DNA from: Cytophagales bacterium
Lineage (GTDB): Bacteria; Bacteroidota; Bacteroidia; Cytophagales; Cyclobacteriaceae
Direction: 5' to 3'
Assembly: GCA_017303805.1 (NCBI GenBank)
Contig: JAFLBQ010000005.1
Span: 358,515 to 422,514, forward strand
DNA length: 64,000 bases
The position numbers and the translations under genes were made by a program. This document shows positions 1-64,000 of the stretch, piece by piece. Below the pieces are notes generated by a model that made no database searches, was not told where the DNA came from, and saw nothing but the letters and a program-made list of their open reading frames with translations. Every line of letters starts with the position of its first letter. The first letter of the stretch is position 1.

Positions 1-1
1 T

Positions 2-3000
2 GGAAGAACCACAACCATAACGGTAAACAAAGCTTCGCTTACCGCTACAGCCGATAACAAAAGCAGAGTGTTTGGTGCGGCTAATCCGGCATTAACCATT
101 TCTTATACCGGATTTGTTAATGGCGACACCCAAAGTGCGATTGATGTTTTACCAACTGCAAGCACACTTGCCACCGTAACTTCGGATGTGGGAACGTACC
201 CAATTACAGTTAGCGGAGGTACCGATAATGACTATACGATTACTCCGGTTGCCGGTACCTTAACCCTTACCAAGGCACCGTTAACAGCAACGGCCGAAAA
301 CAAAACCCGAACCTATGGTGCGGCTAATCCTGTATTTACAATAACCTACAGCGGTTTTGTAAATGGCAACACCAGTGCCGATATCGACACTCCGCCCAGT
401 GCAAGCACTTCCGCTATTGCAACTTCTGCCCCAGGGCCGTATGTAATTACGCTTGCTGGTGGGTTGGATAATAATTATGCGCTTACGCTGGTAATCGGAA
501 CCTTAACGGTAACCAAGGCTATGCTTACGGTAACAGCTAACAATCAAACCCGGCAGTATGGCGAACCTAACCCGGTGCTAACCTTAAATTATTCTGGGTT
601 TGTAAATGGTGAGACGGCCGCAAACCTTACCACCGCTCCGGTGGCCAACACGGTGGCCGTTGCCACCAGCCCGGTAGGAAATTATGCAATAACCGTTGCC
701 GGTGGTGTATCGGGTAATTATGATTTTACCTACGTGCCCGGTACACTAAGTGTAACACGGGCAAATCTTACGGCTACGGCCAACAATCAAACCCGAACCT
801 ATGGAGCTGCCAATCCTGCATTTACAATAACCTACTCTGGCTTTGTGAATGGCGAAACAGCCGCAGTTATCGATACGCCCCCGGTTGCTTCTACTACTGC
901 AACCAGCACTTCCAGTGTAGGTACCTACCCCATTCAGGTTACCGGTGGTGTGGATGATAACTACACCATCATTCCCGTATCGGGTACGCTAACTATTACA
1001 AAGGCCACGCTGGTGGCAACTGCTGCTAATGCAAGCCGGCCTTACGGCTCTGCAAATCCAACATTTTCAATCAACTACTCAGGTTTCCAAAACGGAGAAA
1101 ATGCTTCTGTGTTCAGCCTGGCACCCGAAGCAACCAGTGCGGCCACTTTTACATCGGATGTAGGCACTTACCCCATAACGGTGGCAGGTGGAAATGCCAC
1201 CAACTACACGTTTACCTACGTAAGCGGAACGCTAACAATAACCAAGGTAACTTTAACGGTAACGGCAGCTGATGCCAGCCGGGTGTATGGCCAACCCAAT
1301 CCAACCTTTTCGCTTTCTTATGCCGGCTTTGTAAATGGCGAAACTGCATCGGTGCTGGATGTGTTGCCAACAGCTACCACTTCGGCAACGGTAGGAAGCA
1401 ACGTGGGTACCTATGCGATTACTGTTGCCGGAGGCGTGGACGGAAATTATGCATTCACTTACGTGAACGGCACGTTAACCATTACCAAAGCAACTCCTGT
1501 GGTATCGTGGAGCGCACCCGCTGCCATAACGTACGGAACTGCTTTAAGTGCAACGCAACTGAATGCCTCAGCTTCGGTAGCCGGAAGTTTTGTTTATAAC
1601 CCCGCGGCCGGCACGGTGCTAAATGCCGGAACAAATCAAGTGCTCTCCGTAAATTTTACGCCAACCGATGCTGTTAATTACAATTCGGTTACAGGTACTA
1701 CTGTGCTGTTAACAGTAAACAAGGCCAACCTTACGGCAACTGCCACCAATCAAAGTCGTACCTATGGTGCGGCTAATCCAACACTTACCATTGCCTATAC
1801 GGGTTTTGTAAATGGCGATAATGCCAGTGTAATCGATGTGCCTCCTTCGGCTACCACGTTGGCGGTTAGCACCACTCCGGTAGGTAGCTATGCAATTACC
1901 CTTACAGGCGGCACCGATAACAACTATAACCTGGTATTGGTAAGCGGTACGATCGCCATTACCAAAGCCACATTGAATGCAACCGCCCAGAATGCAAGCC
2001 GGGTATATGGTGCGGCCAACCCAACATTTAACATTACCTATACGGGTTTTGTAAATGGCGAGAATGCTTCTGTAATTGATGTTGCGCCCACTGCTTCAAC
2101 CGCAGCCACTGTGTTAAGCGATGTAGGTACCTATCCGATAACAGTAACCGGAGGAACTGATGATAACTATGCATTTACTTATACTTCCGGGACACTTACT
2201 ATCACCAAAGCAACAATTACCGCTACGGCCGCCAATGCTACCCGGATTTACGGAGTGGCAAACCCTGCCTTTACGATTACCTACACAGGTTTTGTAAACT
2301 CCGAAACCCAGGCTGTATTGGATGTATTGCCTACGGCCGCTACAACGGCCACGCTGGCCAGCTCGGTGGGTACGTACCCCATTACCGTTTCGGGCGGCAC
2401 CGATAACAACTATACAATTACTTATGTAGGCGGAGTACTTACTATTACTAAAGCAACACCCGTTGTAACCTGGAACAACCCAACGGCCATTACGTATGGA
2501 ACTCCCTTAAGTGCAACCCAATTGAACGCAACGGCTTCCGTGGCCGGAACATTTGTTTACACTCCCGCTTCCGGAACAATCTTAGCTGCAGGCGTTAATC
2601 AGACGTTAACAGTCAATTTTACACCCACCGATATTACTAACTACGAACCGGTGAATGGCACTACGGTACAGCTAACCGTTAATAAGGCAACTCCGGTTAT
2701 TACCTGGAATAATCCGGCCAGCATTACCTACGGTACTGCGTTAAGTGCTACCCAATTGAACGCTACCGCCAGCGTGCCCGGAACTTTTGTGTATTCACCG
2801 GCCAGCGGCACCGTTTTAAATGCCGGGGTTAACCAAACGCTTTCTGTAAACTTTACGCCAACCGATGGGGCCAATTATAATCCGGTAACGGGGTTTACTG
2901 TGCAAATAACTGTTAACAAGGCCACGCCTACAGTAACCTGGAATAACCCGGCTGCTATTACCTATGGCACGGCTTTAAGCGCCACGCAACTGAATGCAAC

Positions 3001-6000
3001 CGCTTCGGTGCCCGGAAGTTTTGTGTATGCTCCCGGGCTGGGCACTATTCTGAATGCCGGGGCCAATCAAACCCTGAGTGTAAATTTTACTCCTACCAAT
3101 ACAACTAACTACAATGTGGTTAATGGAACTACTGTTTTGATTTCAGTAAATAAAGCTACACCGGTTGTAACGTGGAATAACCCGGCTGGAATAACTTTTG
3201 GCACCGCTCTAAGTGCTACACAACTTAATGCAACAGCTACTGTTGCAGGTACATTTGTTTATACACCGGCTGCGGGCACCGTCTTAAATGCAGGTAACAA
3301 TCAAGTTTTATCGGTAAACTTTACTCCAACCGATTTAACCAATTACAATACTGTTGCCGGAACTACGGTGCAGATTAATGTAGCCAAAGCTACGCCTACT
3401 ATTACGTGGAATAATCCGGCTGCCATTACCTATGGCACCGCCCTTAGCGCTACACAGTTGAATGCATCTACCCCGGTAGCGGGAACATTTGTTTATACCC
3501 CCACTATCGGTACGGTGCTGAATGCCGGCCCCAACCAGATTCTTTCGGTAAGTTTTACACCTACCGATGCCGCCAACTATAATTCTGTAGTGGATTTACA
3601 ACGAATGATTACCGTGAATAAGGCAACACCGGTTATTACCTGGAACAACCCGGCTGCTATTGTTTATGGAACTGCACTCAGCTCAACCCAGTTAAACGCT
3701 TCGGCAAATGTTCCGGGTAGTTTTGTTTATACTCCGGCTATTGGCACCGTACTTACTACCGGTGCCAATCAAACGTTGAGTGTAAATTTTACACCTACCG
3801 ATGCTACCAATTACAATGCTGTTAACGGCACTACGGTGCAGATAACAGTAACGAAGGCAACCCCGGTTGTAACATGGTCACCTCCGCTACCGATAAAAGT
3901 AAACGAACCGCTTACAGCTACCCAGCTGAATGCTACGGCCAATGTACCCGGCACATTTGTGTATTCTCCGGCCTTAGGGTCTTCGTTTGCCAGTGTTGGC
4001 ACGTACATGCTTACGGTAAGTTTTACACCAACCGATGCTACCAACTATAACCTGGTGCCAAGTACGCAGGTTCAGATTCAGGTTAACAATAAAGATAATC
4101 CGGTTGTAACGTGGAACAATCCGGCCGCCATCACGTACGGAACTACACTTAGTGCTACACAACTAAACGCCACCGCTAATGTGCCGGGCACCTTTGTTTA
4201 TACACCGGCCCTCGGCACCTTATTGCATGCAGGTACAAATCAAACGCTATCGGTAAACTTTGTACCTACCGATGGTATTAACTATAACTCCATCAGCACG
4301 AATGTTTCTATCAATGTAAATAAGGCAACTCTAACGGCCACGGCTACAAGTACCAGTAGAGTGTATGGTGCGGCTAACCCTGCATTTACAATTACGTATA
4401 GCGGTTTTGTAAATAGCGAGAATGCCTCTGTAATAGATACACAACCCGCAGCAACCTGTTCGGCAATCGCGTCCAGCCCAGCCGGAAGTGTGTTTCCGAT
4501 TGTAGTGAGTGGGGGAGTAGATAATGATTACAACTTTACATATGTAAATGGATCGTTGACAATTACAAAGGCGCCACTTACAGCCAAAGCCGATGACAAG
4601 TCAAGATCGTATGGATTGGCTAATCCAATTTTTACGATCAGCTACACGGGTTTTGTGAATGGTGATACCGAGAGTGCCATTACGCCACCGGCAGCATCTA
4701 CTACAGCCACCGTGGCCAGCAATGTAGGTAGTTATCCCATTCAATTAACGGGCGGGGTTTCTACCAACTATAACTTTACCCTTCAGAACGGTACATTAAC
4801 CATTAACACTTCGCCTCTAATAGCCCGTGCCAATGACCAAAGCCGTCTTTATGGTGCGGCCAATCCAACTTTAACCATTTCGTACGTAGGATTTTTGAAT
4901 GGCGATACACCAGCATCGATCACTCAGCCAACTGCTTCTACAACTGCAACGGCTACCAGCAATGTGGGCACTTATCCCATTACATTGAGTGGTGGTAGTG
5001 CGTCCAATTACGGTATCATATTACAAGCCGGAACGCTCACGATCAACAAGGCTACCCTAACAGTTACGGCCAACAACCAAAGCCGGTTGTACGGTGCCGC
5101 AAACCCAGCGCTTACCATCGCCTATACCGGTTTTGCGAACGGTGAGACCTCATCGGTGATTGACGTGCCGCCATCGGCTTCTACTGCTGCAAGCGTAACG
5201 AGCGCTGCAGGCTCTTACCCTATTGTGGTTACCGGTGGGTCTGATAATAACTATGCCTTTAACTTTGTGAATGGTACCCTAACCATTACGAAGGCAACGC
5301 TCTCCGCCACGGTGGCTAACGCAACCAGAAGCTATGGAGCAGCTAACCCAACCTTTACTATCAACTACACCGGATTTTTAAATGGCGATACCCCAGCCGG
5401 ACTTGCTACACCACCGGTTGCCAGCACAACAGCTACCGCTACCAGTGGGGTAGGGCCCTATCCCATAACCGTGTCGGGCGGTAACGATACCAACTACACC
5501 TTTAGCTACACAGGTGCAACACTTACTATCACCAAAGCAGTTCTTACGGCCACAGCAGCAAATGCTTCCAGACCTTATGGTACAGCCAACCCAGCGTTTA
5601 CAATTAACTATACCGGTTTTATGAATGGTGAAACCAGTTCAGTAATTGCAGCGTTACCCACAGCGACAACTACTGCCATTGCTGCCAGTCCGGTAGGTAC
5701 CTACACCATTACTGTTTCGGGAGGTACAGATAATAACTATTCTTTTGTGTATGTAAATGGTACACTTACTATTGGAAAAGCCACTCCGGTAATTACCTGG
5801 AACAATCCGGCAGCCATTACCTACGGCACCGCATTAAGTGCAACTCAATTGAATGCTACTGCAAGTGTGGCCGGGTCGTTTGCGTACACCCCTGCGGCCG
5901 GCACCATTTTAAATGCCGGTGCCAATCAGATTTTGAGTGTGAATTTTACTCCAACCGATGCTACCAATTATAATTCGGTTAGCGGAACTACCGTAACGAT

Positions 6001-7440
6001 AACGGTAAACAAAGCAAACCCGGTAATCACCTGGAGTTCACCGGTTCCTATTACGTATGGAACACCTTTATCGGCAACCCAATTGAATGCCACTGCCAGC
6101 GTAGCGGGTACATTCAGTTATACTCCGGCTGCCGGTGCAATTCTAAATGCAGGCAGCAACCAAACTCTTTCCGTTAACTTTGTGCCTACCGATGGTGGAA
6201 ACTTCAATACCGTTAACAACACCACCGTTACCATAACGGTAAACAAAGCAACTCCGGTAATTACCTGGCCAACTCCTGCCGCTATTACGTACGGCACACC
6301 GCTCAGTGCAGCACAACTTAACGCCTCTGCAACTACGGCAGGTACGTTTGTGTACTCTCCGGCAGCCGGAACAGTATTGAATGCCGGGGCCAATCAAAAC
6401 CTGGCCGTAAGTTTTACTCCTACCGATGCACTTAACTTTAATTCGGTACCTGTTACCACCGTGCAGATTACAGTTAACAAAGCCAATCCGGTAATTACAT
6501 GGGCTAACCCGGCAGCCATAACCTATGGCACCGCCCTTAGCGATACGCAATTAAATGCCACGGCCAACACGGCCGGCACGTTTACCTACACCCCGGCAGC
6601 CGGTACTGTTCTCAATGCCGGAACAAACCAGGTACTCTCCGTAAATTTTGCACCCACCAACACTTCTAATTTTAATTCTATTACGGGCTTTACAGTGTTG
6701 ATAACTGTAAACAAGGCCACTCCGGTAATTACGTGGGCCAATCCAGCGGCCATATCGTATGGCACCCTGTTAAGTGCTACCCAATTGAATGCATCGGCTA
6801 ACGTGCCGGGTACTTTCGTGTACACGCCTGCCATTGGTACCCTGCTAAATGCCGGTACGCGCACACTTTCTGTTGACTTTACGCCAACCAATACGAGCAA
6901 CTACAATTCAGTAGCCGGAACTACCACAAGTCTTGCGGTAAATAAAGTATTGCTAACCGTAACAGCCAACAACCGTACACGGCAATATGGGGTTGCTAAT
7001 CCAGCGTTAACTATTTCTTACACAGGTTTTGTAAACTCCGAAAATGAGACGGTGCTTGCCACCCGGCCCACAGCCACCACAACAGCCACCATTGCTTCCA
7101 ATACCGGAACCTATCCTATTTCGGTGGCTGGCGGTGTAGATACCAACTACAATTTTACGTATGTAGCCGGAACATTAACAGTTACAAAAGCTACCCTTAC
7201 AGCCACAGCCGATAACAAAACCCGGTTGTTAGGAACACCCAACCCGGATTTAACCATTACCTACTCCGGCTTTTTAAATGGCGATACCCCGGCTGTGCTC
7301 GATACGCCACCTGTAGCTACAACAACAGCCACACAAGCTTCGCCTGTGGGCGGCTATCCGATTACTGTAAGCGGAGGCAGCGATAACAATTACAATTTTA
7401 CCTATGTGCAGGGAACACTTAGTGTTACTCCAAACTTTCC
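2..7440 (+). repeat. Tandem MBG / Ig-like coding repeats
   Basis: About 31 coding repeats of roughly 75-85 codons belong to two families. MBG units come in blocks of about 6, 3, 6 and 2. They are separated by blocks of about 1, 8 and 5 units of the TWNNPAAITYGTALSATQLN type. Neighbouring units are close at protein level but use many synonymous codon variants, so they are not recent perfect DNA copies. Counts were made by eye on the translation. Confidence 0.85.
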
Positions 7441-8446
7441 GCCCGAGCTTACAAATTTTACACTCGAAACAAACGAAGACACACCCATTACTTTTACGTA
7501 TGCTACGTTTGGATCGAACTTCTCGAGTTTTTCAGGCAGCCCGATTGTTTACATAAAAGTGGTAACCCTGCCAGCCAATGGGGCCCTTACCTGGAATGGC
7601 AGTGCAGTTGCAGCCGGGGCAGAGATACAAGTTACCGGAGGCCAACTACAGAATTTTATTTATACACCGGCAGCAAACTATAATGGGAACGATTCATTTA
7701 AATGGAATGCATTTGAAGGAACATTTTTGGCTACCCAGGATGCTACGCTTTCTATATTAATTAAGAAAGTAAATGACCCGCCCGTGCTTAGCAACATAGA
7801 AAGCACTCCGGTGTTATATAGTCTGGGCGATCCGGCCGTTCGCGTAACCAGCAACCTGGTGATAAACGATGTGGACGATAACTATATGTTTTCGGCCAAA
7901 GTAACCATTGCAGAGAGATTTACACGCGGTGATGTGCTAAGTCTGGAGGCTGGGTACAGTCCGCAAATATTGGTCAGCTACAATGGCACCACGGGCGAAC
8001 TGGAGCTAAGTGGAAAAGATACGCGAGCCAATTATCAAACTGCACTCACGAAGGTGCTCTTCAGCAGTCCGGTATCGGGCGATGCAGAAGTATCGGATAA
8101 GCGCATTGCGTTTACTGTGAAAGACAGTGTGGATGTAAGCAACGCCATGAGCCGTATCGTAACCATTACAGAAGTCTTTCCGGAAGTGGATATTGTAAAT
8201 GCCTTTACTCCGAACGGGGATGGCGTTAACGATGAATGGTATTTTGGTAACCTTGATTTCTACTCGCAGGTGCATCTTACAATTTTCGACCGCAATGGCG
8301 ACCGGGTTTTTGAATGCAAAACGAATGACTGCGCCTGGGATGGTAAACTCAATGGCAAGGTGCTGGCGCCAGGCCCTTATTTTTATACCTTGTTTTTAAA
8401 TGGTGGAAAACGAAAATACCAGGGAACTGTAACTATTCTGCGATGA
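2..8446 (+). CDS. Giant MBG-repeat surface adhesin with gliding-motility C-terminal domain (5' end outside window)
   Basis: The reading frame is open from the window edge, so the true start and signal peptide lie upstream; the first GTG inside (68) falls within a repeat and is not the start. About 2,480 residues are two alternating repeat families: roughly 17 MBG-type units (marked by YGAANP, GFVNGE, GTLTITKA) and roughly 14 units starting like TPVITWNNPAAITYG. After about 7440 come a cadherin-like segment (NEDTPITF) and another beta domain. The last ~85 residues are a gliding-motility/type B T9SS C-terminal domain, with AFTPNGDGVNDEW, IFDRNGDRVFE and a final TVTILR. Proteins of this class are exported by the T9SS and act as cell-surface adhesins; the ligand is unknown. 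The stop overlaps the start of the PorP-like gene by 4 bases (ATGA), implying translational coupling with its likely secretion partner. Confidence 0.92.
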   Translation, partial: GRTTTITVNKASLTATADNKSRVFGAANPALTISYTGFVNGDTQSAIDVLPTASTLATVTSDVGTYPITVSGGTDNDYTITPVAGTLTLTKAPLTATAENKTRTYGAANPVFTITYSGFVNGNTSADIDTPPSASTSAIATSAPGPYVITLAGGLDNNYALTLVIGTLTVTKAMLTVTANNQTRQYGEPNPVLTLNYSGFVNGETAANLTTAPVANTVAVATSPVGNYAITVAGGVSGNYDFTYVPGTLSVTRANLTATANNQTRTYGAANPAFTITYSGFVNGETAAVIDTPPVASTTATSTSSVGTYPIQVTGGVDDNYTIIPVSGTLTITKATLVATAANASRPYGSANPTFSINYSGFQNGENASVFSLAPEATSAATFTSDVGTYPITVAGGNATNYTFTYVSGTLTITKVTLTVTAADASRVYGQPNPTFSLSYAGFVNGETASVLDVLPTATTSATVGSNVGTYAITVAGGVDGNYAFTYVNGTLTITKATPVVSWSAPAAITYGTALSATQLNASASVAGSFVYNPAAGTVLNAGTNQVLSVNFTPTDAVNYNSVTGTTVLLTVNKANLTATATNQSRTYGAANPTLTIAYTGFVNGDNASVIDVPPSATTLAVSTTPVGSYAITLTGGTDNNYNLVLVSGTIAITKATLNATAQNASRVYGAANPTFNITYTGFVNGENASVIDVAPTASTAATVLSDVGTYPITVTGGTDDNYAFTYTSGTLTITKATITATAANATRIYGVANPAFTITYTGFVNSETQAVLDVLPTAATTATLASSVGTYPITVSGGTDNNYTITYVGGVLTITKATPVVTWNNPTAITYGTPLSATQLNATASVAGTFVYTPASGTILAAGVNQTLTVNFTPTDITNYEPVNGTTVQLTVNKATPVITWNNPASITYGTALSATQLNATASVPGTFVYSPASGTVLNAGVNQTLSVNFTPTDGANYNPVTGFTVQITVNKATPTVTWNNPAAITYGTALSATQLNATASVPGSFVYAPGLGTILNAGANQTLSVNFTPTNTTNYNVVNGTTVLISVNKATPVVTWNNPAGITFGTALSATQLNATATVAGTFVYTPAAGTVLNAGNNQVLSVNFTPTDLTNYNTVAGTTVQINVAKATPTITWNNPAAITYGTALSATQLNASTPVAGTFVYTPTIGTVLNAGPNQILSVSFTPTDAANYNSVVDLQRMITVNKATPVITWNNPAAIVYGTALSSTQLNASANVPGSFVYTPAIGTVLTTGANQTLSVNFTPTDATNYNAVNGTTVQITVTKATPVVTWSPPLPIKVNEPLTATQLNATANVPGTFVYSPALGSSFASVGTYMLTVSFTPTDATNYNLVPSTQVQIQVNNKDNPVVTWNNPAAITYGTTLSATQLNATANVPGTFVYTPALGTLLHAGTNQTLSVNFVPTDGINYNSISTNVSINVNKATLTATATSTSRVYGAANPAFTITYSGFVNSENASVIDTQPAATCSAIASSPAGSVFPIVVSGGVDNDYNFTYVNGSLTITKAPLTAKADDKSRSYGLANPIFTISYTGFVNGDTESAITPPAASTTATVASNVGSYPIQLTGGVSTNYNFTLQNGTLTINTSPLIARANDQSRLYGAANPTLTISYVGFLNGDTPASITQPTASTTATATSNVGTYPITLSGGSASNYGIILQAGTLTINKATLTVTANNQSRLYGAANPALTIAYTGFANGETSSVIDVPPSASTAASVTSAAGSYPIVVTGGSDNNYAFNFVNGTLTITKATLSATVANATRSYGAANPTFTINYTGFLNGDTPAGLATPPVASTTATATSGVGPYPITVSGGNDTNYTFSYTGATLTITKAVLTATAANASRPYGTANPAFTINYTGFMNGETSSVIAALPTATTTAIAASPVGTYTITVSGGTDNNYSFVYVNGTLTIGKATPVITWNNPAAITYGTALSATQLNATASVAGSFAYTPAAGTILNAGANQILSVNFTPTDATNYNSVSGTTVTITVNKANPVITWSSPVPITYGTPLSATQLNATASVAGTFSYTPAAGAILNAGSNQTLSVNFVPTDGGNFNTVNNTTVTITVNKATPVITWPTPAAITYGTPLSAAQLNASATTAGTFVYSPAAGTVLNAGANQNLAVSFTPTDALNFNSVPVTTVQITVNKANPVITWANPAAITYGTALSDTQLNATANTAGTFTYTPAAGTVLNAGTNQVLSVNFAPTNTSNFNSITGFTVLITVNKATPVITWANPAAISYGTLLSATQLNASANVPGTFVYTPAIGTLLNAGTRTLSVDFTPTNTSNYNSVAGTTTSLAVNKVLLTVTANNRTRQYGVANPALTISYTGFVNSENETVLATRPTATTTATIASNTGTYPISVAGGVDTNYNFTYVAGTLTVTKATLTATADNKTRLLGTPNPDLTITYSGFLNGDTPAVLDTPPVATTTATQASPVGGYPITVSGGSDNNYNFTYVQGTLSVTPNFPPELTNFTLETNEDTPITFTYATFGSNFSSFSGSPIVYIKVVTLPANGALTWNGSAVAAGAEIQVTGGQLQNFIYTPAANYNGNDSFKWNAFEGTFLATQDATLSILIKKVNDPPVLSNIESTPVLYSLGDPAVRVTSNLVINDVDDNYMFSAKVTIAERFTRGDVLSLEAGYSPQILVSYNGTTGELELSGKDTRANYQTALTKVLFSSPVSGDAEVSDKRIAFTVKDSVDVSNAMSRIVTITEVFPEVDIVNAFTPNGDGVNDEWYFGNLDFYSQVHLTIFDRNGDRVFECKTNDCAWDGKLNGKVLAPGPYFYTLFLNGGKRKYQGTVTILR

Positions 8447-9456
8447 AGTATATACCGTATAGTCTTGTTTTTATCGTAGTAAGTAGTGTTGGGGTGCGGC
8501 ATGTGCAAGCGCAGGAAAATGATTTCACCCAATATTTTTTGAATTTGCCGGTAGTCAACGCGGGGTTTACGGGAATGAACGATTACCTGGACGTGCGCAC
8601 CGGCTTGCGGGAGGGGTGGAACGACTTCAGTATTAAGAACAGCAATACCTTCCTCAGTGCTTATGGGACTTTGGGTGCTGGCAAGCGATCGGGTCGAAGA
8701 AACAACTCCTTACGAATTTCAAATCCGGGTACTTTCAATTCGATTCAGCAGAGCAACGAATTCAGGAGGCGGCTGGGCGCAGGAGCCATGATCAGCGAGC
8801 GAACCGTTGGACCTTATAAATCGTTTGGGGCTTCCTTAAACTTTGCCTACCATCTGCCGTTGTCGCCTAAACTTAATCTATCATTGGGTACGCGGGGGAG
8901 TTTCTTTAACAAGCGCATAGATTTTACCGGGCTGCAGGTACGTGATGATGTAAACGATATTTTTTACCAAAATCTGATAGCTTCGAATCAAGGAGCTCAA
9001 AATCTGGTGAATGTAGATTTTGGAACGGTGTTGTACTCCAGGCGATTTTATTTTGGAGTAGCCACCTCAAATCTGGTAAGCAAGAAACTGAACGGAGAGC
9101 AGTTGTTTGCCGTAGCGGATGAAGCCCGGTACAAAGCGCAGATAGGTGTGTTTCTTCCTGTAAGCCCAGAGCTCTCGGTTGCCCCGGCAGTAGTAGCCAC
9201 CTATGCACAAGGCTACGATGTAAAGTTGGCAGCAAGCCTGCGGGTTCGCTATAAAGAATTTTTTTATGTGGGAGGTGGGTACGAGGCTGGTTCGCGTACT
9301 TCACTTTTAGTGGGATTCAATACAACTAACTTATCGATTGGGTATGCCTATGATATTTACACCGCTGCACTTACAAATTTCAATGCCAATACCCACGAAC
9401 TAGTTTTGGGTATTACGGTTCTAAACAGGTATAAATTAAAACCTTCATTCTGGTAA
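8443..9456 (+). CDS. PorP/SprF family type IX secretion outer-membrane protein
   Basis: This 337-aa protein has an N-terminal signal peptide ending near VQAQ. It then shows the PorP/SprF opening, with a short motif (FTQYFLNLPVVNAGFTG) resembling the usual 'yf.np...NPAFaG' and a 'LREGW..F' segment, followed by alternating beta strands typical of a 14-strand outer-membrane barrel. In gliding Bacteroidota, SprF-like proteins are encoded directly downstream of a type B CTD adhesin and are needed for its secretion or anchoring. Here the start overlaps the adhesin stop by 4 bases, which strongly suggests it is dedicated to that adhesin. ATG at 8443 is the natural start. The specific role is inferred from family and position. 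Confidence 0.87.
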   Translation: MKYIPYSLVFIVVSSVGVRHVQAQENDFTQYFLNLPVVNAGFTGMNDYLDVRTGLREGWNDFSIKNSNTFLSAYGTLGAGKRSGRRNNSLRISNPGTFNSIQQSNEFRRRLGAGAMISERTVGPYKSFGASLNFAYHLPLSPKLNLSLGTRGSFFNKRIDFTGLQVRDDVNDIFYQNLIASNQGAQNLVNVDFGTVLYSRRFYFGVATSNLVSKKLNGEQLFAVADEARYKAQIGVFLPVSPELSVAPAVVATYAQGYDVKLAASLRVRYKEFFYVGGGYEAGSRTSLLVGFNTTNLSIGYAYDIYTAALTNFNANTHELVLGITVLNRYKLKPSFW

Positions 9457-9458
9457 GT

Positions 9459-10685
9459 ATGGTGCGTGTGCTCGTTGTTTGTATTCTTGGAATGTGGCTA
9501 ACCGCTGTGCATGCACAGGAATTGGTATTTACCACACCGGTACCCTTTAATAATGCTATTAACACGGAAGACGAAGAGTTGGCCCCGGTGCTGGCCCCCG
9601 ATGGTAAGACCATGTATTTTATCCGGGCTTTTCATAGCGGCAATACCGGAGGGAAACTTGCCGGCAGCGATGTGTGGGTAAGCCGGAAGGATGCCATGGG
9701 TTTTTGGATGCCCGCTACCCGCATGGATGCGGCCTGGAATAACAAGCGATCGAATGCAGTGATTGGTGTGAATGCGGATAATACCGTGGTGTACCTGCTT
9801 AACGCCTACAATAATAAAAGTGGAATTTCTTTTTCGAAGCTGTATGGTGGCCAATGGAGTACACCAGAGTTTATTGCGATACCGGGCATTAACAAGGACG
9901 ACTTTGTGGGCTTTTACGTGAGCCCGGCTTTCGATGTGATTTTTATTTCGATGAAAGGGAAGGACAGCTACGGAGAAGAAGACTTGTACATAAGCTTAAA
10001 AGATGCTGCGGGCCACTGGACGGAGCCCCGCAACCTGGGCCCCACCATTAACACATCGGGTTTTGAAATTTCGCCTTTTCTGAGTGCGGATAAATCGAAG
10101 TTATTTTTTACAAGCAACGGGCATGGCGGATATGGAGATGGTGACGTTTTTGTGAGCGAAAGATTGTATGGCACATGGGATATCTGGTCGGTACCACGAA
10201 ATTTAGGAGCCATTGTAAATTCTTCCGGATTTGATTCTTATTTCTCTATCTATGGAGATACCATTGCTTATTATGCGCGTAGTGCAGGCAATAAAAGTGA
10301 TATTTTTAAAACCAAGGTTTCGTATTCAAGTAACGTGTTGCCCGCTGGTTCAAAGTTTTTGAGTGCAGAAGAACTTAATGAAATTTATCCAACAAGATTG
10401 TCCATGCGTTTGGATTTTAGTCAAGGCAATTCAACGTTGACGAACGATCAAAGTGAGGTTATCTGGTTTGTGGCAAATAGAATCTTGAATAAGAAGGATG
10501 TAAATGTTCTTTTATGGGTAAGAGAGGAAGAGGATAACATTATTACTTTAACGCGAACAACTGAAATAATACGAACCATGCGCCTGGTAGGGCTGGATGA
10601 TGAAAGGGTATCGATTTCATCGCATCGTATTAAACCCGATGCAAATAAGCAAGGCGGAGTAATTGAGTTATTACTTTTTAAATGA
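9459..10685 (+). CDS. PD40 beta-propeller protein with OmpA-like C-terminal domain
   Basis: This 408-aa protein has a signal peptide (cleavage near VHAQE) and repeated PD40/WD40-like blades: LAPVLAPDGKTMYF, EISPFLSADKSKLFFTS and GDGDVFVSERL with 'NLG..iNtsgfe' linkers. The last ~110 residues follow the OmpA-like peptidoglycan-binding layout (MRLDFSQGNSTLTND, a helix ending in RTTEIIRTMRLVGLDDERV, then ISSHRIKP), but the usual arginine/aspartate pocket is not clear. It begins 2 bases after the PorP-like stop and is the last gene of the operon. Related PD40-OmpA proteins (for example PorE in Porphyromonas) tether T9SS parts to peptidoglycan, so an envelope-anchoring role for the adhesin-PorP pair is a reasonable inference. 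Its 3' end overlaps the convergent HAD gene by 15 bases. Confidence 0.78.
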   Translation: MVRVLVVCILGMWLTAVHAQELVFTTPVPFNNAINTEDEELAPVLAPDGKTMYFIRAFHSGNTGGKLAGSDVWVSRKDAMGFWMPATRMDAAWNNKRSNAVIGVNADNTVVYLLNAYNNKSGISFSKLYGGQWSTPEFIAIPGINKDDFVGFYVSPAFDVIFISMKGKDSYGEEDLYISLKDAAGHWTEPRNLGPTINTSGFEISPFLSADKSKLFFTSNGHGGYGDGDVFVSERLYGTWDIWSVPRNLGAIVNSSGFDSYFSIYGDTIAYYARSAGNKSDIFKTKVSYSSNVLPAGSKFLSAEELNEIYPTRLSMRLDFSQGNSTLTNDQSEVIWFVANRILNKKDVNVLLWVREEEDNIITLTRTTEIIRTMRLVGLDDERVSISSHRIKPDANKQGGVIELLLFK

Positions 10686-11267
10686 GGTTCTGAAGTATTT
10701 GATAGTGGCCAGGTTTAACATTTCCTTATCCCCAGTGGAATCTCCATACGCTGTTATTGTGTCGAATTTTGAAAGATCGAATTCTTCTTTGATTCTAACC
10801 ACTTTCTCTTTTCCGTAGCAGTTTTTGCCGGAATATCTTCCAGTAACTTTTTTTTGCCGAACCTCCAATTTTGTGGCTATGCAGTGCAATCCCAACAGCT
10901 CACTCCAGGGTTTCACCCAATTTTCTGGAGATGCGGAAACTACAACAACTTTCTCGTGATTGCCTAAATGATATTTTATCCGCTCCAATGCACCAGGCCT
11001 AAGCAACTTAGGAATGTGATTGGTAGCAAAATCAACGCATTTCAGATTGAATAGATCTAAAGGCTCGTTCGCGAAGAAATACGTAAGTAAAATTTGTTTT
11101 GCTGAATTATTTGAGATTATGCGGATTGCATAAAGAGCCAGGATAGGGGATAAAAGAAGGATTCCGGCAACAACTTTTAACCTACCATGATAAAAGAATA
11201 GAAATTCTTTTAAAGAATCACTTTTAGTAAGTGTGCCATCAAAATCAAAGAGTGTTAAGTGATTCAA
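10671..11267 (-). CDS. HAD-superfamily phosphatase (HAD-IB like), probable polyprenyl-phosphoribose phosphatase
   Basis: This 198-aa protein has HAD motif I near the N-terminus (LFDFDGTLTKSD, with DxD nucleophile and acid), motif II serine in VVVSASPENW, and motif III/IV in YGDSTGDKEM. A hydrophobic stretch around residues 32-50 (VVAGILLLSPILALYAIRI) suggests membrane contact, usual for this HAD-IB subgroup. It begins with TTG one base after the stop of the UbiA-type gene and so is almost certainly co-translated. In the D-arabinofuranose donor pathway, the product of the phosphoribosyltransferase must lose its 5-phosphate; HAD proteins fused to or beside such UbiA enzymes are the usual candidates. 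The fold is certain; the substrate is inferred from context. Confidence 0.85.
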   Translation of the reverse strand: MNHLTLFDFDGTLTKSDSLKEFLFFYHGRLKVVAGILLLSPILALYAIRIISNNSAKQILLTYFFANEPLDLFNLKCVDFATNHIPKLLRPGALERIKYHLGNHEKVVVVSASPENWVKPWSELLGLHCIATKLEVRQKKVTGRYSGKNCYGKEKVVRIKEEFDLSKFDTITAYGDSTGDKEMLNLATIKYFRTSFKK

Positions 11268-11268
11268 T

Positions 11269-12135
11269 TTAATTGTAGATAACCAGATAAAACGAAATGA
11301 TCCACAACAAAATAGTGATAAGAATGAATTTATCCTTAAGGAGAATGTTAGTAGGTGACCCGCTATTTAATTCAACCAAAGTAATTTGCAAATACCGAAT
11401 TATTCCGGCAATCACGAATAAGGTAGTGGTAAACAAGTAATTACTATTAAAACGATTCACTACTTCCGCAGAAACCGTGTACATTATATACGACACGATA
11501 ATAACCGCAGCGAATAGGGTAAGGCAAGAGTTGATGAATTCAAGATTGTAACTGGAAGAGGTTTTTCTAATTACCGAATGATTGGTTGATTGTAAGATAA
11601 GGTCATCCCTTCTTTTGGCTAAAACCAAAAAGAGCGAAAGCAGGAGTACCAGAATCGACAGCCAATGAGAAACTTCGACTCCACTTAAAATACCACCGCC
11701 ATGAATTCGGATTAAGAAACCAATTGATACAATAAACAGATCTACGATGGGTATGTTTTTAAGGCCAAAGGAATATAAGATATTAATAACAAGGTAAGAA
11801 GAGACTAAGATAAAGAACGACAAATGGAGAAGATAAGCTATTAAAAGGCCTGCCAGGAGGAAGGCAATAAGAAAGATGATGGCGGAGGATTTACTAATTG
11901 AACCGGATGCCAGGGGTCTATCCTTTTTCAAAGGATGTATTCGATCTGCTTCAATGTCTTTAATGTCGTTAATAATATATACCGCAGACGCGACTAAACT
12001 GAAGGCAATGGTTCCGAGTACTATAAATTGGATACGGTCGTTTTGAAAAAGGGTGCCGGCAAAGAATACGGGAATGAATAAAAAGAGATTCTTAATCCAA
12101 TGCGTAGGCCGAATTAATTTTATTACCGACCGCAT
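11269..12135 (-). CDS. UbiA-family polyprenyl-phosphate phosphoribosyltransferase (decaprenyl-phosphate phosphoribosyltransferase like)
   Basis: The protein is 288 aa from the ATG at 12135; a TTG at 12150 would add five residues and overlap the upstream gene, so ATG is preferred. It begins RPTHWIKNLFLFIPVFFAG and carries the prenyltransferase motif NDIKDIEADRIHPLKKDRP, which matches the DPPR-synthase branch (5-phosphoribosyl-1-pyrophosphate:decaprenyl-phosphate phosphoribosyltransferase) better than quinone UbiA enzymes. A second aspartate-containing motif near residue 160-200 (LAKRRDDLI) follows. About eight to nine membrane helices are apparent. Known reaction: PRPP plus polyprenyl phosphate gives polyprenyl-phosphoryl-5-phosphoribose. 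The HAD phosphatase follows by one base, and DprE1/DprE2 homologues lie 12 kb away, supporting a shared pathway. Confidence 0.87.
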   Translation of the reverse strand: MRSVIKLIRPTHWIKNLFLFIPVFFAGTLFQNDRIQFIVLGTIAFSLVASAVYIINDIKDIEADRIHPLKKDRPLASGSISKSSAIIFLIAFLLAGLLIAYLLHLSFFILVSSYLVINILYSFGLKNIPIVDLFIVSIGFLIRIHGGGILSGVEVSHWLSILVLLLSLFLVLAKRRDDLILQSTNHSVIRKTSSSYNLEFINSCLTLFAAVIIVSYIMYTVSAEVVNRFNSNYLFTTTLFVIAGIIRYLQITLVELNSGSPTNILLKDKFILITILLWIISFYLVIYN

Positions 12136-12143
12136 ATTTTGAA

Positions 12144-12506
12144 TTACCAAATGTTTTCCAAATCTTCTTTACTGTATAAATGGTTGCGGTCTGCAAAAAG
12201 ACTTTTCATCTCCCGGCCTTTTAGTTTTAGAGGGTCTTTGGTGAACAGCCTTGATAAGATGGCAATGGGTAGAAGAAACAAGAAGAAAATAATGCTCAAT
12301 AAAATTTTTGAGTTGATCCAGCCCAGCACATGTGCTAATTTTAGCCAAACCCATTCAATTCCTTTAGCTGCAATTGGTATAAAAATGGTGATGATGCCAA
12401 TCAGAATGGCAGTCTTTGATAACCACTCAATTTTTAAATAAGTAGCAATTACCAACAGACCTGTTACTATAACAAGTATTGTTTTGTATCTGTCTTGATC
12501 CCTCAC
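12144..12506 (-). CDS. SxtJ-like small membrane protein
   Basis: This 120-aa protein begins at GTG 12506 (no early ATG available). It has about three hydrophobic segments (ILVIVTGLLVIATYL, AILIGIITIFIPIA, ILLSIIFFLFLLPIAIL) and a basic-acidic C-terminal tail. Small proteins annotated SxtJ commonly occur next to NodU/CmcH carbamoyltransferases and a DUF5989 protein, exactly as here. The biochemical role is unknown; a membrane partner that positions the carbamoyltransferase is only a guess. It starts 12 bases after the DUF5989 stop and ends 8 bases before the preferred UbiA start. Confidence 0.75.
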   Translation of the reverse strand: MRDQDRYKTILVIVTGLLVIATYLKIEWLSKTAILIGIITIFIPIAAKGIEWVWLKLAHVLGWINSKILLSIIFFLFLLPIAILSRLFTKDPLKLKGREMKSLFADRNHLYSKEDLENIW

Positions 12507-12518
12507 TTTCTTGATTAG

Positions 12519-12668
12519 TTAAAAGAGAGTATAAATAAACGGAGCAACGGCTGAGCCTCCGCCAATTACCAACAAGATACCTAAAAATATAAGCAACAAA
12601 ATGATGGGTGTAAGCCACCATTTTTTTCTTGTTGACAAAAACCTCAGGATATCCTTAATAAACTCCAT
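12519..12668 (-). CDS. DUF5989-type 49-aa membrane protein
   Basis: A 49-codon frame runs from ATG (12668) to TAA (12519). It begins MEFIKDILRFLSTRKKWWL, has one hydrophobic helix, and ends GGGSAVAPFIYTLF. The basic/aromatic RKKWW patch, the single helix and the SAVAPFIYTLF ending are typical of the DUF5989 family, whose members are about 50 aa and sit between a carbamoyltransferase gene and an SxtJ gene. It lies 36 bases after the carbamoyltransferase stop and 12 bases before SxtJ. The function is unknown. Its length makes it easy for automated callers to miss. Confidence 0.85.
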   Translation of the reverse strand: MEFIKDILRFLSTRKKWWLTPIILLLIFLGILLVIGGGSAVAPFIYTLF

Positions 12669-12704
12669 GGCTTATTCTTTAATTTACAGACCTTCAAATA
12701 TAGC

Positions 12705-14570
12705 TTAATCCAAGGTAAATTCTTCTTTCCAATTGTCTTTTTCCTTCCAATCTGGTTGTGCTTTTTTATCAAAAACATAATTACCCACTACCAGGTAATC
12801 CATTTCAGTTCGCATAAAGCAGCGATAGGCGTCTTCAGGCGTACAGATTATTGGTTCTCCTCTCACATTGAAACTTGTATTTACAAGAACGCCATACCCT
12901 GTTAATTTCTTAAACGATTGTATGAGTTGGTAATAGCGTGGATTGGTTTCTTTATGAACGGTTTGAATTCTTGCTGAGAAATCGATGTGCGTTATGGCAG
13001 GCATGTCGGAGCGCAAATGATAAAGCTTCTCCTTTAAAGGCAAGGTGTTGTAATTATCGGGCAAGGGCTTTCTCCTGTTTTTTACAACCGGCTGAACCAG
13101 CAACATGTAAGGAGAAGAAGTAGGATGTTCAAAATACAAGGAGCATTCTTCAGCTAAAACAGATGGCGCAAACGGTCTGAAGGATTCCCTGAATTTAATT
13201 TTAACATTAAGTTTCCGTTGCATTTCTGCACTGCGCGGATCTCCTAAAATAGTGCGTCCACCAAGAGCCCGCGGGCCAAACTCCATCCGTCCTTGCATCC
13301 AGCCCACTACATTATCTTCACCTATTTTTTTTGCAACAAATTCGGTCAGTTGTTGATAATCACTAAAGTGCTCTGCTTTACCATCATACTTTCGAATTAC
13401 TTTTTCGATGTCAATATCTGAGTATTCAGGCCCAAGATAGGAGCCTTTCATTGCATCCATATTGTTTGAGACCTTTCGGTTTTGTCCAAAATAAATGTGA
13501 TAGGCTGCCTGCGCAGCGCCCAGCGCCCCGCCTGCATCGCCCGCGGCAGGTTGAATAAACATATTATCAAATATCTTAGCATTCAACAATTTACCGTTGG
13601 CAACACAATTTAGGGCCACACCTCCAGCCAGACATAAATGTTTCGAACCGGTAAGCCGTTGCGCTTCCTTCCCCATTAAAATCACAGACTCTTCGGTAAT
13701 TTTTTGAATGGCAAGACCAAGGTTGCAATGGTGTGATTCAAGCTCATCTTCGGGTTTGCGCGCTTTAAATCCGAAGAGTTTTTCCCATTTATCCTCATGT
13801 ACCATTCGTAAACCTGTGGAATAATTGAAGTATTCCTGATTTAACCAGACAGAGCCATCGTCTTTAATAGAGACAAGTTTTTCCTTAATGATGGACACGA
13901 AACGATCAACCTCCTCACTTCCGGGTACTCCATAAGGAGCCAACCCCATAAGTTTGTATTCACCTGAATTTACTTTGAATCCCAGGAAGTATGTAAAAGC
14001 TGAATACAATAATCCTAACGAGTGTGGGAACTTCAGCTCTTTCAGGATTTTTACATCCTTACCTGTTCCATGACAAATGGAGGCTGTAGCCCATTCTCCA
14101 ACTCCATCAACAGTTAATATTGCCGATTCTTCGAAGGGCGAAGAATAGTAAGCGCTGGCCGCATGGGAGAGATGGTGCTCGGGGAAAAGAAGTTTGATTT
14201 TTTTCTTATCCAGTTTCTCGTCAATCTTTACAAGTTCCTCCATAATAAGCCTTTTAAGGAACATCTTTTCTCGTAACCAAACTGGTATGGCAGTAATAAA
14301 AGAAGATAAGCCTTTTGGGGCAAAGGCATAATAGGTTTCCAACAAACGCTCAAATTTTAGCAGCGGCTTATCGTAGAATGCAATCGCGTCAAGCTGGCTT
14401 AGCGATGTACCTGCATACTCCAAACAAAATTTTACTGCTTGGGTAGGAAAACCAGGATCGTGTTTCTTTCTGGTGAAACGCTCCTCCTGAGCGGCCGCAA
14501 TGATTTCGCCATCTTCAATAATTGCTGCCGCGGAGTCGTGATAGAATGCTGAAATGCCAAGAATTTTCAT
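12705..14570 (-). CDS. NodU/CmcH-family carbamoyltransferase
   Basis: This 621-aa protein is of normal family length. The N-terminal kinase-like (TsaD-related) domain starts KILGISAFYHDSAAAI with QEERFTRKKHD, and has the metal/nucleotide motif HHLSHAASAYY and TVDGVGEWAT. The C-terminal YrdC-like domain carries GRMEFGPRALGGRTILGDP and NTSFNVRGEPI. Family members move a carbamoyl group from carbamoyl phosphate via carbamoyl-AMP to a hydroxyl of a sugar or antibiotic (for example NodU on Nod factors). Here it leads an operon that continues with DUF5989, SxtJ, UbiA-like and HAD genes, so the acceptor is probably a sugar in the surface glycan made nearby. That acceptor is an inference. Confidence 0.93.
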   Translation of the reverse strand: MKILGISAFYHDSAAAIIEDGEIIAAAQEERFTRKKHDPGFPTQAVKFCLEYAGTSLSQLDAIAFYDKPLLKFERLLETYYAFAPKGLSSFITAIPVWLREKMFLKRLIMEELVKIDEKLDKKKIKLLFPEHHLSHAASAYYSSPFEESAILTVDGVGEWATASICHGTGKDVKILKELKFPHSLGLLYSAFTYFLGFKVNSGEYKLMGLAPYGVPGSEEVDRFVSIIKEKLVSIKDDGSVWLNQEYFNYSTGLRMVHEDKWEKLFGFKARKPEDELESHHCNLGLAIQKITEESVILMGKEAQRLTGSKHLCLAGGVALNCVANGKLLNAKIFDNMFIQPAAGDAGGALGAAQAAYHIYFGQNRKVSNNMDAMKGSYLGPEYSDIDIEKVIRKYDGKAEHFSDYQQLTEFVAKKIGEDNVVGWMQGRMEFGPRALGGRTILGDPRSAEMQRKLNVKIKFRESFRPFAPSVLAEECSLYFEHPTSSPYMLLVQPVVKNRRKPLPDNYNTLPLKEKLYHLRSDMPAITHIDFSARIQTVHKETNPRYYQLIQSFKKLTGYGVLVNTSFNVRGEPIICTPEDAYRCFMRTEMDYLVVGNYVFDKKAQPDWKEKDNWKEEFTLD

Positions 14571-14682
14571 TGATGTATAAAAGGGGTATAGGGGTAGATT
14601 TTAGCCAATATTTTTGATTGAAAGCGGTTGGGTTTTAGGTGTATCGATAAGCATAGTGGCCCTTTGGGCAGCTCTTAAACCC

Positions 14683-14690
14683 CAAATTTA
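14683..14690 (-). promoter_or_regulatory. Candidate -7 promoter element for the carbamoyltransferase operon
   Basis: On the minus strand this reads TAAATTTG, an exact match to the Bacteroidota TAnnTTTG motif, about 110 bases upstream of the carbamoyltransferase start. No clear TTG -33 element is seen at the expected distance, so support is weak. Confidence 0.25.
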
Positions 14691-14825
14691 ATGGATTTGA
14701 TTGTAAGGCTAAAGAAAATATAGTCATTACAAATTGTACCAAAAGCAAGATTTCAATCGATTTCGAAAAACAAATAGTACAAACCTGCTGGACTTTTCAG
14801 CCGTATTTAGAAGCATAAAATGTGG

Positions 14826-14833
14826 TATTTTTG
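14826..14833 (+). promoter_or_regulatory. Candidate -7 promoter element for the polysaccharide operon
   Basis: TATTTTTG matches the Bacteroidota TAnnTTTG motif and lies about 28 bases before the ATG at 14862, giving a plausible short leader. The -33 region is not a clean TTG. The rest of the 14571-14861 divergent gap shows no gene. Confidence 0.3.
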
Positions 14834-14861
14834 TAGGTAGACTAATGCTAAATTGGGTAAT

Positions 14862-17075
14862 ATGGATATCCTGTTTCTATTAAAGGTTATTTGGAGAAAG
14901 AAGTGGTTGTGGATTTTAACACCAATTGGTGCTGCAGGGCTGGCTTTCCTTTTCACCCTTAACCAGGCTCAAAAGTACAGAGCTTCAACTCAAATGTCGA
15001 CTGGTTTTACAATGAACGACCAGGTTCACTTGCGGGAGGAGTGGTTTAACCCAAGAGATGCGGATATAAAATTCAATAACCTGCTGAGTTCAATGAATGC
15101 AGGCGCACCAACCAATTTTGTTCAGTACAGGTTGTTGTTACATGAATTAGATGAGCGAGAGGTGCCTTTTCATCAACTAGACCCTGAGAAGCTGCAAGCT
15201 GATTATGAGGAAATTAGGTATGTAAGAGGTATGGTTAAAGCCATGTTGGATAGCCTGACTCCTTTATCTACATCCTCGCCTGGCTACCCAATAATCAACA
15301 AATTTTTGATTGCCTATAACTATGACTATCTGGTTATTAAGTCTAGCCTAAATGTTTATCGCATTCCTAATACCGATTTTATACAGGTGGATTATGTGTC
15401 GGATAACCCGCAGTTATCTGCACTGGCAGCAAACGCATTTTGCGAAGAATTTATCCGATTCAGTAAAACGCTAACTACGGAACGAGCGGGCGAGTCAGTC
15501 GATTTTCTTAACAACCTTGTAATACAGAAGAAAAGAGAGTTAGATGAAAAGTTGGAAACTCAGCGAGTATTTAAAACCAGCAATAGTCTTTTCAGTGTTG
15601 AGAAGGAAGGGGAGAATAAACTTGTTCAACTATCGGATTTTGAAAGGCAACGTGACGAGATCAGAAGTTCGATGCAGCGGATAGAACTCACAAAAGTAAA
15701 TTTGAACAAACAACTGAATTCATTAGCGTCCAACTCTAACAGTGTTACGGATAATCAAAAGATTATAGAACTACGGAATACAATTAATAGCCTTAACGAC
15801 CGGTACATAGTGGGTGGCCAACGAGACAATGCGTTAAAGGACTCAATAAGTCTTCTTCGGGAGCAATTGAGAATTCAAACGGCAGGTATTAGCAACACCC
15901 CTACAACACCTGCTTTATCAAAAGCTGAAATTCAAAATAGCCTGAATGAGTTGGACGTTGAGTATCAGGTAGCCAGAACAAATTTAATTACCATTGAAGC
16001 AAAGATCACCAGTTTGCAGTACAGTTTCTCAGGCTATGCATCTAAGGAGGCAAAGCTTTCGGCCATTCAAAAAGAGGTGGACCTGGCTTCGCAAGAGTAT
16101 TTGGAAGCAGTAACCAAATTCAATGAAGCGAAAAACAGATTGTTGGCTTCAAATACATTGCGTCAAATTTCAGCGGCATTCCCACCGCCCAATCCATTAT
16201 CCAGCAAGCGTATTATTATTGTTGGGTTGGCAGGCTTTAGTAGTTTTTCAATTTGTATTTTTATTATTGCCTTATTCGAATTTTTGGATCAAACACTTCG
16301 TTCGGTAGATAAATTTAATTCATTGGTTAATTTACCCTTGATTGGTTCAATCATCCGACTCAATTTAAGTAATTTTAATATCCCGCAAATTTTTAGTCAA
16401 TCTGGAAACGAAGACGGTGAATTATTTAAATCAATTTTGCGTAAACTAAGACATGAGATAGTTTCTCTGAATTCTCCGCTACTCTTAGTAACCAGTCTTC
16501 GCAAAGGCGAAGGAAAAACTTTTACCATCATTTCGTTATCCTATATTTTAAGTTTGGTTAACAAACGGGTATTGATCGTTGATACCAACTTCAGAAGTAA
16601 TGTGCTATCGCAGGTTTTACCGAAAGGTTCAAAAGTTAAATCAATAGAAGACCGCCAGTTGGTAGCAGGACTTCTAACCTCTTCGAAGCAAGGAAAAGTA
16701 GATGTTGAAACTGAAGATAAAGAAATGGCCTACGAGTTGATTACACCAACTATTTACAAGAATGTGTTTGTGGTAACAAATGCCGGTGGCGGGATTGCTT
16801 CCCCGGCTGAGATTTTAAGTGGTAGGAATTTCAAGAACCTGATTGACGGATTCAAAGCAAATTTTGATTACATAATTTTAGAGGGTGGTGCTTTGAATGA
16901 TTATGCTGACACGAAAGAACTTGTTCAATATGTGGATAAAGTGGTAACGATTTTTTCAGCCCAATCGGTTATTTCTCAACAGGATCGCGAGTCGATAAAG
17001 TACATAAAATCATTGGGCCACAAATTTGGAGGTTGTATTCTTAATAGAATTGATCCAAAAGATTACAAACTTTAG
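14862..17075 (+). CDS. Wzz-type polysaccharide co-polymerase with BY-kinase-like domain
   Basis: ATG 14862 is preferred over an in-frame TTG at 14853. The 737-aa protein has an N-terminal membrane helix (WIWRKK-like start, then LWILTPIGAAGLAFLF), a long periplasmic part with coiled coil (about residues 210-430), and a second helix (IIIVGLAGFSSFSICIFIIAL). A cytoplasmic P-loop domain follows, with Walker A SLRKGEGKTFT near residue 545. This is the layout of GumC/CpsCD exopolysaccharide chain-length regulators. The kinase signature is degraded: Walker A' reads VLIVDTNFRSN, the Walker B position reads IILEGGALND rather than hhhDxPP, and there is no tyrosine-rich tail. It probably still regulates polymer export as the first gene of the operon, but tyrosine autophosphorylation is doubtful. 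Confidence 0.85.
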   Translation: MDILFLLKVIWRKKWLWILTPIGAAGLAFLFTLNQAQKYRASTQMSTGFTMNDQVHLREEWFNPRDADIKFNNLLSSMNAGAPTNFVQYRLLLHELDEREVPFHQLDPEKLQADYEEIRYVRGMVKAMLDSLTPLSTSSPGYPIINKFLIAYNYDYLVIKSSLNVYRIPNTDFIQVDYVSDNPQLSALAANAFCEEFIRFSKTLTTERAGESVDFLNNLVIQKKRELDEKLETQRVFKTSNSLFSVEKEGENKLVQLSDFERQRDEIRSSMQRIELTKVNLNKQLNSLASNSNSVTDNQKIIELRNTINSLNDRYIVGGQRDNALKDSISLLREQLRIQTAGISNTPTTPALSKAEIQNSLNELDVEYQVARTNLITIEAKITSLQYSFSGYASKEAKLSAIQKEVDLASQEYLEAVTKFNEAKNRLLASNTLRQISAAFPPPNPLSSKRIIIVGLAGFSSFSICIFIIALFEFLDQTLRSVDKFNSLVNLPLIGSIIRLNLSNFNIPQIFSQSGNEDGELFKSILRKLRHEIVSLNSPLLLVTSLRKGEGKTFTIISLSYILSLVNKRVLIVDTNFRSNVLSQVLPKGSKVKSIEDRQLVAGLLTSSKQGKVDVETEDKEMAYELITPTIYKNVFVVTNAGGGIASPAEILSGRNFKNLIDGFKANFDYIILEGGALNDYADTKELVQYVDKVVTIFSAQSVISQQDRESIKYIKSLGHKFGGCILNRIDPKDYKL

Positions 17076-17112
17076 CCACTGTGAGTTTTCATAACTTCAA
17101 ACAAATTACTTT

Positions 17113-18462
17113 TTGACAGTAGGTAATTCATCTCGTTGGTTAAGTCATGGAATTTATTCTATGATTAATCAGGCTTCGGTGGTTTTGCTGGGATTTGCGA
17201 GTATTTTTTTTCTAGTACGCATACTCACCCCTTCTGAAGTTGGAGTATGGGTGTTGTTTACGAGCGTGGGCGGCATTTTGGAAACCCTGCGCGTTGGGTT
17301 TATCAGAATACCCTTTATCAGTATGCTTGTGGTGGCAACGGATGATGAGCGATCCAGAATCATCAATGGATCGCTGATACTTCATATTATGTTAACATTT
17401 ATTGTAGTTGTAGTATTGGTTTCTTGTGCGGGGCTGTTATCCGATTTCTGGCACGCTGCTAATCTGGAACAGTTATTTTACATCTATGCGTTGAATTCTA
17501 TTGTGTTAATTTCATTTCTTCATTTCGAATATTTCTTACAATCAAATCTCGAGTTTAAAGCAATTTTTACCACTAATTTTATCAGGCTATTCCTGGTGCT
17601 GGCATATGTTTTTGGCTACTATTGTGTTGGTGCAACGCCCACATTAGCTGAACTTGCCTTCGTACAGTTAGGTGCTACAGTGGTAGCTACTTTCTTTTCG
17701 TATCAATTGGTAAAGAGTACGATTCCGGGTTTTCGCTTAAACCAGATTGACCGGAGCACGATAGGCAAACTGTTTCATTTGGGTAAGTACACGTTTGGCA
17801 CCAATATTAGCGCCTTGCTTATACGTAATACAGATAGTTGGATGATCGGCAGGTTGATTTCAAGTGCCGGAGTAGCCATTTATAATCCAGCATTACGTAT
17901 TTCAAATATTGTAGAGGTGCCCACCATGGCAATTGCCAATGTTGTCTTTCCGCAAGTAGGTCGTAAAATGACTGAATCGGGCAATGAAGGGATTCAATCC
18001 ATCTACTGCAAGTCAGTGGGTTTAATATTAGCCATTATGCTTCCGGTTGTAATTCCAATTTACTTACTGGCTGATTTTATTGTTCTGTTAATTTTTGGGA
18101 ATGAGTATGCCGAGGCTGTTCCGATATTACAGGTTACAATATTTTATACTTTGCTGATGCCTTTTAGCAGGCAATTCGGAACTATCATGGACGCGCTCCA
18201 CATGCCAAAGCTGAATTTCCATTTATCGCTGCTCATGGCTATCCTTAATATCATTCTTAACTATTTCTTACTTGCTTCGCATGGTGTGATTGGAGCTGCC
18301 TATGCTACCGTTATTTCTTTTGGGGTTATTTTTGTTGTTAATCAGGTGATTCTGCATCGGAAGTTTAAAATTAATACATGGCTTGTATTTGGTGAGTTAG
18401 CCGGCTGGTACACCTTTGGGTGGCGTTTTTTTAGAACATGGATAAAATCGAAGAGACGATAA
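17113..18462 (+). CDS. Wzx-like polysaccharide flippase (MATE/PST superfamily)
   Basis: This 449-aa integral membrane protein has about 12-14 helices. The first is SVVLLGFASIFFLVRILTP followed by SEVGVWVLFTSV, characteristic of polysaccharide-transport (PST) flippases. Such proteins move undecaprenyl-linked glycan units across the inner membrane. The start is uncertain: TTG at 17113 gives the family-like N-terminus, while the first ATG (17161) would trim 16 residues before the first helix. It follows the co-polymerase by 37 bases and precedes a tiny membrane ORF and the polymerase, consistent with a Wzx/Wzy-dependent pathway. Confidence 0.85.
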   Translation: MTVGNSSRWLSHGIYSMINQASVVLLGFASIFFLVRILTPSEVGVWVLFTSVGGILETLRVGFIRIPFISMLVVATDDERSRIINGSLILHIMLTFIVVVVLVSCAGLLSDFWHAANLEQLFYIYALNSIVLISFLHFEYFLQSNLEFKAIFTTNFIRLFLVLAYVFGYYCVGATPTLAELAFVQLGATVVATFFSYQLVKSTIPGFRLNQIDRSTIGKLFHLGKYTFGTNISALLIRNTDSWMIGRLISSAGVAIYNPALRISNIVEVPTMAIANVVFPQVGRKMTESGNEGIQSIYCKSVGLILAIMLPVVIPIYLLADFIVLLIFGNEYAEAVPILQVTIFYTLLMPFSRQFGTIMDALHMPKLNFHLSLLMAILNIILNYFLLASHGVIGAAYATVISFGVIFVVNQVILHRKFKINTWLVFGELAGWYTFGWRFFRTWIKSKRR

Positions 18463-18489
18463 CTTAATGTACTCCAAACACTAATTATT

Positions 18490-18594
18490 GTGAGCAAGAA
18501 GTTTACAGAAAAGGATTTAATTCGGGTAGCGGTAATTGTTTTTGTAGTTTCCGTGTACCTCTTCATGTTACTCAAAATTTTGGTACTAAAGTGA
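18490..18594 (+). CDS. 34-aa single-helix membrane protein
   Basis: A frame runs from GTG (18490) to TGA (18594), encoding MSKKFTEKDLIRVAVIV followed by a hydrophobic helix and LKILVLK at the end: short basic/acidic head, one membrane helix, basic tail. Its stop overlaps the GTG start of the polymerase gene by 4 bases (GTGA), a pattern expected for translational coupling. No family was recognised. It lies between flippase and polymerase genes, so it might assist or translationally couple the polymerase. It could be fortuitous, but the overlap and clean helix argue for a real gene. Confidence 0.5.
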   Translation: MSKKFTEKDLIRVAVIVFVVSVYLFMLLKILVLK

Positions 18595-20015
18595 AGGCGC
18601 GGAGTAACACGTTTGTACTGGTGTGTGTGGCGGCCCTTGCTTCCATAATGGCTTCCTATTTTATTGCAGCTTCCAACATCGTGGTGGGTGGATTAATAAT
18701 AATTGGTGTTATTGGTCTTTTTGTGGTTGGGGCAATGGTGTTTGACTTTCGCATTGGAGTCTATATCCTTTTTTTGATGGGCTCTTTCATGTTTTACGTT
18801 TCGCGACTTCTTACATCTCAAATCCCTTTCGGTGTTTTTTACGATGCACTGGTGGTTATAACCTTTGTTTGTATTTTTCTTAATGTAAAGCGTGTAAAAG
18901 ACTGGTCGGGTTTCAACAATATTTTCACGTTGTATTTCGTGATCATTACAGCCTATCAATTACTTCAGATGTTTAATCCAAATGCTGTAGGGCTTACGGG
19001 TTGGCTGGTTTCAATGCGAAATAATACCTCGTTACTAACCTATATTATCTTTTTTCAACTTTTTGTAACGATAAAGGACATTAAATACTTTACCATGCTG
19101 TGGTTGGGTGTTGGTTTAGCAGTTGCATTTTATGGAATTTATCAGGAAACATTTGGGCTAACTGATTTTGAATGGCGCTGGATTTATGAAGCACCCGGTC
19201 GGTTTGAACTTTACTATCAATGGGGAAGCATGAGAAAGTTCTCGTTTCTTTCCGATCCTTCGAGCTATGGGTTGTTTCTTGCTTTTGGTGGCCTAGCCTT
19301 CATCACCTTAATTTTCGGACCCTATCGAACCCGCTGGAAGATTTTTTGTGGTGTTGCCGCAATGATCTGCTTTATCGCTATGGCCAATTCCGGCACCCGT
19401 ACAGCTACTGCCATGGTAGCTATTGGCCTCTTGCTCCTGGTTTTGCTGAATATAAATAGCCAAAAGGTAATCTTGTTTGCAATGGCCGTGGTATTTGCAG
19501 GCGGGATAGTTTTTTTTGGCCCATTTTATAGTGGTACTGTAATTCGGTTGCGCTCTACTTTTACTCCATCCGAAGATGCTTCTATGGGTGTTCGTGATTA
19601 TAAGCGACTCCGGTTTCAGGAGTACATCCGCAGCAATCCAATAGGCGGTGGGCCTATGACTACCGGAACCAGCGGTGTCATATATTCACCAGGGCACCCC
19701 TTAGCAGGAGGATGGGACCCCGATAGCGGCTATCTGGCCACAGGCCTGGAGTTGGGATGGGTAGGATTGCTTATATTTGTTTCTTTCTTTGCGGCAGTAA
19801 TGATAAAGGGCATAAACAATCACTTTTTAATTGTTGATCCATTACTTCGAAATTTAAATTTGGTGTACACCATTCCTTTTTTTGCATTAACCGTGGGGCA
19901 TTTCACGCAACATGCCATGTTCTCTAAACCTTCTAACCTGCTGGTTATAGCCATTTATGCGTTGCTAATTCGCTTACCTCAATTCGATACATTAAAATCA
20001 GACACAATTATTTAA
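18591..20015 (+). CDS. O-antigen polymerase/ligase-like membrane protein (Wzy family)
   Basis: This 474-aa protein has about 12 membrane helices and a large periplasmic loop between helices late in the chain (about residues 330-385, with FTPSEDASMGVRDYKR and PDSGYLATGLELGWVG). SDPSSYG followed by SGTRTATA is typical of the O-antigen ligase/polymerase (Wzy_C) superfamily. Such proteins polymerise lipid-linked repeat units at the periplasmic face. It starts with GTG overlapping the 34-aa ORF and is followed 2 bases later by the TolC-like gene. Between a flippase and an export protein, polymerase is more likely than ligase. Confidence 0.8.
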   Translation: MKARSNTFVLVCVAALASIMASYFIAASNIVVGGLIIIGVIGLFVVGAMVFDFRIGVYILFLMGSFMFYVSRLLTSQIPFGVFYDALVVITFVCIFLNVKRVKDWSGFNNIFTLYFVIITAYQLLQMFNPNAVGLTGWLVSMRNNTSLLTYIIFFQLFVTIKDIKYFTMLWLGVGLAVAFYGIYQETFGLTDFEWRWIYEAPGRFELYYQWGSMRKFSFLSDPSSYGLFLAFGGLAFITLIFGPYRTRWKIFCGVAAMICFIAMANSGTRTATAMVAIGLLLLVLLNINSQKVILFAMAVVFAGGIVFFGPFYSGTVIRLRSTFTPSEDASMGVRDYKRLRFQEYIRSNPIGGGPMTTGTSGVIYSPGHPLAGGWDPDSGYLATGLELGWVGLLIFVSFFAAVMIKGINNHFLIVDPLLRNLNLVYTIPFFALTVGHFTQHAMFSKPSNLLVIAIYALLIRLPQFDTLKSDTII

Positions 20016-20017
20016 TT

Positions 20018-20716
20018 ATGAAAACCATAAAACTTTTTCCACTATTCGTTGTACTTGGATGCCTTTCAGCACGAGCTCAATCAATTGACTACAACAAAAT
20101 TATTTTACCCGACCGGGTTCAAAGTGCAGACTTTGGAGAGAAGCTTGTACAGCTAGCCTGGAGAAACCACCCTACCAATGAGATCTACAGGCACGATGTA
20201 ACCATTGCGCAATATCAGGTAAATCGCTCCGCAGCGGATTGGCTCAATATGATAACGGTGCAAGGGAACCTAAATGAGTTCAACATCAAGGAGCAAAGCA
20301 ATAACGTACCCGTTTTCTTACCTCGTTATAATTTTGGCTTGATTGTGCCGCTTGGCATTTTTGTAAAAAACCCCAACGAAACGAAACAAAACAAACAAAA
20401 ATTGGCCATTGCCCAGGAATCTGTGAATGCCCAAAAACTTGAGGTAAGAAGGGTTGTGCTAAAGGCCTACAACGATTACCAGGTTGCAGAGAAGATATTT
20501 AAAATTCAATCACAGCAATTTTCGGATAGTGAAAGCAATTTAAAATTGATAGAGCAACGTTTCAAAAGAGGTGAAACTAATTTTGAGGTTTATACCGCAA
20601 GCCAGGCTGAACTAAACAGGGCATCCATAGCCATGCTGCAGGCCGACCGCGATTTTAAAAACGCGAAGCTTGATCTTGAGCAATTGATTGGGGTAAGGCT
20701 GGAAGATGTGATGTGA
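20018..20716 (+). CDS. Short TolC-like outer-membrane efflux family protein
   Basis: This 232-aa protein has a signal peptide (cleavage near ARAQ). It has one TolC-type helical pair with a strand pair between (about residues 40-220), including 'EQRFKRGETNFEVYTASQAELNRA' split over two helices and a C-terminal LDLEQLIGVRLEDV. Normal TolC proteins have two such repeats and about 420-480 aa, so this is half length with no sign of a frameshift. It starts 2 bases after the polymerase stop. It may form the outer-membrane or periplasmic part of the exporter by oligomerising with doubled stoichiometry. No separate Wza-like gene is visible in the operon. Confidence 0.7.
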   Translation: MKTIKLFPLFVVLGCLSARAQSIDYNKIILPDRVQSADFGEKLVQLAWRNHPTNEIYRHDVTIAQYQVNRSAADWLNMITVQGNLNEFNIKEQSNNVPVFLPRYNFGLIVPLGIFVKNPNETKQNKQKLAIAQESVNAQKLEVRRVVLKAYNDYQVAEKIFKIQSQQFSDSESNLKLIEQRFKRGETNFEVYTASQAELNRASIAMLQADRDFKNAKLDLEQLIGVRLEDVM

Positions 20717-20848
20717 TAATGATTTTCTGGTGATCTGTTTTTCTCAAAATTTAAAATGCGGATCCGTTATCGCAATGGCTGTGCGAAGTAAACAACAATT
20801 ATAATTGGAGAAAGTTGATTTGATTATGTTCGAAATCTGCTTATACGA

Positions 20849-21922
20849 ATGAGTTCTGCTGGTAGTGGAAGTGCAAAAATTCATAGACGAGGTTGGATTG
20901 ATTACGCAAGGGGCATTGTTATTATCTATGTAGTTTACAGGCATGCGTTAACCGGATTGTTAGGAGCCGGTGTTAACATTAAAAACGCGATTTATCTGGT
21001 TCAGGAATCCAGTATGCCTGTTTTTTTTATTGTGTCCGGAATTTTCATCCGGTCGAGCGCATTGAAACGGGGACTAGATACCTTTGTAAGGTTTAAGTTT
21101 GAGTCGTTAATGTACCCGTACTTTGTGTGGGCCACCATTCACCTCTCAATACAGATTTTTTTTAGCCACTACTCAAATTATGCGAAAGGTGTTGAATACT
21201 ACGGCTATCTTTTCACCTTCCCCAGGGCGATAGATCAATTTTGGTATTTATACGCACTGTTTGCTACAATGATTGTTTTTGCAACTTTGAATTTTAAACT
21301 ACTAAAGTTTAATGTACCGTTAAATGTGGTTGTTGCGATAGGTCTTTATGTAAGTTCATATTTTATTAAGACTGATTATTTCTCTCTACATGACATAGCT
21401 TTCTATTATCCATTTTTAGTGTTTGGATTCTTGATAGCCGATGCATTAATGCCTGTGGATAGTACTTTTTTTAAGGGCAAGTGGCTGCTATATACTCTTC
21501 CAATTTTTATCGTATTACAAATTTATTGGCGGTGGCAATATCCTGATACCAACAGACTGAATGAATTGGACTTTATTGGGTTTGTTGCTTTTGTGCCGAT
21601 TACAATCATAGGCGCGCTATTGATTTTTATTTTCTCCTATCACCTGGATGAAAGAAATTGGCTAAAGCCCTTGCGCTTTATTGGAAGCCATTCTTTGTAT
21701 ATCTACATCATGCACCTGATCTTCACCAGTGGTATCAGAATGGTTTTCCTCAAACTCTATCCGCAAGCACCCCCTCTACTTATGCTGCTTGTTATAATGG
21801 CGGGCGGTATTTTTATACCCATTGTGTTATATAAAACGTTAATGCAACTTGGATTCAAGGCCTTGTTTGAGCCTCCGCTGGCTGTAAAGAAACTAATCTT
21901 TTGGAAACATAAACCTCTATAG
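20849..21922 (+). CDS. Acyltransferase family 3 membrane protein (OafA-like)
   Basis: This 357-aa protein begins with the acyltransferase-3 signature (RGWIDYARGIVIIYVVYRHA, where the conserved histidine follows the YR) and has about 10 membrane helices, ending with LYIYIMHLIF typical of the family. These enzymes O-acylate exported glycans or membrane sugars using a cytoplasmic acyl donor. It follows the TolC-like gene by 132 bases, in which no gene or clear terminator is seen, and probably decorates the polysaccharide of this operon. Its 3' end overlaps the convergent GT-C gene by 68 bases. Confidence 0.85.
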   Translation: MSSAGSGSAKIHRRGWIDYARGIVIIYVVYRHALTGLLGAGVNIKNAIYLVQESSMPVFFIVSGIFIRSSALKRGLDTFVRFKFESLMYPYFVWATIHLSIQIFFSHYSNYAKGVEYYGYLFTFPRAIDQFWYLYALFATMIVFATLNFKLLKFNVPLNVVVAIGLYVSSYFIKTDYFSLHDIAFYYPFLVFGFLIADALMPVDSTFFKGKWLLYTLPIFIVLQIYWRWQYPDTNRLNELDFIGFVAFVPITIIGALLIFIFSYHLDERNWLKPLRFIGSHSLYIYIMHLIFTSGIRMVFLKLYPQAPPLLMLLVIMAGGIFIPIVLYKTLMQLGFKALFEPPLAVKKLIFWKHKPL

Positions 21923-23477
21923 TTCCCGGATAAACAATCCGGGGTGCTTCAAAGGAATCCACCAACGTATAATGATCCTTTAATTTCGCGCGGACAGAGA
22001 ATGGATAAAAGTTGTTAAGCAGTGGCAGATGTTCAAAAAGAACCACATCATAGTGCTGTGCTTCTATTTGAATTAAAAACTGGTTAAGCTCGCGTTCGAA
22101 CATTCCCACCCCAAGATGGAACCAGAGTGGGCCTTTGGCTAATTTAAAATTTGCCTCAATAGCCAGCGGGGTAAGCTCAGACATATTCAGTACTACCGGC
22201 TCTTTTGATGTGCGAGCCTGTTGAATTAATTGGATAGTACGCTCCATGCCACTGACAGTACTTGCGGGCATTCGGATGTTCTTAAATGCAGGTAAAGAAG
22301 ATTTTTGCCAGTTGGATAAATCTGCGTAGAAATTGCACTCCGCGGGTTGTAGAATGTAGGTATTTATTGAAACCACATCTTTATCGGTTGGCCTGAATAA
22401 TGTCTTGGCTAAAACCTTATCGGCATACTTCCAGTATTTTTCAGACCACCACAGGCTTACAAGTACAAATAAAATAGAAAAGGTAAGCCTGGAGTTATAC
22501 CAATTGAAATTTTGAAGCTGGAGAAGGATAAATGCGCAAGCAAAGGCATGGAAAAAGAAATTATTATCCTTCGGCACATAACTGGTTACCTGATAAATCA
22601 TGGCCTGAACCAAAATACCCAGAATGAGTAATGTAAACAAAAGACCTGCGCGTGTAATGGTTTTGTTTCGCCATTGTACGTAAAGTAATCCTACAATGGA
22701 AATAAAGTAGAATTTCTCCCAGCGCGATTCTTCCATGTTGATTCTGATCAAATCCTGAAGTGACACACGCGCGTAGTGGGGGGCTTGCCCATAGTTAAAC
22801 CAGTATCCAAAATCATATGGCAGAAAGGGTAGAATAAAGATTAAAAACGAGGCAGTAACAGTAGCACTGAATATAAGGGCAGGTTTTAGCGCGCGCGACT
22901 GGAAACTATAGATGACTACCAGAATTAAACCAATCAGCAACCCTAACCCGCCTCCATCTTGTTTGGTAAAAAAAGCTACCGTAAAGAAGATTGCTGAGGC
23001 TATTAAATATAACCATGAAAATCTTTGTTGTGCCTGTTTGAAAAAGTGAAAGAGAAAACCCAGTGCTACCAGTTGAAAGATAATAACGGTGTGATTGTAT
23101 TGTGGCCAGTAAAGTCCCAGAATAAATGTGAGTGAAAAAATAACAATACTGAGAACCCGAGTGTAAAAACCAGCGCCATTATTTACCAGTATCCACCGAA
23201 ACGCCACACCAGAAACAATATTCATGAACGCTTGCGCTTTGGCTAATGTGAAAAGTGATGGGCCAAACAGCTTAAAAAAGAGGGCGGGTATAAGCCAGGA
23301 GCATACCCCCATAGGAATACCAAAATCCTTATACGGCAATTCGCCCAGGGAGAGCCGGTAAGCGCCCTCCCATAGCATGTAGAGATTGATCTGATAGGAG
23401 AGTTCGAAGAACAATGGAAATAGTGCACACCCGAATATCAGTAGTAGTTCAAGGCCAACGATCGCCCACTTTTTCAT
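21855..23477 (-). CDS. GT-C superfamily membrane glycosyltransferase
   Basis: This 540-aa protein has an N-terminal membrane helix and then a first periplasmic loop with an acidic segment (LWEGAYRLSLGELPYKDFG) like ArnT/PMT-type GT-C enzymes. About ten further helices and a C-terminal soluble domain of ~190 residues follow. GT-C enzymes use polyprenyl-phosphate sugars as donors on the periplasmic face. The start ATG overlaps the stop of the upstream GT-C gene by one base (TAATG), so the two are coupled. Given the DprE1/DprE2 genes just beyond, a polyprenyl-phosphoryl-arabinose donor is a plausible but unproven assignment. Confidence 0.7.
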   Translation of the reverse strand: MKKWAIVGLELLLIFGCALFPLFFELSYQINLYMLWEGAYRLSLGELPYKDFGIPMGVCSWLIPALFFKLFGPSLFTLAKAQAFMNIVSGVAFRWILVNNGAGFYTRVLSIVIFSLTFILGLYWPQYNHTVIIFQLVALGFLFHFFKQAQQRFSWLYLIASAIFFTVAFFTKQDGGGLGLLIGLILVVIYSFQSRALKPALIFSATVTASFLIFILPFLPYDFGYWFNYGQAPHYARVSLQDLIRINMEESRWEKFYFISIVGLLYVQWRNKTITRAGLLFTLLILGILVQAMIYQVTSYVPKDNNFFFHAFACAFILLQLQNFNWYNSRLTFSILFVLVSLWWSEKYWKYADKVLAKTLFRPTDKDVVSINTYILQPAECNFYADLSNWQKSSLPAFKNIRMPASTVSGMERTIQLIQQARTSKEPVVLNMSELTPLAIEANFKLAKGPLWFHLGVGMFERELNQFLIQIEAQHYDVVLFEHLPLLNNFYPFSVRAKLKDHYTLVDSFEAPRIVYPGTIEVYVSKRLVSLQPAEAQTRP

Positions 23478-24676
23478 TAGCGTAGAATGTGGATAGTGTA
23501 ACTCAATAAATTAAGTGCAATGGCGTAGGCAACAAATGATTTAAATAACCATTTAGGAATAGCGGCATAGCTAGCACCAATCAACACCAATAATGCCGGG
23601 AAAAAATCCAGAGCGAACCGTTGAGTATTAACTTGCATCCAGCCATTATTATGATAGAATAGTATGCTCACAACAATTAATGAGATAGTGGCCCAGAATG
23701 CAATCTTGAATTTTAGTTCCTGCCGGGCCTTCCAAGCAAAAATAACAAAAGGCGATGCTGCCAGAATGGATGTGCCGTATTGATCCATACCTGTTACCTG
23801 TAAATTCATGCTGCCTGAAAAAAATATGTTATGGCCTTTTAGTAGCAGATGATAGAAGTTGTAAAGAAAGTATTTTGAGCTAAAAAGTCCGTATTGATTT
23901 ATTCTTTCCTGAACAGGTGCTGCATAGATCAGGTACAAATAGCCCGTGTCAAAAATATTGTGAAACCGCAGGTAGTTCAGAATAAAGTAGGGGACTACGC
24001 AAAGGGCAGCAACCACCAGCACGATAAGAATATTTTTAAGGGCAGTCTTTTTATCGGGTTGCACTACATACAGAAAATAGAAAATGAGGATGGCATAAAA
24101 AATAGTCATTTGCCGGGTTAAGAATGCCAGCGCCCAAAGTACTCCAAGCAAGAGTGGTCTTTTCTTGCTCAGAACTTCAATTAATAGAAGCAACAATAAG
24201 CAGGTACAAACTACATGGGCAAATCCATTAATGTAATCGCTGGTTAAAACTACCCACCAATACCCACTTCCAAAAAAAAAGCCGAGAAACACCCAAAGCT
24301 TACCTTCTGAGTTACCCATTACGTGGGTAAGTAGCCTATAAAGCAAGAACATATTGACACAGGAGATCAACAGGCTAATTAATATGGTGTTAATAGAGGT
24401 TCCAAAAACACCTACCAACGGGGTAAGCACCACGGCCGGAAAGGGGGGGAAGCTCACGTAGTACTTCCCCTCAAATACAGAGGCATCCCAGAAGTAATTT
24501 TCGATAGGTAGGTTACCCGAAAGAAAGGCTTTTGCCTGAAATACAGCAAGATTAGAGTCGTATGCGTTTTTAGTAATAACCGGAATATGAAGCACCAGGT
24601 AAAGCGAAAGAATCAACAGCCAATGCTTCCAGGTTAGATTATGAAAAGAAAAAATTTCGTTAATAAATTTCTTCAT
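23477..24676 (-). CDS. GT-C superfamily membrane glycosyltransferase (ArnT/PMT-like)
   Basis: This 399-aa protein has about ten membrane helices. The first loop carries YDSNLAVFQAKAFLSGNLP and YYVSFPPFPAVVLTPLVG, a layout seen in dolichyl/polyprenyl-phosphate sugar transferases, with an aspartate in the position used for catalysis (YDSN). The C-terminus is short and ends in a helix, unlike its partner. It is the first gene of a two-gene minus-strand unit and is separated by only 54 bases from the divergent DprE1 gene, so shared regulation is likely. Donor and acceptor are unknown. Confidence 0.7.
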   Translation of the reverse strand: MKKFINEIFSFHNLTWKHWLLILSLYLVLHIPVITKNAYDSNLAVFQAKAFLSGNLPIENYFWDASVFEGKYYVSFPPFPAVVLTPLVGVFGTSINTILISLLISCVNMFLLYRLLTHVMGNSEGKLWVFLGFFFGSGYWWVVLTSDYINGFAHVVCTCLLLLLLIEVLSKKRPLLLGVLWALAFLTRQMTIFYAILIFYFLYVVQPDKKTALKNILIVLVVAALCVVPYFILNYLRFHNIFDTGYLYLIYAAPVQERINQYGLFSSKYFLYNFYHLLLKGHNIFFSGSMNLQVTGMDQYGTSILAASPFVIFAWKARQELKFKIAFWATISLIVVSILFYHNNGWMQVNTQRFALDFFPALLVLIGASYAAIPKWLFKSFVAYAIALNLLSYTIHILR

Positions 24677-24730
24677 AAACGTTGAATTAAAGCGTAACTA
24701 TCGGAGTTAAAGGTATGAGATTTTAATAGA

Positions 24731-26056
24731 ATGGCGGCTAATTTTATTACAAATTGGAATAATTACCCACAGGAGAAATCTCAATTCTCTACCGCTGTGT
24801 TTGGTCAGGATTTTGAAACGGCCTTAGCTCGCCAGCCTTCATTTATTGTTCGCGGTAATGGTCGTTGCTATGGCGATGCATCGCTTGGTGCCTCCGTTGT
24901 AAGTTCGCTTAAATTCAATAGAGTTTTAAGCTTCGATGAAGTGGCCGGCATACTTACCTGCCAAAGTGGGCTGATGCTTTCCAATATTCTTGAACTTTCG
25001 ATGCCGAAAGGTTGGTTTTTGCCGGTAACGCCCGGCACTCGGTTTATTACCGTGGGGGGGGCCGTTGCTTCGGATGTGCACGGAAAGAACCATCATAAAG
25101 ACGGATCATTTTCACAACATGTAATCAACATAAAAATTCTTACCCCAACGGGTTCGATTGTTTCGTGCAGTCCAACTGAAAACAGTGATTTTTTTTGGTT
25201 CACCTGTGGCGGGATGGGACTTACTGGTATTATTCTGGAAGTTACGTTTAGATTAAAAAAAATTGAAACCGGTTTCATTAAGCAGGTTCAGATCAAAGCA
25301 AAAGATCTAAACGAAGTGCTGGAGTTGTTTGAACAATATAGTAACTACACCTATTCCGTTGCATGGATTGATTGTCTTAAGACCGGTGCTGATTTTGGAC
25401 GAAGTATTTTGATGGTTGGTGAACATGCAACCATACATGAGTTACCTAATGCTGCCCGCCTGCTCCCTAAGAAACCTATTGTCCTGTCGGTGCCTTTTAA
25501 CTTTCCTTCTTTTGTGTTAAACGGATTTTCTGTAAAAGCCTTCAATGCGGTTTACTATGGCAAAAACTTCAAACGCGAAATCCATTCCATAGCTTCTTAC
25601 GAAAAATTCTTTTACCCATTGGATGCCATATTGCATTGGAACAGAATTTATGGAAGCCGTGGATTTGTACAATACCAATTCGTAATTCCCAAGCAAGTGG
25701 GCAAGGCCGGCATTCGCGATATCTTAACACGGATAAGTGCGAAGGGATGGGGCTCTTTCCTGGCGGTTCTAAAACTCTTTGGTGTTCAACAGGGACCAAT
25801 CTCTTTTAATATGGAAGGCTACACGCTGGCATTAGACATTCCGATTAACAGCAAACTTTTTTCCTTTCTGGACGAACTTGATAAGATGGTTAAAGAGTAC
25901 GGTGGGCGCATCTATTTAACAAAGGATGCCCGGATGAAAGCCGAAATTTTTCATAGTACATACCCAAATGCAGCAACCTTTACTACATTTCTAAATAAAG
26001 TCGATCCTGAAAAGAAGCTGGTTTCCTCGCTTTCCAGGCGCCTTCAAATCAAATAA
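24731..26056 (+). CDS. dprE1: DprE1-like decaprenylphosphoryl-beta-D-ribose 2'-oxidase
   Basis: This 441-aa FAD-linked oxidase (VAO/PCMH fold) is close in length and motifs to mycobacterial DprE1. FAD-binding segments are RGNGRCYGD (41-49) and PGTRFITVGGAVASDVHGKN (101-120, with the FAD-proximal His117). The substrate part has HWNRIYGSRGFVQYQFVIP (about 302-320) and GGRIYLTKDAR with Lys398, equivalent to the catalytic-site Lys418 of M. tuberculosis. Known reaction: oxidation of polyprenyl-phosphoryl-ribose at C2' to the keto form. The residue equivalent to the benzothiazinone-reactive Cys387 is Ala367 (GYTLALDI against GWNICVDF). The DprE2 homologue follows after 3 bases, completing the epimerase pair. 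Confidence 0.9.
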   Translation: MAANFITNWNNYPQEKSQFSTAVFGQDFETALARQPSFIVRGNGRCYGDASLGASVVSSLKFNRVLSFDEVAGILTCQSGLMLSNILELSMPKGWFLPVTPGTRFITVGGAVASDVHGKNHHKDGSFSQHVINIKILTPTGSIVSCSPTENSDFFWFTCGGMGLTGIILEVTFRLKKIETGFIKQVQIKAKDLNEVLELFEQYSNYTYSVAWIDCLKTGADFGRSILMVGEHATIHELPNAARLLPKKPIVLSVPFNFPSFVLNGFSVKAFNAVYYGKNFKREIHSIASYEKFFYPLDAILHWNRIYGSRGFVQYQFVIPKQVGKAGIRDILTRISAKGWGSFLAVLKLFGVQQGPISFNMEGYTLALDIPINSKLFSFLDELDKMVKEYGGRIYLTKDARMKAEIFHSTYPNAATFTTFLNKVDPEKKLVSSLSRRLQIK

Positions 26057-26059
26057 ACT

Positions 26060-26791
26060 ATGACTACCGTTTTGATACTGGGTGCTACATCGGAAGTGGC
26101 GCTTGCGTTAGCCGATCAATTAGCCGCTAAATCTTTCAATTTGATTTTAGCTGCCCGACATGCAGAAAGACTTAATCCGGTTAAAGCCGATCTCACTATC
26201 CGATTTGGCGTAACGGTTACCGTAGCAGAGTTTGATGCCGCCCAGGTTACTACCCACGCTGATTTTTATGCGCAGTTGAGTCCAAAACCCGATGCAGCAA
26301 TTTGTGTGTTCGGTTTTTTAGGCGACCATGAAAAAGCGATTCAGAACTGGGAAGAGTGCGCCACCATATTAACTTCGAACTTTGTGGGTGCAGTTTCTAT
26401 ACTGAATATTGTAGCCAACGATTTTGAAAATCGTAAGGCCGGAGTACTGGTAGGCGTAAGCTCAGTAGCGGGCGAACGCGGCCGCCAAAGCAATTATTTT
26501 TATGGCAGCGCCAAGGCAGGCTTTACAGCCTACCTGTCGGGGTTAAGAAATCGATTATTTAAAAGTTCGGTGCATGTGGTAACAGTAAAGCCTGGGTTTA
26601 TCAGAACCAGGATGATTGCCGGAATACCCACACCCGGGTTACTTACTGCCAGTGCAGACCAGGTTGCTCGTAAAATCATTGGAGCAATGCAGGCTAAGCG
26701 AAATGTAATTTACATAGTGCCGGCCTGGCGATGGATCATGCTGGTGATTCGATCCATACCGGAGTCAATTTTTAAGAGGCTCCGGCTGTAG
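26060..26791 (+). CDS. dprE2: DprE2-like decaprenylphosphoryl-2-keto-beta-D-erythro-pentose reductase (SDR)
   Basis: This 243-aa short-chain dehydrogenase has the nucleotide-binding LILGATSEVALALA at the N-terminus, matching the GATSxI variant of DprE2 rather than the classical TGxxxGxG. The active site is Ser135 in GVSSVAGERGRQSN and Tyr148/Lys152 in YGSAK, followed by VKPGFIRTRM. The run SSVAGER-RxSN-YGSxKAG is the DprE2 hallmark. It reduces the 2'-keto intermediate to polyprenyl-phosphoryl-D-arabinofuranose with NAD(P)H. It begins 3 bases after dprE1. Its end faces the convergent SGNH gene with 10 bases between. Confidence 0.88.
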   Translation: MTTVLILGATSEVALALADQLAAKSFNLILAARHAERLNPVKADLTIRFGVTVTVAEFDAAQVTTHADFYAQLSPKPDAAICVFGFLGDHEKAIQNWEECATILTSNFVGAVSILNIVANDFENRKAGVLVGVSSVAGERGRQSNYFYGSAKAGFTAYLSGLRNRLFKSSVHVVTVKPGFIRTRMIAGIPTPGLLTASADQVARKIIGAMQAKRNVIYIVPAWRWIMLVIRSIPESIFKRLRL

Positions 26792-26801
26792 CCAACTACC
26801 C

Positions 26802-27881
26802 TTACTCTTGCAGCAAAAGGTCAGTTAGTCGATCGGCAATTATTTTGTTACCGGATTTAGTAACGTGGCAAAAATCGATGTAGATATACTCCTGGCCATT
26901 AAAGGCCTGCGTGTAATCATAAATCCAAGGCTGTTGTTGGGTGTTAATTATTTTTTGTACCTCATCATATACAAACCGAAAGTTATCGCCCAACTCCGCA
27001 TTGAGTTCAAGATGATCGAGGCGGGGTGAACCCACATAGGCTACGGGTTGCAAAATGGCAATAAACTTACCACCCCGGCTGGTAACAAGTTCATGCGCCA
27101 TCTCCCAGTTTTTTACCAGCATGCTGGCTACGCTTTTGCCCTTGTCGGTATTCTGGCAATCATAATGCGAAGGTTGGTTAGCGCCTTTACTACGCTGGTA
27201 TTGCATTACCAATACTATGTTTTCTGTAAACAGGTTGCTAAGTACAGTAAGAACGAACTGGCGGGCACCTCCGTAAATTTTTTTTTGAAATAACGGAATC
27301 AGCCGATGGCCCGGTAGTTCCTGGATTTCATTGGGGCAAAGAAAGGCAGCATCGTTTACCCCATCATAAAAAATTACTACATCGGCAGATTCACCTTTTG
27401 CATACATAGAAATTAATGCATCCAGATTTTGACGCGAGTTATAAGCAAGTTGTCCGTGATTAATCACCGTGCCGGCATTCAGTTTTTGATGAACCAAGGC
27501 CGGAATGGTGTTCGCATCGTCCGATCCTTCGCCCCACATGGTAGAGCCGCCAAAAAAACGAATTACCGGTTTTGATGAAACACCGGCAGGGGGAATGTGC
27601 GTGCGAAGACCCTGCTCGTTTATCGATAACGTTTTTCCCTGGTAAGGCAACATTTGCCACTCGGCAAACGGCTTATACCGATGGGCAATGCTATGATAAT
27701 CGTGAAAGATGGCTTCTGCATAATCCTGTTCGCCCTCGTATGCAGGCAAGAGGTGCCGCTTTTCGCCACCCTTGCGGGCCATGTAAACACCGGCCGCCCA
27801 ATTGGTAATAGCTAACAATATCAGAAATACAGTTACACTAATGGCCAGGTTCTTGCCGAACGAAAGAATTTTTTTCATCAT
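26802..27881 (-). CDS. Membrane-anchored SGNH/GDSL hydrolase
   Basis: This 359-aa protein has an N-terminal membrane helix (AISVTVFLILLAITNWAAG) and an SGNH fold: block I IRFFGGSTMWGEG (nucleophile Ser113), block II with NSRQN, block III YDGVNDA, and block V DFCHVTKSGN with the Asp-x-x-His pair. Such enzymes are esterases or O-acetyl transferases/deacetylases acting on envelope glycans. It starts ATGATG; either codon could be used. It stands alone on the minus strand beside the DprE genes, so it may trim or add acyl groups on the local glycan. Confidence 0.85.
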   Translation of the reverse strand: MMKKILSFGKNLAISVTVFLILLAITNWAAGVYMARKGGEKRHLLPAYEGEQDYAEAIFHDYHSIAHRYKPFAEWQMLPYQGKTLSINEQGLRTHIPPAGVSSKPVIRFFGGSTMWGEGSDDANTIPALVHQKLNAGTVINHGQLAYNSRQNLDALISMYAKGESADVVIFYDGVNDAAFLCPNEIQELPGHRLIPLFQKKIYGGARQFVLTVLSNLFTENIVLVMQYQRSKGANQPSHYDCQNTDKGKSVASMLVKNWEMAHELVTSRGGKFIAILQPVAYVGSPRLDHLELNAELGDNFRFVYDEVQKIINTQQQPWIYDYTQAFNGQEYIYIDFCHVTKSGNKIIADRLTDLLLQE

Positions 27882-28000
27882 AATCTTCCGGGTAAAGGTA
27901 GCACGGCAGGCTTGAACATGAAATGGCTATTAAAAAATGTTTGGAGCAGATGATCTTGAATTGTACGCTTTTTGAATGGTGCTCGTAAGTTTTATACCGC

Positions 28001-31000
28001 TTACTTTTTTATAATAAGTTTATGCCGTTGAATGCCAGCCTCGGCTTCAAGCGCGAAAATGTAGAGACCTGAAATACTGTTCAACTCGATTTCAGTAGTA
28101 CCCGGGGTTAACAATCCGGCTTGAATTACCTGGCCCCATTGATTGATAAGCTTGTAAGGCGTTGGGTTTAAAATTCCCGTTATGTAAAGCACCTGTTGCA
28201 CGGGATTTGGAAAAAGTTGTACCGCTGGGGGAGGTTCCGTTCCGGTAATAACATGTGTAAACGGTGCCGAGATCTTTGAACAGCCGGCTTTTATTACGCG
28301 CACCTGGTAGCTGCCACTTACCACGGGGGTATAGGTAGGTTGCGTTGCTCCGGCAATCTCAACTCCATTCAACAACCATTGGTTGCCCGAAGCTGCGTTG
28401 GATTGCAGAACACCCGCTGCAACGGAAATTACTGGCTGTGGCAAGGTGATTTCAGCAATTAACTGAAACCGCTTTTTACCGAATGTGGTTGGTTGTGCGG
28501 TAACCTGAAACCGGTACTCCCGATCAGCACGTACGGTTGCCACCGAATCCAGGTAATTGTCTTTCAGGTAAAATGTTCGATCGTTGTTAGTATCTAAAGC
28601 CGATCCGGAGAAGGCCATCTCATACCAACCCGCCTTTGTATTCTGAATGGCCAGAGCCATCATAACACTACAGGTATCGGGCATATTTTTTATAGCCACC
28701 AAGACCGAATCTGAGGTTAGTGTTGCTAAGTTGTAGTATCCGTTCGGTTGCTTTAAACCATCGCGTTGCGAGTCAAAGCGTAGGGTTGACTGATTGTTGA
28801 ATAGTAAAAAGGTGCGATCGGTTAATCCGTTTTGATTTAAGGAGATTGTTAATGCCGAAACCTCATTGGTTTGGGTACGAAACATAGCCGCCTGGCCATT
28901 AACCTTTGAAGTTTCCATAACCGAAAGCGATGGAGTAATTACGGGGCTATAAGCTTTAACCCAAAAGGCCTGCCCCTGGGCAATCAATCCGCCAAACTCC
29001 GGATCGCCCGTGGAGCCGTTCCAATTTAAAAATCGCCCGGCACCAGAGGCATACTCATTGTCTCTTACATAGATAGTTGTGTTGATGCCTGTGTTTTCCC
29101 AGCCCGTTGCACTCCATTGTATTGGTGCCGCATACGGATTGCCCACTAAACTCCAACCCAGATTTTGATTTGCCGAACCCTGGTTCAACTGAAAGTTAAA
29201 ATCACCTATGTGAACTTCTCCGGCTACCTGGATAATAGTGGGATCATCTGCTTTGCGGAAAAATACAGAGTACCCCCGACCATGCAAAAATTCTTCTGTA
29301 TTGGAAATCGTAGGGTAGGGTAGCCACCCCACGGGTTCAACATACTGAAACAAGGAAGCATTGGTGGTAAAGCCCGGGCCTACAGACCGGCCTATAAAGT
29401 TGCCCGTTACCGGAACATGTTTTTGCAGGTCGCTCACTTTTACATTTTTTACCGGAAAGCTGAGATAGCGGTACAACCTGCCGGCATTAACATAGCGCTG
29501 AAAGCGCACGGCACCAGAAATAGCTCCGGTACCTTCCACGCGTTCGATGCGCGCAGTTTGGGTTGCGGTTGAAACCAGCGTTAAAAAATTGGTGGCATGT
29601 AATGTGCCATTAAAAATTTTAAGCCGTTCGGTTAGAAAAACTGAGTCGCGAAGGTACAAGGCCCCGCCACCGGTTAAGTTGGCAGCAAGTGAGACAACGG
29701 TATCGCGGGTGGGTTTGGTGTATAAGTTGGAATGGAATGCACTGCTTGAAGCAATGGTGATATTACTTTTATCGAATGCAATTTTTCCGGTTTGGTTTTG
29801 CGGGTTAATAGTACCCGCACCGGTTATCGTTAAATGATTTTTTCCAAGATTCAACTCACTTCCGTTTGCCACTACTACTCCGCCACCGGTAGCAGAACCC
29901 AACTCAATTGTTTTGGGAACAATGCCCTCTGTTACCGTTACTGCTGAACTACCTAAAACAGTGAGGTGATTAAAAACAGCTTTGGTACCCGTAAGGTTAA
30001 TTGTATGAGGTGTGCCTCCTGTTAGTGTAATTCCAAATTTAGTGGTGGGATTAAATTCTCCATCCTCTTGTAAGATAAGATTACCCGTAAGTTGAATGGT
30101 GCTGGTGTTGTTGGCAACGCCATTTACAATAACATTATCAGCAATGGTTAAATTACCCATAATGATAGTAGTGCCACTGCTTAAGGTCTTGGTTCCGCTT
30201 TGAACAACCACGTTGCCGTAGGTATGCGCAGGTATGGACGTAGCATTGGCGCCAAACCGAATAGTGGAAGTAGGCGAAATTGATCCGAATGCTACGGGCT
30301 GACTTGTATTTACATTCACAATGCCATTGCCTTCTACGTTAATCAAGCCCGTAAATGTATTGTTCACAAACATCTCACCATCGTTTCTAACCCACAACGC
30401 TGACTCGTTACCACCAATGGTTAACGGTCCGCTTTGAGTGGCTACCTTGTTTACATTAAAGATCTGAAAGTTGCTATTCGTGTTACTGTTAAAAGAAGGG
30501 GGTGGAGTGCCACTGCCATTAGTTGGGTTGGTTCCCCAAGAACTTAATAGACTTAAATCGAGGCCTGGCTTTGGATAGTAGTCTTGGATTATAGGATTGA
30601 TGACAGAAAATTTGACGCATTTTGAGATGCCCTCGGTTCCATTATCAGCATAAGGGGATGCACATACTACATGGTCACCAGTTAGAATTTTCCAACCATT
30701 AGGAAAGTACCAAGGATCATTTGGATAGACATATAAATTGTTAAGATTGTTAATTCCCCATGCACTTAATCCTCTTGTAAATTGGTTACTGTTTACTTTA
30801 AACACAACACTTCCACCTTCTGTAGGCATTATTGCCCGAACATTAAGATCATTAGTACCCACTACACTTTTATTAACAATCTGCTCGTTTACTAAAGGCC
30901 CAATATCCGTGTTTCCAGTAGCAGCATTGGTAAGTCTAAGGCTGGTTATACTCTTCATTCCCATTGGAACCGAACCATACAATATAACCTCAACATCATC

Positions 31001-32062
31001 AGTACTAATACCGCCAAGGTTATCCGTTACAGTAAGCCGAAATTGAAAAGTACCTGCCTGTAGGTTGGTGATTTTTAAAATTCGCGTATTGGTTTGTTGA
31101 AGCGTAAGGGCCGTGCCTTGTGTTTGCGCCCAGGCAACTGAAGCGATAGCACCATCATCATCAAAGTAATCACCGAACAGGTAAATGGTGTTATCACTCA
31201 CCAGAAATTTTTTGTCAGAACCAGCATTAACATAGGGCAATACATTGGCAGTGGAATTTTTAGTGAACTTCAGCAGCCAGTCGTATACGGGATAGCCTGT
31301 CGAGGTATTATAAAGCGGGTTCCACACGCTAACGCCTCTGTGTTCACCGGCATCCAGCAACGTAACATGCGGTTTAATACTTCCCGGATTAGGGCAGGCA
31401 TTAATGGCAGCCGCCATATTAGTGGCGTTACTATAATTCAACGTAATATCTTCTGTGCCATGAAAAATCCAGGTGGGAATATTAACCAGCGAACACGCTA
31501 AGCCATCCTGTATAATATCATCGGTGCGACCGCATATCGGGATCATAGCCGCCACTTTGTTGGGATAGGCTGCGCTGTAAATCATACACCCCTGCCCACC
31601 CAGGCTTAAGCCCATGATGTAAATCTTGTTGGTGTTAATGGTGCGAATGGTTTTTACATACTCCACTACTTCATCGATGTAATTAGCGGGCCAATCCTGG
31701 TCGGCTATGGGTGTGCCATCTGGCTTGAGTTGTGGCGACACTACAATAAACGGTCTTGATGCTGGCCATTGCGAATTAGCGATAAGGTAGGCGGGTGTGG
31801 CATCATTTGGATCTGATATGAGCGTGTTCAGATTGTTTCCAATCTGGAACTGTCCGTGTAAGTTGATAAGTAGTGGAGCCGGGGTGTTGGCATTATAGCC
31901 CGGTGGGGTGTACATCCAGAACTTAATCCGGTTAGCAGGTACTGGGTTTGGAGTTTCCATACCTACCTGGCAGGAAGGACAAGGCGCTTGTGCGGATAGC
32001 ATGCCCGAAACCGCTAAGAAGAGCAGTGATAAGAACCAGTATGTTTTTCTATTCTTAAACAC
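28001..32062 (-). CDS. Secreted esterase-like multidomain protein with type A T9SS sorting domain
   Basis: The start is set at GTG 32062, which gives a clean signal peptide (FKNRKTYWFLSLLFLAVSG, then LSAQA); a TTG at 32134 would add 24 residues. The 1353-aa protein has an alpha/beta-hydrolase (PHB-depolymerase/feruloyl-esterase-like) domain at about 30-285 with nucleophile motif GLSLGGQG, acid in FHGTEDI and a histidine in DAGEHRG. A PKD-like domain (about 290-385) and ~850 residues of beta-rich sequence follow, including NLVGNPY.. and an Ig-like unit. The end is a type A sorting domain (VQLFPNPVQQVLYITG... LIIKK). It is probably a surface or secreted carbohydrate esterase; the substrate is unknown. 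The central-to-C-terminal part is paralogous to the protein at 33172-40185. Confidence 0.87.
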   Translation of the reverse strand: MFKNRKTYWFLSLLFLAVSGMLSAQAPCPSCQVGMETPNPVPANRIKFWMYTPPGYNANTPAPLLINLHGQFQIGNNLNTLISDPNDATPAYLIANSQWPASRPFIVVSPQLKPDGTPIADQDWPANYIDEVVEYVKTIRTINTNKIYIMGLSLGGQGCMIYSAAYPNKVAAMIPICGRTDDIIQDGLACSLVNIPTWIFHGTEDITLNYSNATNMAAAINACPNPGSIKPHVTLLDAGEHRGVSVWNPLYNTSTGYPVYDWLLKFTKNSTANVLPYVNAGSDKKFLVSDNTIYLFGDYFDDDGAIASVAWAQTQGTALTLQQTNTRILKITNLQAGTFQFRLTVTDNLGGISTDDVEVILYGSVPMGMKSITSLRLTNAATGNTDIGPLVNEQIVNKSVVGTNDLNVRAIMPTEGGSVVFKVNSNQFTRGLSAWGINNLNNLYVYPNDPWYFPNGWKILTGDHVVCASPYADNGTEGISKCVKFSVINPIIQDYYPKPGLDLSLLSSWGTNPTNGSGTPPPSFNSNTNSNFQIFNVNKVATQSGPLTIGGNESALWVRNDGEMFVNNTFTGLINVEGNGIVNVNTSQPVAFGSISPTSTIRFGANATSIPAHTYGNVVVQSGTKTLSSGTTIIMGNLTIADNVIVNGVANNTSTIQLTGNLILQEDGEFNPTTKFGITLTGGTPHTINLTGTKAVFNHLTVLGSSAVTVTEGIVPKTIELGSATGGGVVVANGSELNLGKNHLTITGAGTINPQNQTGKIAFDKSNITIASSSAFHSNLYTKPTRDTVVSLAANLTGGGALYLRDSVFLTERLKIFNGTLHATNFLTLVSTATQTARIERVEGTGAISGAVRFQRYVNAGRLYRYLSFPVKNVKVSDLQKHVPVTGNFIGRSVGPGFTTNASLFQYVEPVGWLPYPTISNTEEFLHGRGYSVFFRKADDPTIIQVAGEVHIGDFNFQLNQGSANQNLGWSLVGNPYAAPIQWSATGWENTGINTTIYVRDNEYASGAGRFLNWNGSTGDPEFGGLIAQGQAFWVKAYSPVITPSLSVMETSKVNGQAAMFRTQTNEVSALTISLNQNGLTDRTFLLFNNQSTLRFDSQRDGLKQPNGYYNLATLTSDSVLVAIKNMPDTCSVMMALAIQNTKAGWYEMAFSGSALDTNNDRTFYLKDNYLDSVATVRADREYRFQVTAQPTTFGKKRFQLIAEITLPQPVISVAAGVLQSNAASGNQWLLNGVEIAGATQPTYTPVVSGSYQVRVIKAGCSKISAPFTHVITGTEPPPAVQLFPNPVQQVLYITGILNPTPYKLINQWGQVIQAGLLTPGTTEIELNSISGLYIFALEAEAGIQRHKLIIKK

Positions 32063-32216
32063 GGTATGGATTCGTGAAATTTTCGAAGACTTTACAGTTA
32101 ACTTGGCTTTTTGCAAAGCGCAGGTTAGTAGCAAGGTTGAAGGTACTGAATTCTGTTCGGCCTTTCAAATTAAATAGTGGTTGTCATTAGTTTAATTAAT
32201 GGCTTTTGCGCATTTC

Positions 32217-32417
32217 CTACAACGCAGTCATCGCGGTTGGGTAAGCGGCTTTGAATAGCCGAGGTCTAAACGTAAAACCCATACCGCGATACCGCCAAAG
32301 TAACGGTGCTTCTTCAACGGGATTCCGGAATTCGCCAGCGCGAAATTAAGGGCCATTACCTTATTCAATACAATTTCCAATCAACAACCATCACACTCCT
32401 CCGGAATGACTGGTGTA
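32217..32417. repeat. Dispersed ~200-bp palindromic repeat, copy 1
   Basis: The unit starts CTACAACGCAGTC. It holds a stem of ATCGCGGTTGGGT (32230-32242) with ACCCATACCGCGAT (32277-32290), then CAACGGGATTCCGGAATTCG, and ends CTCCTCCGGAATGACTGG. The ATTCCGGA/TCCGGAAT ends are inverted relative to each other. A near-identical first half recurs at 32792 and a diverged copy at 40432. It lies in the ~390-base gap between the esterase gene and the GIY-YIG gene; no other gene is seen in that gap. Confidence 0.8.
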
Positions 32418-32451
32418 GAAGAAAATGACAAGAGTTTTATAACTTGTGACC

Positions 32452-32778
32452 ATGTCCTATTACGTTTACATCTTGACTAATAAGCGACATACCGTGCTTT
32501 ACACGGGCGTTACCAACAACCTTGAAAGACGGGTGTTCGAGCACAAGGTAAAAAGTAGCAAAAAGAGCTTTACGGCCCGGTACAACTGCGATCAGCTTGT
32601 TTATTTTGAGGAGTTTTTAAGCATTAAAGAAGCCATTCATCGCGAGAAACAACTAAAAAAATATCATCGTTCATGGAAGGTTAATCTTATTAATGGCTTA
32701 AACCCAGAGTGGGCAGACCTGAGCAAAGATTGGTTTGATGTAAATGAGTTTGCGTTATTCAAAAAGTTTGATGTCTGA
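32452..32778 (+). CDS. GIY-YIG single-domain nuclease
   Basis: The protein is 108 aa from ATG 32452 (a GTG two codons upstream is possible). It has the GIY-YIG core YYVYILTNKRHTVLYTGVTN, an arginine in NLERRVFEHK, and EAIHREKQLKKYHRSWKVNL with the conserved glutamate. This is the UvrC-type/YhbQ-like stand-alone nuclease family, common in Bacteroidota, with largely unknown roles. It lies between two copies of a ~200-bp palindromic repeat in direct orientation, which is unusual context and suggests the gene may have moved with, or act on, these repeats. Confidence 0.88.
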   Translation: MSYYVYILTNKRHTVLYTGVTNNLERRVFEHKVKSSKKSFTARYNCDQLVYFEEFLSIKEAIHREKQLKKYHRSWKVNLINGLNPEWADLSKDWFDVNEFALFKKFDV

Positions 32779-32791
32779 TTGTACAACTTTG

Positions 32792-32997
32792 CTACAACGC
32801 TGTCGTGGCGGTTGGGTGGCGTGCTTTGAATAACCCGAAGCCAAAATGTAAAACCCATACCGCGATACCGCCAAAGTAACGGTGCTTCTTCAACGGGATT
32901 CCGGAATTCGCCAGCGCATGATCATGAGACTTTACAATTATTCAGCAGCAGTTTCAAAAATAAGCACCTCACGCTCCTCCGGAATGACTGGTGTGGA
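32792..32997. repeat. Dispersed ~200-bp palindromic repeat, copy 2
   Basis: Same unit and orientation as the copy at 32217: CTACAACGCTGTC, the GCGGTTGGGT / ACCCATACCGCGAT stem, then GGGATTCCGGAATTCGCCAG and the closing TCCTCCGGAATGACTGG. The first ~125 bases are close to copy 1; the middle differs. It begins 14 bases after the GIY-YIG stop. Confidence 0.8.
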
Positions 32998-33113
32998 TAA
33001 ACCTATTTCTTCAACGGGATTCCGGAATTCGCCAGCGCATGATCATGAGACTTTACAATTATTCAGCAGCAGTTTCAAAAATAAGCACCTCACGCTCATC
33101 CGGAATGACGGGT
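32886..33113. repeat. Tandem direct duplication, period 121 bp
   Basis: The segment from TTCTTCAACGGGATTCCGG through CGGAATGAC at 32886-32991 is repeated at 33007-33112 with only about one or two differences, offset by 121 bases. It is the second half of the dispersed repeat, copied in tandem. Near-identity suggests a recent event. Apparent reading frames through it are artefacts of the repeat. Confidence 0.9.
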
Positions 33114-33117
33114 TCAC

Positions 33118-33146
33118 AAAAAAAAGAGCCGGTTGTGGGCCGGCTC
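33118..33146 (-). terminator. Rho-independent terminator of the 33172-40185 gene
   Basis: On the minus strand, 26 bases past the stop, a perfect 7-bp stem GAGCCGG/CCGGCTC with a 7-base loop is followed directly by eight T residues. This is a textbook intrinsic terminator for the large esterase gene. Confidence 0.85.
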
Positions 33147-33171
33147 AATGCTCTAATTCTCTTCTTAACGC

Positions 33172-36100
33172 TTACTTAAATTGTAAGATCACTTTACGTT
33201 GCAGCACGGCATTACCTTGCTGTATCTGTATAATGTATAAACCTGGAGTGGTATCCTGGGCCACATTCAGTTTATGAATGCCATTGCCTTCGCTTCCGTT
33301 AATCAACTGTGTAAAGATTGTGCGGCCGGTTACGTCAACCATTTTTACGGTTGCATTTTGTTTTGAACCGCTTTCTAATTTAACATACAACTGATCGAAC
33401 GTAGCCGGATTCGGATAGACATACGCCTGGAAGGGCTCGCCTCCCGGATTTTCAACACCGGTAACAAGGTATTCAAACGGTTCTGATACTACCGAGCAAC
33501 CGCCTTTGGCAACCAACACGGTATAGATGCCTTCTTCTTTTGGTATAATGCCGCGGTCGTACGCATCCATGGGTGAGTGGTTGATGTACCACTGAATAAA
33601 ATTATCGGCAGGAATCTCGTTTACAATTTCTAATGCGTTACCGTCAAACTCTACTATCGGCATCGTTACTTTGTTGATCTCTACAAATACTGATGCTTTT
33701 GGTCCTTCACAGCCATTGCTTACGGCAGCTACTTCAAACAGCGTGGTTTTCTTTAGCGGATCCGAAACCCAGGTGGTGTTGCTCTGGTTAGCAAGCAATA
33801 CCCCGTCCTTGTACCAATGCAGGCTGTTGGTGGCATTCGTTTCGGCTGTTAATGTTACCTGCGAATCCGCGCAGAGCGAGTAGAACGGCTTGCTAACCGA
33901 CACCACCGGACTTGGTGTGTACATAAACTCCAACGGAGTAGCGGTTAACAACTCATCGCTGCAGCCTTTAAAGCCCGTGTGGATAACGATGCTGTTGGCA
34001 CCGGCTTGTAGTGCGCTTACCGGTATGGTTAGCATGCCGGCTTCACCCGCTACTTCCGAGATAGGAGTGGCTTCATTCACACGCGTGGCATAATAGAAGG
34101 CACCCGGTTGTGTATTGGCTAATTGAATGGTAGCTGCCGTTCCGCCACACACATTGGCGACCGAAGCGCTGGCATTTTTCTGCAGGGCGGGCCGGCCCAG
34201 CGTAAGGCTAAAGCGGCCGGCACCATAGCTGGCGGCTGCCGTGGTTACCGCAAAACTATACGGAGTGCTGTTGGTAATGGGCACCGTGGTATTGGTGAAA
34301 TGATCGGTAAGCGTAATGGCTCCTACACCCACTAAGTTTTCGATGTTATCGAATGCGAGTGTGTACGGTCCCGGGGTTACATCTTCCAGATTTAATGTCA
34401 CCGTTTTTTCGCAGAAGCTGTCCGACAGTTTATTGAAAACCAGGTTTACATTATCGGCAGAGCGTGTGCTCACATTCAGCACCTGATTTTTATATTTCAT
34501 CCCATCGGTTTCGGGTTCGAAGGCATCGCTGTAGGCTTCACCTAAAATTACATAGCCTTCATCTTGTGCCGTGCCGTTCGATAACCGGATGGCAATGCTG
34601 TTAAGGTGCGCATCGCCTTCGCGATAGAAGGTAGAGGTATTGGTACGTTTCGCTTTTTCATGGATGGTCATGGTTGGGTTTGCAGTTATAGCTTTTACCC
34701 AAAAAGCCTGGCCCGGGGCTATGATACCATCGGTCCAGCCGTTGGTACCTTGATTCGTGCTGGCATCCCATGTTTTAAAAACTAAGGTGCTGCCGGTATT
34801 ATCCGGTACGGTAACAATAGGCGAGATACCCGAACGGGTCCAGTCGCTTGCCAGGTTGTTCCATTGAATAGCCGAAGCATACGGGTTACCCACTAAGTTC
34901 CAGCCATCGCCCCCGTTAGCGGTGCTGCCGGTGCCCGGTGTAAGTGTAAACGGCACACTACCCTGGTACGGGTTGCCCGTCATGGTAAGGGTAAGGGGAT
35001 TGTTGCCGTTGTAATTAAAAATAGAGTAGCCGCGGCCCCGTACAAAGGTTACCAAGTTGTTGCTGCCGTTGGCCGGAAAGTTTTTATACCCACCATCGTT
35101 CTCTACATAATAAAATGCAGAGGGCACTGCTGAACTACTGGCTCCTGTAAAAGGTCCGTTTATGGGCATGTATTGCTGCCACAAGGCCACCGTCATATTG
35201 GCTACGGACGAAGACATGTAGCGGTACTTGCGCGCGGCACTTACCCACCGTTGCACATAAAATTTTCCGGTTGCTGTTCCGTTGCCTTCAATCTCCTGCA
35301 GGTAGGCGGTTTTGGTTTGGGTAGAAACCAGCGTAATGTTACCGGCCGAGCTCACCTCACCCGCTTTGATCTTTAACCCATCGGTAATGTTAAGGGGTGA
35401 TTGTACGAACAACTTACCGCTGCCGCTAAAGGTGGTGGTAACAAGCCCGGCTGTTTTAAGCGTGGCATCAAAATACAAATTGGAGTTTTGTGTGCTGCTG
35501 CTGGCAAGCGTTAAGTTACTGCCGTTAATAGCCAGCTTGCCGGTTAACCCACCGGCATTAAGGGTGGCAGCATTTTTTAATACCAAATGGTTATTGCCGA
35601 GGTTAAGTGTGGTGCCGTTGGCTAAGGCCAGGCCACCGCCATTGGGCGAACCCACATTTAAGGTTATGGCGCTGCCGCCATTTACCACATTTACGTTGGT
35701 GCCGCTGTTGGTAGAAAGTTTATACAAATCCAGCGGTCCGCTTACTGTTACGGTTTGCGTGCCCGGTTTGGTTAAGGTTAAATCCAGTGCATTATCGGTA
35801 GCTACCACACCAGGCGTACCGGCTAAGGTAATATCACCATACACGGTTACGTGCGAGGTATTGCCCGGCACACCTTTTAACGCAATGCCCGTAGTGGCGG
35901 TAAGGTTACCCATAATCACAGTTTCACCTTCTGCAAAATTTTTGTTGCCCGTGCCGGTAAGGTTTACATGGCCGTAGGTACCTGCCGGGATGTAAGCATA
36001 ACTATTAAAGTTAACCGTACTGGTGGGCGATACACTTACGAACTCGGGTGCTGTTGCCGTGTTGTTTAAGTTAACTACGGCATTACCCTGCACTTCTAAT

Positions 36101-39100
36101 TTGGCCGAGATAGTATTATCTACGGTGAGCGTAGTACCTGCGGGCACAATTAGTTTGGAGATACTACCTCCAATGGTGAGACTACCCCCCAGACCGGTAC
36201 TGTCACGGTTAGCCACCATGTAGTATTGCCCGTTGTAGGTTAAGTTAGGTGCAGTGCCTGTTCCATTTGTGTTTGTGCCCCAGGTGCCGGCCACATTAAG
36301 CGCACCGGTAGGTTTTGAATAATACATAACCCCACTGTTGGTAGTAACCTGCAATACCGGGCTGGAAGCAGCCGACTTATTACCGGTAGCATCGTATGCT
36401 TTTACCGTAAAGTTATAGGTTGTACCGGGCTCAAGGTCAGTAGCCATGTAGCTGGTAACCGCGGTGGTACCCACGGGGTTATCGTTGATCAGAATTTCAT
36501 AACCGGTAACACCCACGTTGTCTATTGATTCCGTCCAGCTAAAGGCCACGTTGGTAAACGTTTTGCTGATTAAGGTTAGCCCAAGCGGTATAGTTGGAGG
36601 AATACCATCAGGGCTTGTAGTTGCGTAGGCTCTATTGCTTGGTGCAGAAGTTCCGTTTGCGTTTACCGATCTTACTTTATAAAAGTACTCTGTGCCGGGT
36701 AATACAGTATTATCTGTAAAGGTGGTGCTGGTTGCGCGGGCAATGATATTAAATACTGTTGTATCTGGGGCTGAAGCCCTATAGACCTCAAACTCTGCAG
36801 CGGGGCCTGAGTATTGCCAAGTAAGATTAACACTCGTCATACCTGCTGCAATTGCTGAAAGGGAATAAGGAATGCTTGGTGGAGTAGGGGGGGTATAGAT
36901 ACCTGTACGCAACATCGCATCAGGGATGACAGTCCAAGCGCCCCCATTTCGACTATACTCAACTAAAAGACTCTGACCACCTGTGTATTCATTAAACAAA
37001 ACCACAATTCTATTTGCCCCAGCAGACAGAGATATTGTTGAAGGAGCCTCGACCGTAATTGGTCCATGCAGTCCATCGTTATTCACTTGCCTGAACTGAG
37101 TTAGATCGTCCGGGTCAAAGCCATTTATGAATAACATGCTGCCATCATCCGAAGTGGTTCTGAATCGATAACTACCAGCACCGGCAACACCAGAGGCTGT
37201 AATGTTTAAGTACCCATCAAATTTAATCTTATAAAAATCTTCTTGTGTGGCAAAACCGGGTATGCCAGATTCCACATTTTTTGGATTCACATTAAAGTTG
37301 GGCCACTTGCCAGTGAACTCTGCACTTACCCAGTCAATTGCAGGTGTGTTACCATCCTGAGCAGATTTATTCGGATCCAAAGATGTCCATGCACCGGTTG
37401 AATGCTCATAGTAAAGACCTTCGATATATGTGGTTCCAATAATTTGATTACTCGGAGGGGATAAATTTCCTGCCAAATCTTCGGTTTGCACAGTAAGCCT
37501 GTAGGCTGTATTGATGGTTAACCCATTTAGGGTATGCGTGGTGGTTGCATCGGTTGTGAATTCGGATACGGTGGTATTTGTACCATTGACCCGTGTTACT
37601 TTGTAACGTTTCACTCCACTATTATCCGTACCTGGGTCCCACGAAAGAGTAATCGAGTTTATGGTATTAAAAGTAACTTCAAGATTTTGGGGTGGAGTAG
37701 GGAGTATAAGGTCCCCCGGAGTTAGTACCTGTAGATTTGTGTTAATATCATCCGCACCGGGTACGTAATTCGAACGTAAATTAATTGTTGTATTACCAAC
37801 TGCCCTGATTTTATATTGATAGATTGTGCTGGCATTCAGATTTGTATCCGTGTAGGAAATAACATCCTCTTTTGTGAGTGCTACAAACTTATAAAGTGTT
37901 TCCCCAGCTTTTCTTCTCCAGATTTCAAAACCAGTTTCATTCAGCGAATTATCGTTCCAACTTAAAAATATGGTTGAACCGTTTTGGGCTGTGCCTGCAA
38001 AATTACTTGGTGCTATTAAATTTGCATTTGTATTAAAACTAAAAAAAATCGGATCTGAGCTCAGGCTCTGACAACCACTAATGCTAGCTACTTTTACTGT
38101 ATAATTTCCATATTGACTTGCCGACCATGAATCTCGCATTAGCATGGATAAAGTATCAGGAGGAGTACCATAATATATACTACCATTCAATGACCTTGCA
38201 TCATCTACAGGAGTACCGTTTTTAAACCAATAGTATTTAGCATTGTTATCATTAGCTTTTAATACCGTGAGTTGGTTATTATTAATGGTAGGAAAAACGG
38301 TTGAATTTAAACCTTGGACAACCGGTTTTGGTGGTGTTACTTCCGTAACCACAACAGGTTTAGACCAATGGTTCCAGTCACTTTCAGTGGGGTTCAATTT
38401 GCGACTAAAGCGCGCCCGATAGATACCCGGCAAGAATGCAGAATAATTTGCTGATGTGGCGCCTGGAATAATTACGCCATCCTTCTCCCATTGGTAAGCT
38501 AAAAATCCCTGCGCAAGTATAAGCTCTGCTGGTGCACCTGAGGTTCCGCAAACGGTGCGATTATTAAATTTAAATTGGATATCAGCTTTATCCTTTAATA
38601 GCATCCATCGGAAAAAATCCTGTTCCGCATAGGCGGCATTCCATGTTCCATGACCAAGTGTGGGATATAGCGTATAACGCACATCCATTCCAGCATTTCT
38701 GAAGTTAGAGACCAACTCTTCAGTATCCCAAGGAAATGGGTTAGTATCTTGACCGCCTTGAAAAACCCACAAGGGAACGCTGTTTATATATGGGTAAATA
38801 GGATAACTATTTTCAGGATTGCGCACGGCTGACATCGGCAAGGCGGCTGCAAATAACCAAGGAGCAGTTCGCACTAACCGGTAAACGGCTGAACCTCCAT
38901 CCGAAAGGCCATGAACATAAATTTTGTTCGGATCGATATTATATTTTTTCATCAAAAGTCGAATAATTCGCACTGCATTTTCCGCACCGCCTTGTTCCCA
39001 TCCATTTAGATTCTGTGGGTAAAGCATGAAACCAGGAAAGGCTCGGAGAGGCATGGTGGGATCACTAGGGATCATTCCAGCCGGAGTCGTAGTGAGTATG

Positions 39101-40185
39101 GCAGTCTGATGCACGGCTCCCCCATGTGTCATGCTATGGTCGTTATTCAGTAATTCGAATACACCGGTCCGTGCTACATTTGCGATAGCGGTAGCTGAAT
39201 AGGTTAAGTTATTAACTGTAAATGTATTAGCAGTAACGGCCGCAATGTTTCTTGTTCCATTGTATGCTCCAACAGTTGAGTTACGAATAATCACATCCTG
39301 CCCTACAACAAACTGGTGCGGAGTGTCTGTTGTAAATATAGTGGTGTTACCACCCCCACTTGCAGCTGCTGATATCCTATGAGTATTTGCTTGAGGATAC
39401 TCAAGAGTTCCTGCACTAAAACCTGCAGTAAAACTCACAATATTTGCCGTTGGGCTGGTTGAGGTTAGGTTTGTGGACAACCTGAATTGTGTAGCGCCAG
39501 CTTGCTGCTGTCCACTGCCACCAACCTTGATTAATCGCCTTAGGCCGTTGTACCCAGGTATATTAGTTCGGATAATAACACGTTGGTTATTCGCATAATT
39601 GTCTAGATTGCTAGGACCTACTGAAAAAAGGGCGCCACTACTACTCGTTACCGTAGCAATTTGACGGGTTTCAAGCGTATTTAAAGTATTCCAAAGCGGA
39701 TCGGCCCAATAGCAATCTGTTCCCCAGCAATTGCCACGTTCACCAAATCCATGTGTCATTATAATCAATGGGTAACCACCGGCTACATTAGGGTTATTGG
39801 AATAGTTTCTTGGAAACAGAAGTCGATAGTTCATTCTGAATCTATCGTTATTTGTCCCGGCTTCTGATCTCAATTGTCCTTGGGTATAGTTGGTAGAGGT
39901 AAAGCCAGCCATAGAGTAATAGCTATCCGTCAGATTTCCAGTGTTATCTCTTCGGAAGCTAAAGGTTTTACTTTCTGTAAGATAAAATCTATTAGGGGTA
40001 CCAGCACCAAATTCAAAATTGGTTAGTCTGATATCAACTGGAATACCAGGCCCTGGTCCTGCAACCCTTGTTCCATCCGTTGTATAATGAAAATAAGTCC
40101 AAGTTGTGTCAACCTGGGCGTTTGATTGCGAGTAAAAGGAAGTGAAAACGGTAAGAACCAAGGCAAATTTAGCCGGGAATTTCAT
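33172..40185 (-). CDS. Giant secreted esterase/FN3/PA14 protein with type A T9SS sorting domain
   Basis: The start is set at ATG 40185, giving a signal peptide (KFPAKFALVLTVFTSFYS, SNAQ); a GTG nine codons upstream is also open. The 2337-aa protein has an alpha/beta-hydrolase domain with nucleophile motif VHGLSDGGSA (near residue 420), acid in FQGGQDT and His in TLGHGTW. This domain is interrupted by ~180 residues of beta-rich insert (about 135-315). Then come Ig-like units, FN3 domains near 718 and 828, a PA14 domain at about 920-1093 (RFRTTSDDGSMLFINGFD), two more FN3 near 1100 and 1196, ~800 beta-rich residues shared with the neighbour at 28001-32062, further Ig-like units, and a final type A sorting domain (VYPNPATFDQLYV... 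RKVILQFK). PA14 domains usually bind glycans, so a polysaccharide-directed esterase is likely. Confidence 0.87.
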   Translation of the reverse strand: MKFPAKFALVLTVFTSFYSQSNAQVDTTWTYFHYTTDGTRVAGPGPGIPVDIRLTNFEFGAGTPNRFYLTESKTFSFRRDNTGNLTDSYYSMAGFTSTNYTQGQLRSEAGTNNDRFRMNYRLLFPRNYSNNPNVAGGYPLIIMTHGFGERGNCWGTDCYWADPLWNTLNTLETRQIATVTSSSGALFSVGPSNLDNYANNQRVIIRTNIPGYNGLRRLIKVGGSGQQQAGATQFRLSTNLTSTSPTANIVSFTAGFSAGTLEYPQANTHRISAAASGGGNTTIFTTDTPHQFVVGQDVIIRNSTVGAYNGTRNIAAVTANTFTVNNLTYSATAIANVARTGVFELLNNDHSMTHGGAVHQTAILTTTPAGMIPSDPTMPLRAFPGFMLYPQNLNGWEQGGAENAVRIIRLLMKKYNIDPNKIYVHGLSDGGSAVYRLVRTAPWLFAAALPMSAVRNPENSYPIYPYINSVPLWVFQGGQDTNPFPWDTEELVSNFRNAGMDVRYTLYPTLGHGTWNAAYAEQDFFRWMLLKDKADIQFKFNNRTVCGTSGAPAELILAQGFLAYQWEKDGVIIPGATSANYSAFLPGIYRARFSRKLNPTESDWNHWSKPVVVTEVTPPKPVVQGLNSTVFPTINNNQLTVLKANDNNAKYYWFKNGTPVDDARSLNGSIYYGTPPDTLSMLMRDSWSASQYGNYTVKVASISGCQSLSSDPIFFSFNTNANLIAPSNFAGTAQNGSTIFLSWNDNSLNETGFEIWRRKAGETLYKFVALTKEDVISYTDTNLNASTIYQYKIRAVGNTTINLRSNYVPGADDINTNLQVLTPGDLILPTPPQNLEVTFNTINSITLSWDPGTDNSGVKRYKVTRVNGTNTTVSEFTTDATTTHTLNGLTINTAYRLTVQTEDLAGNLSPPSNQIIGTTYIEGLYYEHSTGAWTSLDPNKSAQDGNTPAIDWVSAEFTGKWPNFNVNPKNVESGIPGFATQEDFYKIKFDGYLNITASGVAGAGSYRFRTTSDDGSMLFINGFDPDDLTQFRQVNNDGLHGPITVEAPSTISLSAGANRIVVLFNEYTGGQSLLVEYSRNGGAWTVIPDAMLRTGIYTPPTPPSIPYSLSAIAAGMTSVNLTWQYSGPAAEFEVYRASAPDTTVFNIIARATSTTFTDNTVLPGTEYFYKVRSVNANGTSAPSNRAYATTSPDGIPPTIPLGLTLISKTFTNVAFSWTESIDNVGVTGYEILINDNPVGTTAVTSYMATDLEPGTTYNFTVKAYDATGNKSAASSPVLQVTTNSGVMYYSKPTGALNVAGTWGTNTNGTGTAPNLTYNGQYYMVANRDSTGLGGSLTIGGSISKLIVPAGTTLTVDNTISAKLEVQGNAVVNLNNTATAPEFVSVSPTSTVNFNSYAYIPAGTYGHVNLTGTGNKNFAEGETVIMGNLTATTGIALKGVPGNTSHVTVYGDITLAGTPGVVATDNALDLTLTKPGTQTVTVSGPLDLYKLSTNSGTNVNVVNGGSAITLNVGSPNGGGLALANGTTLNLGNNHLVLKNAATLNAGGLTGKLAINGSNLTLASSSTQNSNLYFDATLKTAGLVTTTFSGSGKLFVQSPLNITDGLKIKAGEVSSAGNITLVSTQTKTAYLQEIEGNGTATGKFYVQRWVSAARKYRYMSSSVANMTVALWQQYMPINGPFTGASSSAVPSAFYYVENDGGYKNFPANGSNNLVTFVRGRGYSIFNYNGNNPLTLTMTGNPYQGSVPFTLTPGTGSTANGGDGWNLVGNPYASAIQWNNLASDWTRSGISPIVTVPDNTGSTLVFKTWDASTNQGTNGWTDGIIAPGQAFWVKAITANPTMTIHEKAKRTNTSTFYREGDAHLNSIAIRLSNGTAQDEGYVILGEAYSDAFEPETDGMKYKNQVLNVSTRSADNVNLVFNKLSDSFCEKTVTLNLEDVTPGPYTLAFDNIENLVGVGAITLTDHFTNTTVPITNSTPYSFAVTTAAASYGAGRFSLTLGRPALQKNASASVANVCGGTAATIQLANTQPGAFYYATRVNEATPISEVAGEAGMLTIPVSALQAGANSIVIHTGFKGCSDELLTATPLEFMYTPSPVVSVSKPFYSLCADSQVTLTAETNATNSLHWYKDGVLLANQSNTTWVSDPLKKTTLFEVAAVSNGCEGPKASVFVEINKVTMPIVEFDGNALEIVNEIPADNFIQWYINHSPMDAYDRGIIPKEEGIYTVLVAKGGCSVVSEPFEYLVTGVENPGGEPFQAYVYPNPATFDQLYVKLESGSKQNATVKMVDVTGRTIFTQLINGSEGNGIHKLNVAQDTTPGLYIIQIQQGNAVLQRKVILQFK

Positions 40186-40376
40186 AGACTGAACGATGTT
40201 GATTAAAGCCACCTTCTAATATGCGCCAAAGGTCGTAATTGTAACAAGCAAGGGCGTAATATTTAGCATTAATTTTCTGCAAAACCTGGCCTCAAAAACC
40301 TTCAAAATGGTGATTTTGAGGTGAATGTGGGAATTTGGGGTTTATGGGGGGTATGTACCTTTTACCTCACCCCCGG

Positions 40377-40397
40377 CCCCTCTCCGGAGGAGAGGGG
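40377..40397. repeat. GC-rich perfect hairpin in intergenic DNA
   Basis: CCCCTCTCC and GGAGAGGGG form a perfect 9-bp stem around GGA, inside a GC-rich stretch (CTCACCCCCGGCCCC before, TGCGGGC after). This resembles the dispersed 'CACCCCCGGCCCCTCTCC' intergenic hairpins found in many bacterial genomes. The surrounding gap 40186-40728 contains this hairpin, a repeat copy at 40432 and no supportable gene. Confidence 0.6.
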
Positions 40398-40431
40398 TGC
40401 GGGCTTCGGATGGGGAGTGGTTTTTTTTTAT

Positions 40432-40584
40432 GGCAGTCATCGCGGTTGGGTAGCCGGGTTTGAATAGTTTAAGACCTGAACTTCAAACCCATACCGAGAT
40501 CCCGGTAAGCACCGGAGAACGGCTATGAAAGGCATTTTTAAACCTGTGCTAACTCAAGCGGGATTCCGGAATTCGCCAGTGCCA
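40432..40584. repeat. Dispersed palindromic repeat, diverged copy 3
   Basis: GCAGTCATCGCGGTTGGGTA, then TTTGAATAGT, AACCCATACCGAGATCCCGG and GCGGGATTCCGGAATTCG follow the same order as the copies at 32217 and 32792. The stem is partly decayed (CCGAGAT against ATCGCGG) and the interior differs. A 63-codon frame from 40525 runs through it and looks spurious. Confidence 0.7.
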
Positions 40585-40728
40585 GAAAGCGTGTTTCGAA
40601 AAATTATTTCGGAACCATTTTCACTTAACCATTCTTATGCTCCACAGGATTGGTGGTGTGGTAGTGTACTACCTGTTGAGGAAAATTTGACCTCGGAAAT
40701 TAAAGATGAAAAATGAGTAAATTGAGGG

Positions 40729-41071
40729 GTGAAAAAGAAACACATTAGACGCCTTGATTTTGAGATTGATAAGTTGACGAATTCAATTGAGAATTCTTTA
40801 ACCGGAGAGGTGTTTGACACTGAGATAAACCAACTAGGCAAAACCGACTTAAAAACAATCAAGAAATCGGACTGGGTATTTGATTGGCAACTTGAATTTC
40901 GCAATCCGAAAAATGAAGTTTATAAGCTTACAACAGCCAATAATCCAACAATTATTCAAGGACTTCTAAGTATTGAGGACAAGGACGACCACATATTCAT
41001 GCACTTAATTGAAAGTGCAAAATTCCGCAGGTACAGCACAAAGAATTATTACCAGATACTTTAAAGATTAA
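40729..41071 (+). pseudogene. Conserved Bacteroidota protein with apparent internal deletion and frameshift (possible toxin/acetyltransferase-like partner)
   Basis: A frame from GTG 40729 encodes 111 aa, starting KKKHIRRLDFEIDKLTNSIE with TEINQLGKTDLKTIKK and NPTIIQGLLSIEDKDDHIFM, and stops at 41064. I recall longer proteins of this type (about 160-180 aa) in Bacteroidota, paired with a small basic protein like the next gene. The chain here stops soon after LIESAKF. The neighbouring frame continues to TAQRIITRYFKD and TAA (41069-41071), five bases before the next ATG, which looks like the natural C-terminus. An out-of-frame internal deletion would explain both. The family function is not certain; a toxin-antitoxin-like role is a guess. 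Confidence 0.5.
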
Positions 41072-41075
41072 GACT

Positions 41076-41258
41076 ATGGGACTAATTAGAGAACCTAAAA
41101 ATGTTGACCTCATTATCAAATCTGAGCCGTGGACTAAAGATGAGTTGAAACAATTCAGAGAAATAATGAAGAAGCAACGCGAGCGAAAAGCAAAGCTAAA
41201 GCGGGCAGCAAAAAAGACAGGAGCAAAGGCACGAACGCCCAATCAAAACTATGTGTAA
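41076..41258 (+). CDS. Small basic protein, partner of the damaged upstream gene
   Basis: This 60-aa protein begins MGLIREPKNVDLIIKSEP and ends in a very lysine/arginine-rich tail (KKQRERKAKLKRAAKKTG). MGLIREP..VD starts followed by a short helix and a basic tail recur in small Bacteroidota proteins encoded just after the family seen at 40729. It begins 5 bases after the presumed original stop of that gene, so the two formed an operon. If the pair is a toxin-antitoxin-like module, this would be the small partner left after the other was damaged. Function unknown. Confidence 0.6.
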   Translation: MGLIREPKNVDLIIKSEPWTKDELKQFREIMKKQRERKAKLKRAAKKTGAKARTPNQNYV

Positions 41259-41572
41259 TAGCGGGATTTAGTTGTAATTCACAGGATGCTTCAAATAGGA
41301 TTCAGCCGCTGACGACAGATAGATTTTCAAAATTCTCGCTATAGCCAAAAATCTGGAAGAAATTTCTGAATCCGAGAATTAATTCGCTTGTCGCGATGGC
41401 TCCAAGAGGCTCATCTTCAAATACTTTCAGGTGCAGTCAAAACCCACTTTTTTAAGTGCCAAGTATGGGTAACTTTTTAAAAAGTTCAACCGCGGTTAAA
41501 ACGCCTGAAAAAAATTACCTTGCGGCCATTTTCTGTGTAAGCCAGGTTAAGTAAGTTCTACAGATAATTTTC
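41259..41572. other. Gene-free intergenic stretch
   Basis: About 310 AT-rich bases with no supportable frame on either strand. A short segment AAAACGCCTGAAA near 41500 resembles the arm of the hairpin at 42774-42786, suggesting a fragment of the same dispersed element. Nothing else was recognised. Confidence 0.5.
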
Positions 41573-42541
41573 ATGTTGTTGCAACCCACTATCAGCGTTT
41601 TTATGTTGGCCTATAATCACGAGCCGTATATTGCGCAGGCCATTCAAAGCATTTTAGATCAAAAAACAGATTTAGACTTTGAGTTGGTAATTGGGGAAGA
41701 TTGTTCTAAAGACCGCACCCGCGCCATCATTTTAGAATTTAAAGAGAAGTACCCCGAAAAAATACGGGTAATAGAAAACACCACCAACGTGGGTATGCAC
41801 GAAAATTTTCTGCGCACACTTTTTAGTTGCCGTGGCAAATACCTGTGCATTTGCGAAGGCGATGATTACTGGAACAACCCCGATAAATTAAACCTGCAAT
41901 ACCGGTTTCTGGAAGCCAACCCCGGGTATGTGTTGGTGTGCGGCAACCACACACGGTACATTCAAAACACGCAGCAATTCGAGCGGGGTAATTCTGCCAC
42001 GGAGCCCGATCATGATATCCCATTCGAAAAATTAATCCGGTTTAATTGCATTACCACGGCTACCATTATGTTTCGCAACGTATTGAAACGCGAAGATTTT
42101 GCACCCGACTTTTTCTCCATTATCAGTTGCGATTGGTATTTGTATATGAAGCTGCTGGGCCACGGTAAAATCCGATACGTAAATCATAATCTGGCCGTGT
42201 ACAGAATTAACGAAGGCAGTATAAATGGCCGAACCAACCGGCTAACCATTGCTAATAAAGAACTCCGGTTTATGGAGTTGGTAAAAAGTGGTAGTATGAT
42301 TGCACTGGATGCCAGCAGAACCAATGCGTTAGCCAACGCCATGGTGTTTAAGAACTTTGACATGGCGCAGGCCAATGCGGTAAATGGCAATAAAAAAGTG
42401 GCGTTTAATTTAAGCACGTATGCACTGCGCCATAATTTTAGTTTGGTAGGTATAAAAGAGTTTGTAAAAACCGGAGTGTTGATTATCAGTCCGGGGTTAT
42501 TTCAAGCTTTGCGGAAAATAAAGCGATATTTTACTAACTGA
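41573..42541 (+). CDS. Family 2 glycosyltransferase
   Basis: This 322-aa protein has a GT-A fold start (ISVFMLAYNHEPYIAQAIQS), VIGEDCSKDRT for nucleotide-sugar binding, and the metal-binding CEGDDYWNNPDKL at about residues 96-108. Length and motifs match capsule/LPS-type GT2 enzymes with the DDYW signature. No membrane helix is evident, so it acts in the cytoplasm on a lipid-linked acceptor. It lies 270 bases upstream of the aminotransferase/acetyltransferase pair on the same strand. The sugar it transfers cannot be deduced. Confidence 0.9.
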   Translation: MLLQPTISVFMLAYNHEPYIAQAIQSILDQKTDLDFELVIGEDCSKDRTRAIILEFKEKYPEKIRVIENTTNVGMHENFLRTLFSCRGKYLCICEGDDYWNNPDKLNLQYRFLEANPGYVLVCGNHTRYIQNTQQFERGNSATEPDHDIPFEKLIRFNCITTATIMFRNVLKREDFAPDFFSIISCDWYLYMKLLGHGKIRYVNHNLAVYRINEGSINGRTNRLTIANKELRFMELVKSGSMIALDASRTNALANAMVFKNFDMAQANAVNGNKKVAFNLSTYALRHNFSLVGIKEFVKTGVLIISPGLFQALRKIKRYFTN

Positions 42542-42691
42542 TGACGCACTTTGTGATGTCTTAGTGGCTTTGAGTCTTAGCGGCAAGAAAACCACAAGGA
42601 AAATATCGCTTTTGCGATTGCATTTGTGTCTTCGCGGCAAGAAAAGATAAGACCGAATTCAGTAACGTCATTTATTATAAAAGAGAGATAC

Positions 42692-42825
42692 TAATTCATA
42701 ATTTGCAGCATGATACCAGTTTCAATTTGCTCAAGGCGTCAGACGGCTTTAAGCTTCGTCCTAACAGCCGTCATAACGCCTGAAACCAAATTCTAATTTT
42801 TAATTTGCATTATGATTCCTGTAAC
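42692..42825 (+). repeat. Duplicated translation-start region enclosing a large hairpin
   Basis: The 32 bases at 42692-42723 match 42794-42825 at about 25 positions, including the TAATTTGCA leader and an ATGATnCC start, offset by 102. Between them lies a hairpin: AGGCGTCAGACGGCT (42734-42748) pairs with AGCCGTCATAACGCCT (42766-42781), extended by GTTTCA/TGAAAC. The upstream ATG (42710) opens a 28-codon frame that begins MIPVS, like the MIPVT of the aminotransferase, and ends at 42796. It could be a leader element or an insertion scar. Confidence 0.55.
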
Positions 42826-43891
42826 CAAACCCTTTCTTCCACCCAAAGAAGACTATGAAAAATACCTGGATGGAATTTGGCAACGCAACTGGCTAACCAA
42901 CAACGGGCCGTTGGTAAACGAGTTGGAGTTAAAGCTGAAAGAATACCTGAAGGTTAATCATTTGCTTTTTTTAACCAATGGCACTATTGCCATTCAGATA
43001 GCTATTAAAGCACTGGGCCTGAAAGGCGAAATTATCACCACTCCGTTTTCGTATGTGGCCACCAGCAGCAGCATTGTGTGGGAAAACTGCACCCCGGTAT
43101 TTGCCGATATCGACAGCCGCACGTTAAATATCGATCCGGCCAAAGTAGAGGCTGCCATTACATCCAGCACCGAGGCTATTATGGCTACGCATGTGTATGG
43201 CAATCCGTGCGATATTGATGCACTGCATGCCATAGCGGCAAAACATAAGCTGAAAGTAATTTATGATGCGGCCCATGCGTTTGGTACCTTGTACAAAGGC
43301 AAATCTGTTTTTGAATATGGCGATGTAAGCACAGCCAGTTTTCATTCTACCAAACTGTTTCACACCATAGAAGGCGGTGCGGTGGTTACTACTTCGCCCG
43401 AGTTGTTAAAGCGCATGGCCTACATGCGAAACTTTGGGCACGATGGCCCCGAAAAATTTGCAGAGGTGGGGATCAACGGAAAAAATTCTGAGTTTCATGC
43501 GGCTATGGGGTTGGTAAATCTTTCGCACATAGAAGCGATTCGCAAAGCGCGTAAAACGCAAAGCGAATATTACGATAAGGTTCTTAAAAATCTGAAGTTT
43601 CAGAAACCGTTAGTGTTGCCGGGTGCTGCATTTAACTACGCCTACTATGCCATTGTGTTACCAAGCGAAGAGCTTACGCTACGCATGATTGCCGAGTTGA
43701 ATCTGAATTTAATTTATCCGCGCAGGTATTTTTACCCTTCGTTAGATGAGTTGCCCTATTTAAAAAAGGTGGATCTGCCCGTGGCCCGTTCTGTGAGTAA
43801 CCGCGTGTTGTGTTTGCCGTTGTACCATACACTCACTACCGAAGAAATTGACTTTGTGGCGCGTATTATGTTAAGAGTTCAAAATAATTAA
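42812..43891 (+). CDS. DegT/DnrJ/EryC1/StrS-family sugar aminotransferase
   Basis: This 359-aa PLP enzyme has the family start IPVTKPFLPPKEDYEKYL, substrate/cofactor segments FLTNGTIAIQIA and TTPFSYVATSSSIVWENC, the PLP-contacting IYDAAHAFG (Asp152, His155) and the Schiff-base Lys181 in SFHSTKLFHTIEGG. Such enzymes transfer an amino group from glutamate to a nucleotide-linked keto sugar. The acetyltransferase gene follows after 2 bases, as in PglE/PglD-type pathways that make N-acetylated amino sugars. The dehydratase supplying the keto sugar is not in this window. Confidence 0.9.
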   Translation: MIPVTKPFLPPKEDYEKYLDGIWQRNWLTNNGPLVNELELKLKEYLKVNHLLFLTNGTIAIQIAIKALGLKGEIITTPFSYVATSSSIVWENCTPVFADIDSRTLNIDPAKVEAAITSSTEAIMATHVYGNPCDIDALHAIAAKHKLKVIYDAAHAFGTLYKGKSVFEYGDVSTASFHSTKLFHTIEGGAVVTTSPELLKRMAYMRNFGHDGPEKFAEVGINGKNSEFHAAMGLVNLSHIEAIRKARKTQSEYYDKVLKNLKFQKPLVLPGAAFNYAYYAIVLPSEELTLRMIAELNLNLIYPRRYFYPSLDELPYLKKVDLPVARSVSNRVLCLPLYHTLTTEEIDFVARIMLRVQNN

Positions 43892-43893
43892 CC

Positions 43894-44523
43894 GTGGTAG
43901 TAGCCGGAGCTAGCAGACATGCCAAGGAAATACTGGATTTGCTCTACGCACAGGAGCAGGTGAATGATTTGTATTTCTTTGATGATGTAACTATTAACGG
44001 TCCGGATTTATTTTACGAACGTTTTCCAATTGTGCATAGTGTAGATGCGCTGCCGGCAATTTTCAAAAAAGATAATCGCTTTGTGTTAGGATTAGGCGGC
44101 CCGCGGGCAAGGGCTGCCGTAGCCAAAAAATTACAACAAGCGGGCGGGCAGTTGCATACGGTAATAGCAGTTTCGGCCCGGGTAGGTCAGTTTCAGGTTA
44201 GCCTGGGGGCCGGGGTTAATATTATGGAGTTTGCCCTTGTAAGCAGTAGCGTTAGGCTAGGTGAAGGAAGCCTGATCAATGCGTACGCAGCTATTCATCA
44301 TGATGTAACGGTGGGAGTGTATAGCGAAATTTCACCACGGGCTACTTTATTGGGTGGTGCAAGCGTGGGTGATTTTTGCAGCGTGGGGAGTGGGGCTATT
44401 ATTCTGCCCAACGTAAAAGTGGGTAACCATGTAGTGATTGGTGCGGGCAGTGTGATTACTAAAAATATTTCTGATAATAGTGTGGTGGTTGGTGTGCCGG
44501 GTCGTGTGATCAGAAATACCTGA
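43894..44523 (+). CDS. NeuD/PglD-family sugar N- or O-acetyltransferase
   Basis: This 209-aa protein starts at GTG 43894, 2 bases after the aminotransferase stop. An N-terminal nucleotide-sugar-binding domain (VVAGASRHAKEILDLL, FFDD) is followed by left-handed beta-helix hexapeptide repeats (about 95-205), with the presumed catalytic His135/His136 in INAYAAIHHDVTVG and an ending VGVPGRVIRN. Family members acetylate the amino group of UDP-amino sugars (PglD) or hydroxyls of sialic acids (NeuD). Directly behind an aminotransferase, N-acylation of its product is the best guess. Confidence 0.87.
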   Translation: MVVAGASRHAKEILDLLYAQEQVNDLYFFDDVTINGPDLFYERFPIVHSVDALPAIFKKDNRFVLGLGGPRARAAVAKKLQQAGGQLHTVIAVSARVGQFQVSLGAGVNIMEFALVSSSVRLGEGSLINAYAAIHHDVTVGVYSEISPRATLLGGASVGDFCSVGSGAIILPNVKVGNHVVIGAGSVITKNISDNSVVVGVPGRVIRNT

Positions 44524-44609
44524 GGCTGTTTCTTAAACTCTACACAGCGCAACAAGTACGTGGCTGATCGGTTTCTAATTCAAAAACGAAGATAATTTTT
44601 TAGGTTGTT

Positions 44610-45992
44610 ATGAAAAATTCAAAGAATGTAGTGTTGTTCTTGATTTTGGTTCTCGTGCTGATGTGGAACCCGGTAACATCGTATGTCTATTACTCCGCGC
44701 ATGAAGTGTACGATTCAAAAATCCTGAGCTTTATCTACTGGTTAATTCCGATTGTTGGAATACTGACTATTATCTATATAAAACGAAAGGATACTGTTTC
44801 GCCCAGGTTAGAAGGAATAGTGTTTAACAGTGCGTATGTGGGCATCCTGCTTGGGATTTTGATTCTGATTAATTTTTTGATTGGCATATTTACAAAACCT
44901 GATGCAAGTCCGGATGAGGTTCTGAAAAGAGAGGGTTTGATTTTTAAACCGAATTCGGCTGCGGTTTATACCACGGTAGAGTTTAACTACCGGGCCGACA
45001 TAAACAGTTTGGGGCTTCGCAACAAAGAAGTAAAAGTTGAAAAGGAAAAAGGTACGTACCGGATTTTATGTTTTGGTGACAGTTGGACGTTTGGCTGGGG
45101 TGTAGATGTAGAGCACAGTTGGCCCATGCAAATGGAAGATTATCTGAAGGCAAATGGTTATGCAAACGTAGAAGTTATTAATTGTGGCCAGGGCGGACAG
45201 TTTACTACAACCTATGCGCAATTTATTTCGAAAGCGGTACCGGTTTTGAAACCCGATTTGGTTTTGGTGGGCGTGCTGCAGCTCGATGACCTGGCGCAAC
45301 TCTTCGAAAATAAATTGACGGCTGTGAAGGCCAACGTAAACAACCCTAAAATTTTTATGAAGGCATTTCTGGGGGCCTCGTTTGGCAACTACCTGAAGTT
45401 GATAGCGAATAACAATGGTGCCATTGACATTAGAACCGTTTGGGAGGATAACAATAAAGGATTGATTAATGATTTCAAGGGGTTGCGTCAGCTACGGTTT
45501 ACTACCTTAAGCGACACGATTCAAACTTTATTCCGAACCGGAAACCTGAACCCAGGCTTGCTAAATAACTACATCGATTTCCCCGATCGCGTGGCCTTGT
45601 TTAATAACCCTCAGCTTCCGGTTACACAAGAAGCCATCCGGAGTATGACAGCAGATTTTGAAAAAATGAATGGGGTGTGCAAGGCAACTGGCGCTGCGTT
45701 GATGTTTGTTAATTTACCCATGAATTACTTTACAGGCCATCATGTAGAGCGAATGCCATCGGATGTGCTGAATGCGTATTATCTGGAGAATAATCACATT
45801 GATTCGGTTTACGCGGCCATTGCGCAAGCTAATCAACTTCCATACTTTCAGCTTACTCAACATTTTATTGATCTTACCGAAAAAGACAAGTACTTTTTCA
45901 AGTACGATGGCCATCCCAACAAAGCGGGCTATCTGGAAATAGCCAAAGAGATAGGGAAGCATTTGGTCGAAGCCCAGTACGTAAAGAAGTAA
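44610..45992 (+). CDS. Membrane-anchored SGNH hydrolase-like protein
   Basis: This 460-aa protein has three N-terminal membrane helices (about 7-24, 38-57, 74-95) and then an extracytoplasmic SGNH domain: block I LCFGDSWTFGWGVD (Ser158), block II NCGQGGQFT, block III VGVLQLDD, block V KYDGHPNKAGY with the Asp-x-His pair. This layout (short membrane part plus SGNH) recurs in enzymes that add or remove acyl groups on exported glycans. It follows the acetyltransferase by 86 bases and may complete a glycan-modification operon. The exact activity is unknown. Confidence 0.83.
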   Translation: MKNSKNVVLFLILVLVLMWNPVTSYVYYSAHEVYDSKILSFIYWLIPIVGILTIIYIKRKDTVSPRLEGIVFNSAYVGILLGILILINFLIGIFTKPDASPDEVLKREGLIFKPNSAAVYTTVEFNYRADINSLGLRNKEVKVEKEKGTYRILCFGDSWTFGWGVDVEHSWPMQMEDYLKANGYANVEVINCGQGGQFTTTYAQFISKAVPVLKPDLVLVGVLQLDDLAQLFENKLTAVKANVNNPKIFMKAFLGASFGNYLKLIANNNGAIDIRTVWEDNNKGLINDFKGLRQLRFTTLSDTIQTLFRTGNLNPGLLNNYIDFPDRVALFNNPQLPVTQEAIRSMTADFEKMNGVCKATGAALMFVNLPMNYFTGHHVERMPSDVLNAYYLENNHIDSVYAAIAQANQLPYFQLTQHFIDLTEKDKYFFKYDGHPNKAGYLEIAKEIGKHLVEAQYVKK

Positions 45993-46013
45993 GTTGATTA
46001 CGACTTTATTTCA

Positions 46014-46157
46014 AGTATCGTCTCCCGCTTCGGGGACGATACTATCGTAGTTGTTTATTTTAGAAGTGTTTTTCAAGTATCGTCTCCCGTTTCGGGGACT
46101 ATACTATTTGGTTATAGTGTTTTTAAAAAGGGCATCGTCCTCTGCGAGAGACGATGC
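46014..46157. repeat. Three consecutive hairpins between convergent genes
   Basis: Hairpin 1 (46014-46043) pairs AGTATCGTC with GACGATACT. Hairpin 2 (46076-46105) is the same unit with one change in an arm. Hairpin 3 (46132-46157) pairs GCATCGTC with GACGATGC. Units 1 and 2 are 62 bases apart and share flanks (TTTCAAGTATCGTCTCCCG). They sit between the ends of the SGNH and PorP-SPOR genes, so they could end transcription from both sides or be REP-like elements. Confidence 0.75.
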
Positions 46158-46198
46158 GGGGATTGTAAGTGGCCCGCGCCTAACCACTAGCCAGGAAT

Positions 46199-47602
46199 CT
46201 ACTCTATGCTTAAAATCCAGGTGTCCTTAAGAGTCAACTTATTTTCCTTGCGATAACTATCGCGCAACTTCTTAGCTTCATCCAATGTGGCCACGTTACC
46301 CAGGTGCACGTAGTAATATTCTTTAATAGGAGAATAGGAGACTGTTGCCTGGTAACCTTCTTTCTTCAGGTTGTTCATGTAGGCAAGTGCATTTTGGTTT
46401 GATCGGAAGGCTCCCACCACTACATAATGTCCGGGCTTAAGTCCACGCCCATTAAGAGTAACTAATTTCTCTTTCTCCTTTGGTTCTGGCTCTGGTTGCG
46501 GTGTAACTTCTATCGGTTTTTCAACCACTTGCTTTTGCTCGGTTGTTATTTTTTGTTCAGTTACTTTTTGCTCAGGTTGTTGAGTTGGTTCTACCACGGG
46601 TTTCTCTACAACCGGTTTTACTTCTTCTACTGGTTGTTTCACCACGGTAGGTTGTACGGGCTCTTCTTTCGCCTGCGGGGTAGGGCTGGCGGGTCGTACT
46701 GCCCGGTTCTTTTTACCTATCCGTAGATTCACATGAATTTCGTGCGATCCGGTGCCAAACCCATCGGCTATTTTAGGAGCGAATTCATAGGCATACCCGA
46801 TATTAATTTTTTCCTTAAGGGTAAATCCTAAAAAACCGGCCGGTCCGTAATCCTGGCGGTAAGAGCCCCCGGCCCACAACAGGTTATCAACTTTAAAAAC
46901 GCCCATAACTTCTACCTGGTTCGATTTAATTTCGTTGGTGCGATACAAAACGTACGGTTCAAAAGAAAATCTCTCGCCCAATTTGAAATTATAGCTTAAT
47001 GAGGTAAAGGTGTTTTTAAGGGCATCCAGCCTGGGCGCGTTAAAGGCATCGGCTGAAATAACCTTCGAATAGAATAAACTGGGCAAAGCAAAACCAATTT
47101 TGAGGTTATTAAATTGATAGTGCATTCCAAATTGCCCATCGAGATTGGATGTGTTGGAGTTATTGAGCGAGGGGTCGGTCGGGTCGTCAACCTTACTTAA
47201 ATCAACCCGGCTCATGGAGTAACCCATAGTTAAACCAAATCCAATTTTATGATTTACTTCGGTGCTCTTACCTAAATATACCTGGTAGGCGAACGAAGCA
47301 GCGCCTGTGTTGGTTTGCATTACCCCGGCTCTGTCGTTGTAAACATTTATTGCCCAGCCCATTTTATGATTAACCGGTATTTGCAAATTGGCAGTTAACG
47401 TGGTTGGCGCGCCCTCAAATTGAGCCCACTGTTTTCTGGTATTCAGGTTTAATTCGGTATAGCCGCTGGGGGCGATAAACGATGGATTTAATAAATAAGG
47501 GCTTAAAAAATAATGATTGTAAATCAGGTTTTGCTGGGCTGTAACCGAACCCATCAAAACCTGAAAAAAAGTAAGAAATGCAACAGTTCTAAATAAGGCC
47601 AT
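46199..47602 (-). CDS. PorP/SprF-family protein fused to a SPOR domain
   Basis: This 467-aa protein has a signal peptide (cleavage near VTAQQ), then the PorP/SprF opening LIYNHYFLSPYLLNPSFIAP with TRKQWAQFEGAP and a beta-barrel of about 300 residues. A Pro/Glu/Val/Gln-rich linker (about 305-385) follows. The last ~80 residues form a SPOR-type domain: GHYVVVGAFRSNQNALAYM ... YYVHLGNVATLDEAKKL. SPOR domains bind denuded septal peptidoglycan, whereas PorP/SprF barrels normally end at the barrel. The gene begins 9 bases after the stop of the type B CTD protein and is co-transcribed with it, so it is likely its dedicated secretion or anchoring partner with an added wall-binding tail. Confidence 0.85.
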   Translation of the reverse strand: MALFRTVAFLTFFQVLMGSVTAQQNLIYNHYFLSPYLLNPSFIAPSGYTELNLNTRKQWAQFEGAPTTLTANLQIPVNHKMGWAINVYNDRAGVMQTNTGAASFAYQVYLGKSTEVNHKIGFGLTMGYSMSRVDLSKVDDPTDPSLNNSNTSNLDGQFGMHYQFNNLKIGFALPSLFYSKVISADAFNAPRLDALKNTFTSLSYNFKLGERFSFEPYVLYRTNEIKSNQVEVMGVFKVDNLLWAGGSYRQDYGPAGFLGFTLKEKINIGYAYEFAPKIADGFGTGSHEIHVNLRIGKKNRAVRPASPTPQAKEEPVQPTVVKQPVEEVKPVVEKPVVEPTQQPEQKVTEQKITTEQKQVVEKPIEVTPQPEPEPKEKEKLVTLNGRGLKPGHYVVVGAFRSNQNALAYMNNLKKEGYQATVSYSPIKEYYYVHLGNVATLDEAKKLRDSYRKENKLTLKDTWILSIE

Positions 47603-47610
47603 GCAAAATG

Positions 47611-50600
47611 CTATCTGATTAGGGTTACGGTGGCTTTAAGAGGTTTTTTGTCCGCGCACCGAATTACGTAAAAATAAACTCCCTGTGGAAGCAAAGAGCC
47701 ATTAAATGTTCCGTTCCATTCTGTTGTATAGCCTTTGGAAGTGTAAACTTTTTGGCCTTGTCGGTTAAAAACCTCAATGGTACAATCATCCAGCAGATCC
47801 GCATTGTTAATATGCCAGGTTTCGGTACTAATGTCTCCTTTTCCATCGGGCGAGAAGGTTTTATTAGGTTTTACGATTGGCTCTTCTTCGCGCACCAGCA
47901 GGTTAACTATGTCAGTGCCGGTTAGCCCTTCACCATCCGCTACGGTAATGGTAAATTGATATACCCCGGGGCTCAGGTTGGTTAAATCCAGAAAGGTAGT
48001 GTCATTTGGATTGATGGGTACCAGGCTGCCTCCGGTCTGAGTCCATAAGTAGGAAGCAATAATTCCATCAGGATCTGAAGCACTTACTGTTATCTGAATT
48101 GAATTTGTTGGTAATTGAATTACACGGTCGCCCCCGGCATTAACCACAGGAGGTAGGTTGGAAGGTTGGGCAGCAAAGACAGTTACCACTGCATTGCTTG
48201 AATTGGTCAGGCCTCCATCATCGGTAGCTGTTAACTGAAAAACGTAGGTGCCTTCAATCAAATTACTAAGTGAAAGTGTAAGCGTGTTGTTGCCGGTTAA
48301 GGTAGCTGCGGGCCCGGAAAGTTTAGACCAGCTAACGGAGGCAATAGAGCCATCATCTGTAGCCGCACCGGTTAATACTGCGGTGGTGGTGGGGAGTACC
48401 ACATTTTTGTTTCCACCGGCACTCACCACCGGTGGCAAATTCGCATCGGCAGGAAGTACGGTTACAGTAACCTGGCTTGATCCCGTTGCACCAAGATTGT
48501 CGGTAACAGTTAACCGGAATTGATAGGTACCCTCCACCATATTGGTTACGCTTAGCGTAGCGGTGTTGTCGTTTGTAAGTGTACAGGAGGGGCCACTTAA
48601 TTTTACCCAACTGTAACTTGCAATTGTGCCGTCAGGATCGCTTCCGCTACCTGCCAGGGTTACACTGTTGATGGGGAGTTTAATGGTTTGATTGGCCCCC
48701 GCATTGGCAAATGGCGATTGATTGGCTGTAGCAGGGTTTACCGTAACCTGAGCTTCATTAAATGCAGAAGAACCTAAGTTATCGGTGGCCGTGAACCGGA
48801 ACCTGTACACCCCTTGAATAAGATTATTAACGGTGAGTAAGGTGGAGGTAGCATTTACTAAGGTTGCTGCCGAAGGCCCGCTAATCTGTGTCCATAGCCG
48901 GCTTGCGATTGATCCATCCGGATCGCTGGCGCTACCCGATAGTTGCACCGTGTTAACCGGAAGAAAAATTATTTTGTCGCCTCCTGCACTCACAATAGGG
49001 GCTTGATTGATGGATGCCGGATTAACGGTTAATGTCATGTCATCGATAGCGGATGCGCCATTGTTATCGGTAACCTGCAAGCGGAATGTGTAAATACCTT
49101 CAAGCAGATTATTTACAGTAAGAACCGCATTGGTAGCTGTACCCAGGGTAACGGTTGGTCCGGATACTTTGGTCCAGAGATAAGAGGCAATAAAGCCATC
49201 CGCATCGCTGCCAGAGCCATTGATGTTAGCGGTATTGGTAGGTAAGGTTACAATTAAATCCGGTCCGGCATTGGCAATGGGTGGTTGATTTACGGCAGCA
49301 GAATTTACGGTAACCACTACGTCATCATTATTGGTTGCGCCTTTGTCATCGGTTACCGTTAATCGGAATGTGTACACACCTTCTACTAAATTGGAAAGCG
49401 AGAGCGTAGCCGTATTGTCATTTGTGAGCGTGGCCGCAGGGCCGCTTAATTTGGTCCATAGGTAAGATACAACAATGCCATCGGCATCGCTGCCGGTACC
49501 AAACAGGGTAACGCTGTTGGTGGGTAACACCAAAACTTGATCGGGACCAGCGAAAGCCTGCGGTGGCTGATTAACCGCAGCCGGCAATACGGTAACCGTT
49601 GCTTGCGCAAAGGCCGTTAAACCTCCGTTGTCGGTTACGGTTAAACGGAATACATAAATACCTTCTACCAGGTTACTAACCGATGCGGTTGGAATGGTGG
49701 TGTTGGTTAAGGTGGCTGCAGGGCCGCTCACCTTTGTCCATAAGTAAGAGGCAATTGTTCCATCCGGATCGGATCCGGACCCGACTAAATTAGTGGAATT
49801 AACCGGTAAGGTTAATGTTTGATTAGCACCGGCACTAGCTACCGGAGGTTGATTGGTTGCAGCCGGGTTAACCGTAAGGGTAACGTTACTCGAACCGGTT
49901 GCACCTCCATTGTCTGTTACGGTAAGTCTAAATACGTAGGTTCCATCGGAAGGTACCTGAACTGTAAGTGTAGGTGTATTGCTATTGGTGAGTGTAGCTG
50001 CCGGACCGCTAATTTGTATCCAGTTATAAGCTACAACCGTACCGTCCGGGTCTGTGCCCGAGCCGGTAAAATTGGTAGAGTTAGTAGGCAACGTGATCGA
50101 TTTATCAGGGCCGGCATTTGCCACAGGCGATTGGTTGGTGGCCGATTGAACAATCACATTGACCTCTCTGAAGGCCGAAGCACCATCGTTATCGGTAACG
50201 GTGATTCTGAAAGTGTAGGTACCCTGTACTAAATTACTTGCCGTTAAGGAGGCAGTAGTAATGCCACTCATGGTTGGGCTGGATGGCCCGGATACGGTGG
50301 TCCATAAGTAGGAGGCAATGGTTCCATCTGCATCGGAAGCAACCGCTGTAAAGATAACGCTGGAAGTGGGTAATGTAATGGTTTGGTTTGCGAGGGAGTT
50401 GATGGTAGGTGGTTGGTTGGCAGCAAACACCGAAACAGTTACGTCATCGCTGGCTGTTGCTCCGAGATTATCTGTAACTGTAACCCGGAAAACATAAACT
50501 CCGGCCACCAGGTTGCTCAACGAAAAACTGGCCGTTGTACTTCCGGTTCCTGTGAAAGTAGGGCCGCTAACTTTGATCCATAGATAGGAAGCAATTGTTC

Positions 50601-52839
50601 CATCCGGATCACTGGCTATTGCCTGAAGTAAGGTACTATTTGCTGGCAAGGTAAGATTTACATCGGCACCGGCATTTACTATTGGAGATTGATTGATGGC
50701 AGCCGGCAGTACGGTGAGTATCATATCATCAAAGCCGGTTGCTCCCTGGTTATCGGTTACGGTTAATCTGAAAACATAAGTACCCTCAATCAGGTTTGAG
50801 GCAGTGAGAGTTGCTGTATTCTGATTGGCGAGTGTGGCAGCAGGCCCGCTTTGTTTTGTCCATGAATAAGATGCAATGGTGCCGTCTGCATCGGTACCGG
50901 AGCCATTAATTACTCTGGAATTTGTAGGTAGGGTTATCGACAGGTCGGGTCCTGCATTTGCTACCGGTGGTACGTTTACAGGGGCTGCATTTACTGTTAC
51001 CGTTACGTTAGCAAAACCGGTGGCACTATTATTATCGGTAACGGTTAGTCTGAAAATATAAACGCCTTGTATCAAATTGCTTACACTAACAGTAGTAGTA
51101 GTAGCATTTGTTAATGTAGCGGTATTCGGTCCGTTTACCTGGGTCCAAAGATATCCAGTTATAGTTCCATCAGGGTCGGAGCCAGACCCCGTAATATTAG
51201 TTGAACTGGTGGGGAGGGTAATGGTAATGTTAGAACCTGCATTGGCTGTTGGCGATTGATTGGAACCGATAACCGTTACCGTTGCTTCCTGAAATCCGGT
51301 GGCACCGTTATTATCGGTGGCTGTAAGCCGAACCACGTAGATGCCGGCAATCAACCCTGAAAGCGTTAAGGTTGGCGTAGTAATATTGGTAAGCGTTGCC
51401 GGAGGCCCACTTACTTTTTCCCATAAGTAGCTAACAACCCATCCATCTACATCGCTACCCCATCCATATAAAGTTACGGTGTTGGTGGGTAGCCAAATGG
51501 TTTTGTTACCACCGGTTTCTGGTGCAGGCGGTTGATTCACAGCCACGGTAACATTTACATCGTCTGATGCCGTAGCACCCACGTTATCGGTAACGGTTAG
51601 CCTAAAAACGTAAGCTCCCTGTACCAGATTACTCAAACTTAATGTGGAGGTTGTGGTGCCAGCCATAGTAGCTGCGGGTCCACTTACTTTTGTCCACAGG
51701 TAGGAAGCAATGGAACCATCGGGATCGGATCCACTTCCCACCAGGTTGAGTGAATTTGCAGGCAAGGTGAGTATTTTATCAGATCCGGCATTGGCCACCG
51801 GGTTTTGGTTACCACCCAGCAGGGTTACTTTTACATCATCGAATGCGGTTTGTCCGGTGCTGCTTGTGGCGGTAAGTCTGAAAGTATAAACGCCAACAAC
51901 CATTCCGGACAGTGAAAGTGTGGCAATGTTTGTATTCGTCATTGTAACGGCTGGTCCGCTGAGCTTTGTCCAGCTATAGGAAGTAATAGTTCCCGTTGTT
52001 GTGGAGGCTATACCGGTAACGGTCGTTGAGGTAGTAGGTAGGGCAATGGTTTTGTCAACACCCGCGCTTACAGAAAGTCCTTGCTTAACCTGCTGCATCA
52101 TCCATTCATAAACATTGGGCGTATGCAGCGAGTTGTCGGTTCGATAGGCGTTGTTCCAGGCATCGTGCCAAACTCCGGGGTAAATTGTATAAATAGGAGT
52201 AGGAACTATTGCCGGGGTACAGGCATTAATTGCGTTAATCATATTGGTGGTTCTTGAAATAGGTACCACCGTGTCAGCATCCCCATGAAATGCCCAAATC
52301 GGAATATTGTTTGTTCGGTACGTGCAAGCCCACGAGAGTGTATTATAGCCTCCGCAAATGGGAGCCAAAGCTGCGACTTTCTGAGGAAAATTAGCCACGT
52401 ATTCCCATGCGCCACCACCGCCAAGGCTTAATCCGGTAATATAAATTCTGGACGGATCAATCCGCAGGTAACTTTTTACGTGCTCAACAACTTCATCCAT
52501 ATACCATGTAGGCCAGGTTCCATAAGCAGTTTTCAATTGCGGTGAAATCAGGATAAACGGGAATTGGAATCCTTCAACAACATAGCGCGGAGGGCCATTG
52601 TAGGCAACCATTGGTAAATCGGTGGTACCATTGCCTCTTTCACCTATACCATGAAAGAAGATTACTATCGGGTAGTTGTTGGAGTTTGAGTTGTAGTCAG
52701 GCGGGAGGTACTCGTAATACCCGATTGCATTAGTTGGGGTTATTTTAGCAGTTTGGTTTTGGCCAAATAAGCCTGCAATAGGTAAGAGAATGCCAAAACA
52801 AAGGGTTATGAATTTGGCATTGATTTTTGCTTGCCTCAT
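47611..52839 (-). CDS. Secreted esterase/PKD-repeat giant protein with gliding-motility C-terminal domain
   Basis: The start is set at ATG 52839 (signal peptide RQAKINAKFITLCFG..., LFGQ); an upstream frame opening would add 14 residues. The 1742-aa protein has an N-terminal alpha/beta-hydrolase (about 25-250) with FFHGIGERG, nucleophile motif GLSLGGGG, acid in FHGDADT and histidine in GVWHDAW. Fifteen PKD/REJ-like repeats of ~90 aa follow (each with AGxDxxxxLP, GSGSDPDGxIASYLW, VFRLTVTDN). The C-terminal ~85 residues are a type B/gliding CTD (FSPDGKGD..., FNRQGQKVY, ending VTLIR). It is exported by the T9SS and probably combines esterase activity with a long stalk. It is directly upstream of the PorP-SPOR gene. 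Confidence 0.88.
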   Translation of the reverse strand: MRQAKINAKFITLCFGILLPIAGLFGQNQTAKITPTNAIGYYEYLPPDYNSNSNNYPIVIFFHGIGERGNGTTDLPMVAYNGPPRYVVEGFQFPFILISPQLKTAYGTWPTWYMDEVVEHVKSYLRIDPSRIYITGLSLGGGGAWEYVANFPQKVAALAPICGGYNTLSWACTYRTNNIPIWAFHGDADTVVPISRTTNMINAINACTPAIVPTPIYTIYPGVWHDAWNNAYRTDNSLHTPNVYEWMMQQVKQGLSVSAGVDKTIALPTTSTTVTGIASTTTGTITSYSWTKLSGPAVTMTNTNIATLSLSGMVVGVYTFRLTATSSTGQTAFDDVKVTLLGGNQNPVANAGSDKILTLPANSLNLVGSGSDPDGSIASYLWTKVSGPAATMAGTTTSTLSLSNLVQGAYVFRLTVTDNVGATASDDVNVTVAVNQPPAPETGGNKTIWLPTNTVTLYGWGSDVDGWVVSYLWEKVSGPPATLTNITTPTLTLSGLIAGIYVVRLTATDNNGATGFQEATVTVIGSNQSPTANAGSNITITLPTSSTNITGSGSDPDGTITGYLWTQVNGPNTATLTNATTTTVSVSNLIQGVYIFRLTVTDNNSATGFANVTVTVNAAPVNVPPVANAGPDLSITLPTNSRVINGSGTDADGTIASYSWTKQSGPAATLANQNTATLTASNLIEGTYVFRLTVTDNQGATGFDDMILTVLPAAINQSPIVNAGADVNLTLPANSTLLQAIASDPDGTIASYLWIKVSGPTFTGTGSTTASFSLSNLVAGVYVFRVTVTDNLGATASDDVTVSVFAANQPPTINSLANQTITLPTSSVIFTAVASDADGTIASYLWTTVSGPSSPTMSGITTASLTASNLVQGTYTFRITVTDNDGASAFREVNVIVQSATNQSPVANAGPDKSITLPTNSTNFTGSGTDPDGTVVAYNWIQISGPAATLTNSNTPTLTVQVPSDGTYVFRLTVTDNGGATGSSNVTLTVNPAATNQPPVASAGANQTLTLPVNSTNLVGSGSDPDGTIASYLWTKVSGPAATLTNTTIPTASVSNLVEGIYVFRLTVTDNGGLTAFAQATVTVLPAAVNQPPQAFAGPDQVLVLPTNSVTLFGTGSDADGIVVSYLWTKLSGPAATLTNDNTATLSLSNLVEGVYTFRLTVTDDKGATNNDDVVVTVNSAAVNQPPIANAGPDLIVTLPTNTANINGSGSDADGFIASYLWTKVSGPTVTLGTATNAVLTVNNLLEGIYTFRLQVTDNNGASAIDDMTLTVNPASINQAPIVSAGGDKIIFLPVNTVQLSGSASDPDGSIASRLWTQISGPSAATLVNATSTLLTVNNLIQGVYRFRFTATDNLGSSAFNEAQVTVNPATANQSPFANAGANQTIKLPINSVTLAGSGSDPDGTIASYSWVKLSGPSCTLTNDNTATLSVTNMVEGTYQFRLTVTDNLGATGSSQVTVTVLPADANLPPVVSAGGNKNVVLPTTTAVLTGAATDDGSIASVSWSKLSGPAATLTGNNTLTLSLSNLIEGTYVFQLTATDDGGLTNSSNAVVTVFAAQPSNLPPVVNAGGDRVIQLPTNSIQITVSASDPDGIIASYLWTQTGGSLVPINPNDTTFLDLTNLSPGVYQFTITVADGEGLTGTDIVNLLVREEEPIVKPNKTFSPDGKGDISTETWHINNADLLDDCTIEVFNRQGQKVYTSKGYTTEWNGTFNGSLLPQGVYFYVIRCADKKPLKATVTLIR
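47905..52080 (-). repeat. Fifteen tandem PKD-like coding repeats
   Basis: Fifteen units of about 90 codons, each starting near an AGxxxxxxLPxxS motif and ending near FRLTVTDNxGAT, separated by linkers such as TVNPAAVNQPP. They were counted by eye. The copies differ at many silent positions, so the array is old rather than freshly amplified. Confidence 0.8.
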
Positions 52840-52984
52840 AGGAGGGTGGGTTAAAATGATAGAACTATATACAAAAACCAAAGAAGAGGTAATTCTTATC
52901 GTTTTGTAAGTGAATCTGTTTTTTTCAATTAATACTTGTTATCAAAAAGTGCAAATTTTCAATGATTTTGCATTTTTTTGACCT

Positions 52985-53902
52985 TTACCGAAGTTCAAGG
53001 TAATAAATTTTCCCGCCCAAAATTCCCATTTCCTTCTCGTCAACAATATAAAGTTGTGTGTTCGTGCGAAAGGCAATTCCGGCCTTATGCGTATAGCTAT
53101 CCAACTCCAGTTTCGTAATTTTTCCAGTCGAAAATTGATGCCCGGTAAACCCGGAAATTAACCACACCCTTGAATGGCCCAAAAGTGCCACGGTTGACCG
53201 ATCGGGGCTAAGCGCTGCGCCCGTTACCCAATTATTCATCATCAGATCATTTCCAAGAAACAGGCTGTCTGTTAGAACCGCAATGTGATCACCCGGTTGG
53301 TTGGGTAACCGATACACCTTGGTAAAACCTGTAAATGGCACCGTTCGGTTTTTGGTAAAAATGTAGATATAGTTACCTAAAACAATCATGGCGTCAGCAT
53401 CAAAATTACGATCGCGTAAAGGTGGCGGAAAAGCAACCTGGTCTTCGTATGAAAAATTGATAATATCGGGCAAGGCAACTGGGGTCTTAATAAATTCAGG
53501 ATTGGCAATTTTCAAAATTTTAAGATCCCTTCGGTCATTCTGATTATTACCGAACGCGCCTATATAAATATTCCGCAGACTATCCATAGCCAAATCTTCC
53601 CAGCCATTATTAAGGCTGTTAATGTGGATACTATTAATAAGACTACCAGTAGAGTCCACACAAAATAATACTGCGATACCATCGTCATTATGGGTCCAGA
53701 ATTTTCCGGCTGAAGTAATGGCAAGTCCGGAAGCTTCGTTGATATGACTGGGCAGTCTGCCAGTTTCTCTCAACTGCTTTTGTTTGGTTAATTCTATTTT
53801 AGAATGACTTTGTGCGTACGTCTGAAACTGAACGCTTAGAATAAGTAAAAAGAAATAAATAAAAACGTACGATTTACAATAGCGGGTAATCAAATACGAC
53901 AT
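52985..53902 (-). CDS. Secreted beta-propeller protein (SdiA/phytase-like propeller)
   Basis: This 305-aa protein has a signal peptide (VFIYFFLLILSVQFQTYAQ) and propeller-like repeats: INEASGLAITSAGKFWTHND, GWEDLAMDSLRNIYIGAFGN with NQNDRRDLKILKI, and FDADAMIVLGNYIYIFTKN. The order 'EASGLa..W.hND', 'WEDla', 'iGdfGNN...R' matches a family often annotated as esterase-like activity of phytase. No catalytic residues could be assigned. It is 20 bases after the GT4 gene and appears to be the last gene of the six-gene glycan operon, so it may bind or process the product outside the cell. Confidence 0.7.
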   Translation of the reverse strand: MSYLITRYCKSYVFIYFFLLILSVQFQTYAQSHSKIELTKQKQLRETGRLPSHINEASGLAITSAGKFWTHNDDGIAVLFCVDSTGSLINSIHINSLNNGWEDLAMDSLRNIYIGAFGNNQNDRRDLKILKIANPEFIKTPVALPDIINFSYEDQVAFPPPLRDRNFDADAMIVLGNYIYIFTKNRTVPFTGFTKVYRLPNQPGDHIAVLTDSLFLGNDLMMNNWVTGAALSPDRSTVALLGHSRVWLISGFTGHQFSTGKITKLELDSYTHKAGIAFRTNTQLYIVDEKEMGILGGKIYYLELR

Positions 53903-53922
53903 ACTACAACTCCTTAAGAAGC

Positions 53923-55059
53923 TTAATTTGAATCGTAAGCTCGTTCATAGATTTCCATGGTTTTTTCGGCAACGGTACTCCATCGGAATTTTTCAACCTG
54001 CCTCAACCCTTTTTCAGAAAGTTCGGACGCCAATGCATGATCCTTCACTATCCCTTCAATGGCTGATTCCAATGAGCGAGTGTCTGTAGGGTCAATAAGT
54101 ACGGCCGCATTTCCGGCTATTTCCGGCAAGGAAGAGGTATTGGAAGTTATAACAGGTACACCGCACCCCATGGCCTCCAATACTGGCATACCAAATCCTT
54201 CCGATAGGGATGGAAACAGAAATAAGGCACTACACGAGTAAAGCAAAGGAAGATCATTTGAATCAATATACCCCGGGGTGTGAATTGTTGCCCGGAATTG
54301 ACTTTGATTCACAGCCTTCAAGTGGGTATCGACAAATTCTTTTGAAAGCCCTGGTGTAACCAATGCCAGTGCGTTGGATCCGTTAGCGGCACAATAATTT
54401 ACATAGGCATCAAGTACTCGTTCGGGATTTTTACGATGTGAATTGTTACCAATAAATAAGATGTACCGATCGGGTAGTTTATACTTCTGAATGAAATCGT
54501 TAACTAGTGAAGGGGTGGTAATTCTTCGAAACCGACTGTTTATTCCATTGTGAATAACATGAATTTTGTTCTCTGGTATAGATAATCTTTCAACTATTCG
54601 TTTTTTTTCATAATCGGATACGGTAATTATAATCCGGCTTTTTTTGGTAACGTGGGGTACGATGCATCGCCTGTAATAGTTCCCAACCCGTTGATACAAT
54701 GAATCAGTTTTAGGAATTGGATCCATGAATATTATATCATGAAGTGTTTGAACAATAGGGACAGGAGAAAAAAGTGGAGTTGTGTTTCCTGTGCAGTGAA
54801 GTATATCCAGTTTTTCTTTTCGGGCCGCTAAGGGTAGAAAAAATTGTTCAAAATCAATAAAAAAATTTCCATGAACCGGTCTTACAGTAAACTCTTCGCA
54901 GCCAAGAAAAAGATCTTTGTTTACCCCGCTTTTTGAAAGCACTACAATGGAATGTCTGGTCTTTAATTTCAGGAGTTCATGAATCAGTTCTATGGCAGAA
55001 TTTTCAATGCCGAATCGCTCTTTTCTATAAAGTCGTTGAACCTCAATTCCGATTTTCAT
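53923..55059 (-). CDS. Family 4 glycosyltransferase (GT-B)
   Basis: The protein is 378 aa from ATG 55059 (a GTG one codon upstream overlaps the previous stop). It has the GT-B arrangement: an N-terminal acceptor domain, ILFIGNNSHRKNPERVLDAY at the start of the donor domain, and the donor-binding EGFGMPVLEAMGCGVPVITS with the E-x7-E pair, then SLPEIAG. This is the RfaB/WbdA-like GT4 type that transfers hexoses or rhamnose from nucleotide sugars to lipid-linked glycan. It is translationally coupled to the upstream GT2 gene. Confidence 0.9.
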   Translation of the reverse strand: MKIGIEVQRLYRKERFGIENSAIELIHELLKLKTRHSIVVLSKSGVNKDLFLGCEEFTVRPVHGNFFIDFEQFFLPLAARKEKLDILHCTGNTTPLFSPVPIVQTLHDIIFMDPIPKTDSLYQRVGNYYRRCIVPHVTKKSRIIITVSDYEKKRIVERLSIPENKIHVIHNGINSRFRRITTPSLVNDFIQKYKLPDRYILFIGNNSHRKNPERVLDAYVNYCAANGSNALALVTPGLSKEFVDTHLKAVNQSQFRATIHTPGYIDSNDLPLLYSCSALFLFPSLSEGFGMPVLEAMGCGVPVITSNTSSLPEIAGNAAVLIDPTDTRSLESAIEGIVKDHALASELSEKGLRQVEKFRWSTVAEKTMEIYERAYDSN

Positions 55060-55061
55060 CA

Positions 55062-55979
55062 CTAGGGCTTATTGAGTACAAATATTTTATTGCCTCCTTT
55101 ATAATGTTGCATATTCCATAAAAGCGCCTTCCAAAACGCACGCAGGTGGTCTATCTGACCGGTTAGCAGATACTTAATGGTGCTCTTAGGTACAGAAATA
55201 AGAACAATAAAAAAAGGCCAAATTAGTGAATACAGGCCTCTAACGTTTCTGCGCAGAAAAAGTATTCTGTTGCGAGTAAGGTAGTACGTTTTCAAAGTCG
55301 AGTTCTTACCAGTTGACATGGACTCTTTGTGGTAGATAACAGCCTCAGGTTGATAATAAATTTTAAACCCCGATTCTTGAATCCTGGCCGACCAATCCAA
55401 TTCTTCATAGTAAAGAAAAAAAGTTTCAGCAAACATGCCGGTCTTTTCCACTACTTCTTTTCTTAAAAACATGGCCGCTCCATGAGCGTAGTTCGTAAAA
55501 GCGGGAACATCATATTGGCCATGATCTTCTTCTTTATCGCCAATTGTTTTGTTCCGCCCCGTAACGGGGTTAATCTTAGTAAAACCAGCGTATTGAATAA
55601 TAGTTGGAGAGAAAAAGTATTTTATCTTCGGACAAACTACTCCTATTGATTGATCGCTGAATGGTTTCAGCAGATTTTCCAATAGATCGGCCGTTACCTC
55701 TGTATCATTATTTACAATGAAAAAATAATCGCCCTTGGCAATGGACATGCCTGCATTGTTGCCCCCGGCAAAGCCCAGGTTTGTTTCATTCACCAGTAGC
55801 CTTACATCCGGGTATCGGCTTGCAAGAAGCGATGCAGGGTTTTCAGTTGAAGCATTGTCAACCACAATGATTTCGAAATTTTTGTACGTGAGGCTTTTGG
55901 TTGATTCAAGAAACTCACATGTTACCTTAAGGTTATTGAAGTTTATTGTGATAATCGATATGAGGGGCGATTGGGTCAA
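55062..55979 (-). CDS. Family 2 glycosyltransferase (rhamnosyltransferase-like)
   Basis: This 305-aa protein starts at TTG 55979 (no ATG nearby). It has SIITINFNNLKVTCEFLES, VVDNASTENP, NLGFAGGNNAGM and VNNDTEVT, the classic WbbL/rhamnosyltransferase-type GT2 signature, followed by YYEELDWSARIQESGFKI and a C-terminal hydrophobic segment (LYSLIWPFFIVLISV) suggesting membrane contact. It sits 11 bases after the upstream processive-type GT2 and overlaps the GT4 region by its stop. The sugar specificity is not readable from sequence. Confidence 0.9.
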   Translation of the reverse strand: MTQSPLISIITINFNNLKVTCEFLESTKSLTYKNFEIIVVDNASTENPASLLASRYPDVRLLVNETNLGFAGGNNAGMSIAKGDYFFIVNNDTEVTADLLENLLKPFSDQSIGVVCPKIKYFFSPTIIQYAGFTKINPVTGRNKTIGDKEEDHGQYDVPAFTNYAHGAAMFLRKEVVEKTGMFAETFFLYYEELDWSARIQESGFKIYYQPEAVIYHKESMSTGKNSTLKTYYLTRNRILFLRRNVRGLYSLIWPFFIVLISVPKSTIKYLLTGQIDHLRAFWKALLWNMQHYKGGNKIFVLNKP

Positions 55980-55990
55980 TGTATCCTAAA

Positions 55991-57163
55991 TTAATAAGAG
56001 TTATCTAAAGTATTGTTTTTGTGTTCGGTATGTATAAAGGTTTTGTTAGCATTGCGCGAAAGAAATATTGCCTGAATAGTTTTAATTATTACCAAAGGCA
56101 TTAAGAACAGGGCTTTAACCAGTTTTGCTGAAAAATACTGGCGAGGCGTAGCAATGGCAAGAGCAATAATGAAAGTAAGGGTTAAACCCCACCAGCGCAA
56201 AATCACTTCATGAGCATGGGAGTATATTAGTGTAAAGGTTGTAGAAAGTAAGAAAAGAGAAATTATTGTGTTTATCCTGGATGGAAAAATATTTTGACAA
56301 ACTGCGATATTGAAATAATTGATATTCCCTTTAGCTAACAATTTAAAGCTTTTGATAAAATTTTTACTTAAGGTTTCGTATTGCCCGGCTATCCAGCGCC
56401 TCCTTTGATTTTTATAAGCTTCGGGTGTTTCTACCTTTTCGTCATATACAAGTGTGCCCTTTTGGTAAAATATTTTATGACCTTTTTCCACTAATGCAAC
56501 TTGGAGTGCTTTATCCTCAACTGCAGAGTTAATTTTTGACAATTCTTCTTTTATTAGTGAAAAGGGAAAAGCCATCCCAGAGCCTATCAACGCAGAGGAA
56601 AGACCCAATGCGTTAGCTCCTTGCCTGAATAAATGATTGTTGATGGCTTCGCTTAGGCCGTCAAGGACAGCCATAGGCGTGTTTAAATTTTTGGCAACTC
56701 GTTGAGCTTGGATTACCTGGTAACCTTGGTTATAAAGCCCATTTATATCTTTAAGAAAATCTCTTGCTAGGATGTTATCGGCATCGGCAATGATGGCAAT
56801 CTCGTAGGTATCTTTTACCGCATTGAATGCAAAATTGAGTGATTTGCTTTTCATGCTTTTCTCAAACGAAACAGGAAGGATAATTGCCCTTGTTTCTTCT
56901 AATCGAGCAACCGTCTCCGGCTTAAGGGAATCAGCAATTACAATAACGTCAAAGTGGGAACGAGGATAATCTACTTTTAAAAGTTCTGTGGTTGTATGTA
57001 CAATCACAGAGTCTTCCTTATAGCTGGGTACAAATATCCCTATTTTATTGAGGACTAATTGATTATCGGTGGAGGGGCGATGATAGAAATGACCGGCTAT
57101 GGCTAAGGAAAGAACATAGATAGTATTTAATAAAAAAAAGGTAAAAAAAATCAGTTCGATCAT
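55991..57163 (-). CDS. Membrane-bound family 2 glycosyltransferase (BcsA/HasA-like)
   Basis: The start is set at ATG 57163; the frame is open further to 57334 but that would overlap the phosphoglycosyltransferase gene by about 150 bases. The 390-aa protein begins with a membrane helix (IELIFFTFFLLNTIYVLSLA). The catalytic core follows: IFVPSYKEDSVI, VIADSL, IIADADN, SAVEDKALQVALVEKG, and the QRRRW of NQRRRWIAGQYETL, the processive-GT2 hallmark. At least three C-terminal helices follow. Such enzymes polymerise or add sugars at the membrane. It is 20 bases downstream of the initiating transferase. Confidence 0.88.
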   Translation of the reverse strand: MIELIFFTFFLLNTIYVLSLAIAGHFYHRPSTDNQLVLNKIGIFVPSYKEDSVIVHTTTELLKVDYPRSHFDVIVIADSLKPETVARLEETRAIILPVSFEKSMKSKSLNFAFNAVKDTYEIAIIADADNILARDFLKDINGLYNQGYQVIQAQRVAKNLNTPMAVLDGLSEAINNHLFRQGANALGLSSALIGSGMAFPFSLIKEELSKINSAVEDKALQVALVEKGHKIFYQKGTLVYDEKVETPEAYKNQRRRWIAGQYETLSKNFIKSFKLLAKGNINYFNIAVCQNIFPSRINTIISLFLLSTTFTLIYSHAHEVILRWWGLTLTFIIALAIATPRQYFSAKLVKALFLMPLVIIKTIQAIFLSRNANKTFIHTEHKNNTLDNSY

Positions 57164-57183
57164 TTTGAAGGAGCGGAAGGAGC

Positions 57184-58269
57184 TTAGACTTTCTCCTTTT
57201 GAAACAAGGCCGGGAAGGTAGCCATGATAATTTTCATATCCAGCACAAAAGAATTCTTCATGGCGTATTCCATGTCCAGGTGTATTCGTTCTTCCAACGA
57301 CATTTCCTTTTGTCCCCGTTTGGTAACCTGCCACAATCCGGTAATACCGGCTGGTGCCAGAAAGCGCCAGGCAATCTGATCTTTAGTGAGGCGCTCCGCT
57401 TCGTAGAGGGGCAGCGGCCTGTTACCTACCAACGACATGTCGCCTTTCAATACATTAAACAATTGTGGTAATTCGTCCAGGCTGGAATTCCTTAGAAATA
57501 AACCAAATTTTGTTACCCGTGGATCATCTTTGATCTTAAAAAAGATAGATTCTGAGGTGTTGTCTGCGTATTGATTCAAATGGGAAAGATTCTTTAACTC
57601 CTTGTCTGCATTGGCCCGCATAGACCGAAATTTATAAAAGTCAAAAATCCGGTAGCCAGAACCTGCCCGTTTAGAAATGTAAAATATGGGCCCTTTTGAT
57701 TCCAATTTAATGAGTAAGGCAATAAGCAGCATGATGGGCGAGAGCGCCAGAATAGCCAACGAAGAAAGCACGATGTCTGAAAAGCGTTTCAATCGCCAGA
57801 TTTTAATTGACTGCATGGGTTCTACCTGCGGCTTCGGAGCACTCAGGTGTCCGCCATTTTTTCTAATCTTGGCTTTACGAATAAAATGAATCCGCTTTAG
57901 CATCAACTCAGTAAAGGCCCCGAGTAAGTAATCATCCACCTTAAGCTGCGCAGCTCTTTCGATAGCTTTTTCTTCAAACCGGCTGGTGTATAGAATAAAT
58001 GGAATGTTATGCGTGTTAAGGAGGGTAGCCAAGTTCTTCATGGTGCCGGTATCCGCATCCGGGCCAATAAATACTGCATCCACGGCCTCAGGATTTTCAA
58101 TTACTGCAAAAGAAAGCGACTCCAACGAATGGTAAATAAAATGCCAATTATCCTGTATCAGGTCACTGGGCGCCTTCCCATCTTCCTGCAGCAAGGCAAT
58201 ATGAATGGTAGCGTTATTAGAATAGTCACGCTTTAGATCAGGCAAAGCAATATCCGAATCGGTTTTCAT
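57184..58269 (-). CDS. Initiating polyprenyl-phosphate sugar-1-phosphate transferase with degenerate receiver-like N-terminus
   Basis: This 361-aa protein has two parts. Residues ~155-361 are a WcaJ/WbaP-type phosphoglycosyltransferase: KRFSDIVLSSLAILALSPIM re-entrant helix, KFRSMR, catalytic Asp265-Glu266 in SSLDELPQLFNVLKGDMSLV, GNRPLP where most have GPRP, and GITGLWQV. It links the first sugar phosphate to undecaprenyl phosphate. Residues ~20-130 look like a receiver (REC) fold, but the phosphoacceptor position reads Gly69 (DAVFIG) and the conserved Lys-Pro is replaced (YLLGAFTE). The start overlaps the stop of the response-regulator gene by 4 bases (ATGA), so the two are co-translated. 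Confidence 0.85.
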   Translation of the reverse strand: MKTDSDIALPDLKRDYSNNATIHIALLQEDGKAPSDLIQDNWHFIYHSLESLSFAVIENPEAVDAVFIGPDADTGTMKNLATLLNTHNIPFILYTSRFEEKAIERAAQLKVDDYLLGAFTELMLKRIHFIRKAKIRKNGGHLSAPKPQVEPMQSIKIWRLKRFSDIVLSSLAILALSPIMLLIALLIKLESKGPIFYISKRAGSGYRIFDFYKFRSMRANADKELKNLSHLNQYADNTSESIFFKIKDDPRVTKFGLFLRNSSLDELPQLFNVLKGDMSLVGNRPLPLYEAERLTKDQIAWRFLAPAGITGLWQVTKRGQKEMSLEERIHLDMEYAMKNSFVLDMKIIMATFPALFQKEKV

Positions 58270-58664
58270 CGATTAATAGCCAACGGTTTTTCAACCCTTT
58301 TGAATGTATTCTCAATCTCTTCGATAAGTAACTGTGGTTCGAAAGGTTTAATTATATAGCTGCCAGCACCCAGCGCCTGGCACCTTTTCCTCTTCTCAGG
58401 GTCTTCGCTGCCCGAAAGTATAATTACAGGTATAGACCTTAAAATTCCACTGGTTTGAATGTTCTCCAGCAATTCTATTCCATCCAAAGAGGGCATATGC
58501 AAATCGGAAATTATTAAGTCGGGGAGCTTATTACCCGACAGCCAAGCCAGGGCGTCCAGGCCGTTTTGCAAAATTTCAACCTCAAACTTTCCCTTTAAAA
58601 TACGCTCCAGCAACCAGCAAAGGGGCACGTCATCTTCAATAATAAGAATTCGTTTAAGCTCCAT
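58266..58664 (-). CDS. Single-domain response regulator (CheY-like)
   Basis: This 132-aa receiver has all key residues: acidic pair in ILIIEDDVPLC, phosphoacceptor Asp54 in LIISDLHMPSLDG, Ser84 in IILSGSED, Lys106 in SYIIKPFEP. There is no output domain. It heads the glycan operon and overlaps the phosphoglycosyltransferase start by 4 bases. It may control glycan initiation by protein contact, possibly with the receiver-like N-terminus of that enzyme. No sensor kinase is encoded nearby, so the phosphate source is unknown. Confidence 0.9.
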   Translation of the reverse strand: MELKRILIIEDDVPLCWLLERILKGKFEVEILQNGLDALAWLSGNKLPDLIISDLHMPSLDGIELLENIQTSGILRSIPVIILSGSEDPEKRKRCQALGAGSYIIKPFEPQLLIEEIENTFKRVEKPLAINR

Positions 58665-58744
58665 TAGTTTATGGATGGGGTTTATCGTACTTAATTAGGC
58701 AACTTACTAAAAGTTTACCCGGCAAACAAAAACCAATTTAATTT

Positions 58745-58771
58745 CAAAATTAAGGAGCGTATAAGGTTCAA
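58745..58771 (-). promoter_or_regulatory. Candidate promoter of the response regulator/glycan operon
   Basis: On the minus strand, TTG (58771-58769) and TAATTTTG (58752-58745) are 16 bases apart. The second is an exact TAnnTTTG match and the spacing is close to the Bacteroidota norm, giving a leader of about 75 bases. Confidence 0.4.
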
Positions 58772-58856
58772 TTGTTACTATAGTTTGATTCTTTTAAGAA
58801 GTATTTTAGTGCAAACCTTTGAAATTTAATAGCGTAACCTAATAGTTAACCATACC

Positions 58857-60839
58857 ATGATTTTTGTCAATATCAGGCTGGCATTGTGCCTGGCATTTGT
58901 ATTAATTCTAAATACCGCCTATTCTCAGTTTTATCATGGATTTGAGTTTGGGAAGATTACGTATGATGAATTAACCATGCGCACCTATGCGCTGGATACC
59001 GCAGCCGATGCGGTTGTGCTGGATGAGTTTGGCGAAGCCTATTTTGATAATGACGGAGAGAATAATTTGCTGTTGGAATACCATGTAAAAATTAAAATTC
59101 TGAAAACCGGTGGGCTCCAAAGGGCAAATTTCAGGGTTCTTTTGCGCAAAAATGGAACCTCAAAGGAGTTTTTACGAAACGTATCCGGCATATCCTTTAA
59201 CTTCCAAAATGGAACCATAAAAGAGGCGGCCCTTTCACCTCGCGACATTCGAACTACCGCGTTGAATCAGGCGCGCGATGAAACCAATTTTGCATTACCG
59301 GAGGTGCGGGTAGGCAGCGTGATTGAGGTAAGGTACACCCTCGAGAGCCCATTTATTTTCAACTTCTATCCATGGAAGTTTCAATCAGACATCCCAAAAG
59401 TTCGCAGCGAGTTTTGGGCCCGGATACCCGCAAACTACAATTACAATATTTCCTTACGGGGATTTTTGCAGCTTTCCAAGAATGAAACCACGTTGGTAAA
59501 AGATTGTTTTACTCCGGGCGCGAATAGGGCCGATTGTTCGCTATCAAAATATGTAATTAATAATATTCCTGCGCTGGTAGATGAAGATTTCATGCTCGCC
59601 CGCAGCAACTTTTTGGCAGGTATTGATTATGAGCTTTCAGAAATAAAGAGATTTACGGGCGTAACTACCAAGTTCACCAAAACATGGAAAGATGTAGTGC
59701 GCGAACTTAATACGGACGAGGAGTTTGGAGCCCAGATTCGTAAAGCCCGGAATCTCTGGCAGAAACAGGTTGAGAAAGAAGTGCTTGGTAAGTCCACGCC
59801 TCGCGAAAAGGCACAAGCGATCTACGAGTTAATAAAAGGCTGGTATCTCTGGAATGAATACTACGGCATTGTTTCCCGCGAAGGAGTAAAAAAAGCGTAT
59901 GACGAACGGAAAGGAAGTATTGCGAGCATCAATCTTTCGCTGGTGGCTGCATTGCAGCAAGCCGGGCTGCAGGCCGAGCCGGTAATTCTTGCTACCCGCG
60001 AAGCAGGTTTGCCCAACCAGCTTTATCCGATTATCTCTGATTTTGATTATGTAGTTGCTTCTGTGGTGCTGGACGATGAATACTATTTATTGGATGCATC
60101 CGATCCATTGTTACCCTTTGGTTTATTGCCACGAAAGTGTTTGAACGGTACCGGCCGCCTTATTCCGCGCAAGGATGAAGACAGTAAGTGGATTGACCTT
60201 AAGCCGCGCGAAAAGGATAAAACTCAGATTTCGCTAAACCTGAAATTAAATGGCAATGAATTTACCGGAGAGATGGTGATAACCGCCTTTGGCTACGATG
60301 CGCTGGATAAAAGGCGGGAGATTGCAAAGGCTGGTTCTGAAGAGAAATACCGCGAAGCGTTACAGAAAAAATCCTCGGAGTTTGAGATACTGGAATTTAC
60401 ACTTGAAAACCCGGCTGATTTATCAAAGCCGGTGCTAGAGAAATATAAAGTAAAGTTGTCCCTGGATGAACCCCATGCGGGAACGTTGTACATCAATCCG
60501 TTTTTGGTTGAGCGTTGGACAGTTAACCCATTTAAGTCTAACGAACGGAATTATCCGGTAGATTTTGGGGCGCCACTCGAAAGCACTTTTATGTTTTCTC
60601 TTGAGGTTCCTGCCAACTACGTTGTTGACGAAATACCGGCCAGTACGGCACTGGCCTTGCCTCAAAATGGAGGTCGGTTTTTATGCAACGCCACGCACGC
60701 AGCCGGAAAAATTACGGTTACCAGTATTATTAACCTTACCCGATCCGTTTATTCATCTACCGAGTATCATACCTTGAAAGAATTGTTTAGCCGGATTGTG
60801 AGCATGCACCAATCGCACATAGTGCTTAAGCATAAGTAG
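58857..60839 (+). CDS. DUF3857/transglutaminase-like secreted protein lacking the catalytic cysteine
   Basis: This 660-aa protein has a signal peptide (cleavage near TAYSQ), an N-terminal DUF3857 beta domain (about 50-260, with YHVKIKIL and VGSVIEVRYTLESP), and a transglutaminase-like middle domain (about 290-420, STPREKAQAIYELIKGWYLW). A C-terminal beta domain follows. The transglutaminase cysteine region reads KGSIASINLSLVAALQQAGL, where active relatives have GxCxDxA, so the cysteine position is Ile. A histidine/aspartate pair is not obvious except YYLLDAS. Proteins of this arrangement are common in Bacteroidota, with unknown and probably structural or binding roles. It is divergent from the response-regulator operon. 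Confidence 0.82.
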   Translation: MIFVNIRLALCLAFVLILNTAYSQFYHGFEFGKITYDELTMRTYALDTAADAVVLDEFGEAYFDNDGENNLLLEYHVKIKILKTGGLQRANFRVLLRKNGTSKEFLRNVSGISFNFQNGTIKEAALSPRDIRTTALNQARDETNFALPEVRVGSVIEVRYTLESPFIFNFYPWKFQSDIPKVRSEFWARIPANYNYNISLRGFLQLSKNETTLVKDCFTPGANRADCSLSKYVINNIPALVDEDFMLARSNFLAGIDYELSEIKRFTGVTTKFTKTWKDVVRELNTDEEFGAQIRKARNLWQKQVEKEVLGKSTPREKAQAIYELIKGWYLWNEYYGIVSREGVKKAYDERKGSIASINLSLVAALQQAGLQAEPVILATREAGLPNQLYPIISDFDYVVASVVLDDEYYLLDASDPLLPFGLLPRKCLNGTGRLIPRKDEDSKWIDLKPREKDKTQISLNLKLNGNEFTGEMVITAFGYDALDKRREIAKAGSEEKYREALQKKSSEFEILEFTLENPADLSKPVLEKYKVKLSLDEPHAGTLYINPFLVERWTVNPFKSNERNYPVDFGAPLESTFMFSLEVPANYVVDEIPASTALALPQNGGRFLCNATHAAGKITVTSIINLTRSVYSSTEYHTLKELFSRIVSMHQSHIVLKHK

Positions 60840-60956
60840 GCTGCTTAACCCTTCTAATTTCTTGTTAGTCGGAAGTTCAAGCCAATTATCTGAATGGTAT
60901 TGTGTAAGGTAAGTTTAATACCGAAAATTTGCCCTTCATTAAATCTTTTTTTGCGT

Positions 60957-61553
60957 ATGCGTAGTCTGTTATTGATACTACTGGTATTACCCCTGGGTGC
61001 TTTTGCGCAACAAGCGGCCCGCGCTCTTGAAAAAAGTGAGGTTGATCTGAAAGAGCGGTATTTGCTGATGAAAAACAATTCGCAAACCTACGAAGACTAT
61101 AAGGTGATAAAGGAATTTATTTTGGATGGTTTCTGGAAAATAGCTGTTGACACAATAAAGGCTAAAGAAAATGCATTAGCAGAGGCAAACAACCAAATTA
61201 AAACCTTGCAACAGCAGATTAACGAAATGCAACAGCAAATGGTGCAGCAACAAGCTTCGGTGGAGGGCATTCGTTTTGACAGCGAACACATTTCGGTGTT
61301 GGGCGTGCATTTCGGAAAGAATATTTTTTTATTGCTAACCGCAGGAATTACCGGGGCCTTGATTTTTTTATTGTTAGTGGTTTCGGGAAGGCTAAAAATC
61401 TTACAAGCCTCCATTAAAGAGAAAGCTCAGGTGGTTGAAGCGGTAACGCATGAGTTTGATGATTACAAGCGCAAGGCCTTGGAGCGCCAAACAAAACTTT
61501 CGCGCGAGCTACAGAACGAACGGAACAAGCTGGTGGAACTTGGCCGGAGTTAA
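60957..61553 (+). CDS. Small coiled-coil membrane protein of unknown function
   Basis: The start is set at ATG 60957, which opens a good signal peptide (RSLLLILLVLPLGAFAQ); the upstream extension to 60894 is unlikely. The 198-aa protein has a long coiled coil (KEFILDGFWKIAVDT then a Gln-rich run around NQIKTLQQQINEMQQQ), one membrane helix (NIFLLLTAGITGALIFLLLV) and a second charged helix at the C-terminus. Homologues in Bacteroidota are sometimes labelled tRNA (guanine-N1)-methyltransferase, but no methyltransferase motif is present and that label should not be copied. Its end overlaps the convergent NTF2-like gene by 4 bases. Confidence 0.75.
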   Translation: MRSLLLILLVLPLGAFAQQAARALEKSEVDLKERYLLMKNNSQTYEDYKVIKEFILDGFWKIAVDTIKAKENALAEANNQIKTLQQQINEMQQQMVQQQASVEGIRFDSEHISVLGVHFGKNIFLLLTAGITGALIFLLLVVSGRLKILQASIKEKAQVVEAVTHEFDDYKRKALERQTKLSRELQNERNKLVELGRS

Positions 61554-61978
61554 AGTGTAACTTTGGTAGCGAGTCGGTTAATTAATTTCCACTCTTTACC
61601 TGCTTTAACATACACTTCCGTGTAAAACAAACTAAGTTTAAACTCTGATTTATCGGGCATCAATCCACGAAAGTGACCTTTACCACTTACAATGGCCGTG
61701 CCTTTGTAAATATTTACTGTAGATTCAACAACCTCAATTCGGGTATAATTTAATTTTTCGCTTTTCAGATCATCGATTACCTCGGCTTTAGACTGTACCC
61801 AGCCATTGGAGTGAACGTATTGAACCTGCTCGTGCAATAACCGGTTGAGCGAATCGTAGTTTTTGTTAATGAGCCACGTAAATTTTTGACGATGCAGCTT
61901 ATCAATTTCGGAGGCTAACTTTTGCCCGGGGCAAACGGTGTACAGCCCTACAAAAAAAAGTAAAAGGAATAGTCGCAT
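61550..61978 (-). CDS. Secreted NTF2-like (DUF4440-type) protein
   Basis: This 142-aa protein has a signal peptide (RLFLLLFFVGLYTVCPGQ) and a cone-like NTF2 fold: a helix with WLINKNYDSLNRLLHEQVQY, VHSNGWVQSKAEVIDDL, then curved strands ending GKEWKLINRLATKVTL. NTF2-like proteins are small-molecule binding or enzymatic domains and many are uncharacterised. It lies 5 bases after the GH16 stop and probably shares a transcript with it. No specific function can be assigned. Confidence 0.83.
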   Translation of the reverse strand: MRLFLLLFFVGLYTVCPGQKLASEIDKLHRQKFTWLINKNYDSLNRLLHEQVQYVHSNGWVQSKAEVIDDLKSEKLNYTRIEVVESTVNIYKGTAIVSGKGHFRGLMPDKSEFKLSLFYTEVYVKAGKEWKLINRLATKVTL

Positions 61979-61983
61979 GCTCT

Positions 61984-62766
61984 TTATTGATAAACGCGCA
62001 CATAATCAACTTCCATTCTCCGAGGCCAGATGGCCTCATCAATGCCTTCTTTACCGCCCCAGTTGCCACCTACGGCCAGGTTTAAAATCAAATGAAACTT
62101 TTGGTCAAACGGCCAGCCCGTAAAATCGTCTTGTGGTTCGCGTGCTACGGAATGATACAATGTATCGTCCACAAAAAAATCAATTTTATCTTTTGTCCAA
62201 TCAATGGCATACACATGAAATTGATCCATCGCATCGGCAATGGTTATTTTACCTTCTTTCTGTGTCCATTTAATGTGATTATACTTTTCTGTATGAATGG
62301 TGCCATGGATTACGCCCGGATCATACCCCACGTGTTCCATTATATCAATTTCGCCACTCGCAGGCCAACCACCATACTTCCAATCGGTAGAGAGCATCCA
62401 AATGGCTGGCCAGGTGCCCTTGCCTTTAGGTAACCGGGCGCGCACTTCAATGCGGCCGTAGAGCCAATCGCCCTTGTGCTTGCTTACCAGGCGAGTGGAG
62501 GTATAGGCTTTGCTGCCTGCCGAATCCTTATGAGCTTCTATAATCAGGTTACCGTTTTCTACGCGCACATTCTTGCTGTTGCGGGTATAGAACTGAGCTT
62601 CGTTATTGCCCCAGCCACATACATCGGGGCAACCATCGCCCAGGTCGTAGTTCCACCGGGTGCTATCAGGCGCACCGGCATAGTTAAACTCATCGGCCCA
62701 CACAGGCTTTTTGGTGCATTGAGAAAGGGCCAGGCAAAGACAGAAAGCAAGAAGAAGGAATTTCAT
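61984..62766 (-). CDS. Glycoside hydrolase family 16 lipoprotein (beta-1,3-glucanase-like)
   Basis: This 260-aa protein has a lipoprotein-type signal peptide ending ALSQC (Cys17). The GH16 domain fills the rest: VWADEFNYAG, YGRIEVRARLPKGKGTWPAI and the catalytic GEIDIMEHVG with Glu139 (nucleophile), Asp141 and Glu144 (acid/base), then FHVYAIDWTKDKIDFFVD. The DIME form with the extra Met is typical of laminarinase-type GH16. It would cleave beta-1,3(-1,4)-glucan at the outer-membrane surface. It is followed by the NTF2-like gene. No SusC/SusD pair is present nearby. Confidence 0.93.
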   Translation of the reverse strand: MKFLLLAFCLCLALSQCTKKPVWADEFNYAGAPDSTRWNYDLGDGCPDVCGWGNNEAQFYTRNSKNVRVENGNLIIEAHKDSAGSKAYTSTRLVSKHKGDWLYGRIEVRARLPKGKGTWPAIWMLSTDWKYGGWPASGEIDIMEHVGYDPGVIHGTIHTEKYNHIKWTQKEGKITIADAMDQFHVYAIDWTKDKIDFFVDDTLYHSVAREPQDDFTGWPFDQKFHLILNLAVGGNWGGKEGIDEAIWPRRMEVDYVRVYQ

Positions 62767-62899
62767 GGTTTAAAATCTTTAAAGTTTGGCATCGGATGGT
62801 GAGCCTACCCGCATGCAAATCGTATTTGGATAAAATTATAAAATTCCTGTAACCAAATTCAGTACCTTAAGTTTTCCTGCACAAGAACCTATTACAGAT

Positions 62900-63454
62900 T
62901 TGAAAGCGCTTTCGGACAATGCCTTAATGCTAAAGGTGCAAGCGGGCGACCTGGACAAGTTGGGACACCTTTTTGAACGCTATAAAAAGCCGTTGTATGG
63001 CTTTTTTTATGGTCTGACCAAAGAACAAGAGTTGAGTGAAGACCTGGTTCAGAACACGTTTTTACGCATTATGAAATACCGGCACCTCTGTCGCGGAGAA
63101 GGTGACTTCCAGGCCTGGATGTTTCATATTGCCCGAAATGTTCGATTCGATCACCACCGGAAAAAACAAGTTCCAACATCACGTGCGTTGGAAGACTGGC
63201 AAGATCACTTAGGTCATCTTGAAAACCGAGCAATGGAGTTGCAACACCAGGAAGAGCATCACCTGTTACTGCAAGCGCTTGATCGGCTTCCGGAAGAAAA
63301 ACGAGAGATCATCTTATTGAGCAAATTCGAAGAAAAGAAGTATAGTGAGATAGGTGAAGTTATCGGTTGTTCTGAAGGAGCGGTAAAAGTGAAAGTATTC
63401 AGGGCGCTACAAGAACTAAAGGTTATTTATAAGCAATTGGAAAAAATTAATTGA
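62900..63454 (+). CDS. ECF-type RNA polymerase sigma factor
   Basis: This 184-aa sigma-70 factor starts at TTG 62900, which restores the usual 'LSDNALMLKVQAGDLDKLGHL' opening (split here over region 2.1); the first ATG (62926) would cut into it. Region 2: LFERYKKPLYGFFYGLTKE, SEDLVQNTFLRIMKYRHL, FQAWMFHIARNVRFDHHRK. Region 4: LPEEKREIILLSKFEEKKYS, IGEVIGCSEGAVKVKVFRAL. The next gene, 3 bases downstream, encodes a membrane protein that is probably its anti-sigma partner. Confidence 0.93.
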   Translation: MKALSDNALMLKVQAGDLDKLGHLFERYKKPLYGFFYGLTKEQELSEDLVQNTFLRIMKYRHLCRGEGDFQAWMFHIARNVRFDHHRKKQVPTSRALEDWQDHLGHLENRAMELQHQEEHHLLLQALDRLPEEKREIILLSKFEEKKYSEIGEVIGCSEGAVKVKVFRALQELKVIYKQLEKIN

Positions 63455-63457
63455 GTT

Positions 63458-64000
63458 ATGGAAGCGAAGCAGATTGATGAATTGGTTGCCAAGTATAACG
63501 AAGGATTGGCCGATCCGGCTGAAGTAAAGCAACTGGAGGCATTAATTGAAGCTGGTCTGGTAGGTTTAACCTCCTTGCGCGAGTTACAAAAGCTCGATCA
63601 ACAAATTGAGAAGCTGGCGGTTCCCCAACCCTCCATGGAATTGGACACTCGATTTTATTCAGCATTAGCCAACGAAAAGAAGGTGCAGAAGCAAGTAAGA
63701 TTCAGTGTGCCTTCGTGGAGTTTTCTATGGCCTCGATTTGCTGCAGCTGCTGGTTTTGTTTTGGTAGGTTTTGCTGTGGGGTATTTTATCCAACCACCTG
63801 GCAGTAAGCAAGAAGTAAGTGCGCTTACTGAACAGGTTAGTGAATTGAAGGAAATGATGATGCTTTCCTTGCTTGAGAAGGAATCAGCTTCGCAGCGCCT
63901 TCGCGCGGTAAGTCTGACTTCCGAAATGGATCAGGTTAGCTCCCGCGTTACCAATGCCTTGTTCACTACGCTCAATCAAGATGAGAATGTAAACGTGCGG
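63458..64000 (+). CDS. Putative anti-sigma factor membrane protein (3' end outside window)
   Basis: A frame opens at ATG 63458, 3 bases after the sigma-factor stop, and runs off the window. It encodes at least 181 aa: a helical cytoplasmic part (MEAKQIDELVAKYNEGLADP), a single membrane helix near residues 90-108 (FAAAAGFVLVGFAVGYFI) and a periplasmic helical region (EVSALTEQVSELKEMMML, SASQRLRAVSLTSEMDQV). A cytoplasmic head plus one helix directly behind an ECF sigma gene is the usual anti-sigma layout, although no zinc-binding HxxxCxxC is seen. The periplasmic part resembles HEAT-like helical repeats. Confidence 0.78.
   Translation, partial: MEAKQIDELVAKYNEGLADPAEVKQLEALIEAGLVGLTSLRELQKLDQQIEKLAVPQPSMELDTRFYSALANEKKVQKQVRFSVPSWSFLWPRFAAAAGFVLVGFAVGYFIQPPGSKQEVSALTEQVSELKEMMMLSLLEKESASQRLRAVSLTSEMDQVSSRVTNALFTTLNQDENVNVR

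Follow-up and report, generated by a model that had tools for sequence, protein, structure and literature searches.

A probable polyprenyl-phosphoryl-D-arabinofuranose pathway, with a candidate GT-C transferase, in a glycan locus of a Cytophagales bacterium

D-arabinofuranose (D-Araf) is a rare sugar known chiefly from the walls of mycobacteria, in which the route to its donor is targeted by drugs. The locus described here lies in a 64,000-nucleotide stretch from a Cytophagales bacterium (the window), and by homology it shares steps one, three and four with the mycobacterial decaprenyl-phosphoryl-D-arabinose pathway (Rv3806c, Rv3807c, DprE1, DprE2, Rv3789 and Emb/Aft). Unlike in mycobacteria, the phosphatase of the window is a HAD protein, from another superfamily, and a search of the whole genome for GtrA-type genes (PF04138 at E 0.001, 21 candidates scored) found no flippase of the Rv3789 type.

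The alphaproteobacterial operons (Rhizobium, Azospirillum plasmids) are like the window in holding genes for UbiA, DprE1-like and SDR proteins together; they differ from it in having a GtrA gene in the run and a UbiA protein of 488 or 513 amino acids with an extra N-terminal part. This part gave no match to the HAD profile in two such proteins, and we therefore do not claim a HAD-UbiA fusion in these bacteria. Arabinosylation of the Azorhizobium Nod factor is comparable to these UbiA-GtrA-DprE1-SDR operons. In Pseudomonas, Araf glycosylation of type IV pilin (described in passages of PMC11127046) likewise uses a PPPRS-based lipid donor and a protein acceptor; the acceptor there is pilin, whereas the protein candidate in the window is a giant cargo of the type IX secretion system (T9SS).

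Three-component pentofuranose systems, such as those of Citrobacter youngae O1/O2, consist of a PPPRS-PRP protein, a MATE flippase and a GT-C transferase of family GT136, according to passages of PMC11127046. The window has the PPPRS and HAD phosphatase of such a system, which would yield a polyprenyl-P-pentofuranose, as well as genes for a candidate flippase of MATE type and a transferase candidate of predicted GT-C fold (GTC-A) in a glycan locus; DprE1/E2 serve in the described systems as an auxiliary epimerase when Araf is made, and homologues of both are found here. Unlike in Citrobacter, the HAD protein is encoded by a separate gene, GTC-A has no family model, and a giant T9SS protein accompanies it. 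The first-pass annotation had assigned the phosphatase step of a mycobacterial-type route to the HAD protein; the step itself stands, as in the Citrobacter PPPRS-PRP protein, but the mycobacterial phosphatase is called unrelated to HADs in passages of PMC11127046.

Genes of the donor pathway

Two gene pairs make up the predicted pathway.

10671..11267, minus strand: HAD-IB phosphatase, 198 aa, proposed 5'-phosphatase of polyprenyl-phosphoryl-5-phosphoribose (TIGR01490, PF12710)
11269..12150, minus strand: predicted UbiA-type polyprenyl-phosphate phosphoribosyltransferase, PPPRS (NF008977, Rv3806c 8j8j, PRPP-site residues)
24731..26056, plus strand: predicted DprE1, polyprenyl-phosphoryl-ribose 2'-oxidase, 441 aa (NF053785, 4aut)
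26060..26791, plus strand: predicted DprE2, keto-sugar reductase, 243 aa (NF053786, 21gq_C)

The HAD gene lies downstream of the UbiA gene and one base from it, and the reading frames are placed as first annotated, except that the UbiA frame reaches 12150 from its first start codon (11269-12150, minus strand), the 12135 first given being an in-frame ATG. About 12.6 kb separate the UbiA/HAD pair from the DprE1/DprE2 pair, and the two are therefore not one operon in this genome.

Computation shows the identities of the four enzymes by homology. The HAD protein scores 99.9 bits with TIGR01490 (cut-off 98.3) and E 2e-34 with PF12710 in the profile search. The UbiA protein scores 233.2 bits with NF008977, the decaprenyl-phosphate phosphoribosyltransferase model (cut-off 234; over cut-off when listed with its frame neighbours), far above its scores with other UbiA families (at most 39.9 bits with the quinone and haem models, and 66.9 with the best other prenyltransferase model). 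Its best solved relative is Rv3806c (8j8j, E 6e-41), and 10 of the 12 PRPP-site residues of Rv3806c, as named in passages of PMC10994848, are identical (R22, K28, Y70, N73, D77, K87, R90, Y138, K143 and K208), the other two being changed (Q135 to Asn, Y157 to Phe; the states at R22, Y70 and Y157 were taken by eye from the alignment). DprE1 and DprE2 are encoded by adjacent genes and show nearly full-length homology to their best solved relatives, 4aut (E 2e-86, over residues 38-440) and mycobacterial DprE2 21gq_C (E 1e-34), with conserved motifs: HGKNHH, QYQF and YxxKD, including its lysine, in DprE1 and YxxxK in DprE2. The next-best UbiA and DprE1 matches in this genome are weak (23.5 and 42.2 bits).

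The four genes also keep company elsewhere. PPPRS is present in 9/9 DprE1 genomes among 118 surveyed from the order, and in 80/81 among 395 surveyed from the phylum, absences in the phylum counts being soft (up to five PPPRS and four DprE1 candidates were scored per genome). With DprE1 in 81/395 genomes, such gene sets extend beyond the few Gram-negatives to which they had first been assigned. Among 80 relatives, 55 have the complete set of four inside 10 kb; HAD was found in the fetched stretch of 13/16 PPPRS genomes of the order. Because linkage and co-occurrence tie UbiA, HAD, DprE1 and DprE2 together and their active-site residues are conserved, the earlier proposal that they form one pathway is supported; and because all four are present with these residues and belong together, the donor, polyprenyl-phosphoryl-D-Araf, is very likely made.

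Two readings would break this pathway. The UbiA protein belongs to the UbiA superfamily (PF01040), and it might be a quinone- or haem-type prenyltransferase in a coincidental neighbourhood; our tree, the check that the first-pass annotation had itself named, could not place it against those enzymes, as the outgroup branches were saturated (about 10 changes per column) and the outgroup did not fall on one side of a branch. The paralogues in it are too diverged and do not form a single clade, and a constraint that keeps the PPPRS rows as one group was not rejected (AU p 0.449). Against this stand the gap between the PPPRS score and the quinone and haem scores, the retained PRPP site, the low scores that further UbiA proteins encoded in the genome reach with the PPPRS profile (at most 35.5 bits, or unreported) and the presence of PPPRS in every DprE1 genome of the order, and we give the idea almost no credence; the profile scores favour the first-pass label of a DPPR-synthase-like protein. 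It is improbable, if less so, that DprE1 and DprE2 make another epimer, or a keto sugar, and that the pathway thus ends in something other than D-Araf. Both fall short of their curated equivalog cut-offs (412 bits with NF053785, cut-off 500; 201 with NF053786, cut-off 250), DprE2 scores higher with the unspecific SDR model NF005489 (325, cut-off 267), and there are residue differences, such as Ala near the active site where mycobacterial DprE1 has Cys. The DprE1 cut-off is, however, reached in 0/395 genomes of the phylum draw, so it may have been set on Actinobacteria, and the extent of the 4aut match and the retained DprE1 motifs argue against this reading. A DprE2 homologue moreover adjoins DprE1 in 9/9 genomes of the order and is matched in 71/80 relatives (some of the nine without a match being cut loci), and DprE1/E2 homologues are reported, in passages of PMC11127046, where the known structure contains Araf.

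Candidate transferases and the surrounding locus

The remaining genes of the locus are as follows (G and L numbers are our labels for relatives).

12144..12506, minus strand: SxtJ-like small protein (PF19588, E 2e-9)
12705..14570, minus strand: carbamoyltransferase, possible glycan decoration (PF02543, PF16861; also near UbiA in G019 and G078)
14853..17075, plus strand: Wzz/Wzc-like chain-length protein (PF02706 above cut-off; the ATPase-type domains do not reach theirs)
17113..18462, plus strand: Wzx/MATE-type flippase, candidate exporter of lipid-linked sugar or repeat unit (PF13440, PF01943 and PF01554 over cut-off)
18591..20015, plus strand: Wzy_C polymerase/ligase-type protein (PF04932, 40 bits, cut-off 31.7)
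20018..20716, plus strand: short outer-membrane efflux-type (OEP) protein (PF02321, E 2e-26; in 11/29 GTC-A loci)
20849..21922, plus strand: acyltransferase 3 (PF01757, E 9e-30)
21855..23477, minus strand: GTC-A, membrane protein of an unnamed family with predicted GT-C fold, candidate for the transferase of arabinofuranose (pentofuranose) (predicted fold, linkage)
23477..24676, minus strand: GTC-B, membrane protein of PMT_2 type, the other transferase candidate (PF13231, 29.5 bits, cut-off 26.1)
26802..27881, minus strand: putative SGNH-like protein without a Pfam or NCBIfam family (homologues close to the pathway genes in G019, G078, L068 and L069)
28001..32134, minus strand: large protein with a PKD domain (PF22352 over cut-off) and a weak esterase match (20.7 bits, below the cut-off of 22)
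33172..40212, minus strand: giant T9SS-exported protein with an alpha/beta hydrolase part, fn3, a PA14-like part and a C-terminal sorting domain (domains, linkage, co-occurrence with GTC-A)

No Pfam or NCBIfam model matches the GTC-A family, which is linked to the PPPRS-pathway genes and co-occurs with them. In a search with its predicted structure, GT-C glycosyltransferases made up 46 of the 50 structures among the matches listed; the best were protein O-mannosyltransferases, and EmbB, EmbC, AftA, AftB, AftD and ArnT were also among them. This predicted fold makes GTC-A the best candidate for the transferase. The resemblance to the mycobacterial enzymes is one of fold, there being no match to Emb or Aft chains when GTC-A was compared with PDB sequences; the sole matches in that search, a sulfotransferase (E 0.015) and an ATP-synthase subunit (E 0.27), were ignored. 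A profile comparison with one PMT_2 protein of L062 gave no match. An averaged Kyte-Doolittle profile, since superseded by the structure model, suggested about 11 membrane helices with a 36-residue loop after the first, and this loop holds the invariant E37 and D51. A search of a viral fold library returned one match, an uncharacterised archaeal-virus protein (E 4.5e-5).

The giant protein shares a region with the 28001..32134 protein, and it has a C-terminal sorting domain (PF18962, 44 bits, cut-off 27); PA14 is below cut-off in the window, but its homologues from G049 and G003 exceed that cut-off. A long form of the protein occurs in 9/9 genomes with GTC-A and in 1/109 without it among the 118 of the order (2/109 if the split match of G117 is counted), and in 12/12 further genomes with GTC-A against 1/31 without, absences again being soft in one of the surveys behind these counts (up to three candidates scored per genome). 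G495 is a possible case of soft absence. The long form was defined after the matches were known, as a single match above 200 bits. G103 was counted as well (pieces of 140 and 93 bits within a single 2900-aa frame), and G117, which lacks GTC-A, was left out (two-piece matches of 115+80 and 98+97 bits, the frames being 672 and 931 aa long); at E 1e-20 some match to the profile is found in 46/118 and 28/46 genomes, mostly in short esterase-like frames below 130 bits. The profile (from alignment A6) was built from giants chosen for nearness to D-Araf genes, which brings some circularity into the order survey, for five genomes; none of the 12 genomes with GTC-A in the second survey contributed to the profile. 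Association statistics that treat genomes as independent are too strong, and family-collapsed values were also computed.

Proposed route and acceptor

Our main reading, to which we assign a probability of about 0.78, is that a PPPRS/DprE-type pathway makes polyprenyl-phosphoryl-D-arabinofuranose, which is flipped and used by GTC-A for transfer to the glycan of the locus or to the giant protein; within this reading the chemistry, donor specificity, flipping and acceptor are inferred. UbiA would couple PRPP to polyprenyl phosphate, HAD would take off the 5'-phosphate of the lipid-linked phosphoribose, and DprE1 with DprE2 would invert the ribose C2 to give D-Araf. The lipid-linked sugar would then be flipped into the periplasm, with the Wzx/MATE protein at 17113 as candidate flippase (it may instead serve the repeat unit), and there GTC-A would attach its pentofuranose either to what the surrounding Wzx/Wzy-type locus produces or to the giant encoded close by.

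Within this scheme the giant protein may be the acceptor or may act on the arabinosylated glycan. In one reading, to which we give somewhat less than an even chance, the sugar forms a side branch of the Wzx/Wzy polysaccharide that the locus itself makes, as in Citrobacter O antigens, and the giant is no acceptor but an exported adhesin or hydrolase whose PA14 and hydrolase domains would bind or trim this polysaccharide. Flippase, Wzy_C, Wzc-like and acyltransferase genes share the locus, some or all of them accompany GTC-A in G398, G003, G049, L085, G064 and L068, and side-chain transfer by GT-C enzymes is an established mechanism (passages of PMC11127046). In the giant, the G-x-S-x-G serine S85, H169 of a G-H pair and D137 (A6 positions) are invariant in 10/10 aligned proteins, as an acting hydrolase would need; this triad, our own assignment, looks functional, and the giant may therefore have the glycan as a substrate instead of carrying it. 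Chitinophaga-type loci, however, have GTC-A and the four genes with no flippase or Wzy profile match within 10 kb, and the 14 proteins of 10671-27881 include no match to GT2- or GT4-type families (a GT2 protein lies at 41573-42541, in a family scan covering the window mostly up to 46199). Periplasmic O-glycosylation of the giant by GTC-A before export, the polysaccharide genes being mere neighbours, is on the unlikely side. The idea of a T9SS acceptor gains indirect support because the giant cargo tracks the candidate transferase, in Chitinophaga genomes without an adjacent Wzx/Wzy match as well, and the best structural matches of GTC-A are protein O-mannosyltransferases; yet a common fold reveals no acceptor, with EmbB, AftA and ArnT matching too, the hydrolase motifs look functional, and the Chitinophaga giant gene is more than 10 kb from GTC-A. 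Unlikely, and more speculative still, is the fuller proposal that GTC-A, as a new GT-C family, puts lipid-borne D-Araf (ribofuranose where DprE1 is absent) on the giant hydrolase/fn3/PA14 protein before export in Cytophagales- and Chitinophagales-type bacteria, as a dedicated surface system coupling protein arabinosylation to type IX secretion.

D-Araf in the phylum

D-Araf donor systems of this kind are already known (passages of PMC11127046) and are commoner in this phylum than the first-pass annotation held; what is new is the GTC-A family, linked to the pathway genes and lacking a Pfam or NCBIfam model, and the long-form giant T9SS protein that tracks it. A literature search of titles and abstract openings found no description of such D-Araf glycans; passages of the marine LPS review PMC3210612 do not mention 'araf', and those of its five 'arabin' mentions that were shown refer to 4-amino-arabinose. 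GTC-A is a specific, testable candidate transferase, and the giant protein a concrete candidate for acceptor or partner. The donor pathway in 81/395 genomes of the phylum (80 with PPPRS) indicates that many non-mycobacteria probably carry D-Araf in their glycans, and, more speculatively, Bacteroidota D-Araf may be a non-mycobacterial source of the D-arabinan that gut Bacteroidetes can degrade (PMC10115798).

Intactness and lineage of the predicted arabinofuranose pathway

An ORF check of the window showed that the four genes on which the first-pass annotation had based a polyprenyl-phosphoryl-D-arabinofuranose pathway are intact and placed as it had described:

10671-11267 (-), HAD phosphatase
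11269-12150 (-), UbiA, a predicted polyprenyl-phosphate phosphoribosyltransferase (PPPRS)
24731-26056 (+), DprE1
26060-26791 (+), DprE2

In a profile search UbiA matches PPPRS models (quinone and haem models all score far lower), and its closest solved relative is Rv3806c. The window protein is identical to Rv3806c at 10 of the 12 PRPP-binding residues named in PMC10994848 and departs from that list at two (Q135 to Asn and Y157 to Phe). The HAD gene, one base downstream of UbiA, scores slightly above its family cut-off. The DprE1 and DprE2 homologues also held up, as near-full-length matches with conserved motifs; neither scores as high as its specific NCBIfam model requires, and the DprE1 cut-off is attained by none of the 395 genomes of our phylum draw. 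Residue 367 of the window DprE1 aligns as Ala with the benzothiazinone-binding Cys of mycobacterial DprE1.

The UbiA tree places the window sequence with genomes G019 and G078 (support 100/100), and the DprE1 tree places it with G019 and a Cyclobacteriaceae MAG, whereas the version in G064, of the same genus, differs from that of the window (52-53% identity) and groups with a Flammeovirgaceae MAG. This difference in placement suggests that the module has been exchanged between lineages, and the window arrangement is a local variant. Such exchange is usual for surface-glycan loci. Pathway genes occur on two plasmid-collection records (CP139022.1, Flammeovirgaceae bacterium SG7u.111; CP012861.1, locus L149, Persicobacter sp. 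JZB09), and a PPPRS homologue with 44.7% identity to the window UbiA lies at 4874-5746 of MT837543.1, a contig from human faeces that was deposited as Bacteriophage sp.

Co-occurrence and linkage across the phylum

Full-length DprE1 (more than 350 bits) was found in 9 of the 118 genomes of the order draw and PPPRS in 16, including all nine with DprE1; in the phylum draw PPPRS was found in 138 genomes and DprE1 in 81, of which 80 had both (the exception is G269). The two genes lie less than 300 bp apart in six of the nine order genomes, and 12 to 22 kb apart in the window genome, G019 and G078; G064 carries a single run of UbiA, DprE1, DprE2 and HAD. All four genes fall within 10 kb in 55 of 80 named relatives, the other 25 including Kiritimatiellota and Chloroflexota loci with no UbiA match nearby and some loci ended early by contig ends. 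A HAD of the same family is present in the fetched stretch of 13 of the 16 PPPRS order genomes and was not found in that of G049, G003 and G104 (in G003 it is on another contig, in one stretch with GTC-A, the candidate transferase described below).

PPPRS matches occur without a DprE1 match in 58 of the 395 phylum genomes; the sugar made there may be ribofuranose or some other epimer. Many of the weaker PPPRS frames from the phylum draw are about 475-520 aa long, which suggests an additional fused domain. In Chryseobacterium, Epilithonimonas and relatives (loci L101, L105-L114, L116, L118-L120, L122, L124-L126, L129, L132-L135 and L138-L145) the four-gene operon sits inside one conserved gene run, with no GTC-A match within 10 kb of it.

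GTC-A and a giant exported protein

Three further features of the window enter the argument:

17113-18462 (+), candidate Wzx/MATE flippase
21855-23477 (-), GTC-A, a predicted GT-C-fold membrane protein and candidate transferase
33172-40212 (-), the giant, an exported protein of 2346 aa that combines a hydrolase part with fn3 repeats, a weak PA14 match and a type IX secretion (T9SS) sorting domain

Homologues of the giant share the fetched stretch with pathway genes in G019, G064, G078, G049, G003, L068, L069, L072, L079, L086 and L091 (the PA14 match is strong in those of G049 and G003); in G398 and G124 the giant is about 30 kb away. Genomes were surveyed with a profile that covers the hydrolase and Ig part of the giant and to which five of the nine GTC-A genomes of the order draw contributed. 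At E 1e-20 it matches 46 of the 118 order genomes, mostly in short esterase-like frames. The long form (more than 200 bits, plus G103, where a single 2900-aa frame contains two pieces scoring 140 and 93 bits) occurs in 10: all nine genomes with GTC-A, and G051. In G117, which lacks GTC-A, the matches are split, add up to about 195 bits and sit in shorter frames; counting this genome gives 2 of 109 without GTC-A. The survey was repeated on another 46 genomes (long form, more than 270 bits; locus L136 left out), whose 12 GTC-A genomes played no part in profile building. In this second set the long giant is present in 12 of 12 with GTC-A, 1 of 31 without (G495) and none of three without an assigned GTC-A status. 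The association has a Fisher p of 1e-12 in the order draw and 8e-10 in the second set, and of 4e-5 when the order draw is collapsed to 22 families (G117 left out of the count).

Two other large window proteins (28001-32134 and 47611-52881) share the hydrolase or middle region of the giant. A large repeat protein (68-8446) is followed by a PorP/SprF-type gene (8443-9456), an order typical of T9SS surface proteins.

Proposed route and acceptor

By homology to proven enzymes, the first four steps most likely run as follows: UbiA would join PRPP and polyprenyl phosphate into a phosphoribosyl lipid, HAD would remove its phosphate, and DprE1 and DprE2 would convert the ribose to arabinose on the lipid. 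We infer that the lipid-linked sugar is then flipped across the membrane and transferred by GTC-A on the outer side. No GtrA-type flippase was found in the window genome, which would leave the flipping to the locus's Wzx/MATE protein or to some other protein.

The acceptor may be either the local Wzx/Wzy polymer or the giant itself. The tight co-occurrence of the giant with GTC-A speaks for a direct link between the two proteins, but the conserved hydrolase motifs of the giant also allow the reverse, in which it acts upon the arabinosylated glycan.

An SxtJ-like protein and a carbamoyltransferase (12144-14570) adjoin UbiA and HAD, and a carbamoyltransferase of 85-91% identity lies near these genes in G019 and G078; the same glycan is possibly carbamoylated. 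G065 and G103 (loci L063, L066, L196 and L198) have PPPRS, HAD, GTC-A and the giant and lack full-length DprE1, a natural contrast for donor specificity.

The window pathway belongs to an already known kind of system: PMC11127046 describes three-component pentofuranose systems as widespread and names DprE1/DprE2 homologues where Araf is present, and its main text contains no word starting with Bacteroid-. The literature searched yielded no description of the GTC-A family (which has no Pfam or NCBIfam model), of the breadth of the pathway in the phylum or of the giant T9SS partner.
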